DNA of 38,886 bases from a virus. The stretch spans positions 1 to 38,886 of IMG/VR virus record IMGVR_UViG_3300013132_000103; one strand, given 5' to 3'. This document shows, piece by piece, positions 1-38,886 of the stretch (position 1 is its first letter; each line of letters starts with the position of its first letter). The translations under genes and the position numbers were made by a program. Below the pieces are notes generated by a model, which saw nothing but the letters and a program-made list of their open reading frames with translations, ran no database searches and was not told the DNA's origin.

Positions 1-1
1 A

Positions 2-220
2 AAGATAGCAATTGAGGTACAGGGCAATCAACATGAATCCTTTAATGAATTTTTTCATGATCATTCTAGACTGAAATATCTTCAAAGCATAAAAAGAGAT
101 GTCAAAAAAGAAAAATGGTTAGACATGAATGGATTTAAATTTCTTGAATTATACGAGAATGATTTGAAAAATTTATCACCACAATATATAGAAGAAAAAA
201 CTGGAATTTTAATTATTTAA
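2..220 (+). CDS. C-terminal end of a possible VSR/homing-type endonuclease (5' end outside window)
   Basis: An open frame runs from the left edge to a TAA at 218-220 and gives about 72 residues; the start lies outside the window. It contains AIEVQGNQH, then FFHDHSRL, an RDVKKEKWL stretch and NGFKFLELYENDL. This order (acidic-hydrophobic-Gln strand, His, then K/R-D-x-x-K-x-x-W and a final strand) resembles the C-terminal half of PD-(D/E)XK enzymes of the very-short-patch-repair/homing type often found in phages. Family assignment is by eye and only the end of the protein is visible. It is followed after 12 nt by a small gene on the same strand. Confidence 0.45.
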   Translation, partial: KIAIEVQGNQHESFNEFFHDHSRLKYLQSIKRDVKKEKWLDMNGFKFLELYENDLKNLSPQYIEEKTGILII

Positions 221-232
221 GTGTAAAATATT

Positions 233-499
233 TTGGTGACAAATAAAAAAAGTTTTAAATTACCAGAGTCTCTACTTAAACAAATTGATGAATGTAGCTT
301 CGGAGGATATATATTATTTAATTTCTCCAATAAAGGTGATCCACAAGTTTTTACAAAATTTGATAATCAAATAAATGCTATGGCGCTTTTATATTACGTT
401 AATACGTGGAGCCAAAGCGTAGACCAATTGAATTTAGAAGCCACAACAGACTTGATAATAAGAAAAAATAAAGAAGACGATTTTGACGATAAAGACTAG
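233..499 (+). CDS. Small hypothetical protein, acidic C-terminus
   Basis: 88 codons from a TTG at 233, or 87 from a GTG at 236; no ATG is available near the 5' end and no clear Shine-Dalgarno sequence precedes either start. A TAAAAT hexamer at 224-229 lies just upstream, so a leaderless GTG start is possible but unproven. The protein is mixed alpha/beta in appearance, with a hydrophobic GGYILFNF segment and an acidic tail rich in Asp, Glu and Lys. No family is recognised. It sits upstream of the strong promoter of the helicase operon and is probably the last gene of the preceding transcript. Confidence 0.6.
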   Translation: MVTNKKSFKLPESLLKQIDECSFGGYILFNFSNKGDPQVFTKFDNQINAMALLYYVNTWSQSVDQLNLEATTDLIIRKNKEDDFDDKD

Positions 500-511
500 T
501 TCTTATAAAAC

Positions 512-540
512 TTGACTTTTACTTTTTTTCTTGGTATCAT
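512..540 (+). promoter_or_regulatory. Sigma70-like promoter for the helicase operon, leaderless mRNA
   Basis: TTGACT at 512-517, 17-bp spacer, TATCAT at 535-540. Only 9 nt separate the -10 box from the ATG at 550, so a start point about 7 nt after the -10 would give a leader of 0-3 nt. No Shine-Dalgarno sequence can be present. The same architecture recurs before 5557, 10325 and 13954. Confidence 0.75.
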
Positions 541-549
541 ATATATTGA

Positions 550-2034
550 ATGATATATTCTCTTCAAGTAGAAAGACATGTCCTAAGCGGCTTGATAAAG
601 CATAAAGATTTATTCGCGGATGTAGACATTTTCTTAACGGAAAAAGACTTCTATAACGATGTACATTCTACAATATATGCAGTTATTAAAAATATAAACC
701 ACAAGGGGGAGGCCTTAGATAAAATATTGTTAGCAGAAAAGATTAAAAATTTAGGAATATCATTTAAAGACGAAATTAATATTTTTGATTATATTGATAA
801 TTTAAGTTTTTCTCAAATAACAGAACAGGCTACGATGGAGGCTTGCAAAGAATTAATAAAGCTAAGGGTAAGAAGAGAAATATCTCAAACAGCGGACAAA
901 TTAAAAGAGTACGTTACTAAAAATTCAGAAGATTCTTTAGATCAAATTATAGGGAAAATTGATCAGATTTATAACAAAAAAATATGCAGTTATTCAGAAA
1001 ACGATATTCCAACAAACATATTCGATGGAGTTGAGGATTTAATCGAAGAAATTGGTAACCAGCCGAAAGAAGACGCGGGACTTATAACGCCTTATTCTGA
1101 ATTTAATAGAATGTATGGCGGATTAAAAAATGGGAATATTTATGCAATAGCGAGCAGGCCTGGTCAAGGCAAATCTACATGGTTAAATGATATTTGTTTT
1201 AAGACCTCAATAAATCTTAAAAATAAAACCAAAACTCTAATTCTTGATACTGAAATGCAAACAATAGATATTCAGCTTAGAATGGTGGCGTCTTTAAGTG
1301 GCGTGCCAGTATGGTATTTAGAAACAGGAAATTGGAGAAAAAACGAAGAGATGACTAAGAAAGTTCGTGAAGCCTGGGGAAAAGTAAAAAATTATGAATA
1401 TTTTCACTACCACGTAGGGAATAAAAATATCGACCAAATATGTTCTATAATTCGTAGATGGTATCTTTCAAAAGTTGGAAGAGGTAACCAGGCAATGATT
1501 GCTTATGATTATATTAAATTAACTGGAGAAAAAGTAGGGCAAAATTGGGCAGAGCATCAAGCCATCGGGGATAAAATCGATAAACTAAAAAGAATTTCGG
1601 AAGAAGTAAACTGCCCAATAGTTACGGCAATGCAATTAAATAGGACAGGAGAAAGTTTTAATCGAAGGGCGAATGAAGTAGTCGATGATAGCTCGGTAAT
1701 TTCTCTTTCTGATCGGTTACAATGGTTTGCTTCATTTGTGGCAATTTTTAGGAGAAAAACTTTAGACGAGCTTTCTTTAGATGGAGAAGCTTTTGGCACC
1801 CACAAATTGATACCAACAAAAACCAGATTTCAAGGGAGAGACGCTGCGGGCCATCAAGATTTGGTGAGAAGACTAGACCAAACTGGCAAAGAAGTATGGG
1901 CGCAAAATTATTTAAATTATCAAGTTAGCAATTTTAATATAGAAGAAAGAGGATCCTTAAGAGACGTAGCAGAAAGACAAAGAGAGCAATATGAACTAAA
2001 TGATACAAATAGAAATGACGGAGAACTTTTATGA
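550..2034 (+). CDS. dnaB: DnaB-type replicative DNA helicase
   Basis: 494 residues, close to the usual DnaB length. The N-terminal region begins with the helical ERHVLSGLIKH pattern of the DnaB N-domain. The RecA-type ATPase core follows: Walker A GQGKST at about residues 205-210, a glutamate-containing LILDTEM strand, Walker B with AYDY around Asp320, and an H3-like MQLNR around Gln362. The enzyme should unwind the phage replication fork as a hexamer using ATP. It is the first gene of an operon and its ATG is placed at or beside the predicted transcription start, so translation is probably leaderless. Its stop overlaps the ThyX start (ATGA). It probably works with the adjacent primase and the family C polymerase encoded downstream. 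Confidence 0.95.
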   Translation: MIYSLQVERHVLSGLIKHKDLFADVDIFLTEKDFYNDVHSTIYAVIKNINHKGEALDKILLAEKIKNLGISFKDEINIFDYIDNLSFSQITEQATMEACKELIKLRVRREISQTADKLKEYVTKNSEDSLDQIIGKIDQIYNKKICSYSENDIPTNIFDGVEDLIEEIGNQPKEDAGLITPYSEFNRMYGGLKNGNIYAIASRPGQGKSTWLNDICFKTSINLKNKTKTLILDTEMQTIDIQLRMVASLSGVPVWYLETGNWRKNEEMTKKVREAWGKVKNYEYFHYHVGNKNIDQICSIIRRWYLSKVGRGNQAMIAYDYIKLTGEKVGQNWAEHQAIGDKIDKLKRISEEVNCPIVTAMQLNRTGESFNRRANEVVDDSSVISLSDRLQWFASFVAIFRRKTLDELSLDGEAFGTHKLIPTKTRFQGRDAAGHQDLVRRLDQTGKEVWAQNYLNYQVSNFNIEERGSLRDVAERQREQYELNDTNRNDGELL

Positions 2035-2687
2035 ATGTACAATTAATTTCAGTAACAAAACCTAAAATTAATAATATAGAAAAAGCCGAAGACTTAATCG
2101 CATATTGCGCCAGAGTCAGCAGTCCCTCCAATCAAATGAATATACAAACGGCTCCAAAATTATTAGGATTTTTAATTCAACACAAACATTGGTCACCGTT
2201 TGAAATGGTAGATATGACTTTAGAAATAGAAACCAGCAGAGCTATTGCGGCTCAGATTTTAAGGCATAGATCTTTTTCTTTCCAAGAATTTAGCCAAAGA
2301 TACAGCGAAGTTACTGAGCATGAAGATATTGAACTAAGAATGCAAGGAGATAAAAATAGACAAGTAGGCGAGAAGCTAATGCCATTAGGCACACAGGCAT
2401 TTGATAAGGTTAATGAACTATTGGTAGAGGCGCTCGCTCTTTCTCAACATTGTTACGAAACAATGATAGAGAATGGAATAGCAAAAGAAGTTGCAAGAAT
2501 GATATTGCCACTAACCGTTCAAACTAAAATATATATGAAAGGTTCACTTAGGAGTTGGATTCATTATCTAGAGCTTAGAACAGAACAAAATACGCAGAAG
2601 GAGCATAGACTAATTGCGGAAAAATGTAAAAAAATTTTTATCAAAGAATTTCCAACTATAAGTGAGGCATTACAATGGAAGAGTTAA
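2031..2687 (+). CDS. thyX: Flavin-dependent thymidylate synthase ThyX
   Basis: 218 residues, typical for ThyX. The diagnostic RHRX7S signature is intact: RHR at residues 78-80 and Ser88 in RHRSFSFQEFS, followed by QRYSE. The family methylates dUMP to dTMP using FAD, NADPH and methylenetetrahydrofolate, supplying thymidylate for phage DNA synthesis. Unlike the leaderless helicase upstream, this internal gene has a Shine-Dalgarno-like GGAG about 8 nt before its ATG. Its start overlaps the helicase stop and its end overlaps the primase start by 13 nt, so the genes are likely translationally coupled. Confidence 0.96.
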   Translation: MNVQLISVTKPKINNIEKAEDLIAYCARVSSPSNQMNIQTAPKLLGFLIQHKHWSPFEMVDMTLEIETSRAIAAQILRHRSFSFQEFSQRYSEVTEHEDIELRMQGDKNRQVGEKLMPLGTQAFDKVNELLVEALALSQHCYETMIENGIAKEVARMILPLTVQTKIYMKGSLRSWIHYLELRTEQNTQKEHRLIAEKCKKIFIKEFPTISEALQWKS

Positions 2688-3577
2688 ATGTTTATCAGGT
2701 TTTAACTGATTTAGGTTATCAACTCAAAGATTATGGGAAAGAGTTTAGGGCGAAGCCTTTGTATAGAGAAAGCGATAATGATACAGTCTTAAGAATATAC
2801 AAAGATACAGGAAAATGGTTTGACTTCAGTCAAAATATTAGCGGAGATATAAACTCTTTAGTATCCCTAACATTAAAACTTGATAGTCCAGATAAAGGAA
2901 AAGAATGGTTAAAAAATAAAAACTTTAATACAAATTCAATAAATTTTACTAAAAAACCTTTACTAAGAAGCACTAAAAAATTTGATATAGAACTTTTATC
3001 TAAACTAGATAAAGATCATAAATATTGGATAAATCGCGGTATTAGAAAAGATACATTAGATATTTTTCTAGGAGGATTAGCTTATACTGGTAAGATGAAA
3101 AATAGATACGTTTTCCCAATTTTTGATATAAATAAAAATATAATCGGATTCTCTGGAAGAGATACTAGACAAAACTCTACAATTAAATGGAAACATTTAG
3201 GGGAAAAAAATGAATTTTTATATCCAATATTTTTAAATAATAATATCATAACCGAAAAGAGAGAAGTAATTCTGGTAGAGAGTATCGGAGATATGTTAAA
3301 CCTATGGCAGAGTGGAGTACAAAATGTTATTGTTACATTTGGCGTTAATATTAGTTTAGCTATATTAAATTACTGCCTAAGAATAGATCCTAAAAAAATA
3401 TACATAAGTTTAAATGATGATTCAAAAAATAATAACGTTGGGAATCTCGCCGCAGATAAAGCCCTATCTAAACTTAAAAGATATTTTGATACAAAACAAT
3501 TGCAAATAAAATTACCATTTCAAAAAGATTTTGGAGAAATGACGCCAGAACAGATTAAAGAATGGAGTATTAAATGA
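2675..3577 (+). CDS. DnaG-type DNA primase with TOPRIM domain, zinc ligands missing
   Basis: 300 residues. The N-terminal 80 residues follow the layout of the primase zinc-binding (CHC2-like) domain (GKEFRAKPLY, then KWFDFSQNISGDINSLV) but contain none of its Cys ligands. The middle has the DnaG core pattern (RGI...TLDIFLGG, RYVFPIFD, IIGFSGRD). The TOPRIM motifs are ILVESIGD with Glu202 and the Asp pair in LNDDS at 248-249. The protein should make RNA primers for the replisome beside the DnaB helicase. It is much shorter than E. coli DnaG (581 aa) and lacks the C-terminal helicase-binding region. It overlaps thyX upstream and the next gene by ATGA; GGAG precedes that next gene. Confidence 0.88.
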   Translation: MEELNVYQVLTDLGYQLKDYGKEFRAKPLYRESDNDTVLRIYKDTGKWFDFSQNISGDINSLVSLTLKLDSPDKGKEWLKNKNFNTNSINFTKKPLLRSTKKFDIELLSKLDKDHKYWINRGIRKDTLDIFLGGLAYTGKMKNRYVFPIFDINKNIIGFSGRDTRQNSTIKWKHLGEKNEFLYPIFLNNNIITEKREVILVESIGDMLNLWQSGVQNVIVTFGVNISLAILNYCLRIDPKKIYISLNDDSKNNNVGNLAADKALSKLKRYFDTKQLQIKLPFQKDFGEMTPEQIKEWSIK

Positions 3578-4599
3578 TAATTTACCAAGGGCAACCAAAC
3601 AGAGCTTTCCCAAATATATTCTGTCTTCATAAAAAAGATAAAGATCCAGTTTGTTATGAATTTTCTACCCAATTTGAATTTCAAAACGACGAAGACGCAA
3701 AGTATATGGAAAATAATAGATTTATACACTATAATAAAAAATCAATAATTCCTAGATTTATCAATGACGAATATTTTAATCCCATTTCTATAAGGTTTAA
3801 ATCTTATCATAATCAACCAGAAATCGACAAAAACGATGAGATTGACTATGCATACGGCTTGTTTGAATCAAGTCGTATGTCGAAAAAAATAGAAGAAAAA
3901 TCTTTTACGATTATAGATCATCCGATAAATCAAATCCTAAATATTTATTATTATATCAAAAATAATATTATTTCAAAAGAAGAGATTGAAGCGTCAAAAC
4001 ACCTTTTAGAAATTTTTGATGACGAGCTTAAGGACGAAATAAAAAATTATAAAGTAGACCTTGATACTTTTTTTATCCCAAATTTATATGAAGAATCTTT
4101 AGATTTTAGAGTTACAAAAGATTTTTTTATTAAATACAAACAAGAGAGGGAGGGTCTTAGCTTAGAACAAGCAAGTGAAATCTTTCAAGACTATTATGCG
4201 AGGTATTACATATATATGCTTTTATGTAGCACTTCTCTTGATAAGCTATCGTGTATGGAAGAATGGGTTGATTATTATTTGAGCAATCCAACTCTAAAAG
4301 GATTATTAAAATATAAAAACATAGATTTTACATACAATAAAATGTTCACAAGCTGTTCAGAATTATCCCTAGAACATGATTTTTATGGCATAATGACTTC
4401 AAGGAAGACTTTACTAAAATCTTTGAATATCGCCTCTAATATAAATGATAAGATTTTCTTCGAACTAAGCCCTGGATTTACCCACTTTAGTCCTATGGAA
4501 AACTTTTCTTATAAAAGAAAAGAATTAGAATCTGCATTAGAAAAAGATATAAATTTTTTCGAACAAAAAAAACAAATATTTTATGAGCACGGGTGGTAA
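3574..4599 (+). CDS. Hypothetical protein of the replication operon
   Basis: 341 residues, starting at an ATG that overlaps the primase stop, with GGAG 7 nt upstream. No confident family. The protein is rich in Lys, Asn, Tyr and acidic residues, and is mostly helical in appearance after residue 100. It lacks transmembrane segments and nucleotide-binding P-loops. Two segments, IIDHPINQILNIYYYI and the later FYGIMTSRKTLLKSL, faintly recall sulfotransferase motifs (RDP..R..S.YYY and VGLTE..D.SL), but the N-terminal PAPS-binding loop is absent, so I do not assign that function. Its place between primase and nuclease suggests a role in DNA metabolism. Confidence 0.75.
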   Translation: MIIYQGQPNRAFPNIFCLHKKDKDPVCYEFSTQFEFQNDEDAKYMENNRFIHYNKKSIIPRFINDEYFNPISIRFKSYHNQPEIDKNDEIDYAYGLFESSRMSKKIEEKSFTIIDHPINQILNIYYYIKNNIISKEEIEASKHLLEIFDDELKDEIKNYKVDLDTFFIPNLYEESLDFRVTKDFFIKYKQEREGLSLEQASEIFQDYYARYYIYMLLCSTSLDKLSCMEEWVDYYLSNPTLKGLLKYKNIDFTYNKMFTSCSELSLEHDFYGIMTSRKTLLKSLNIASNINDKIFFELSPGFTHFSPMENFSYKRKELESALEKDINFFEQKKQIFYEHGW

Positions 4600-5524
4600 T
4601 AAAATTCTTTCTGCTTCGAGGATAAAAACCCTAGAAACTTGTTCCTGGGTTTATTGGAATAATTATCATATAAAAGCGCCTCAAAGTCAGAATGACGGCG
4701 CTCTCCGAGGCACGATATGCCATACGGTATTCGAAATCCTTTTAAATCCAAAACATAAATATCATTACGAAATTATAATTAAAAAAAATAGCGTTTCTGG
4801 CAGCAAGGCAATAGAAAGGCTAATAAAAAAGCTAACGATAAAAGCAGGACTTGATATTTCTAATCTTGAAATTTTAGACCAAATGATTATGGTCGGGCTA
4901 AAGCACGATTTCTTTGGAGAGGGAGGCAAAATTGTTAAACCAGAATATCCATTTGAAATTAAAAATGAAACCCCAAAATATCATATCAAGGGCTTTATAG
5001 ACAAGCCTATTAAAAAGAAGAAAGAAATGCATATAATTGACTATAAAAGCTCTAAATATAAATTCAGGGGAGATGATCTCGAAGCAAACATTCAAGCGAT
5101 GATGTATAGCTTAGCTAGTTTAAAAATATGGCCCAAGTTAAAGCCAATAGTTAAATTTTTGTTTCTTAGGTTTCCTAAACAACCAATCCAAGAGCTTACC
5201 TTTACGGAGGACCAAATAAAAGGGTTTGAGCATTATTTAGAACATATTAATGATTATGTAAATAAATTTGATGAGAAAGCCGCTCAAGCAAATTTTGCAT
5301 CGGATAATCACAAGAATAAATGGATGTGTGGGATAGGGAGCTGGAAATGTCCCTATAAGGATAAATATACATATTATGTAAAATTAAACAGCAATAATGA
5401 AATAATCGAAACAAGCCTAAAAGATGATTTTACAGAAACGGAAGGATTTAAAATAGAGAAAAAAGAGTATCATGGATGCCCGAAGTTTAATAGCACAAAG
5501 GGGAAAGACGATTTTTTAGATTGA
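4583..5524 (+). CDS. Cas4/RecB-like PD-(D/E)XK exonuclease with Fe-S cluster cysteines
   Basis: 313 residues. It starts with LSASRIKTLETC, the typical entry of RecB/AddB/Cas4-type nucleases. It has an RGTICHTVFE helix, Asp140 in GFIDKP, and the catalytic D-Y-K at 153-155 in IIDYKSS. The QAMMYSLA segment matches the QxxxY motif. Four cysteines, Cys20, Cys249, Cys256 and Cys299, match the one-plus-three arrangement that binds a 4Fe-4S cluster in Cas4 and AddB. The expected role is 5'-3' or 3'-5' processing of DNA ends during phage recombination or replication. It overlaps the preceding gene by 17 nt and is the last gene of operon A. No cas1/cas2 genes or repeats are nearby, so it is not part of a CRISPR locus here. 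Confidence 0.87.
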   Translation: MSTGGNKILSASRIKTLETCSWVYWNNYHIKAPQSQNDGALRGTICHTVFEILLNPKHKYHYEIIIKKNSVSGSKAIERLIKKLTIKAGLDISNLEILDQMIMVGLKHDFFGEGGKIVKPEYPFEIKNETPKYHIKGFIDKPIKKKKEMHIIDYKSSKYKFRGDDLEANIQAMMYSLASLKIWPKLKPIVKFLFLRFPKQPIQELTFTEDQIKGFEHYLEHINDYVNKFDEKAAQANFASDNHKNKWMCGIGSWKCPYKDKYTYYVKLNSNNEIIETSLKDDFTETEGFKIEKKEYHGCPKFNSTKGKDDFLD

Positions 5525-5549
5525 TTTTCTAATAAAAGTATTTTATACT
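5521..5549 (+). promoter_or_regulatory. Sigma70-like promoter for the polymerase operon, leaderless mRNA
   Basis: TTGATT at 5521-5526 (overlapping the stop codon of the nuclease gene), 17-bp spacer, TATACT at 5544-5549. Seven nt later comes the ATG at 5557, so the predicted transcript starts at, or one base before, the initiation codon. Confidence 0.72.
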
Positions 5550-5556
5550 TAATAAA

Positions 5557-6306
5557 ATGATACCGTTGTTTAAATCTCATTACTCTTTAGGTAGATCAAT
5601 ATTGACTTTAGAGGATAAACCAGAAAAAGATGAATATCCCGACTCAATTATTCAAATAGCAAAAGAAAATAATATTAAAAATATATTTTTGGTCGAAGAT
5701 AATATGTCATCTTTTTTAGAGGCGTATACGAATACAAAGAACAATAATATTAAATTAAATTATGGAGTAAGGATTTCTATTACAGACTTAATGACAGAAA
5801 AAACGGAAGAGTCAAAACAAAAAACTTCAAAAATAATTATTTTTATGAAAAATAAAAGTGGCTATGAAGCTCTAACAAAAATGTTTAGCTTGGGCGCGAA
5901 AGAAGGCTTTTACTATGAGCCCAGAATAGACTATTCAACACTATTAAAATTTTGGAGTCAAGATTTAATACTAAGCGTGCCATTTTATGACTCTTTTATA
6001 TTTAATAATACTTTAAAAAACTCCATATGCATCCCGCAATTTCAAAATATTAAACCTATATTATTTCTAGAAGATAACGATTTACCATTTGATGTGATTA
6101 TTAAAAACAAAATATTAAATTTCTCTCAGCAAAATAAGTTAAATATATTTAACGTAAAAAGCATATATTACAATCAAAAGAAAGATTTTAAAACATATTT
6201 AACTTTTAGATGCATAAATAATAGAAGTGTTTTAAATAAACCAGACCTAGAGCATATGTCTAGTAATGAATTTTCATTTGAAAGCTGGAAAGAGAGAGAA
6301 AGATGA
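5557..6306 (+). CDS. dnaE (N-terminal part): Split DNA polymerase III alpha: degenerate PHP domain
   Basis: 249 residues matching the N-terminal PHP region of bacterial DnaE. The best matches are the start LFKSHYSLGRSIL, then a SGYEALTKMFSLGA..GFYYEPRIDY block, and a terminal block ending NEFSFES, the usual link to the polymerase palm. The PHP metal ligands are lost: the HxH..H of the first motif reads LFK..H, and the TDHG motif reads VEDN. Phosphoesterase activity is therefore unlikely, and the domain is probably structural, as in E. coli alpha. The catalytic remainder of the polymerase is encoded at 7701-10289, three genes away. The first gene of operon B, it has a predicted leaderless start and no Shine-Dalgarno sequence. 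Confidence 0.85.
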   Translation: MIPLFKSHYSLGRSILTLEDKPEKDEYPDSIIQIAKENNIKNIFLVEDNMSSFLEAYTNTKNNNIKLNYGVRISITDLMTEKTEESKQKTSKIIIFMKNKSGYEALTKMFSLGAKEGFYYEPRIDYSTLLKFWSQDLILSVPFYDSFIFNNTLKNSICIPQFQNIKPILFLEDNDLPFDVIIKNKILNFSQQNKLNIFNVKSIYYNQKKDFKTYLTFRCINNRSVLNKPDLEHMSSNEFSFESWKERER

Positions 6307-6866
6307 ACGTGCAAGATCCAGAACAAATAGTAAATAAATACGGCCAAAAAGTAAACCAATATGGTTGTAAAGGCAAGCAAAGGTCTGATAACGAAGACCG
6401 CTCAAGTGGGTATAGAGATATGATTCACAGAGGGGATGGTCTATATTCAACAGATATAGATTTAATGTGCATAAAGCATTTGTCAGAAACAGAATTCCAA
6501 GTGGTGGCTGGATTAGAGCTTACTTTAATAGAAGACCATTCCAGAAGACCCGCAAATAATTATTTCGCTAGAATTATGGAGAGATATAGAAAAGATGCTC
6601 AGGGAAAATACAGCGTCCACATCACGAGATGTTGCTCGGCGCCATCAATAATAGTTGCATTTTCTAGAGATCTTATGAATTTTTACTTGTATAATTTAAC
6701 CAAAGATAATAACATATGGTGTTATCAAAATAAATTAAGGCATCTAGAGTGGCATTACAAGATAAGAGACCGCCGTCCGCCGAAAGATTTATATAGTAAA
6801 AATAAGATGGATTCTTATAAAGAAGAATTTATTGTGGAGGTCCCAGAATGGATGAGCACTTATTAA
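6303..6866 (+). CDS. Hypothetical protein inserted in the split polymerase; possible PD-(D/E)XK fold
   Basis: 187 residues; the ATG overlaps the stop of the PHP gene (ATGA) and is preceded by purine-rich AGAGAG. The N-terminal 40 residues are polar. A GDGLYSTDIDLMCI strand followed by VVAGLELTLIE resembles the D...(D/E)-x-K core of small phage PD-(D/E)XK nucleases, but the lysine position is Thr. A WCYQNKLRHLEWHY segment and a basic RDRRPPKDLY stretch follow. A nuclease or former homing endonuclease would fit its position inside a broken polymerase gene, but this is inference. It ends with MSTY, overlapping the exonuclease gene by 19 nt. Confidence 0.72.
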   Translation: MNVQDPEQIVNKYGQKVNQYGCKGKQRSDNEDRSSGYRDMIHRGDGLYSTDIDLMCIKHLSETEFQVVAGLELTLIEDHSRRPANNYFARIMERYRKDAQGKYSVHITRCCSAPSIIVAFSRDLMNFYLYNLTKDNNIWCYQNKLRHLEWHYKIRDRRPPKDLYSKNKMDSYKEEFIVEVPEWMSTY

Positions 6867-7486
6867 GATATAATAAAAATAAAAAACTTATTTTTATTGA
6901 TTGCGAAACCTTTAATCTTTGTTTAAACTTTTGCCATAATCTTCCTTGGCAAATTGCGATGATTAAAGCGCAAGGGGATCAAAAAATTGATCAAAAAAAT
7001 TTTTATTTAAAGTGGCAAACAGAATTAAAAATAAGCCAAGATGCTGCAAAAATTACAAGATACGATCATAAAAAAGTACAAAAAGAAGGCAAAGATCCAA
7101 AAGAAGTATTTCCAACAGTAAAAGATTGGCTAGACCATGCGGATTATATAATTGGACATAATATTTTAGGATTTGATCTTTACCTTATAAAAGAGTATTA
7201 TAGATATATGGGTTGTAATTGGCATCATTTAATAAATAAATTTATTGACACTAATGCCCTGGCAAGAGGCATAAAATATGGCATTCCGTATTCTCCAAAA
7301 GATAATCTTCTTGAATATCAATATAAGATATGCCATACAAAAAAGAAAAATATAAAAAGCTCCTTAATTACTTTAGGCAAAGAAAGTGGAATTGAACATG
7401 ATTATGAAAAACTTCACGATGCAATAAATGATTTAGATTTAAATGTTAAAATATGGAACAAACTTAAATGGCAATTGGAGATATAA
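6848..7486 (+). CDS. DnaQ-like DEDDh 3'-5' exonuclease (proofreading subunit)
   Basis: 212 residues with all three Exo motifs: Exo I IDCET with Asp18 and Glu20, Exo II IIGHNILGFDLYLI with Asp110, and Exo III LHDAINDLDL with His190 and Asp195. This is the DEDDh form used by the epsilon subunit of DNA polymerase III. It should remove misincorporated 3' nucleotides, using two metal ions, for the family C polymerase whose gene flanks it on both sides. A strong GGAGGT at 6835-6840 lies 7 nt before the ATG, the best ribosome site in the operon. I see no clear clamp-binding motif. Confidence 0.92.
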   Translation: MDEHLLRYNKNKKLIFIDCETFNLCLNFCHNLPWQIAMIKAQGDQKIDQKNFYLKWQTELKISQDAAKITRYDHKKVQKEGKDPKEVFPTVKDWLDHADYIIGHNILGFDLYLIKEYYRYMGCNWHHLINKFIDTNALARGIKYGIPYSPKDNLLEYQYKICHTKKKNIKSSLITLGKESGIEHDYEKLHDAINDLDLNVKIWNKLKWQLEI

Positions 7487-7489
7487 TTT

Positions 7490-7708
7490 ATGGCTTCATT
7501 AGATGATATATATGATATGCTCCAAAAATTTGATGGAGCTAATATAGAATATTTGCTAATTACCATACAAAAAGGCAAAAAAAACGGTAAAGCAGATGTT
7601 TTCTATAGCTTAAAGGATAAAAATTCTATGAGAGTTTTAATAGGCGGGCTAAATAAATTTACAGAACAAATAGACAAAATAGAAGACGAAATGGATAAAG
7701 ATGAATGA
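7490..7708 (+). CDS. Small hypothetical acidic protein of the polymerase operon
   Basis: 72 residues from an ATG with a good Shine-Dalgarno-like GGAGAT about 8 nt upstream. It shows a short helix (DDIYDMLQKF), a beta hairpin (IEYLLITIQKGKKNGKADVFYSL), and an acidic amphipathic C-terminal helix ending DEMDKDE. No family is recognised. Its place between the proofreading exonuclease and the polymerase core, overlapping the latter by 8 nt, suggests a small replisome accessory protein, for example something like the theta subunit, but no sequence likeness supports that. Confidence 0.7.
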   Translation: MASLDDIYDMLQKFDGANIEYLLITIQKGKKNGKADVFYSLKDKNSMRVLIGGLNKFTEQIDKIEDEMDKDE

Positions 7709-10289
7709 TTTAATTGAGAAAGACCAAGTCTTAATAGATCAATTTGAAAATATTGATCTTGGGCTTCATGGGGTAAGATTGCCAGAATTTTCTATCGATA
7801 AGCTTTACAAAAGAGAACTGAATATAAGCGAAGATGCCTCAAATTATGAATTCTTGAGGGCGTTAGCTTTAAATGGATTTAAATCATTGAATATAAATAA
7901 AAATTCTATAGAATATAAAAAATATGTAGATCGAGCAAAATACGAACTAGAGAATCTGAAAGAGCTTGGATTTATAGATTATATATTACTAGTATGGGAC
8001 GTAATAAACTTTTGCAAAAATAACAGTATCCCTGTAGGGCTTGGTCGAGGCTCGGCCGCAGGCTCGTTAATATTATTTCTTATAGGCGTTACAAAAATTG
8101 ATCCAGTAAAATACGATTTATATTTTGAAAGATTTATATCTAAAATTCGAGCAAAAAAACAAATAATAGATGGTATTACATATTTAGATGGCAGTCTTAT
8201 GTGCGACGTAGATTTAGATATTTGTTACTATAATAGACACAAAGTTCTCGAATATTTGGAATCAAAATTCAAAGGCAAAACTAGTAAAATTTTAACTTTA
8301 AATACCTTAAGTGCAAAGCTTTTAATAAAAGAATGCGGAAAAATTGTCGCAGAAAAAAGCGAAGAAGAGATGACGAACATATCTTCTCTGATACCAAAAA
8401 TATATGGTCAGGTAAAAGACATCAGAGAAGCGTATGATGAAGTGGAATTGTTTAAAACATGGTGCGATGAAAACCTAGAGGCATATCAGATCGCCTTGAA
8501 ACTAAGAGACCTAATAAAAAATAAAGGGGTACATCCTTCTGGCGTCCTGCTTTCTTATTTTGACTTGGAGAAAATATGTCCAACAGAACTTGCTTCTGAT
8601 AAAGAGCCTGTTTCAAGTTATGATATGAGCTGGGTAAGTCTATTTAATATAAAGCTAGATATTTTGGGATTAAGGAGCGTCTCCGTAGTTGACGACGTAT
8701 GCCGAAGAATAGGCTTGGATATATCTTCAATTAATTTAGACGATAAATCAATATATTATAATTTACAAGAACTTAAATCGCCCCATGGCCTATTCCAAAT
8801 TGAAGCAGACACAAATTTTAAAGTTTGTCAGAAAGTAAAGCCAAAAAATCTAGAAGAACTTAGCGCGGTACTAGCCCTAGCTAGGCCTGGCGCGCTTCAG
8901 TTTGTCGATAAATACGCGAAGTATACAAATACTGGAGATTACGAAAGTATTCATCCATTCTTTGACGAAATCTTAAGACAAACAGGCGGTGTAGCTTTGT
9001 ATCAAGAACAATTAATGCAAATGGCGCACAAAATAGGTTTTAGCCTAGACGAAGCAGAAATATTAAGAAGGATCGTGGGAAAGAAAAAGACGGAAGAAAT
9101 TAAAGCTTGGAAAAAGAAGATTGAAAATAAAATAAAAGAAAAAAAACTTCCTAAAGAAGTTGGAGAAGTTCTATGGAAAATTATGGAAGACTCTGCGAAC
9201 TATTCTTTCAATAAATCTCATTCGCTAGCGTATGCAGCCTTAGCTTCTGTAACAATATATTTAAAATTTAATTATCCAAAAGAATTCTTTTTATCATTAT
9301 TAAAAATGACTCGAAATGAGCCCGACCCTATTGGAGAAATATCTAAAATACAAAAAGAAATGCATAATTTTGGCATTGAACTTTTGCCGCCGCATATCAT
9401 AAAATCAGAAATGGATTTTTCGATAGAAGGCCAAAATATTAGATTTGGTCTTCTATCTATAAAAGGAATTAGTGATAAATCAATAGAAAAACTAAATAGC
9501 TTCAGAAATAGATACTCAAATAAATTCGAAATTTTTCAAGCAGCAGAAGAAGCCGACTTAAACATTGGCGTATTGTCGGCCTTAATTCAAGCCGGTGCCC
9601 TAAGCGGATTTAAACAGTCTAGAAGTAAAATAGTGCTAGAGGCTCAATTATGGAATATATTAAGCTCTAAAGAAAAAAGATATTCAATATTCTTTGCCGA
9701 CAAATTTGATTATGATTTAATTAAAATTATTAAACATCTTAATTCATTTACGGATGAAAAAAACAGCAAAATAATTAAAGATCAAAGACTAAATACAATA
9801 AAAACAAAGTACGAACCTTATTTGCAAATATATAATCAAAATAGTAAAAGCGAAAGTTTTGCGAATTGGTATTATGAGAAGAAGCTATTAGGCTACACAT
9901 ACGAGAAAACTTTAAATAATATCTTTTCAGAAAAAAGAGCAAATTTAAAGTATATAACTGATATATCAAATGAGACAATAAACACCAAAATAGATTTTGT
10001 TGGGCAAATAGAAGATGCGTTTTCTGGGATATCTAAAAACCAGAAGAAAACTAGATATTTAAGGCTTAAGATTTCAGACGAAACAGGCTCATTAACAACT
10101 TTAATGTTTAATGATAACATAGATAATAATAAATTATTAAATAACAATAAAGATTTGGAAGAAGGGAATATTGTCATTGTAAGGGGGTTAAAAAGAGACG
10201 ACTGCATATTTGGAGACATCGTAGCTATTCAAGACCATCAAATATACATGAAGCTAAACGATTTAAAGAAGATAGATAAAAATAATTGA
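7701..10289 (+). CDS. dnaE (C-terminal part): Split DNA polymerase III alpha: catalytic palm, fingers and OB domain
   Basis: 862 residues matching bacterial DnaE from just after the PHP domain onward. Seen in order: LPEF entry; GFIDYILLVWDVINFC; GRGSAAGS at 115-122; catalytic aspartates Asp169 and Asp171 in MCDVDLDIC and Asp320 in IKLDILGL; the fingers block ALYQEQLMQMA...ILRRIVGKKK; the SANYSFNKSHSLAYA motif; a helix-hairpin-helix-like VLSALIQAGAL; and a C-terminal OB fold (IDFVGQIEDAF... LTTLMFNDNI). All three palm aspartates are present, so it should be an active polymerase. It lacks the PHP part, encoded separately at 5557-6306, and a tau-binding C-terminus is not obvious. It starts inside the preceding gene with only a weak GGATAA upstream. 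Confidence 0.95.
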   Translation: MNDLIEKDQVLIDQFENIDLGLHGVRLPEFSIDKLYKRELNISEDASNYEFLRALALNGFKSLNINKNSIEYKKYVDRAKYELENLKELGFIDYILLVWDVINFCKNNSIPVGLGRGSAAGSLILFLIGVTKIDPVKYDLYFERFISKIRAKKQIIDGITYLDGSLMCDVDLDICYYNRHKVLEYLESKFKGKTSKILTLNTLSAKLLIKECGKIVAEKSEEEMTNISSLIPKIYGQVKDIREAYDEVELFKTWCDENLEAYQIALKLRDLIKNKGVHPSGVLLSYFDLEKICPTELASDKEPVSSYDMSWVSLFNIKLDILGLRSVSVVDDVCRRIGLDISSINLDDKSIYYNLQELKSPHGLFQIEADTNFKVCQKVKPKNLEELSAVLALARPGALQFVDKYAKYTNTGDYESIHPFFDEILRQTGGVALYQEQLMQMAHKIGFSLDEAEILRRIVGKKKTEEIKAWKKKIENKIKEKKLPKEVGEVLWKIMEDSANYSFNKSHSLAYAALASVTIYLKFNYPKEFFLSLLKMTRNEPDPIGEISKIQKEMHNFGIELLPPHIIKSEMDFSIEGQNIRFGLLSIKGISDKSIEKLNSFRNRYSNKFEIFQAAEEADLNIGVLSALIQAGALSGFKQSRSKIVLEAQLWNILSSKEKRYSIFFADKFDYDLIKIIKHLNSFTDEKNSKIIKDQRLNTIKTKYEPYLQIYNQNSKSESFANWYYEKKLLGYTYEKTLNNIFSEKRANLKYITDISNETINTKIDFVGQIEDAFSGISKNQKKTRYLRLKISDETGSLTTLMFNDNIDNNKLLNNNKDLEEGNIVIVRGLKRDDCIFGDIVAIQDHQIYMKLNDLKKIDKNN

Positions 10290-10314
10290 CATTTTAAATA
10301 ATTTTTTGTACCAT
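10286..10314 (+). promoter_or_regulatory. Sigma70-like promoter for the SSB/glycosyltransferase operon, near-leaderless mRNA
   Basis: Perfect TTGACA at 10286-10291, just after the polymerase stop codon, 17-bp spacer, TACCAT at 10309-10314. Ten nt separate the -10 from the ATG at 10325, predicting a leader of at most about 4 nt. Confidence 0.72.
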
Positions 10315-10324
10315 ATATAAATAT

Positions 10325-10858
10325 ATGATATCATTTTATAAACCAAACAGCAAAAATACTGGCACGGCTTGTAGTTTTAGCGTAAACCCTAAAGACCAAT
10401 CAATTTGGAGTTCTTTGATAAAACAAAGCGCCTGGAATGATAAAACAAAAACAGGCTCTTTTATAGATAATAAAGATAATCCAGAGAAAAGCGCAAAAAT
10501 AAAATATTCTTTGGTAGAAACCGCGGGTTTATTAGAAGCTATAGATAAAAATATAGAATTTTCAGCCTATCATTCCTCAGATAAGCAAGTGACAAAAATA
10601 AAATTTGCTCCTTATATTAAGGATGGCAAACAAGTGGGTTTTTCCTATAGCGTTCAAAAAGAGAATAAAGAAAACGTAGAGAACAAGCAATCATATTTAA
10701 TAGGCTTTTATTTTAATGAAACAAGACTTTTGAAAGAATTTTTGCAATATTCTTTGAATACATCTTTTGACTCTCAAAGAGTAGAGATGATAAAAAAATT
10801 AAAAAATAACAAAGATAAAGTACCTGTTGTAGATCAAGAAGACAGCGAGCTTTGGTAA
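10325..10858 (+). CDS. Probable phage single-stranded DNA-binding protein
   Basis: 177 residues. The N-terminal 150 residues look like a beta-rich domain (GTACSFSVNPKD, IKYSLVE, IEFSAYHSSDKQVTKIKFAPYI, GFSYSVQK, YLIGFYFNETRLLKEFLQYSL), a pattern close to Whirly/PC4-like DNA-binding families. The C-terminus is short, acidic and ends in an aromatic residue (VDQEDSELW), as do bacterial SSB and T7 gp2.5, whose tips recruit replisome partners. I infer that it coats single-stranded DNA for the polymerase, helicase and annealing protein encoded around it. Family assignment is by eye; no signature motif decides it. First gene of operon C, with a predicted near-leaderless start; its stop overlaps the next ATG (TAATG). 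Confidence 0.6.
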   Translation: MISFYKPNSKNTGTACSFSVNPKDQSIWSSLIKQSAWNDKTKTGSFIDNKDNPEKSAKIKYSLVETAGLLEAIDKNIEFSAYHSSDKQVTKIKFAPYIKDGKQVGFSYSVQKENKENVENKQSYLIGFYFNETRLLKEFLQYSLNTSFDSQRVEMIKKLKNNKDKVPVVDQEDSELW

Positions 10859-12798
10859 TGTCAAGAAAAAAGAAAGTATTAGTTCAAACAGATTTCTCTC
10901 TTGCCAAAACTGGCTTCGGAAGAAATGCCAGAGCGATATTAACTAATTTATATAATTTAAATAAATATGAAATTGTGCATTATTGCTGTGGGCTACCAAA
11001 TGGGCACCCAGAATTACATAAAACTCCATGGAAATCTATAGGATCATTACCAAATAACCCACACGAAATAGAGCAACTAAATAAAGACCCCTTTTTAGCT
11101 AGGCAAGCAGGGTACGGAGCTTTATTATTAGACCAAGTAATAGATCAAGAAAAGCCAGATGTATATATAGCCGTTCAAGACATTTGGGGTGTAGACTTTG
11201 CAATAGATAAACCATGGTTTAATAAAATCAGCTCAGCGATTTGGACCACTTTAGATTCGCTGCCAATTCTAGAATCAGCAATAAAATGCGCGCCAAAAGT
11301 AAAAAACTATTGGATCTGGAGCAATTTCGCAACAAAAGCTCTCCATAAACTTGGCCATAAACATATTAAAACTGTTCATGGAGCGATAGATGATTCAAAT
11401 TTTTATAGATTATCAGATTTTGACAGGAATCAACTTAGAAAAAAGAATAATATTGATCAAAACGCCTTTATCATAGGATTTGTTTTTAGAAACCAATTAA
11501 GGAAAAGCGTTCCAAACCTTTTACAGGGATATGCCCTTTGGAAAAAAAATAATCCAAATACTAAAAATACTTATTTACTTTTACATACCCATTGGTCCGA
11601 AGGTTGGAATATTTATAAACTAGCAGACGAAATTGGAGTAGACAAGAAAGAAATATTAACGACTTATATATGTAAAAATTGTGGAGAATATGAAATTAAA
11701 AATTTTCAAGGGCAAGATATAAAATGTCCATATTGCCAAGCCGAAAAAGGACAAACAACAACAAACGTCGGAGTCGGCGTAACTGAAAAGCAATTAAATG
11801 AAGTATATAATTTTATGGATGTATATTGTCATCCATTTACAAGTGGTGGGCAAGAAATACCTATACAAGAGGCAAAATTAACAGAACTAATAACTTTAGT
11901 AACAAATTATAGCTGTGGTGAGGAAATGTGCGAACCAGACGCTGGCTCTTTGTCCTTAGAATGGTCAGAGTACAGAGAGCACGGGACAGAATTTATAAAA
12001 GCTTCAACAAAACCAGAATCAATTGCAAATCAAATAAATCATGTGTATAAAATGCAGCCCGCTCAAAGAAAAGAAATGGGCAAAAAAGCAAGAGAATGGA
12101 CACTTAAAAATTTTAGCGTCGCAAATATTTCAAGCATAATTCAGGAATTTATTGACGCTTCTCCAATAGTTGATTGGGCTAATATTAGTGGGTCTTTTAA
12201 TACGTTAAAAGACCCGTATGCAAAAATAGAAAATATTGCGGATGATGGAGAATGGATCCTGTCAATGTATAGGAATATATTAAAAATGGATCAACTTAAC
12301 AAAAACGATGATGGATATAAATATTGGATTAAAGAAATAGAAAAAGGAACAAAAAGAGAAGATATAGAAAAATACTTCAGACAAGTGGCAATTCAAGAAA
12401 ATCAAAAAAATACTAAAATAGACTTCGAGAATTTATTAGATAAAGAAGACAAAGGTAAAAGGATTCTTTATGTCATGCCAGAAAGTATTGGCGATATTTA
12501 TATGTCCACCGCCCTTTTTGAAAATATCAAGAAACAATATCCAAATCATAATTTATATGTTGCTGTAAAACCAGAATATTTTGAGATCCTCCAAGGAAAC
12601 CCGCATATACATAAAATAATACAATATTTCTCTCAGATGGACCAAATACTTTGGCTAGAGGGAAATGCGGATCACAATGGTTATTTTGAAATTGCTTTTT
12701 TACCCTATATTGGAACACAAAGGATCTTGGATTACTTGCACAATGGGAAAACTAATATTCAATTTAACATAAAGGAGTTTGAGCATGCATCTTCTTGA
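10858..12798 (+). CDS. GT-B glycosyltransferase with zinc ribbon, fused to the N-terminal half of a GT9 glycosyltransferase
   Basis: 646 residues from the ATG overlapping the previous stop; a TTG at 10852 would add two residues. Residues 1-430 are a GT4-like GT-B enzyme: VLVQTDFSLAKTGFGRNAR at the start, an NTYLLLHTHWSEGWN strand, and a C-terminal Rossmann domain with TSGGQEIPIQEAKL. A CX2C-X14-CX2C zinc ribbon (Cys272, 275, 290, 293) is inserted before that motif. From about residue 530, GKRILYVMPESIGDIYMSTALFEN and a NPHIHKIIQ strand match the first Rossmann domain of GT9 heptosyltransferases. The second Rossmann domain is missing here but is encoded by the next gene. The enzymes may glycosylate phage DNA, virion proteins or host surface; the sequence does not say which. 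Confidence 0.85.
   Translation: MSRKKKVLVQTDFSLAKTGFGRNARAILTNLYNLNKYEIVHYCCGLPNGHPELHKTPWKSIGSLPNNPHEIEQLNKDPFLARQAGYGALLLDQVIDQEKPDVYIAVQDIWGVDFAIDKPWFNKISSAIWTTLDSLPILESAIKCAPKVKNYWIWSNFATKALHKLGHKHIKTVHGAIDDSNFYRLSDFDRNQLRKKNNIDQNAFIIGFVFRNQLRKSVPNLLQGYALWKKNNPNTKNTYLLLHTHWSEGWNIYKLADEIGVDKKEILTTYICKNCGEYEIKNFQGQDIKCPYCQAEKGQTTTNVGVGVTEKQLNEVYNFMDVYCHPFTSGGQEIPIQEAKLTELITLVTNYSCGEEMCEPDAGSLSLEWSEYREHGTEFIKASTKPESIANQINHVYKMQPAQRKEMGKKAREWTLKNFSVANISSIIQEFIDASPIVDWANISGSFNTLKDPYAKIENIADDGEWILSMYRNILKMDQLNKNDDGYKYWIKEIEKGTKREDIEKYFRQVAIQENQKNTKIDFENLLDKEDKGKRILYVMPESIGDIYMSTALFENIKKQYPNHNLYVAVKPEYFEILQGNPHIHKIIQYFSQMDQILWLEGNADHNGYFEIAFLPYIGTQRILDYLHNGKTNIQFNIKEFEHASS
12771..12777 (+). promoter_or_regulatory. 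Ribosome binding site deciding the start of the GT9 C-half gene
   Basis: AAAGGAG lies 7 nt before the ATG at 12785 and inside the upstream gene. It favours that ATG over the in-frame TTG at 12779, and it supports independent initiation of the second glycosyltransferase half rather than a frameshift. Confidence 0.7.
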
Positions 12799-13927
12799 GA
12801 GATACGCCACCTCCTGCGGAGTGAAGATCGGTAAGCCTTATATTTATGAAATTTTTTTTCCATTACCTTTTTCTAAATATATAACTTTTCAACCATACAG
12901 CAAATATGACTCGAAAAACTATGATTATTGGGAAGAAGTCATATCGCTAGTCCATAAACATTTGCAGCAACAAAATATACATATCGTACAGATTGGTGCA
13001 CAGAAAGATAGACCTGTCTCAAATTGTTATAATGTCTGTGGTCAAACAAAAATCGGTCAAGCCGCGCATATTATCAAAAACGGACTAATGCATGTTGGCG
13101 CGGATAGTTTCGGTGCTCATGTAGCTTCTGGGTTTAATAAAAAAATACTAACATTGTATTCAAATAATAATATAGAAAATGTTAAACCATATTGGTCTGA
13201 TAATAAAGACGTTTTACTTCTAAGGGCTAATTCTAATAAAAAACCTTCGTATTCTGCCGCAGAGCAAAATAAAGATATAAATAATATAAAACCAGAAATA
13301 ATTGCACAGGGTATCCTAGATTTATTAGACATTAAAATTAAACTAAATATCTCTACAAAGTATATTGGCCGAGACTTTCAAATGAAAACATTGGAGATCA
13401 TTCCAGATCCAAAATTAGATTTATTGAGTATAAATATTGAGAATCCTATCATTAGAATGGATTATAATTTTGACGAAACCTTCTTGGAGAAAGTTCTTCA
13501 ATTAAAAAAATCTACAATTATTTTTACTGACAGAAAAATAAAAGAGCAGCTTTTAAAATCTTATAAGAATAAAATAAATCAAATAATTTATATAATTAAC
13601 GAGAACAATGACCCGAAGTTTGCGGAGATCTTAAAAAGAAATTCTATAAATTATGTACTTTTGAGTTTTCTTAAGGAAGATGTACTTAATCAATTCAGAA
13701 TAAAGTATTTAGACTACAATCTTATTGTAAGGAAAGATCATCAAACCAAACCTCAAGGCCTCGCAGATTTTAAAAATCTAAAATATAAATCCTCAAGAAT
13801 TCTGGTATCTTCAGAAGGCCAATTTAGATCTAAATATGATTGGAAAAATAAAAACGGCGACCAGGTAATAGATAACGAAGACTTCTGGAAAGAAGTAGAT
13901 AATTTTTATATTTTTGAGTTGACATAA
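12785..13927 (+). CDS. C-terminal Rossmann half of a GT9 glycosyltransferase plus an unknown domain
   Basis: 380 residues from the ATG with a strong Shine-Dalgarno sequence. It opens with HLLERYATSCGVKIGKP, which reads like the linker between the two GT9 Rossmann domains. The second GT9 domain follows: KYITFQPYSKYDSK, IHIVQIGAQKDRPV, NVCGQTKIGQAAHIIKN and LMHVGADSFGAHVASGFNKKILTLY, the nucleotide-sugar binding face. Residues from about 185 to the end form an extra domain that I do not recognise. The first GT9 half lies at the end of the upstream protein, so the two polypeptides probably associate to make one active site. The genes overlap by 14 nt in different frames, which favours coupled synthesis. 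Confidence 0.82.
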   Translation: MHLLERYATSCGVKIGKPYIYEIFFPLPFSKYITFQPYSKYDSKNYDYWEEVISLVHKHLQQQNIHIVQIGAQKDRPVSNCYNVCGQTKIGQAAHIIKNGLMHVGADSFGAHVASGFNKKILTLYSNNNIENVKPYWSDNKDVLLLRANSNKKPSYSAAEQNKDINNIKPEIIAQGILDLLDIKIKLNISTKYIGRDFQMKTLEIIPDPKLDLLSINIENPIIRMDYNFDETFLEKVLQLKKSTIIFTDRKIKEQLLKSYKNKINQIIYIINENNDPKFAEILKRNSINYVLLSFLKEDVLNQFRIKYLDYNLIVRKDHQTKPQGLADFKNLKYKSSRILVSSEGQFRSKYDWKNKNGDQVIDNEDFWKEVDNFYIFELT

Positions 13928-13947
13928 AAATTAATAAATAGTAAAAT
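13919..13947 (+). promoter_or_regulatory. Sigma70-like promoter for the annealing-protein gene, leaderless mRNA
   Basis: Perfect TTGACA at 13919-13924, overlapping the end of the glycosyltransferase gene, 17-bp spacer, TAAAAT at 13942-13947. The ATG at 13954 begins exactly 7 nt after the -10 box, the usual distance to +1, so the transcript should start on the A of the initiation codon. Confidence 0.75.
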
Positions 13948-13953
13948 TAAACA

Positions 13954-14742
13954 ATGGAAATAACCATAGAAAACAATAAGAATTCTTGCTCTTTAGGAAG
14001 TTCAATGCTAATAGAAAGCGTAGCGACGCTAGAGAACCCCACGCAAGTTCCGCCAAACCTCTTTAAAAGAAATTTATACGGGCTTATTGAAAATTCTTAT
14101 ATAAATTATATCTTTAACGAAGATGGAACCATTAATTGGAGAAAAATGATAAAGCATGAATACCTTGTCCCAAATCGACAAAAAACACAAGAAACAGACG
14201 TAACGAAGCTAGATGATAAAGATCTTTTAATTTTATTAGGTGGTATTAAAGAACTAGCGCAAATTAGAGGTTATATAGACGTTTCTTATAAAGTAGTTGC
14301 AGCCTCAGATACATATTTCGCAACAAGCTGTAAGATAACATGGATCCCAAATTACGAAACAGAAGGACGCGCCGTTACATTTGAAGCTCTTGCAGATGCA
14401 ACAGTAAATAATACTAAATCTTTTGCAAGATTTTTCTTAGCGGCGATAGCAGAAAATAGGGCTTTTGTTAGATGCGTAAGAAATTTCCTAAAGATTAATA
14501 TTGTATCTCAAGAAGAGTTGGGGGACGCAAAGCTTTTAGATGAAGCGCAGATAGTAAATGATAATCCTACTTCCCCAATTTCTTTACTAGAGAAGACAAT
14601 GAAAGATAAAAGCATTACATTTGAACAGCTTAAGAAAAAGCTCCTTAAAGAAAAAGTTGAAAATGCAGAAAATATAAACTCTCTACAAGATATACCTAAA
14701 GTAAAAATATTTGAACTAATAGATAGAATTAAAAAACTTTAA
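13954..14742 (+). CDS. Possible Rad52/Erf-like single-strand annealing protein
   Basis: 262 residues. The central region has YIDVSYKVVAASDTYFATSCKITWIP, a beta pair, then a conserved-looking helix block with AVTFEALADATVNNTKSFARFFLAAIAENRAFVRCVRNFLKI. This beta-beta-alpha layout with clustered Arg resembles the DNA-binding core of Rad52-like annealing proteins. The C-terminus is a separate helical segment (ITFEQLKKKLL ... KVKIFELIDRIKKL), as in many annealing proteins that bind SSB. I infer annealing of homologous single strands together with the probable SSB and Cas4-like nuclease. No motif is decisive; RecT or an unrelated family are alternatives. It is expressed alone from a leaderless promoter, and its stop overlaps the stop of the convergent gene by 4 nt. 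Confidence 0.5.
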   Translation: MEITIENNKNSCSLGSSMLIESVATLENPTQVPPNLFKRNLYGLIENSYINYIFNEDGTINWRKMIKHEYLVPNRQKTQETDVTKLDDKDLLILLGGIKELAQIRGYIDVSYKVVAASDTYFATSCKITWIPNYETEGRAVTFEALADATVNNTKSFARFFLAAIAENRAFVRCVRNFLKINIVSQEELGDAKLLDEAQIVNDNPTSPISLLEKTMKDKSITFEQLKKKLLKEKVENAENINSLQDIPKVKIFELIDRIKKL

Positions 14743-15536
14743 AATAAAGTATAATAATTAAAATTTACTCTTCCTTCTTCTATTGTTGAAAAATTAGAAG
14801 TTTCTTCAGATTTAGTTAAGTCTTTAAAAGTAAAAGAATAAAGATTACTACCATTGACGTAGCTTTTTAGCTTAAGAGTGAGATCTTGTATATCTGGTTT
14901 ATTGTATATGCTTGTTACTCCACTAAAAGTATATTCATTTATATTCGCAAACAAACTTAAGCTTATTTTTAGTGGAAGCATAGAAATAAATTCGTCTGGG
15001 AGTATTTGGCCTATTTTATAAGAAGGTCTTTTTTCGCATTCAATCGTTAAGTTTAATTTGTTTACTAACGCTTTATCTACAACTGAGGAATCAAAATAAA
15101 TATCTACATAATTATTATTATATGGAAGAATATTAAAATTAGCAGGTTTAAGAATTTCTAGGCCTGTCTCTGAATAAACTTCAGCGAATATTTTTAAATT
15201 CGCTTTAGCACTTACTACAGAATCTATTTCATAATTTAAAGAATAATTATTTAAGAAACCAGTTTTAAATATAAAATATTTATCATTATAATTGAATTTT
15301 CCAGAAAATGGAGTATTACCTGTAAAATTTAATAATATATCATTTGCCAAAGGTATATATTCTATGCCTAGATCTGCCTCAATAAATTTAGAATTTATGT
15401 AATTTTTTGAATTATTCTCGATAAGCAAAGATGGCTCTACAGAGCTTTCCCATTTTAAATCTAAAGCTTGTATTCCAGAAAGTTTTATATTATTTATATA
15501 AAATTCTTGGTTTTCTTTTGAAGAATAAAAGTCCAT
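14739..15536 (-). CDS. Tail-type structural protein (hypothetical)
   Basis: 265 residues, minus strand. The sequence is almost all beta with many Asn, Ser, Tyr and Leu, no Cys-rich motifs and no signal peptide. Segments such as YINNIKLSGIQALDLKW, IEADLGIEYIPLANDILLNFTG and FLNNYSLNYEIDSVVSAKANLKIFAE recall the repeated strands of phage tail-tube or distal-tail proteins. The function is inferred from this and from its late-type promoter; I cannot name a family. It is a lone gene, divergent from the M homologue and convergent with the annealing-protein gene. Its ATG lies exactly 8 nt from a GTGTAAT box, with no Shine-Dalgarno sequence, so its mRNA should be leaderless. Confidence 0.72.
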   Translation of the reverse strand: MDFYSSKENQEFYINNIKLSGIQALDLKWESSVEPSLLIENNSKNYINSKFIEADLGIEYIPLANDILLNFTGNTPFSGKFNYNDKYFIFKTGFLNNYSLNYEIDSVVSAKANLKIFAEVYSETGLEILKPANFNILPYNNNYVDIYFDSSVVDKALVNKLNLTIECEKRPSYKIGQILPDEFISMLPLKISLSLFANINEYTFSGVTSIYNKPDIQDLTLKLKSYVNGSNLYSFTFKDLTKSEETSNFSTIEEGRVNFNYYTLF

Positions 15537-15544
15537 TTAATATA

Positions 15545-15551
15545 ATTACAC
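15545..15551 (-). promoter_or_regulatory. Late promoter box GTGTAAT, leaderless type, for the gene at 15536
   Basis: The box reads GTGTAAT on the minus strand, 8 nt before the ATG. If TGTAAT is the -10 hexamer, transcription starts within one or two bases of the initiation codon. No -35 consensus is seen. The box faces away from the identical box at 15562-15568. Confidence 0.65.
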
Positions 15552-15561
15552 GATTTTTTCT

Positions 15562-15568
15562 GTGTAAT
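15562..15568 (+). promoter_or_regulatory. Late promoter box GTGTAAT for the tail-tip operon (M-L-K-I-J)
   Basis: GTGTAAT lies 26 nt before the ATG at 15595, and a Shine-Dalgarno-like AAGGA lies between. The same 26-nt distance is found before the tape measure gene. Together with the opposite box at 15545-15551 it forms an inverted repeat, AATTACAC/GTGTAATT, with a 10-nt centre: two back-to-back promoters. Confidence 0.65.
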
Positions 15569-15594
15569 TTATGCTAAGGTAAAAGGATAAAGCT

Positions 15595-16131
15595 ATGCCA
15601 AGTATATATGACACAGTACCGGTCTGGGTTGCGGGCACATCATACTCAAAATATGATATTGTTAAAGGTTCAGATAATAATTTTTATTATTCATTGATAG
15701 ATAGTAACCAAGCGAACAACCCGACTAGCACCGCAAACCTGCAATTAAGATGGGATGGATATAGATTATTAAATAATAAACTTCAACCCAATTTCTTTTG
15801 GCAAGCATCTTATAATTCTTCTTTAAAATACGACCCAAGGGTTAAGAGATTAAGATTTGGTAATGGATATGAACAAAGGATATCTGATGCTCTAAATTTT
15901 AATTTAATTAAAATTGATTTACAATTCGCTTTAAGAACGGAAAAAGAAACAGTGTCCATATTGCATTTTTTAAACGAAATGGGCGGCAAACGATCCTTTG
16001 TATACAATACGCCAACAATATTATCAAAAACTCTGCATACAACAAGATTCATATGTCCCGAATGGGATATTAATTATAGCTCTTTTAATAATTATTCAAT
16101 AAAATGCTCATTTGAAGAGGTTTCTGCTTAA
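15595..16131 (+). CDS. Minor tail protein, lambda M-like
   Basis: 178 residues. The C-terminal 110 residues carry the features of the phage minor tail protein M family: VKRLRFGNGYEQRISDALN, a KIDLQFALRTEKETVSILHFL segment, FVYNTPT, and TTRFICPEWDINYSSFNNYSIKCSFEEV. The N-terminal 60 residues (VPVWVAGTSYSKYDIVKGSDNNFYYS) look like a small carbohydrate-binding-type module (W..GTSY..GDIV..) fused in front. Protein M lies in the tail tip between the tube and the L-J hub. First gene of the plus-strand late operon, with an AAGGA ribosome site; the next gene starts on its stop (TAATG). Confidence 0.85.
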   Translation: MPSIYDTVPVWVAGTSYSKYDIVKGSDNNFYYSLIDSNQANNPTSTANLQLRWDGYRLLNNKLQPNFFWQASYNSSLKYDPRVKRLRFGNGYEQRISDALNFNLIKIDLQFALRTEKETVSILHFLNEMGGKRSFVYNTPTILSKTLHTTRFICPEWDINYSSFNNYSIKCSFEEVSA

Positions 16132-18074
16132 TGCCTACAAAATCAGACATTTATTTTCAAATTACAGGAGGATATTCTAATTTAAATAGAGAATTATCTA
16201 GTTTAGAACCGTCTCAATTAGTCTATCTTTACGAAATAGACTTAAAACCAATCCATCCTGTTTCAGCACTAAATATAGTACCAAATCAACCAATCAAAGA
16301 TGGAATATTAAGAATATATAATGATTATAATCTATTTAATATTGTAAATGATAGCGATGGAAGAGTAATATGGGAAGGTAATTACTATTATCCTTTCCCA
16401 ATAAATGCAGAAGGATTTGATTTAACGACCCTTGGCGTAAGGCCAACCCCAAAACTTTATATAGCTAATTCTAGCCCAGATGGTACCTATAATTCTTTCT
16501 ATAAGTACCTGCGCATGCAAATACAATCTTTAGGGGATATTGCGGGATGCAAATTAACTAGAATTAAAACTTTTTTAAAATATTTACATGGTAATAATTT
16601 TAACGGAAATGTCAATCCATACACAAATGATCCATCAATATTTGAAATTGAGTTACCAAAAGACATCTACTATATTGATAGAAAAAGCGTAGAAGATTCT
16701 GTTCATCTAGAATTTAACCTTGTATCATCCCTAGATATAGAAAATTTATCTTTACCATCTAGGACAATCCTTGCGAAAAGATGCCCGTTTATTTATCGAG
16801 GAGAAGGTTGTTTATATGAATATAATAAAAGGATTACTCAGATACATAGCGGAGTATATGGAGAGGTTGTTAACTCTCCAATAAATATAACTCTTCCTCT
16901 AGAAGCCCCGCCTGTTGCTACAGAAAATGAAGAATCATTTTTTGATACAATTTTTGCTAATAATCAATCTGCAAGATTAAGATTTACTGGAATTAGTTAT
17001 TTTAGAGCAGGGATAAGCACAAATTTTCCAGGATGGTCATTTACAAATTATACTCTTGGTGGGGCGGGGACAGCCGCCGCAGCAGCAACAATATTAAATG
17101 ATAATTCAACTTCTACAGTTGGAATAACGTCTCAGGCTGCTACGGCAATAGCATCTTTGTCTTTAACAACTGGGGCAGAAATAACAAGGGTAGTCTTATC
17201 ATCAAACGCAACAATAAGAAATAATTATCAATTAGAATATTCTCAAGATGGAACAAATTGGTATAATGTACCAGATATAAGCGGGCTTAATTCTAATTGG
17301 GTCCTGTCTGGTGTCGCGGCTGGAACATATACTTTTAATTTTCCTTCTAAAGGCATAAATAGATTCTGGAGACTTTCTACATTAAACAGTTTTGCTGGAA
17401 CTCAAATAACTGAACTTAACTTTAGCGGCCAATATCGAATCGCGGATAGCGGATTATGGACCACTGGATCCCAATATAGAGCTGGGGATTTCACTTTTTT
17501 TGAAAAAGATAAAGTAAAATTTTATTATGTTTGTAACAAAGACCACACTTCATCTTTAGATATAAATCTTTTCAATAAAGGTCATTGGCAAGCAGATGCT
17601 TGCACAAAAAGCATAAGTTCTTGTAGAGAGAGATGGCTAAAAAACCCAGCCTTAAGACCAGTGATATGGCCTATACCAAGAAATGGCTGGACTTGGGATC
17701 GCGCAGTTTATCACTATGATGCTTATTGGGGCGCATATGAAAGCGATGCGCCAGGAGTTAATCCCGCATACCAACCATTTACGACTTCTTTTACTGGATT
17801 TTCTGGTCAAGAATTTATATATAATCATAAAGGATATCACCCAAATTCATATGGGCCAAAGTATAGAATTGGCAAGTTTTTTGTTGATCCAGATCACGGT
17901 TATCAATCTTTTGAAAATCCACAAGCGGCTAGGCTTGACCAATGGCCAAGAAGACCAGATGTAATCGATCCGTTGGCAAGTTTTGCATGCGGGATACCCA
18001 AAGATGCAAGCGGAAATTATTTAAATGGTTTTTTGCCATTTGGCGGATTTCCTGGAACAAATCAAAAGGCATAA
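16131..18074 (+). CDS. Minor tail protein, lambda L-like, with large insertions including a discoidin-like domain
   Basis: 647 residues against 232 in lambda L. Residues 1-240 match the L core up to the first cysteine pair in AKRCPFIYRGEGCLYEY (about 217-230). The second cysteine pair occurs only at about 490-500 (DACTKSISSCRERW), and the closing GFLPFGGFPG motif is at the C-terminus. In lambda L these cysteines lie close together and bind an Fe-S cluster. The first insert, about residues 260-435, contains ATILNDNS, LSLTTGAEITRVVL, YQLEYSQDGTNWYNVP and FWRLSTLNSFAGTQITELNFSG, the pattern of an F5/8-type C (discoidin) glycan-binding domain. A second insert of about 125 residues, aromatic and His-rich, lies between SCRERW and the last motif. 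The domains could help bind the host surface. Confidence 0.85.
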   Translation: MPTKSDIYFQITGGYSNLNRELSSLEPSQLVYLYEIDLKPIHPVSALNIVPNQPIKDGILRIYNDYNLFNIVNDSDGRVIWEGNYYYPFPINAEGFDLTTLGVRPTPKLYIANSSPDGTYNSFYKYLRMQIQSLGDIAGCKLTRIKTFLKYLHGNNFNGNVNPYTNDPSIFEIELPKDIYYIDRKSVEDSVHLEFNLVSSLDIENLSLPSRTILAKRCPFIYRGEGCLYEYNKRITQIHSGVYGEVVNSPINITLPLEAPPVATENEESFFDTIFANNQSARLRFTGISYFRAGISTNFPGWSFTNYTLGGAGTAAAAATILNDNSTSTVGITSQAATAIASLSLTTGAEITRVVLSSNATIRNNYQLEYSQDGTNWYNVPDISGLNSNWVLSGVAAGTYTFNFPSKGINRFWRLSTLNSFAGTQITELNFSGQYRIADSGLWTTGSQYRAGDFTFFEKDKVKFYYVCNKDHTSSLDINLFNKGHWQADACTKSISSCRERWLKNPALRPVIWPIPRNGWTWDRAVYHYDAYWGAYESDAPGVNPAYQPFTTSFTGFSGQEFIYNHKGYHPNSYGPKYRIGKFFVDPDHGYQSFENPQAARLDQWPRRPDVIDPLASFACGIPKDASGNYLNGFLPFGGFPGTNQKA

Positions 18075-18077
18075 TAA

Positions 18078-18803
18078 ATGATTACAAATAAAATAAAAAG
18101 AAAAATTATTAAAAATGCAAAAAATTCATTTCCATGTGAATGCTGCGGGTTTATAGTTACTAAAAACAATAAAGTATTTACGATAGATTGTGAAAATATC
18201 GCAAAGGATAAAGAAAATGATTTTATGATTTCAGCAAAAGATTTTTTATATGCAAAAAATAATTCAGATGAAATATTGTTTTTGTATCATAATCATATAG
18301 ATGCAAGAGAATTTAGTATTTTAGATAAACAAACAGCAGACTCATTGAGAATAAATTTATTGCTTTATATTAATGCCTTAGATTGTTTTAAGATATATTA
18401 CTATAATGAATTTAGTAAATTAAATTATCTATTTGAAGAATATAATAGAAATGAAAATAACTGCTTTCATTTAATAAAAAATTATTTTAACAAAGAACTA
18501 AATCTAAAATTAAATATCGATGAAAGACTATTCAAAGATAAAGATATAACTTCTATAGAAGTAGAAGACATAATAAATAGATATCATGCAACTAATAATC
18601 TTTTAAAACTAAAAAAAGATACAAATTTAAAAATTAATGACATTTTAATACTAAAAAATAAAATATCTACGCATCTAGCAGTATACATAGGAAATAATAA
18701 AATTATACACCAGCCTTTAAATAGAATTTCAATTATTGAAGATTTATCAAAAGACTATCAAGAAGATATACAAGGAGTACTAAGGAGTAAAAAGTTTATA
18801 TGA
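18078..18803 (+). CDS. Tail tip protein, lambda K-like: JAMM and NlpC/P60 domains
   Basis: 241 residues. The N-terminal domain is of the Mov34/JAMM type: Glu in PCECCGF and LFLYHNHIDAREFSILD, which holds HxH, Ser and Asp; the spacing from HxH to Ser is 6 rather than the usual 7 residues. The C-terminal domain is NlpC/P60: catalytic Cys129 in NNCFHLIKNYF and His199 in STHLAVYIGNNKIIHQP. Lambda K has the same two domains in the same order and is needed for tail-tip assembly; the NlpC/P60 part may cut peptidoglycan during DNA entry. It starts 3 nt after gene L and overlaps gene I by ATGA. Confidence 0.87.
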   Translation: MITNKIKRKIIKNAKNSFPCECCGFIVTKNNKVFTIDCENIAKDKENDFMISAKDFLYAKNNSDEILFLYHNHIDAREFSILDKQTADSLRINLLLYINALDCFKIYYYNEFSKLNYLFEEYNRNENNCFHLIKNYFNKELNLKLNIDERLFKDKDITSIEVEDIINRYHATNNLLKLKKDTNLKINDILILKNKISTHLAVYIGNNKIIHQPLNRISIIEDLSKDYQEDIQGVLRSKKFI

Positions 18804-19606
18804 CAAAAATTAATTTACATGGTAAATTAGGGGAAGCTTTTGGAGAAAATTGGGAGCTAGAGGTCGCTAGTGTTGCAGAAGGATTGCGCGCTTTAGAAGC
18901 AAATACCGGCAAATTTAGAAAATGGATTATTGATAATCTTGAAAATTTTGAATACGAAATAATGATTAACCATAAACCTTTAATGTACAATAAAGGTGAA
19001 AGTATAACCGTGGAAAACTATAGACATTCTGACCTATGCGTAGAATTTAAAGACAAACTTAAAACAATAGATATTGTTCCTGTTGTTGCTGGTTCAAGGA
19101 GGGCTTTGAGGAGTTTTGGAAGAATTGCGCGGGCGGCATCGCCCCTACTTGGAGGCGCTGCGATGTTAGCAGGGAGTTTTATGGCTCCAAAAGCAGCAGG
19201 ATTTCTAATACCCGCAGCCCTATCTTTAATATCTGGCGGCGTAACAGCGATGCTTTCTAAACCTCCGCCAAGTATACCTTATTCAGATCAAGCATTTGTA
19301 GCACAACAAGCGACAGCAAATAAACAATCTGCCATTGGCGGTGCTGGCGGAAATTCTGGACCAATATCTTATCTATTTAGTGGCCCAACAAATACCGTAG
19401 GAGAAGGCGGCCCAGTCCCAGTCGGATATGGAGAATTAATGGTGGGTGGACATAATATTGCGACAAGCTATGCGATAATATATTGCGCAAATTATAGAGA
19501 CATGGATGCAACCTCGCTTTTAGAAACTCAAAAAGGCTTTCAATTCTTATTTAATGAGCAATGTATGCTAATTAATCAAAAGCCCGTAAATACGAATATA
19601 TCATAA
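18800..19606 (+). CDS. Tail assembly protein, lambda I-like
   Basis: 268 residues. The N-terminus (MTKINLHGKLGEAFGENWELEVASVAEGLRALEA.., written here in part) is a ubiquitin-like beta-grasp segment typical of the I family. The middle holds a glycine/alanine-rich hydrophobic stretch of about 45 residues (ASPLLGGAAMLAGSFMAPK and following). Near the C-terminus, FSGPTNTVGEGGPVPVGYGELMVGG matches the conserved I-family end. Lambda I acts with K and L in building the tail tip onto J and is thought not to be abundant in the virion. The protein is longer than lambda I (223 aa) by a C-terminal extension of about 40 residues. Confidence 0.84.
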   Translation: MTKINLHGKLGEAFGENWELEVASVAEGLRALEANTGKFRKWIIDNLENFEYEIMINHKPLMYNKGESITVENYRHSDLCVEFKDKLKTIDIVPVVAGSRRALRSFGRIARAASPLLGGAAMLAGSFMAPKAAGFLIPAALSLISGGVTAMLSKPPPSIPYSDQAFVAQQATANKQSAIGGAGGNSGPISYLFSGPTNTVGEGGPVPVGYGELMVGGHNIATSYAIIYCANYRDMDATSLLETQKGFQFLFNEQCMLINQKPVNTNIS

Positions 19607-19610
19607 TATT

Positions 19611-22600
19611 ATGGCTAATAATCCTAATAAAGTTGCAGAAGGGCTAATCTTTTTAGATTATACATCTAATTTAGGTAATTCTTGGGGAGGAATGAAGTTC
19701 CCAGAAAGTATAGCAGCAGATTATTGGGGAGGAACGCACAGTTTGTACTTTAGCGGAAGAGATTTTGGCGGAAATAACATTGATCCACGTACCATGCAAG
19801 CGGGTGGTGGAGCCAACGGCCCGAGAGGTGTAAGCGGTACTTTTGAACCAGTAAGCCCAATCTATGGGTTGGATGGATCCCCTTCAAGAATTTATAATGA
19901 TCAAGATTTACTAAGGTATATTATAAGATCTAATTCTGGAGGTTATTATAGTATGTTTGGAAACACATTCCCGCTAGATGGATTGATAAATACTGCTTTG
20001 GAAAGCGGATTTACAAGAACAAGGCCCTTTAGCTACACTTATCTTGGCCACGACGCAAATACTCCAAAGTTACGTACAAAATTTGGCTTAGGCAAGGAAA
20101 ATAGAAGAACCCCAGGATCTTTAACCACAGTCCCATTTCCAGCAAGTAATTCAAATATGACTATTTCCTATATTAATAACTCTATAACTTCAGTGACAAC
20201 AATAGGAATTTTAGACTTAATTAGTGAGGGTCCTATAGAAGGCCTTGTGACGGGACAAACTTTATTCAATTTATCTGGTAAACAAGCAGGGGATATTGGA
20301 TACACAAGCTTTGCAATGCAAGGATTTTTTCCAACAGGTTTATCTGTAACAAATGCATTAATCTCAACAAATGCGCCAGAAACAAGATCAATATTTTGGA
20401 ATGATATTCCACTAGCAAATGATCGGGGATTTCTAAATTTTCAGTTTGTGAGTTATAAATTTAATAATGGAGAGCCAAACCTTCATACAATTCATAATCC
20501 CAAAATATCTCTTTATGAGGATCGATATCATTACGATGGATATCAAGTAGATCAGTTTAAATATCCAATACCAATTCAAACTTCAAGACAAATAAGCGAA
20601 AGATTACGAGGAGCAAGCGTTTATGAAGGCAGTACTTCTGGAGTATATTTCCCAGTAAGATATTCAATTTATAATACAGATATAGAATCCATCAAAGTTA
20701 CATTTAGAATAGATAGTTTATTTTGGAATCCAATTACAGGATCGAACGCGGGGGAAACAGAAACCGATACAATGAACATAATGGTACATTTATATCGTTT
20801 ATTTAAAGATGGAACGACATCTTATGCTTCTATGGATACAGCGGCCCATGACGATCCTTACATGTTTGCCTCCGACTCAATCCCAATCCAAGGTAAAATT
20901 CAATCTCCAATGACGATGAGTTGGACCGCTACATTAAGGTCACATGCAGACAACGGTTTATTCTTTGAAATACAACCAAATCAAATTGGGTGGTTATTAA
21001 AAATTGAAAAACCAACGCAAGAGATGAATGGATCATATGAAAAAAATACAATTTTTATTGATAGTATTACTCAAACTTATTCTGATAGATTTACATTTCC
21101 TAATATCGCTTCTGTATGGTCAACTTACGATGCCAGATACTTTTCTTCTGTTCCAGATAGAAATTATAGAACCAAGCTATTAAAAGTTAAAGTTCCAATA
21201 AACTACGATCCTATTACTAAAAATTATTCTGGAAATTGGGATGGGAGATTTAAACTTGCTTGGACAGATAACCCTGCTTGGTGTTATTATGATTTAATTA
21301 CAAATAATAGATACGGATTAGGAAAGTATATTGATTCTGCGCTAGTAGATAAATGGACACTATATGAAGTATCTAGATATTGTGATACCCTTGTTCCTGA
21401 TGGCTTGGGGGGACTAGAGCCAAGATTTACATGCAACATCCTTATTAATTCAAAGGAAGAAGCGCATAAAGTATTAGATGATATGGCCTCAATATTTAAT
21501 GGTATTACATATTATTCTGCAGGACAGATTTTCGTTTCCCAAGATGCGCCCAAAGAACCCATATATATATTTAATAACAGCAATGTTTTAAACGGAGAAT
21601 TTACATATTCAGACAGTTCAAAAAGATTGAGAAGATCTGTCGCGCTAGTTAGATATAATGATTCCACGAATAATTTTAAGCCTGCGCTAGAGTACGTAGA
21701 AGATAGAGACAGTTTGCAAAAATTTGGAGTAAGAGAAACAGAAATAACCGCCTTTGGATGCACGAGAGCCAATCAAGCAAGAAGACTTGGCAAATGGTTT
21801 TTGAGAAGCGAAAATCTTGAGACAGAAACCGTAGAATTTAAAGCAGGCTTAGAAGGATCATTTTTAAGACCTGGAGATATAATAGAAATTTTTGATGAAA
21901 ATAGAAGAAATAATATTTACGCGGGAAGAACTTTAAACTTTAGTAGCGGGTCTGCGACTTTAGATCTACCAAGTGGACAATTGTATCAATTAACTGGCGC
22001 TCAGGCAGGGAATACCATTAAGATATCTTTTTTAAACCCAACTTATACATTAGAGAGAGGAACAGATCTTGGAGACTTGTATATTACAGGGTTTGATGCA
22101 AATTCTTCTGGAATATCAGGCCTTAATTATTCATTCTTCAGAAAATCACAGATCGATTCTTTACATATTAATAATCCAAGAAACTTCTTTACAACTGGAA
22201 GTGGAAATTTTAGAGATTTTGTAAGGGTAAATTTCCCCAGTGGCATTCCTTCTATAGGCAAGCTTTTCCCAGAAAATACAGTATGGTCTATAGAAGTAAC
22301 AGGATATAATTTCCCATTAAATGCTACATCAAAAATTAATAACAGCCCAGCAAATTTAGTATATCCAGGCTATTATCTTGAAGCAACTCTAGATAAACCC
22401 AAGCCATATCGAATAGTTAACATTCAAGAAGTAGAAAAAAATTCATTTTCTATTACAGCCTTAGAATTTGTAAGACAAAAATACAGCGATATTGAAACCG
22501 GTTCGGCGCTTGTGACTGTTAATAATAAAGTGCCTGTCCCCGCTGCTCCAGAATTATTTTGCGGTATTATATATAGAGATCTTCAAACAGGCGATCCAGC

Positions 22601-23009
22601 ATTTCTAAATAGCGCAGGAGAGATCTATACGTCCGCACAACCTAACGGAATAAATTCCATATGGTATTGGGCAAAACCACCAGCAAATTCTGGTGATGTT
22701 AGCAGATATGTATTTTATAGAAAAAGCGGATCAACTTTTCAAAATGATCCTCCATATCAATCTGAACTTTTTGCTACACATACAAATGAAACCATAGGAA
22801 GGTCTGGGGTAAGTCTTGACCCAATAGATGGAGTATATGTTTATTTACCATATTACTTTACTCCACCTTCTACAGGATCTTACTATCTTAGAGCTTATGC
22901 AGAAAATGTTTTAGGCGAAAGATCACCTTTTTCAGAAAAAGTCATACACTTTACTCAACAAGGTTCAATATCACAAGATACATTAGAGGATTTTAATGTA
23001 TTACAATGA
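19611..23009 (+). CDS. Tail tip attachment/host specificity protein, lambda J-like
   Basis: 1132 residues. The first 200 residues are an unusual Gly/Ser/Tyr/Asn-rich extension. The typical J sequence starts at TTIGILDLISEGPIEGLV and continues through the hub domains, including PAWCYYDLITNNRYGLGKYID, WTLYEVSRYCDTLVPDGLGG and a VALVRYND..NNFKPALEYVED block. The C-terminal 150 residues contain a fibronectin type III-like unit (PVPAAPELFC ... YYLRAYAENVLGERSPFSEKV). J forms the central tail hub and fibre and contacts the host receptor; the end of such proteins normally decides host range. No Shine-Dalgarno sequence is obvious before its ATG, which lies only 4 nt after gene I. It overlaps the next gene by ATGA. 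Confidence 0.92.
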   Translation: MANNPNKVAEGLIFLDYTSNLGNSWGGMKFPESIAADYWGGTHSLYFSGRDFGGNNIDPRTMQAGGGANGPRGVSGTFEPVSPIYGLDGSPSRIYNDQDLLRYIIRSNSGGYYSMFGNTFPLDGLINTALESGFTRTRPFSYTYLGHDANTPKLRTKFGLGKENRRTPGSLTTVPFPASNSNMTISYINNSITSVTTIGILDLISEGPIEGLVTGQTLFNLSGKQAGDIGYTSFAMQGFFPTGLSVTNALISTNAPETRSIFWNDIPLANDRGFLNFQFVSYKFNNGEPNLHTIHNPKISLYEDRYHYDGYQVDQFKYPIPIQTSRQISERLRGASVYEGSTSGVYFPVRYSIYNTDIESIKVTFRIDSLFWNPITGSNAGETETDTMNIMVHLYRLFKDGTTSYASMDTAAHDDPYMFASDSIPIQGKIQSPMTMSWTATLRSHADNGLFFEIQPNQIGWLLKIEKPTQEMNGSYEKNTIFIDSITQTYSDRFTFPNIASVWSTYDARYFSSVPDRNYRTKLLKVKVPINYDPITKNYSGNWDGRFKLAWTDNPAWCYYDLITNNRYGLGKYIDSALVDKWTLYEVSRYCDTLVPDGLGGLEPRFTCNILINSKEEAHKVLDDMASIFNGITYYSAGQIFVSQDAPKEPIYIFNNSNVLNGEFTYSDSSKRLRRSVALVRYNDSTNNFKPALEYVEDRDSLQKFGVRETEITAFGCTRANQARRLGKWFLRSENLETETVEFKAGLEGSFLRPGDIIEIFDENRRNNIYAGRTLNFSSGSATLDLPSGQLYQLTGAQAGNTIKISFLNPTYTLERGTDLGDLYITGFDANSSGISGLNYSFFRKSQIDSLHINNPRNFFTTGSGNFRDFVRVNFPSGIPSIGKLFPENTVWSIEVTGYNFPLNATSKINNSPANLVYPGYYLEATLDKPKPYRIVNIQEVEKNSFSITALEFVRQKYSDIETGSALVTVNNKVPVPAAPELFCGIIYRDLQTGDPAFLNSAGEIYTSAQPNGINSIWYWAKPPANSGDVSRYVFYRKSGSTFQNDPPYQSELFATHTNETIGRSGVSLDPIDGVYVYLPYYFTPPSTGSYYLRAYAENVLGERSPFSEKVIHFTQQGSISQDTLEDFNVLQ

Positions 23010-24472
23010 GAACTCTAAATAAAACATCTTCTGCGGCAAATATTAATTTAAGCTGGGTTAATTCAATTAAGATATCAAGATTTTTAGTTAAAGAAAATAT
23101 TAATTATGCGGAACTTATAAAAACATATAAAATAAAAATATTTGATAAAAATGATATTTTGATAAAAGAATACGCAAATTTTAAAGATGGAGATTTTTCT
23201 ACAGACTTGGTTGGACTAGTGCTTGATGCCTCCTCATCCTCAAGAAGAGCTATGATGTTTGCATCCCCAAGAAAATTGTCTACAAAAGTCATAGATACAA
23301 TGAACTATAAATTTAAATTTTTATTCGAAGAGAATGCTCAAAATTATTATGATAAAAATAATAAATATGGATTTTTTGATAAGTTTAAAATTCATGTCAT
23401 CTCTGAGGATGGAGATGATTCAAATGACGCAGAAATATTAATTGATTATTCTAAGATTGAAGAGGCGGAGATAAACGGCATACTTAAAAAGACCTATAAA
23501 AATCTTGAAGGAAATGCCTTGAAAATAAAATTTAATAAAACTAAATTTTTAGACAATAAAGTAGAAGGTATGCTTTTTGTACCTCAAACTGAGGCCATGA
23601 AAATGCATTTTAAATATATATTTGTAGATGAAATCCAAGATAAATGGGTTTCTATAATAGAAAATGAAGCAAGCATGACTGTGCCTTTCCCAAATTTATA
23701 TATATCAAGCATTCAAGAAAGTCTTGTCTTTGATGTATATTTTTTAAACAAATGTCAAGTTGAAATTTTTAATTTTTTCAAACAAAAAGGCGCTCAAGAC
23801 GAGGACTTACTTTTAATTTTTCAAGAATATCTAAGTAAACAAAAACTCTCTTTATCAAATATTCAAGATGAGGCAGAAGAATTTAAAGTTTGGTATCAAA
23901 ATTTTATTTATTTATTTAATGAAGAAAGCTTTCAAAATATATCTTGGCCTACAGAATTAATAAAAGTTCATGGGATCGAATATAAAAAATATTATCCGCA
24001 AAAGAAAGACATTGATAATAATGAGACATATGTCGCTAATTTATTACCAACTATAGATGCCTCTGCAACAGCGACAATTGAAGACCCAAATATATACAAT
24101 CAAAACTTGGGATATAAATACAAAAACCTAAATAATGAAATAAAAGATGGTTATATTGAAGAAGACCTTGCCTCCGCTGGCGGTTTAAACATAAAAAGCA
24201 TAGAAATTAAAAATATTATTAATAATAATAATAATATTTCTATATATTTTGAGGTCGTTACAAATTTTATTAATAACCTTAATTTTAAAGTATTAAACAT
24301 CTCTAATAACATATCTCTGGTTAATAAATATTATACATACAATGAAGAAAATAATTTAACTTTTTTATTTAAATTAGACTATGCTTATTCAAATAATTTT
24401 CACCCAAATCTTTTGAAGAAACAGCTAATACAAGATCGACAATTTATTAATTTTGACTTGGAAATTATATAA
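23006..24472 (+). CDS. Hypothetical tail-tip-associated protein after J
   Basis: 488 residues. No family is recognised. The N-terminus (SSAANINLSWVNSIKISRFLVKENINYAELI) looks like beta strands of a fibronectin-like or fibre unit, followed by mixed alpha/beta sequence very rich in Lys, Asn, Ile and Phe, with the Asn-rich INNNNNISI segment near residue 412. It follows J in the same operon with a 4-nt overlap, so it is probably a late virion or fibre-assembly protein, perhaps a fibre extension that works with J. It is the last gene of the plus-strand arm; its stop codon directly abuts the stop of the convergent tape measure gene. Confidence 0.72.
   Translation: MRTLNKTSSAANINLSWVNSIKISRFLVKENINYAELIKTYKIKIFDKNDILIKEYANFKDGDFSTDLVGLVLDASSSSRRAMMFASPRKLSTKVIDTMNYKFKFLFEENAQNYYDKNNKYGFFDKFKIHVISEDGDDSNDAEILIDYSKIEEAEINGILKKTYKNLEGNALKIKFNKTKFLDNKVEGMLFVPQTEAMKMHFKYIFVDEIQDKWVSIIENEASMTVPFPNLYISSIQESLVFDVYFLNKCQVEIFNFFKQKGAQDEDLLLIFQEYLSKQKLSLSNIQDEAEEFKVWYQNFIYLFNEESFQNISWPTELIKVHGIEYKKYYPQKKDIDNNETYVANLLPTIDASATATIEDPNIYNQNLGYKYKNLNNEIKDGYIEEDLASAGGLNIKSIEIKNIINNNNNISIYFEVVTNFINNLNFKVLNISNNISLVNKYYTYNEENNLTFLFKLDYAYSNNFHPNLLKKQLIQDRQFINFDLEII
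24214..24236 (+). repeat. AAT trinucleotide run inside a coding region
   Basis: An ATT/AAT run of about 23 bases that encodes Ile and Asn repeats in the gene after J. In-frame copy changes would alter only the length of the Asn tract. Confidence 0.6.
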
Positions 24473-24474
24473 TT
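24463..24474. other. 12-bp perfect palindrome across two convergent stop codons
   Basis: AATTATATAATT spans the TAA of the plus-strand gene (24470-24472) and part of the TAA of the minus-strand tape measure gene (24473-24475). It has no loop and no GC, so it is unlikely to be a strong terminator; none is otherwise seen at this convergence. Confidence 0.5.
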
Positions 24475-27400
24475 ATTTTATTTTTCTATAAACAGAACTG
24501 CTTAACATTCCGCCTGGTCTTTGCTGTTCAGTGATAATTTTAACAACTTCAGTTTTTATTTTTTCTGAGAGGTCTTTAGCTTCTTTTTCGCTTTTTAATC
24601 CAGCATTTGCTTGATTATTCATCCCATTAGAATAACCAGAAGAGGTAGAAGTTTCTGTCTCAGAAGTATTTCCACTACGATCAATATTAATTGAGATGCT
24701 AATATTATTAGAAATATTACCTTGCATTGTATTAGATGTTTCTGCGGGCAAGCTGGATGGAGAAGACTTATTACTATCGCTTACAAAACCCCCTTCAGCA
24801 AATTTTCTAATTTTACCTGCATTTAAATCATCAAAAAAGCTTTTGCCATATAAATCAACAGTATTTTTTCTCATTACATATTCTCCGCCCATTAACATCG
24901 CAGGGATATCATCTTTACCCGTAGAGCCTCCTTTAGCGAAACCTATTATGCCTCCTTCCGCTCGATTGAACGTTCCATAATTATAATTACCTATTGGCGT
25001 ATTTCCTTTCCTATCGAAAGGAGCATTCCTTCCCCAAAAGGACACACTTGCATTGCTATAATCTCGAGAAGGCGGTACAGATAGTCTAGCGGATGGGGCA
25101 GAAAGCCTTGATGAAGAAGAACTAACTGGGAGTCTAGCAGATGATCCATATGATAAATTTGAAGGTCTAGAGTAAGCAAATGAAGATTTAGATTGTGTAG
25201 ATAAACGAGCGGATGGCGCCGGTAATCTGTTGCTGCTACTTCCACCAAATAAACCGCCAAAAAAATTACCCGCAGATTTAAAAAGCCCCCCAACTCCACC
25301 AGCCATATTTAAAAGACCTGTCCCAGCAATAATTCCAGCGTTTAAAAGCCCACCAAGAATTGCATTTCTTTTTTGTTTATTATAAGCGTCCCTAGCTTGT
25401 TTATTCATTTGGTCTACGCGCGCCCTATTTTCGGCGTTAATTTGATTAATTCTATCTCTTTCCTCTAAATTTTGTCTAATTGTATCAATTGCATTATTTC
25501 TATTATCATAATAAATACCTATTGCTTCCGCCAAATAATCAATTAGTCTATTCCTTTTGTCCTGTATAGTTTTTGATTGAGGATTGTTGGGGTCTGTTCT
25601 TGCAAGGTCTGAGAGGCGGGGATCAAGTATATTAGATCCGCCAGTTGGAAAAAGATCGTCGTTGTAAGTATATATATTTCCTAATTCCGCAGTTAAACCT
25701 CCGCCAAAAGTGTCCCGAAAACTGTTCCAAGTAGAATTTTGATCTGAAAATGATAGATCTTGTTCTTTAATTAAAGTGTTTATCGTCTCTTGAAATTGAC
25801 CAACCATTTCTTTCGTTACAATTCTGCCTTGCGCTTCTTTACCTTTTATGATTAATGGATTTACTTTCGCATTTGCCATCATTTGATCTATTTCTGTATC
25901 TGGCGGATTATAATTCGCATAGCCGCCTTCTGCAAATTGGAGAAATCCTCCCTGATTCAATTTTCTTAAAAATGGCTCACCATATTTGCTTACTGCAGAT
26001 TTTCTTATTACGTATTCTCCTTGAGACAACATGGCGGGGACATCATCTTTAGTTCCAGATCCACCAGAGACCTTGCCTCCTTTAGAAAATCTTTTGACTG
26101 AATTATTTGACACTACTCCGCCTTGAGCAAAACCAAATAGCCCGCCGCCACCGCCTCCCATAGGGTTTTTAAATAACGAAGGAATTCCTCCTATGTTACT
26201 AAATAAACTATTAAATAAAGCGTTTGTTGCCATCTCTTGAGTTAATTGTTGAACTCTTCTGGCGATATTTAAACCCATACTCTGAAATGCATCTTCCACA
26301 GTTCCTGTGCCGTCTATAATAGATTGAAAAGCGTTATTAAATTCCGACTTCATTGTTTTTGCTGTGTCTGTAAATATAGAATTTGCGTCTCTTGCCATGT
26401 CCTGACTAGAATATAGCATTTCATCAGAAAATGCTTCGAATGGATCGGTAGGTTTAAATTTTCCTTCGCGAATTCTTGCTGTTCTCTCTGCTTCCGAAAT
26501 AGCCTTGTATTCTTCCGCGAAGAGACTTCCTTCTTTAACTCGAGCGATAGCAACTAATTTTTCTACAAGTTGAGGCGCTACGCGATTTAAAGCTTCTAAG
26601 TTATCCTTGTATTCTTCTTCAAGATTTCTTAATTGATTTTCAATAGCGATTCTTGCTTGTTGTTGGCCATTTACGGTATATAAACTTTGATTAACTTTGT
26701 CATAACTTTGTATTAAGATTTGAGAAGAATCTTGAATAGTTTTGTTTCTAGCTCTATAATTCGAGATGTCTCTTGTTGTAATTTGTCCCGAGTCAATTTT
26801 TGCCAACATTTTTTCTTGCTCAACAATGGCTTGGTTTATTAATTTTTGTTTTGTTGCAGGATCAAAAATGCCCTGATTTATTGAGCTAATTGTTTCTGCT
26901 CCAGTAGTTCTTACTATATTTTGATAATCAACTTTACCAATTTTACCCATTTCATTCAGATCTAATCCGCTGAATCTATTGTTTAATATATCTAATCTTG
27001 AGGCTTCTAATAACTTTGCATTTAAATCTTCCCTAAAACCCTTGCCACTGGCTGCATCGGCAAATGCAATGAGCTTTATTTTTGCAGACTCCGTGGCTCT
27101 AGCCAAGCCATCAATATCATCTTTAAATTCTTTTCTTAATTTTGCTTCAATTTCAATATATTTATTCAAAGCATTTTCTCTTTCGGCTCGATTGGAAATG
27201 GTCCTTGCTAATTCTGTTAAGTTATTACTTGTTAAAGATGAAGAAATCGCAGTCCTTTCCGCTTCAGTTGTTATCTTTGCCAACGCAAGCTCAAGCGGAA
27301 CCCCAGCTTTTGTCATATCTTCTAACTGAGATACAAAATCTTTTTGAAATTTTTCTACTTCTGCTTTTCTTTTTGTTTCATCTACCGTGCCGCTAAGTAT

Positions 27401-30400
27401 TTTGCCGATTGTATCTTGAACGGTCTTTCCTAAGACTTTATCTATTCCTGTATCTTTATAAGACAAATCATTAAATAACTCTTCAAATTTTGAATTTTTT
27501 AAGAAATCTAAAGTTGCGCTTTTTCTTTCGCCAGCTATAATCTGACCTTCTGGGGTTTCATCTCCTATTCTTTTTTGAAATAAATCTTGCAAAGACCTAG
27601 ATAAAGAAGAGAAGCTAAATTTTACGACATTATTTACAATTTGAGCTAATTTTTCTCCTTCAACACCAAGGTCTCTTAATCTTTCTACTAAAATAGCCAT
27701 TTTTTGCTGAGGATCGCCTGGAATATTTAATACTTTTGAAATTGTTTCGTTTATATCTTTAGCTTCTGCTTGACTAATTTCGCTATTTTTGGCTAAGTCA
27801 GTTACAAAAGTAGTTAATGTATCGCTAAATCTTTTGAAATTTTCTTGAGCTTTTTCTCTAGCTAATACTTCAATCGCTATAGATTTCTGATAGTCTTCGC
27901 TTAAACCTGTAATTCTAGATATTTGTCCGCCCATTAGTTCGGATCTTGACTTAAGAACAGCTTTTAAATTTTGACTCGCCTGTTCTTGCTCTTTAGATAA
28001 AGTTGCCAAAGGGGGAACAGAAGGACTCAATCCTGGCAAAATCTGGCCGGCAGATCTTGCTGTGTCGGTGGCAATACGATCCTCTAAATCTTTAAGCTCT
28101 TTTACCTTTTTACCTATTTCTTCATCTGTAAAAGGTATTGGGGGTGGCTGAGTAGATCTTTGATTTTTTCTTTCTAAGTCCATGCTGTTATCAAAACCAA
28201 ACATATCTGGGGCTTTATAGTTATCAAAGCTAAAAGAACCCTCTATGCTTTTTCCAAATTCATCTACAGATTTTTGCGCATATTCTGTTACTCTTGCAAA
28301 ACTGTCGGCAGTTAGTACATACTTATTTAAAGAGCTCATTACATTTTCATTTTTATATATTAAATCTGCGAAAGTTTCTCCTGATCTTGTTCGAAGATTT
28401 CCAAGAGCTACAATATTTTCTTCAAAAGTTTCTGTTGTTAATTTTGATTCTTTTTCTGCGTTTCTGATTGCTTGATTGAAATCTGCAATTCCTTTCGCAG
28501 AATCTTTTGCTATAGAAGCTCTGCCAAAAGCCTCTTTTAAAAGATCTTCATCCCCAGAACTCAAAGCGGTTTTTATTTGCTCTCTTTGTCTAGGAGAACT
28601 TGCGTTATAAACTTTTGCTAAAGCCGCCGCTTCATTTTTTCTTAATCTTCTTATTTCTTCTGGAGAAGCTCTAATCTCTCCAGATTCAATAGCTTGTAGC
28701 TGGCCTCTTGTAGACAAAAATAATTGTACATCCTCACTAAATCTAGCTAATTCATTTGCCGCCAAGCTTGCTTTTTTAGCAAATTCTTCCGTCCTATCAT
28801 TAACGATGCCCAAAGCTTTTTTAAGTCCGACTAAAACTCCAATAACCCCACCAATTGCTGCGCCCATTGGACCGAATAAAGCCCCTGCCCCAGCAAAACT
28901 TGCAGCCGTTCCAAGTCCTTCTGCTGCGGCCTGTACATTTTTATTATTTGGAGCTGCTTGGGCAAGTGTTTGGGCTATAATTGGGACGCCTATACTAGCC
29001 CCAATTCCAATATTTTGATATCTCTGGACGTTTCTAGCTCTTGCTTCTTGCGCTCTTCCTAGTGCCGCGTTTGCAGTTTGTCCTCTTTCTCCTGGTTTAT
29101 TTGCCAATGCCTGAAGTTCTTTCGTGCCAGTACCAAATATTCCGCTAGCAGTTCTTTCAAGTTGAACGACTTTTGCATTAAATGCCGATGTGGTTTTTCC
29201 GACATTCTTTAAACTCATAGACATATTTTCAACGCTAGTATTCGATAATCCATATTTTCTAGCTAGTTCAAAAACATGTTCATTAGCTTTACGTAAAGAA
29301 ATTTTTTGATCTCTTAATGTCTCTGCAATTTGCCGAAACTCGGATTCTGCTTGTTTAATAAACGGACCAGCAAAGACGCCCGAATATTTTACTTGTGCAG
29401 CCTGTTCGGGGCCCATGCTTGTTATAGGCCCTAAGTCTGGTGCTAAAAATTTTGCTAAATTAGGTATAAAACCTTGAGACATCGTGCCCTGAGCAATTTT
29501 AGAATTTTTAATAGCATTTTTCATTCCTTCTGGATGATCGCGCATAACTGCTCCAAAATTTGGTTGAGTTTTTTGATCTCTCACATAAAAACCAATCCCA
29601 TCTTTATAGTCGAGAACAGGTTTTCCGCCTAAAGCTTTCTCTGTATCCATTGCTTTTTTTAATGGAGAAAAATTAGGAATAAATCCTTTATATTTAGTTT
29701 TTGTTTTTTTAGCTTTCGTTTTACCTTCTTTAGTTGCAATTTTATCCGCAAAACTATCTAAATTTGAATCTGATAAACTATTTTTAAAATCTCCAGCTGT
29801 AAAGTCTTTTAGTGGGCCAGCAGATTTAAATCTTTTTGAAATAGCTAGTAATTCTCCCTTATCCAAATCAAAATTAGATATCTCGCTAGTTGTTACTCTT
29901 TTAATAGCAGCTTTAACAGAAGCTTCAAATACTTGCCCTGTAGCAGCTTCAACAGCGCTTCTACTAAGATTTGATTTAACATATTGTTCAAATATTTTTT
30001 GATCTACTAATTGAGGGCGTGTACTAACTTGGCTTATATAATCTTTTGCATTTTGAACTAATGAATTAGATATGTTATTATACAATTCGTCTGGTACTTT
30101 TTTCCCACCGCCAGGAAATGGAAAGGCTGGAAATTTATAAGAGTCCCCAGCTTTGCTTGTTCCACCAACATAGAATGGTGATCCACCACCTGCAGCATCA
30201 GGATAAACATAAACTAATTTACTTCTAATTTTTGCTGCCTCTTTTTCTCCTCTTCGTTTGCCTGTTACTAATTCTTTTTCTCTTAATTGCTTTACAATAA
30301 GCGCTTTTTTATTACTTTTTACTAATATTTGTCCTCCAGCTCTAACTAAAGTTTTATCACTATAAAGAGAAGCGTTTGAAGCAAGACCTGCTCTTTCATA

Positions 30401-32392
30401 AAGTTCGCCTCCAAGAACTTCGTAACCCTGTCTTAGATATTTTCTAAACATCATTTGTTCTCTAATAGAGTTCATTGGAAGCTCAGATCTAATAGCGGCA
30501 AGATTAAAATTAGGTATAAACCCTTGGCTTGCATAAGGGTCAAAACTATTTTGTGCTATAAAGTTTTTTCTATATTCTTTTCCAGCTTTACTATTTTTAG
30601 GAGGAATAATCGCTGGTTGCGACATTCCAGGAAATTTTTTAACCTTTTCTGCAGAGTTATATATTACTCTGCCTTCTCCAGAAATATTCATTTCTTTTAT
30701 TTTACCTGGTTCGTAACCTCCAGATAAAGCGCCATATACTTCAGACATTACAAAATTAGGAATAAAACCCTGGCTTTTTGTTTTTGTGGTAATTTGACCC
30801 TTAGAAACGCTTACTCCTTTAGATATTAGGCCGCCGCTAATAGAATTAGATAAAGCTGCCGCTTGAGTTCGTAAAACATTCTGCTCTTTTAATATGCCTA
30901 AAATTCGTCTTTCTACATCTAATACAGAAATTTGTTTTGCATTTATAGCAGCAAGAATCTCTGGCTCTTTCAAGAGCACTTCATTTATTTTAGATTGAAG
31001 TTGAGCTCTAACGGTGGCCTGTTGATTTATACCTAGTAGCGCTTTAGCTCCAGACGCAGCAAATTTAGTTAAGTCTAAGAGTAATTTACCAATTACTGCA
31101 GTTATAAGTACTATACCAGGACCCGATATAAAAGTGCTCAAGCCCTTTAGTATTCCTTCTCCTAACTTTGCTCCAAAACTTTCAGAATCTTGGCTGTTAA
31201 TTACTTCTAAAAGTTTATTTATATTTTTAAGACTTCCTTCGATTGCAGGTTGGAGTGCCCCGCCGCCAATTGTTGCGCCAAGTTGAGTTATATTTTGCAA
31301 AGTCGAATTAAAGAGGGCAGAGAGGGTTTGATTAAGAGCCTCATTTCTTTTAATGGCTTCGTCTGTTGATGTAGCTGAGGTTTGTAAAGCTCTATCGTAG
31401 ATAGAATATTCTTTGCCTAAATCGGCTAACGCAGCTTTCAATACGTTAATTTGGAAGACTCCACCGACGAGTTCGGCGATTTGGGACCTTTGGGCGTCTC
31501 CTAAAGAATCAAAAGTTCCTCCAAGCTGTTTTAATATATAAATTGCAGGTAAAGTATTTCCTTCTAGATCTCTTACATTTAAGCCTAATGCTTGCAATTG
31601 GTCTAAAACATCTGTTCTTTGAATTCTCGTAAATATTGTTTTTAAAGAATTACCTATTACCGCACCGCCTCTTGCGGTTGTTTGTTGTACGCTTGTTACA
31701 ATTGCAAGTAATTCGTCAAAATTTACTCCTACATCTTGGGCAGAACTACCCACCCGTTGCAAAGCGTTTGCTAAATCAGCAGAACTTACAGCAAAAGCGG
31801 CATCGACATTTGCTAATTTGTTAATGATAGTAGTAGAATCTAAAGCTGTTTTATTAAAACTATTTATTGTAGCGGTTAAGGCTTCTACCGCGCTAACTGC
31901 ATCTAATCCACTAAGTCTAGTTAATATTAATGCATCACTAGCTCGTTTCAATGTCTCTTCCACCCCTAAACCTTGACGAGCGAGTTCTGTTGCTGCGCCA
32001 GCTACAGTTTGAAAAGATTGTCCCGTATTTTTAGCAATATCAAATAATCTTTGACCAAATTTTACAAGCCCTTCAGAACTCGTATCTAATATAACATTAA
32101 TATCAGTTAAAGATTTTTGTACACTTATAGTCGTTTTAATTAAATCTGTAAAAGCTTTTTCTACTGTATAAATAAGCCCTGCGCTTGCTCCGAATGCAAT
32201 AACGCGCGCATTTGAAGCATCTAGCGATTTTTGAAACTCATTTGCTGCCCCAGTGATTCTACCCAATGGCTGTGCAAACGCTCTTTCATTAAAACCTTTA
32301 AATCTAAAATCCTTAGATAAAGCGTTTTGAATATCCCTTTCAAGTTGGCGCGTATCTGCACCTACAGAGATTGTGCCCGCTGTTCTAGCCAT
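24473..32392 (-). CDS. Tail tape measure protein
   Basis: 2639 residues, minus strand. Residues about 35-380 match the TP901-type tape measure core (FGASAGLIYTVEKAF, TSSEGLVKFGQRLFDIAKNTGQ in part, GQSFQTVAGAATELARQGLG, VDAAFAVSSADLANAL). Hydrophobic stretches lie near residues 415-440 and 1126-1195, the latter Gly/Ala-rich. Long helical, Glu/Lys-rich regions fill residues 1200-2050. GFIPNF-type motifs occur near residues 540, 621, 901 and 972. Two C-terminal repeats of the form GG...G..DD(V/I)PAML..GEYV.RK lie near 2090-2140 and 2480-2540, on either side of a Ser/Arg-rich SARL repeat zone. At about 1.5 angstrom per residue the tail would be near 400 nm. The ATG has a strong AAGGAG site and a GTGTAAT box 26 nt upstream. 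Confidence 0.93.
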   Translation of the reverse strand: MARTAGTISVGADTRQLERDIQNALSKDFRFKGFNERAFAQPLGRITGAANEFQKSLDASNARVIAFGASAGLIYTVEKAFTDLIKTTISVQKSLTDINVILDTSSEGLVKFGQRLFDIAKNTGQSFQTVAGAATELARQGLGVEETLKRASDALILTRLSGLDAVSAVEALTATINSFNKTALDSTTIINKLANVDAAFAVSSADLANALQRVGSSAQDVGVNFDELLAIVTSVQQTTARGGAVIGNSLKTIFTRIQRTDVLDQLQALGLNVRDLEGNTLPAIYILKQLGGTFDSLGDAQRSQIAELVGGVFQINVLKAALADLGKEYSIYDRALQTSATSTDEAIKRNEALNQTLSALFNSTLQNITQLGATIGGGALQPAIEGSLKNINKLLEVINSQDSESFGAKLGEGILKGLSTFISGPGIVLITAVIGKLLLDLTKFAASGAKALLGINQQATVRAQLQSKINEVLLKEPEILAAINAKQISVLDVERRILGILKEQNVLRTQAAALSNSISGGLISKGVSVSKGQITTKTKSQGFIPNFVMSEVYGALSGGYEPGKIKEMNISGEGRVIYNSAEKVKKFPGMSQPAIIPPKNSKAGKEYRKNFIAQNSFDPYASQGFIPNFNLAAIRSELPMNSIREQMMFRKYLRQGYEVLGGELYERAGLASNASLYSDKTLVRAGGQILVKSNKKALIVKQLREKELVTGKRRGEKEAAKIRSKLVYVYPDAAGGGSPFYVGGTSKAGDSYKFPAFPFPGGGKKVPDELYNNISNSLVQNAKDYISQVSTRPQLVDQKIFEQYVKSNLSRSAVEAATGQVFEASVKAAIKRVTTSEISNFDLDKGELLAISKRFKSAGPLKDFTAGDFKNSLSDSNLDSFADKIATKEGKTKAKKTKTKYKGFIPNFSPLKKAMDTEKALGGKPVLDYKDGIGFYVRDQKTQPNFGAVMRDHPEGMKNAIKNSKIAQGTMSQGFIPNLAKFLAPDLGPITSMGPEQAAQVKYSGVFAGPFIKQAESEFRQIAETLRDQKISLRKANEHVFELARKYGLSNTSVENMSMSLKNVGKTTSAFNAKVVQLERTASGIFGTGTKELQALANKPGERGQTANAALGRAQEARARNVQRYQNIGIGASIGVPIIAQTLAQAAPNNKNVQAAAEGLGTAASFAGAGALFGPMGAAIGGVIGVLVGLKKALGIVNDRTEEFAKKASLAANELARFSEDVQLFLSTRGQLQAIESGEIRASPEEIRRLRKNEAAALAKVYNASSPRQREQIKTALSSGDEDLLKEAFGRASIAKDSAKGIADFNQAIRNAEKESKLTTETFEENIVALGNLRTRSGETFADLIYKNENVMSSLNKYVLTADSFARVTEYAQKSVDEFGKSIEGSFSFDNYKAPDMFGFDNSMDLERKNQRSTQPPPIPFTDEEIGKKVKELKDLEDRIATDTARSAGQILPGLSPSVPPLATLSKEQEQASQNLKAVLKSRSELMGGQISRITGLSEDYQKSIAIEVLAREKAQENFKRFSDTLTTFVTDLAKNSEISQAEAKDINETISKVLNIPGDPQQKMAILVERLRDLGVEGEKLAQIVNNVVKFSFSSLSRSLQDLFQKRIGDETPEGQIIAGERKSATLDFLKNSKFEELFNDLSYKDTGIDKVLGKTVQDTIGKILSGTVDETKRKAEVEKFQKDFVSQLEDMTKAGVPLELALAKITTEAERTAISSSLTSNNLTELARTISNRAERENALNKYIEIEAKLRKEFKDDIDGLARATESAKIKLIAFADAASGKGFREDLNAKLLEASRLDILNNRFSGLDLNEMGKIGKVDYQNIVRTTGAETISSINQGIFDPATKQKLINQAIVEQEKMLAKIDSGQITTRDISNYRARNKTIQDSSQILIQSYDKVNQSLYTVNGQQQARIAIENQLRNLEEEYKDNLEALNRVAPQLVEKLVAIARVKEGSLFAEEYKAISEAERTARIREGKFKPTDPFEAFSDEMLYSSQDMARDANSIFTDTAKTMKSEFNNAFQSIIDGTGTVEDAFQSMGLNIARRVQQLTQEMATNALFNSLFSNIGGIPSLFKNPMGGGGGGLFGFAQGGVVSNNSVKRFSKGGKVSGGSGTKDDVPAMLSQGEYVIRKSAVSKYGEPFLRKLNQGGFLQFAEGGYANYNPPDTEIDQMMANAKVNPLIIKGKEAQGRIVTKEMVGQFQETINTLIKEQDLSFSDQNSTWNSFRDTFGGGLTAELGNIYTYNDDLFPTGGSNILDPRLSDLARTDPNNPQSKTIQDKRNRLIDYLAEAIGIYYDNRNNAIDTIRQNLEERDRINQINAENRARVDQMNKQARDAYNKQKRNAILGGLLNAGIIAGTGLLNMAGGVGGLFKSAGNFFGGLFGGSSSNRLPAPSARLSTQSKSSFAYSRPSNLSYGSSARLPVSSSSSRLSAPSARLSVPPSRDYSNASVSFWGRNAPFDRKGNTPIGNYNYGTFNRAEGGIIGFAKGGSTGKDDIPAMLMGGEYVMRKNTVDLYGKSFFDDLNAGKIRKFAEGGFVSDSNKSSPSSLPAETSNTMQGNISNNISISINIDRSGNTSETETSTSSGYSNGMNNQANAGLKSEKEAKDLSEKIKTEVVKIITEQQRPGGMLSSSVYRKIK

Positions 32393-32408
32393 GACTAATC
32401 CTTACTCC

Positions 32409-32439
32409 TTATATAAATATTACACAAATATTTATATAA
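32409..32439. repeat. 13-bp perfect inverted repeat over the tape measure promoter
   Basis: Arms TTATATAAATATT (32409-32421) and AATATTTATATAA (32427-32439) with a 5-nt centre ACACA. The centre is part of the minus-strand GTGTAAT box, so the symmetry covers the core promoter. Candidate operator or activator site; AT-rich chance is possible. Confidence 0.6.
32419..32425 (-). promoter_or_regulatory. Late promoter box GTGTAAT for the tape measure gene
   Basis: GTGTAAT on the minus strand, 26 nt before the ATG at 32392, with AAGGAG and a second AAGGA in between. The spacing is identical to that of the M operon box. The tape measure thus has its own promoter in addition to any read-through from upstream genes. 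Confidence 0.62.
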
Positions 32440-32463
32440 TATAAGTCCTAAAATATAATAGGA

Positions 32464-33465
32464 TTAGTTCCCGTGAAGTTTAATTAAGTCTTCCATGCTT
32501 AATTTCCCACCGCTTTTATCTGCAATTTGATCTAAGGATAATACATTTTCATCGGCGCCAATTTTAGCCAAATCTTCCTTTTTCGCCCCTACGATAGAAG
32601 TAGCAACCATGCCATCCTTCTTTTTTATATTGCTTTTTTCTATCATTTCCTCTGCATTTTTACTTGACTCCAACCATTCTATTAATTTATCTGGATCTTG
32701 ATAATAGGTATTGGGCGGCGAATGTTTTGAGTTAGAAACGATATCCTTGAAATACTTTGCGAAGCCAAATATTTCCATTTGATAAAAGCTTAACTCGACA
32801 ATGGGTCTCCCATATAAAAAATATGGATTATCATTACTAATATTAAATAAATTTAAATAAAAAGAAGATAAAGCGATTCTCTTAAGCCTTTTTTGATGAA
32901 ATTTTTCATTGATCTCATTGTAAATTATAATTAATCTTGAAATATCAATATTTTCAAGGTCTTCAAATTGCTCTATAGAAAAGAAGCGGTCTTTTAAATA
33001 CTCATCTTTAAATATTGAAATAAACATATAGTATTCATTAATCTTTTTGTTCGCATAGTCTTCGACTGTAAACCCAATGAGCTCTTTTAATTCTATTTGT
33101 AAAGAAGACAAATCATCCTCATATTTTTCAATTTCTTTATTAATATATTCTATGTCTGTTTTTTTGAATAATTTAGATTTTGTATTCTTAAGGCCATGAA
33201 GCATCTCTTGTATTTTTTTAATCTTTTCATCTCTTTCTTTTGACCATAAGTTTTCTTGAATTAAATATTCTTTTTTTTCCTCTTTTGTTGGCAATCCTCG
33301 TTCTTTTGCCTTAGACTCAAAATCAATTTTTTTATAATCTATATTCCCAGAATCAATAACATTATTATGTTTTATATATAAAAATTCAGAATTGTATTTA
33401 GCTTTAGAAAAACCTTTTAATATGTCAATAAAAGCTAGTTTTAACTGCTCTTGAGAGTTGTCCAA
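32464..33465 (-). CDS. Hypothetical protein in the tail assembly chaperone position (T-like slot)
   Basis: 333 residues from a TTG start at 33465; the next Met is at residue 88, so no ATG start fits. The protein is largely helical and highly charged, with a predicted coiled-coil around residues 60-130 (KERGLPTKEEKKEYLIQ, then KIKKIQEMLHGLK and KEIEKYEDDLSSLQIELKEL). The C-terminal end is Lys/Asp-rich. It lies directly upstream of the tape measure gene, where lambda has G/GT. It is in the same frame as the preceding gene, separated only by TAA-ATT-ACT, so re-initiation or stop read-through could link them. A chaperone role is inferred from position only. Confidence 0.7.
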   Translation of the reverse strand: MDNSQEQLKLAFIDILKGFSKAKYNSEFLYIKHNNVIDSGNIDYKKIDFESKAKERGLPTKEEKKEYLIQENLWSKERDEKIKKIQEMLHGLKNTKSKLFKKTDIEYINKEIEKYEDDLSSLQIELKELIGFTVEDYANKKINEYYMFISIFKDEYLKDRFFSIEQFEDLENIDISRLIIIYNEINEKFHQKRLKRIALSSFYLNLFNISNDNPYFLYGRPIVELSFYQMEIFGFAKYFKDIVSNSKHSPPNTYYQDPDKLIEWLESSKNAEEMIEKSNIKKKDGMVATSIVGAKKEDLAKIGADENVLSLDQIADKSGGKLSMEDLIKLHGN

Positions 33466-33471
33466 AGTAAT

Positions 33472-34272
33472 TTACTCTACTTTCTGCGCTTCCTCGGTTT
33501 TCTCCTCTTTTTTATCTTCCTCTATTGCTTCAGAAGAAATCATATTTAAAAGTTTTTCAAATTCTTCTTGGCTTGAAGCGCGGCCGGTATACCAAAAGCT
33601 TATTAAATAGATGAATTTAGCTAATGCCTTTTTTTCCCAAGAGTCTTCTTTACCTTCTTCTATAAAGTCATAAGAATCAAGTTTCTCTTCAAAAGTTTTT
33701 CCATTAAAAATATCTACATAAATTGAATCTTTATTTTGAACTAACGATAAAATAAGAACCCACCACATAATAGTTTTATTCCTAGCTCTATTTTCTGCAG
33801 TTTGATCAAATAAGCTAGCTTGAGCAAACTCATAGTCTTGAAGTTTCTCTTTGGTAGAAGAGATCCCATTTATTAACTCTCTATACTCCCTTTTTTCTTC
33901 CTCGGATCGCTTAGCTTCATCTTTTAAAGATGCTTTTTGAAATTTATGTTGTAAGTCAAATAATGCAACGTAAAGTTTTGTGTATTCTTCCTTATCCGTT
34001 TCACTGAATATGCCCCCATCATTGCTAAATCTTTTAGCAAGTAACGCTCGGGTTAATAGACCAGCTTTAATGCCTTCCGACAATTTAACTCCATAAAATA
34101 ACTCTGCTTCGTCAAATAACCCTCTAGTTGGCTTTCTAATAGCTAGCTTGACGGGGATAATTTTTTTTACTTTTTTTGTAGTTTTAACTTCTTCGCCTTT
34201 TTCATTTTTTGAAACATCTACTTCGTCTACCTCTTCTTCTTTATCAATTGTAAATTCAAACATTATTTTCAT
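33472..34272 (-). CDS. Hypothetical protein in the tail assembly chaperone position (G-like slot)
   Basis: 266 residues; the ATG has GGAG 7 nt upstream and overlaps the previous stop. After an acidic N-terminus, VKLAIRKPTRGLFDEAELFYGVKLSEGIKAGLLTRALLAKRF (read in parts) is a helical block like those in tail chaperones and tube-interacting proteins. Further helical, charged segments follow, and the last 20 residues are strongly acidic (EDKKEEKTEEAQKVE). It lies between the tube and tape measure genes, as lambda G does. No slippery heptamer in the right register was found near its end; instead the next gene continues in the same frame after one TAA. Confidence 0.7.
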   Translation of the reverse strand: MKIMFEFTIDKEEEVDEVDVSKNEKGEEVKTTKKVKKIIPVKLAIRKPTRGLFDEAELFYGVKLSEGIKAGLLTRALLAKRFSNDGGIFSETDKEEYTKLYVALFDLQHKFQKASLKDEAKRSEEEKREYRELINGISSTKEKLQDYEFAQASLFDQTAENRARNKTIMWWVLILSLVQNKDSIYVDIFNGKTFEEKLDSYDFIEEGKEDSWEKKALAKFIYLISFWYTGRASSQEEFEKLLNMISSEAIEEDKKEEKTEEAQKVE

Positions 34273-34544
34273 AGGTTTTCTCCATTATTTTCTATAAGTT
34301 CTTCTAAGTAATTTTTTATCTTGCCATAATAAACTACTCCGCCCAAAGTTTTAATAAACTTATGTCTTTTTTCTTGATCCCAATTTATATAATTTTTTAT
34401 AAAATTAGGATTTTTAAAAATAGTGACGCTCGGGTTACTAATCCCAAAATTTTCTTTAAGATTTTTTTGTATGCTTTGAATAGCAAGATTACCTTCAATA
34501 ATTTGATCTACGCTAAAGTTGTAATTTATTTTTTTTATTTTCAT
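34269..34544 (-). CDS. Small hypothetical protein of the tail chaperone operon
   Basis: 91 residues, basic, with Asn and Lys abundant. A helix around QIIEGNLAIQSIQKNLKENFG and a second around EKRHKFIKTLGGVVYYGKIKNYLEELI are likely. No family recognised. It overlaps its neighbours on both sides by 4 nt (ATGA-type), showing coupled translation in the operon that runs from 34765 toward the tape measure. Probably a small assembly factor, by position only. Confidence 0.65.
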   Translation of the reverse strand: MKIKKINYNFSVDQIIEGNLAIQSIQKNLKENFGISNPSVTIFKNPNFIKNYINWDQEKRHKFIKTLGGVVYYGKIKNYLEELIENNGENL

Positions 34545-34765
34545 TTTAATAAAATATTTAATTTAGTGAAACTTTCTTCTATTTCTCTTACGGCATCATT
34601 CGCGTTATCAAGAACTCTTTTTCGTATTTTTTGATAAGTTTCATTATTTATATTATAACCAGAATCAGATAAATCTTCAAGAATAAAAAAGAAGTTTTTA
34701 TATATATTTGTAATTTTTCTCTTTATCTGAAAAAGAGTAATATCTTTTATAGGATCATTTTCCAT
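34541..34765 (-). CDS. Small helical hypothetical protein, first gene after the tail tube
   Basis: 74 residues, mostly helical and charged (IKDITLFQIKRKITNIYKNFFFILEDL, KRVLDNANDAVREIEESF, read in parts). No family recognised. An AAAGG about 9 nt before the ATG serves as ribosome site, and the leader starts at the GTGTAAT box at 34804-34810. It begins the operon that leads through the chaperone-slot genes. Its position resembles that of small tail assembly factors in other siphoviruses. Confidence 0.65.
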   Translation of the reverse strand: MENDPIKDITLFQIKRKITNIYKNFFFILEDLSDSGYNINNETYQKIRKRVLDNANDAVREIEESFTKLNILLK

Positions 34766-34803
34766 AATCTTTTACCTTTATTTAAACCTTTAACCTACTA
34801 TCT

Positions 34804-34810
34804 ATTACAC
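34804..34810 (-). promoter_or_regulatory. Late promoter box GTGTAAT restarting transcription after the tail tube terminator
   Basis: GTGTAAT on the minus strand, 38 nt before the ATG at 34765 and one base beyond the T-run of the terminator at 34812-34845. The terminator/promoter tandem separates tube expression from chaperone and tape measure expression. Confidence 0.62.
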
Positions 34811-34811
34811 C

Positions 34812-34845
34812 AAAAAATAACCCCCGCAAAAGCGAGGGTTATTTT
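34812..34845 (-). terminator. Rho-independent terminator after the tail tube gene
   Basis: GC-rich hairpin AACCCCCGC-AAAA-GCGAGGGTT with one C-A mismatch, extended by A/T pairs on both sides, followed on the minus strand by a run of six T (34812-34817). It lies 24 nt beyond the tube stop codon. It is the only strong GC hairpin I found in the window. The extended A/T pairs might also give weaker termination on the plus strand. Confidence 0.88.
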
Positions 34846-34869
34846 AATATTTAACTATTTAATTATTTA

Positions 34870-36120
34870 TTAAGCTCTACCGCTGATAAATAATCCGTTG
34901 TCTAGGTCTTGTGGACCACCAACTTGGGAACTGAAGGTCAAACTTACAGTCTTGTTAGCGCCGATATCGGAACTAAATTCTTGACTATCAAGCTTTGCAC
35001 CTTTGAGTTTGAATTGGGCAACTGTTTTTGTAGAATCAGCTGGATCTTTGATTGTGATAGTTGGGTTGAACTTAGCAGAATCATCGCCAACTGTTACAGC
35101 AAGAGTTCCAGTTTTGAGATCTGTCATTTGAGCATCAACAGTTAGAGTTACTGTTAATGGGAAGTCGATCTCTCTAGCAAATGCGAACTTATTTCCAAGC
35201 CTTTGAATTGGTGTACGGCTAAGATCAAAACTCAATGTATAGTTTTGAATGTTCATTGTGTCTATGTCTGCACCGCCAGCGTTTGTATTGGATAGGTCTA
35301 GAGTAATATCGCCTGGTCTAAGAGCACTAATTCCACTAACATCAGATACGGCTGTATTTGCAACAGCTTGTGGTAGTTGGTAGAAATTATCTAGTGCCGC
35401 ACCATCTACTGGATTTACTGCTGGTACTTTATTTCCACTAATTCCCTTTTGGAAATTCATGTTTAAACCTTCTACATTTACGGTCACTGTTGGGAAATTA
35501 CCAACAGAGCCTTCAGTAGAATAAGAGGTTAAGAATGCGTTACCAATTCCGATGACGCCATTATTAGCGGCTGTTGTATCAGTATTGTTAACTGCGTCTG
35601 CGCCTTCGGCTACTGTTCTAATGAAGTAGTTTCTTTCGTCTTCGATTTTATTTAAGATTCCAGAAATTGCAGAAACTTCAGTTGAGGAACCTGAAGTAGA
35701 GATTGTAAAACCTAAACCACTTTCGTTAGCAAGATTAGCTAACAAGTAGCTAAAGTCAAGGGAAACTGTTGGGTTAGTTAAAATAACGCGATCAATAGCG
35801 GCCAATTGACCGAATTGATTAACGTCTGTACGATCAATATTAAAACTGTAATTTGCAGTTTGAACTCTTTGTAGCTGATCGATGCTGTTAACTACGCCAC
35901 TATTAAATGTGGCTTCTGGTACATTTAACCATCCAGTAAATCCAGCTAAACCAGTTAGAATATTATAGTTCGAAGTTGGTAATCCAGCACCATCACTAAA
36001 TCCTGCTGGTAAAGTTTGTGAAGTAGCTTGTCCAGTGCTATATGTAAAATGAAAGCCTGTGGCGGGAGCAGGACCAGCGTAAAGTGCTTCAGATTGATAA
36101 ATTATTCTATTTCTTGCCAT
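34870..36120 (-). CDS. Major tail protein (tail tube)
   Basis: 416 residues. The sequence is beta-rich with many Ala, Gly, Thr, Val and Asn and few Lys, unlike most proteins here. The layout fits a tube protein: IIYQSEALYAGPAPATGF at the start, a YSFNIDRTDVNQFGQLAAIDRVILTNPTVSLDFSY block (read in parts), IQNYTLSFDLSRTPIQRLGNKFAFAREIDFPLTVTLTVDAQM in the same way, and a C-terminal KTVSLTFSSQVGGPQDLDNGLFISG. A lone promoter box, a CGGAG ribosome site, a strong terminator and codon use that looks less AT-biased than its neighbours agree with very high expression. Hexamers of this protein should stack to form the tail. Assigned by composition and gene order, before the chaperone slot and tape measure. 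Confidence 0.82.
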   Translation of the reverse strand: MARNRIIYQSEALYAGPAPATGFHFTYSTGQATSQTLPAGFSDGAGLPTSNYNILTGLAGFTGWLNVPEATFNSGVVNSIDQLQRVQTANYSFNIDRTDVNQFGQLAAIDRVILTNPTVSLDFSYLLANLANESGLGFTISTSGSSTEVSAISGILNKIEDERNYFIRTVAEGADAVNNTDTTAANNGVIGIGNAFLTSYSTEGSVGNFPTVTVNVEGLNMNFQKGISGNKVPAVNPVDGAALDNFYQLPQAVANTAVSDVSGISALRPGDITLDLSNTNAGGADIDTMNIQNYTLSFDLSRTPIQRLGNKFAFAREIDFPLTVTLTVDAQMTDLKTGTLAVTVGDDSAKFNPTITIKDPADSTKTVAQFKLKGAKLDSQEFSSDIGANKTVSLTFSSQVGGPQDLDNGLFISGRA

Positions 36121-36143
36121 ATTATTGTTCTCCGTTTATTGAT

Positions 36144-36150
36144 ATTACAC
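36144..36150 (-). promoter_or_regulatory. Late promoter box GTGTAAT for the tail tube gene
   Basis: GTGTAAT on the minus strand, 23 nt before the ATG at 36120; CGGAG lies about 11 nt before that ATG. AT-rich sequence without a -35 consensus lies upstream. Confidence 0.65.
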
Positions 36151-36177
36151 CTTATTTTAATGTATTTTCTTCTTTTT

Positions 36178-37050
36178 TTAAGCTTGTCTAGGATATCTAT
36201 TTTGTATTAATTCAAAGTCAACAAAAGCTGAATATACATTTCTATTTAAACTATTAGTTGCGTTCATTAATCTAGCGTCAGTCTTTGTTACAGTTACATC
36301 ATTAATATATGCATAATCAGAATCTGATACTTTATCTTTTGTATAATCTAAGTAATCAAAGCATTTTCCAGTTAAACTTACAGAACCTAAAGAGTTAAAA
36401 GGCATTTCATTTGGATATATTAGTGGGACTAATTGTCTTACTGTATCTCTCATTATACTCGTTACTGCGTCTAAGTTGTATACGCTATCTGCTAATATAA
36501 TAGCCCTAATATTTCCTATTGTTTGATCTAATCCACCAAAAGCTAATGGTTTATTTTTACCACCTTGATATTTTAAATATATAACAGGATATGTTTCTGC
36601 ACCTACTGGTAGACCAGTTGGATTTTGATATGTTCTGGGATTTATTTGATAAGCTGTTTCAAATAGTATATTTTCTTCTGGTTTGCTAGTTAAATATATA
36701 TTAAAATCTTTTACAGCATAGTGGCCGCTTAATGATGTTTCTGGATTAAATATCTGCTGACTAAAATATAACTGACCTTCTTGAGCATTGATTCCGCTTA
36801 ATCCACTTTGGCCAACTTTAATAAAATTATTATTTAAATATACTCCACTTATAATTTTTGCTCCGCTAATTGAGCAATCTATTACCATTTGTTTAAATGG
36901 TGCGCCATATGTATAGTATCCATAATACATACTATTAACTGGATAAAATGAACTTCCGTGGTTTGTATAGGCTTGACCTTTAGTTAGTATTTTATTATCC
37001 AGCCATAATAAAACATTTGTCATTAATATATTATCAAATTGTGGTGTCAT
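36178..37050 (-). CDS. Hypothetical tail protein, tail-terminator position
   Basis: 290 residues, Tyr/Asn/Gly-rich and mostly beta, with a long helical segment near LDAVTSIMRDTVRQLVPLIYP. The C-terminal region YINDVTVTKTDARLMNATNSLNRNVYSAFVDFELIQNRYP resembles the closing strands of tail-terminator or neck proteins. It lies directly upstream of the tube gene, where lambda has U and related phages have their tail terminator, so I infer a role at the tail-neck junction. No named family is recognised. The start overlaps the previous stop (ATGA). Confidence 0.65.
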   Translation of the reverse strand: MTPQFDNILMTNVLLWLDNKILTKGQAYTNHGSSFYPVNSMYYGYYTYGAPFKQMVIDCSISGAKIISGVYLNNNFIKVGQSGLSGINAQEGQLYFSQQIFNPETSLSGHYAVKDFNIYLTSKPEENILFETAYQINPRTYQNPTGLPVGAETYPVIYLKYQGGKNKPLAFGGLDQTIGNIRAIILADSVYNLDAVTSIMRDTVRQLVPLIYPNEMPFNSLGSVSLTGKCFDYLDYTKDKVSDSDYAYINDVTVTKTDARLMNATNSLNRNVYSAFVDFELIQNRYPRQA

Positions 37051-37637
37051 TTTAATCCTTTTACAAAATTAAAGTATATTTCTGAAATATATTTTACAGG
37101 CCTAAAAGCTAAACTTCTAACTTTATTTTTAGATTGAATGCCTCTCTTAGATCTGCTTTGAGGAAATAATAAACCATAAACATAATATCCAAATCCAGAT
37201 ATTCCTTCTTCAACGCCTTTAACCCAACTTCTGCTTCCTTCAAATGGAAGTGGTGTGGCGGATCTTATCTCTTCTGGGGATGGAGTATAAACTTCGTACT
37301 CTATTTCAAAATTTTTCTTGTTAAATTTTGGTTTTTCACCAAGATATGTGTTTTCTTTTATAATCGAAGTTAGTTCGTCTATTGGTTGGCGCGTGCTTTC
37401 AAATCCAATAAAAGCAAATAGATTTTCTTTACCATTTAATGTTGAGCTAATATTTTCACCATCTGGTCCCTGCCTTAATTCTTTTGAGACAGGATGACTT
37501 TCTACTTCGTTTATATATTTTCTTAAATTTTTATTAAGAGTATTTTGCGCCAGACTTAAAGCTCTTTTTTTTAGAGCTGATTCTACAGCTGGAGAAATTT
37601 CTTCTCTAATTTTTTCTAGATTTATCTTTCTAGCCAT
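37047..37637 (-). CDS. Hypothetical neck/tail completion protein
   Basis: 196 residues, basic. It begins with a helical region (INLEKIREEISPAVESALKKRALSL, read in part) followed by NTLNKNLRKYINEVESHPVS. It then has beta segments such as NLFAFIGFES, NFEIEYEVYTP and WVKGVEEGISGFGYYVYGL. The layout of an N-terminal helix plus a small beta fold is like HK97 gp10/lambda Z-type proteins, and the position between connector genes and the tail-terminator slot agrees. Family not certain. Overlaps both neighbours (TAATG upstream, ATGA downstream), so translation is coupled. Confidence 0.62.
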   Translation of the reverse strand: MARKINLEKIREEISPAVESALKKRALSLAQNTLNKNLRKYINEVESHPVSKELRQGPDGENISSTLNGKENLFAFIGFESTRQPIDELTSIIKENTYLGEKPKFNKKNFEIEYEVYTPSPEEIRSATPLPFEGSRSWVKGVEEGISGFGYYVYGLLFPQSRSKRGIQSKNKVRSLAFRPVKYISEIYFNFVKGLK

Positions 37638-38077
37638 TACTTTGTTTGCTCCAATCCATAAACATAATAGGTATTATTAAGATATTTTCTCACTACATCT
37701 TCTGTTACTATATTCCAAGTCTTACCATCAAATTCTAATTTTATAGTTTTACCATTAGCAATAAAATCTCTGGCATCTTGTTTTACTTTTAATGTCACGT
37801 CCCCGCGGGCGATAATTAATTTTAAATCAGGATCAACAGATTCTATGTTTCTAACATTATTATAATAAATTCTTCCTTTATAAACCCCTGTTACTGGAAC
37901 ATAGGTATAGTTTACAGAATCAGAGCTAGAACCATAACCATATAATGGTGCATTTTCTATTTGTTGTAGGACCTGTATTGGTTCTTTATGTACTATAAAA
38001 TCTCTAGAAAAATATGTGAAGAAATCATCATATTGTTTTGAAAAACTTGCTGCTACTTCTGGTTTTATAAAACTCAT
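37637..38077 (-). CDS. Hypothetical head-tail connector/stopper protein
   Basis: 146 residues. The N-terminus FIKPEVAASFSKQYDDFFTYFSRDFIVHKEP is helical. The rest is a small beta-barrel-like sequence with TYVPVTGVYKGRIYY, DPDLKLIIARGDVTLKVKQDARDFI (read in part) and GKTWNIVTEDVVRKYL. Small beta-barrel proteins in this place are typical head-tail stoppers (gpFII/gp16-like). Function is inferred from fold impression and order: connector, this gene, neck, terminator, tube. It starts 2 nt after the preceding stop. Confidence 0.62.
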   Translation of the reverse strand: MSFIKPEVAASFSKQYDDFFTYFSRDFIVHKEPIQVLQQIENAPLYGYGSSSDSVNYTYVPVTGVYKGRIYYNNVRNIESVDPDLKLIIARGDVTLKVKQDARDFIANGKTIKLEFDGKTWNIVTEDVVRKYLNNTYYVYGLEQTK

Positions 38078-38079
38078 GA

Positions 38080-38595
38080 TTAGGATGCATTGTCAATGTT
38101 TCTTAGTCTATATAGCGCATTTGTATAAGTAGGATTATAATAACCCTCAATTACATCATCGCCAGCAACTTGAAGTGGAGTTGTATTTGCTGCTACATAA
38201 TTTGTAACAAAATCTTGTAACTCGTCATATTCTTGTTTTCTTACTGTTATATAATTTCTTAGAACTTCATTTGTATTTATTTTTTGCACAGACCCAATAT
38301 CATCTTTGATTGTTACATAATCGTTAGCTGCAGAGCTAGCTGTGCTTTTAATTTTTATATCAAGATAATATATTCCATACATTTTTTTGAATATATATTT
38401 TTCCTCATCATTTAAATTAGGAGAAATTTCATAATTTTCAGTATTCTTAACTATAAAAGATGTATTTAAAAGGTTATTTAAACCGCCTATGTTTCTTCTT
38501 ACCCAAGCAGATATTGCTGCTATGCTAAAATCAGATGGCTCGCCAAGTTCTTCATATATCTCTTGAGCAATAGATGTAACAGTATTAATGATCAT
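38080..38595 (-). CDS. Probable head-tail connector (adaptor) protein
   Basis: 171 residues. The N-terminal half is helical, with VTSIAQEIYEELGEPSDFSIAAISAWVRRNIGGLNNLL (read in parts), the pattern of gp6/gp15-type adaptor proteins that bind the portal. A long helix follows at ENYEISPNLNDEEKYIFKKMYGIYYLDIKI in the same region, and the C-terminus has RKQEYDELQDFVTNYVA. No signature motif proves the family. Its ATG lies exactly 8 nt from a GTGTAAT box, without a Shine-Dalgarno sequence, so it is predicted to be translated from a leaderless late mRNA that continues into the neck genes. Confidence 0.65.
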   Translation of the reverse strand: MIINTVTSIAQEIYEELGEPSDFSIAAISAWVRRNIGGLNNLLNTSFIVKNTENYEISPNLNDEEKYIFKKMYGIYYLDIKIKSTASSAANDYVTIKDDIGSVQKINTNEVLRNYITVRKQEYDELQDFVTNYVAANTTPLQVAGDDVIEGYYNPTYTNALYRLRNIDNAS

Positions 38596-38603
38596 ATATT
38601 AAA

Positions 38604-38610
38604 ATTACAC
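38604..38610 (-). promoter_or_regulatory. Late promoter box GTGTAAT, leaderless type, for the connector/neck operon
   Basis: GTGTAAT on the minus strand with exactly 8 nt to the ATG at 38595, as at 15545-15551. No ribosome binding site fits between the predicted start point and the ATG. Confidence 0.65.
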
Positions 38611-38627
38611 TGTTTTAAAGAGTAAAA

Positions 38628-38867
38628 TTAATATAACTTATTTTTGATATAATTTACAGAGTCTATAAAATTATTAATTTTCAAGTCAGAAATGCGTCTT
38701 TCATCTATTCTGTTAACTAGTGTTATATCACCATATGGATCAAGATAAAAACTAAGATGATAAGCATTTTCTGCGTAAACTATTGTAATATCGTCTTTAA
38801 CATAAAAAGTTGGATTATTTTCAATAAATCCTAAGCTAATAAGATGATTTTTAATATGCTCGAACAT
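38628..38867 (-). CDS. Small hypothetical protein
   Basis: 79 residues, beginning MFEHIKNHLISLGF, a short helix, then beta strands (TFYVKDDITIVYAENAYHLSFYLDPYGDITLV) and a C-terminal helix (INNFIDSVNYIKNKLY). No family recognised; no transmembrane segment or signal peptide. It has its own late-type promoter with a leaderless start 8 nt after GTGTATAAT, and it lies upstream of the connector operon. Confidence 0.65.
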   Translation of the reverse strand: MFEHIKNHLISLGFIENNPTFYVKDDITIVYAENAYHLSFYLDPYGDITLVNRIDERRISDLKINNFIDSVNYIKNKLY

Positions 38868-38875
38868 ATACCTAT

Positions 38876-38884
38876 ATTATACAC
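38876..38884 (-). promoter_or_regulatory. Late promoter variant GTGTATAAT, leaderless type
   Basis: GTGTATAAT on the minus strand, 8 nt before the ATG at 38867. It holds a perfect TATAAT at the same distance as TGTAAT in the other leaderless late promoters. The region of any -35 lies outside the window. Confidence 0.6.
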
Positions 38885-38886
38885 TA

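Follow-up and report, generated by a model that had tools for sequence, protein, structure and literature searches.

GTGTAAT as a candidate late promoter element of uncultivated tailed phages, with a putative phage sigma factor to read it

Late promoters of phage T4 consist of a -10-like element without -35 conservation and are used by a phage sigma factor with a region-2 domain (PMC7892883). The gp36 middle and late promoters of phage phiEco32 contain the single element tAATGTAtA and no -35 element, with transcription starting 6–8 bp downstream, and gp36 itself is devoid of region 4 (PMC8948821). In Salmonella phage 7-11, late genes are controlled by SaPh711_gp47, a phage sigma with region 4, through the motif GTAAtg-16-aCTA (PMC8948821).

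The heptamer GTGTAAT, located before virion genes of a 38,886 bp viral fragment (the whole stretch of DNA analysed, called the window), is compared here with these systems. The T4 late system (TATAAATA; gp55, gp33, gp45) is similar in its -10-like element, its lack of a -35 and its region-2 phage sigma. The -10 box is, however, TATAAATA in T4 and GTGTAAT here, and the profile of sigmaB, one of two sigma families encoded by relatives (sigmaA and sigmaB), aligned to T4 gp55 (a single sequence) with an hhalign probability of only 0.2. A first-pass annotation had likened the box to T4-type late promoters; the likeness extends to the architecture but not to the box or the sigma. The proposed system also resembles that of phiEco32 gp36 in having one element, no -35, a start a few nucleotides downstream (predicted here at ~8 nt), and a phage sigma that would act with host core RNA polymerase. 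TGTA is common to both boxes, but the consensus tAATGTAtA is not matched, and a tblastn search of a GenBank phage collection with sigmaA and sigmaB matched no phiEco32-type phage. Unlike gp36, sigmaA has region 4 and sigmaB a region-4-like end, and (nearly) leaderless starts predominate at GTGTAAT. Phage 7-11 offers a phage sigma with region 4 and late-gene control, as may be the case here, whereas its promoter is bipartite and GTGTAAT is a single element. Nothing relevant on GTGTAAT acting as a promoter in phages turned up in the literature searched.

Placement of GTGTAAT in the window

GTGTAAT was counted on both strands of the window. Six copies were found against 3.8 expected, and six or more were obtained in 16 of 100 shuffles; enrichment by count alone was not significant and was dropped. 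All six copies lie within the window's 514 noncoding bases and are oriented toward the next gene. Of 77,760 strand positions, 469 belong to upstream, gene-oriented noncoding DNA, and all six copies are located there (binomial p ~5e-14), the best placement value among all 7-mers of the window. The first-pass annotation had listed the six sites and reported none in the replication half; its coordinates and strands were exact, the 38,886 bp contain no others, and the exhaustive count gave none in positions 1–15,544. Its proviso that the motif might be as frequent inside genes as before them was answered by six copies upstream and none inside. The features of the late side are as follows.

15545..15551, minus: GTGTAAT box and predicted late promoter (-10 type) for gene 14739-15536; in 24 of 25 orthologues, 8 nt upstream
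~15537, minus: predicted (nearly) leaderless transcript start of gene 14739-15536
15562..15568, plus: GTGTAAT box, divergent partner of 15545..15551 and predicted late promoter of tail operon 15595-24472
15595..24472, plus: late tail operon with lambda-type minor tail proteins, tail assembly protein and J-like protein (PHROG matches)
24473..32392, minus: late gene for the tail length tape measure protein, 2639 aa (PHROG, E 6.6e-47)
32419..32425, minus: GTGTAAT box of tape-measure gene 24473-32392; 42 of 47 orthologues
34804..34810, minus: GTGTAAT box of the operon starting with gene 34541-34765; 23 of 34 orthologues, most others GTGTAAA
34811..34845, minus: hairpin resembling an intrinsic terminator (14 pairs and a T-run, -20.3 kcal/mol), separating two late transcripts
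36144..36150, minus: GTGTAAT box of gene 34870-36120; 35 of 50 orthologues
38604..38610, minus: GTGTAAT box of the operon starting with gene 38080-38595; 36 of 40 orthologues, mostly at exactly 7 nt
38876..38884, minus: GTGTATAAT variant before gene 38628-38867

Gene 34870-36120 is, by position, the probable major tail protein gene, and the operon starting with gene 38080-38595 is predicted to be (nearly) leaderless. The box at 34804..34810 lies immediately behind the terminator hairpin, and a comparable hairpin occupies the same place in relatives. Among orthologues of the tail operon, GTGTAAT was found in 5 of 21, the others listed having GTGTAAA at the same place. The variant GTGTATAAT was present at 38876-38884 on the minus strand as annotated, but a second copy was found at 18702-18710 (minus) within a plus-strand gene, so the variant is weak evidence by itself. 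Plain GTGTAAT occupies its place in two of three orthologues of gene 38628-38867, and also at 6019-6025 in the relative G003; the window copy is probably a degenerate GTGTAAT.

Conservation, functional division and promoter architecture

In the oriented upstream DNA of 11 relatives, 141 of 223 GTGTAAT copies were found against 3.3 expected, compared to 5 of 127 in the reversed control. Of 15 records, 14 had GTGTAAT as the first-ranked de novo upstream 7-mer; in the remaining one (G048) it came after the overlapping AGTGTAA, in second place. It was likewise the first upstream 7-mer in two sets of sigmaB loci (110 and 59), with 313 of 433 and 75 of 129 occurrences upstream. The same procedure applied to T4 as a positive control returned ATAAATA/TTATAAA, the T4 late promoter. 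Major-tail orthologues of several distant relatives (among L051-L064) are without the box. These comparisons indicate that GTGTAAT marks virion gene starts across a large group of uncultivated bacterial viruses. As possible pointers to the host, relatives of dnaE were observed in two MAGs, assigned to Flavobacteriaceae and Halobacteriovorax, but these may be binning errors.

The replication side of the window is preceded by promoters of another type.

512..540, plus: sigma70-type TTGACT-17-TATCAT, 9 nt before dnaB (550-2034); sigma70-like in 55 of 58 orthologues
5521..5549, plus: sigma70-type TTGATT-17-TATACT, 7 nt before gene 5557-6306; 52 of 66 orthologues
10286..10314, plus: sigma70-type TTGACA-17-TACCAT, 10 nt before gene 10325-10858; 63 of 66 orthologues
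13919..13947, plus: sigma70-type TTGACA-17-TAAAAT, 6 nt before gene 13954-14742; 62 of 63 orthologues

These early operons appear to be mostly leaderless as well. GTGTAAT precedes almost none of the replication orthologues (0 of 61 for dnaB, 0 of 73 for dnaE), and it coincided with a sigma70-type promoter before one gene in a single case (12 records, strict pattern). The box is thus upstream, oriented, conserved and absent from early genes, and the second promoter class put forward in the first-pass annotation, conserved before late genes and missing before replication genes, holds in relatives. The further statement that the two classes divide exactly by function was slightly too sweeping: in relatives the box is also found before nrdB and before genes for an endonuclease VII-like protein and a metallophosphoesterase. 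The late timing of box-bearing genes is deduced from gene function.

The architecture was examined with 181 GTGTAAT sites from ten records. No position from -36 to -10 relative to the box exceeded 0.13 bits, in agreement with the missing -35 noted originally. A search for a -35 or another upstream element, whether the spacing was fixed or allowed to vary, yielded nothing beyond A/T-rich sequence and an inverted partner box, the latter (TTACAC) 16 versus 2.7 times. The initial logo had displayed an apparent A-tract and a pronounced start signal; this was partly family bias, and both were weaker with sites from different genes. Distances from box to start codon peaked at 7 nt (40 sites) and 8 nt (26 sites) of the 181 and ranged from 7 to >40 nt. 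A Shine-Dalgarno-like site was present in 1 of 99 cases when the box was close to the start codon and in 39 of 68 when it was far, and 51 of 74 far sites had A at the predicted transcription start. Start codons 7–8 nt past the box without a Shine-Dalgarno place the box at -10, so many late mRNAs should be leaderless, and transcription would begin ~8 nt past GTGTAAT.

The nearness of boxes to start codons, together with the inverted repeat formed by the boxes at 15545 and 15562, would also suit an RNA or translation signal of late leaders, or a hairpin (15545-15568), in place of a promoter. This is considered very improbable, because the variable distance with Shine-Dalgarno-like sites mainly at long spacing fits a promoter at -10, and in relatives one arm reads GTGTAAA while the other is still GTGTAAT, as independent promoters would allow. 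An Rfam search of the window also gave no match.

As a promoter, the box could instead be a host element (a sigma70 extended -10 or the target of an alternative sigma) switched on late by a phage activator, since activator dependence is possible for single-element promoters without a -35. This explanation is judged improbable. The position of sigma70's most critical A is G in GTGTAAT, the box is identical over records spanning 28-40% GC, and the phages have sigma factors of their own.

Candidate sigma factors

The first-pass annotation had anticipated a phage-encoded transcription factor or sigma outside the window. Neither sigmaA nor sigmaB is present in the window fragment, and the expectation was borne out in relatives, which encode both families.

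SigmaA (~200 aa) is encoded in the early nrd operon and has regions 2 and 4 of the sigma70 family. It was the first candidate for reading the box: PHROG_351 was matched in 12 of 12, PDB profile matches were solely to sigma factors, the fold matched sigma32 (E 1.5e-5), and PF04542 was over cut-off in L145 (25.2 bits) with PF04545 below cut-off. Its region 2.4 and region-4 helix are nearly invariant, and a TTGACT-17-TAnnnT promoter precedes its operon in G003, G016 and G018. It was demoted because two box-bearing records, G034 and G050 (15 of 27 and 11 of 17 copies upstream), have no sigmaA by profile, although G050 may be incomplete. Absence of sigmaA near nrdA is uninformative in G046 and G051, where that neighbourhood is rearranged. 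In addition, the conserved region-4 helix should read a -35, none of which was found near the box, and sigmaA diverges fast (36-74% identity) against an invariant box. That sigmaA reads GTGTAAT, sigmaB being otherwise employed, or that both read it, is therefore regarded as unlikely. Upstream regions devoid of a promoter were also examined for a third class that sigmaA might use, and none emerged.

SigmaB (227 aa) is encoded near TerL. At least 496 relatives of the protein exist, and ~160 were examined. Its gene was found in the TerL operon of all seven TerL-holding records among 15 examined, including G034 and G050; the records without sigmaB also lacked TerL. In relatives the operon encodes a zinc-ribbon protein, sigmaB, a 364 aa protein, an ERCC4 nuclease and TerL. 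TATAAT lies 5–9 nt before its start codon in 88 of 92 and 25 of 42 loci, and GTGTAA in 1 of 134. Few promoters were found there with the strict TTGA[C/T]-17 pattern, the conserved part being the TATAAT -10; TTTAGA ~19 nt before TATAAT is a subclade feature only (34 of 92).

Pfam Sigma70_r2 (PF04542) was over cut-off in most sigmaB-bearing records searched and in the G034 protein, and 19 of 32 gave a PHROG sigma match. All PDB fold matches listed were sigma factors, though weak (best E 0.011). Besides region 2, sigmaB carries a cysteine-rich insert. Its C-terminus is helical in a low-confidence structure model (pLDDT 70) and holds a conserved HTH-like stretch, with no Pfam region-4 match. No homology of sigmaB to sigmaA or gp55 was detected by hhalign, and neither sigmaB nor the major-tail protein matched the searched GenBank phage collection. 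With sigmaA occurring as a second sigma in 26 of 49 records, sigmaB is linked to the box by presence and conservation only. By these, sigmaB rather than sigmaA would read the box, and the phage of the window, itself a fragment, presumably carries sigmaB.

Proposed programme of early and late transcription

GTGTAAT is likely the -10-type element of late promoters, read by sigmaB with host core RNA polymerase. Early in infection, host RNA polymerase with host sigma70 would transcribe the early operons from TTGAC-17-TAnnnT promoters. The sigmaB-TerL operon would be transcribed from its own TATAAT-type -10, as in relatives. SigmaB, the candidate phage sigma, would then bind host core RNA polymerase and direct it to GTGTAAT, with initiation ~8 nt past the box and a leaderless mRNA wherever the start codon lies at 7–8 nt. 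One phage sigma reading GTGTAAT probably switches the infection from genome replication to virion assembly.

A broader reading, held tentatively at somewhat short of even chances, is that a widespread clade of uncultivated large tailed phages uses a two-phage-sigma programme with mostly leaderless early and late operons and a new late-sigma family. Members of that family would contain an insert rich in cysteines and terminate in a region-4-like part, yet use a single -10 element.

A promoter signal strongly supported by comparison, predicted starts and a candidate sigma are now available for hundreds of uncultivated viral contigs, so that the sequence by itself suffices to recognise their late genes and operons. 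If the leaderless starts are confirmed, these would be unusual phages in which many transcription units begin at or beside the start codon, and such starts would be informative on the translation machinery of the host.

Distribution of GTGTAAT in the window and its relatives

The window, a 38,886-bp viral record with ~32% GC, is a fragment organized into three blocks:
1-14,742, plus strand: replication and metabolism genes (DnaB, ThyX, primase, exonuclease, PolIII alpha, glycosyltransferase)
15,595-24,472, plus strand: lambda-type tail genes
24,473-38,867, minus strand: the gene for a tape measure protein of 2,639 aa, and others without a PHROG match

PolIII alpha is apparently split into ORFs 5557-6306 and 7701-10289, both matching PHROG 405 (positions 62-286 and 311-1089, respectively) and separated by two small genes and one for an exonuclease subunit.

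The six GTGTAAT sites reported before late genes in the first-pass annotation were each located at the reported place and are the total in the window. This copy number is ordinary for the base composition; all six copies lie, correctly oriented, in the 514 bases of noncoding DNA. The variant GTGTATAAT, also listed there before a late gene, was less exclusive, with one further copy within a gene on the opposite strand. At 15545-15568, two boxes stand back to back, 10 bp apart, as an inverted repeat. The inverted partner TTACAC was observed upstream of the box at 16 of 189 sites (2.7 expected); divergent pairs of late promoters therefore seem to be a recurring arrangement in the window and its relatives.

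GTGTAAT was the top upstream 7-mer in 14 of 15 records, the window among them; in the related record G048, the overlapping AGTGTAA narrowly outranked it. Of the 223 copies in 11 relatives, 141 were upstream and oriented (3.3 expected), compared to 5 of 127 for a reversed-word control. Applied to a T4 segment, the same procedure recovered that phage's known late promoter (as ATAAATA, TTATAAA and TATAAAT) and not GTGTAAT; a Cellulophaga phage yielded neither GTGTAAT nor the T4 late-promoter words.

Searching viral contigs with the J-like, major-tail and DnaE proteins yielded 142 loci of relatives. Their genes were called by a simple ORF picker, which leaves some start codons in relatives uncertain.

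Orthologues with GTGTAAT within 80 nt upstream, by window gene (start coordinate and strand). Counts represent kin sequences, not independent events.
14739-: 24/25
15595+: 5/21 (others GTGTAAA)
24473-: 42/47
34541-: 23/34
34870-: 35/50
38080-: 36/40

No GTGTAAT was found before dnaB, dnaE or nearly all other genes among the orthologues scanned. Replication operons are headed by TTGAC-17-TAnnnT-like promoters (55/58, 52/66, 63/66 and 62/63 orthologues); most start codons there lie 6-10 nt downstream of the -10.

The related records are mostly fragments; among those checked, a long terminal repeat was present only in G031 (357 bp). One-piece tmRNA (Rfam RF00023), a possible host clue, was identified in G018 (L297:14722-15112, minus; 111.8 bits) and G041 (L290:17160-17548, plus; 107.5 bits). 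G018 also encodes a second, paralogous major-tail-like protein (25505-26710) with its own GTGTAAW box, and the related locus L169 contains an RIIA-like protein (2-2062, minus; PHROG_612, E 6.4e-99).

Predicted transcription starts

At 181 sites, the start codon most often lies 7 or 8 nt from the box; a single one is nearer than 5 nt. Among genes close to the box (≤10 nt), 1 of 99 has a Shine-Dalgarno-like site, versus 39 of 68 distant genes (≥14 nt). Of 74 distant genes, 51 have A at the eighth position downstream of the box. These patterns fit a -10 element with a predicted start ~8 nt downstream, so that genes close to the box would be leaderless or nearly so. At the sigma70-type promoters, the start codon lies ≤10 nt away in 129 of 148, with Shine-Dalgarno-like sites in 5.

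The phage sigma factor gp36 of phiEco32 acts on host polymerase through one -10-type element without a -35, starting transcription 6-8 bp downstream (PMC8948821). The proposed GTGTAAT system is alike in design, with start sites here predicted, and resembles T4 late genes (PMC7892883) in having just one -10-like element; however, its box and protein match neither.

Two sigma families in the relatives

The phage sigma factor predicted to lie outside the window has counterparts in the relatives, which encode two families. A Sigma70 region 4 search identified sigmaA (~200 aa) in 26 of 49 records, with 36-74% identity in the aligned set. Pfam region 2 exceeded the cut-off in one member, 12 of 12 matched sigma PHROGs, sigma factors were the sole PDB profile matches, and the structure model (pLDDT 84) matched sigma32, sigmaE and others. 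The gene shares its operon with nrdA and nrdB; in G003, G016 and G018, a sigma70-type promoter precedes this operon. At four related loci (L055, L056, L060, L063), GTGTAAT is absent upstream of the major-tail orthologue, and TTTCAC or a similar sequence stands ~16-20 nt before TGTAAA; this bipartite-looking sequence might be a sigmaA target.

A region 2 search identified sigmaB (227 aa; 58-79% identity to the reference in aligned sets). Its model is weak (pLDDT 70), and all listed fold matches are sigma factors. The gene order is zinc-ribbon protein, sigmaB, a 364-aa protein, ERCC4 nuclease, TerL and then a GTGTAAT-headed gene. GTGTAAT was again the top upstream word among 110 (mean GC 0.31) and 59 (mean GC 0.39) sigmaB loci. 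No isolate phage carrying sigmaB or the major-tail protein was found in the phage collection searched. The 158-kb record G034 encodes ECF-like and RpoD-like sigma factors (ORFs 94114-94740 and 117031-117990) alongside sigmaB.

SigmaB was present in the TerL operon of all seven examined records containing TerL; records lacking sigmaB also lack TerL, their sequence stopping short of that region. TATAAT lies 5-9 nt before the start codon of the sigmaB operon in 88 of 92 and 25 of 42 loci, and GTGTAA almost never precedes it, as expected if sigmaB has to be produced ahead of the late genes. SigmaA was not found in G034 or G050, two of the seven TerL-containing records, although both contain the box. 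Together with its higher identity, this occurrence and promoter favour sigmaB as the likelier candidate reader of GTGTAAT.
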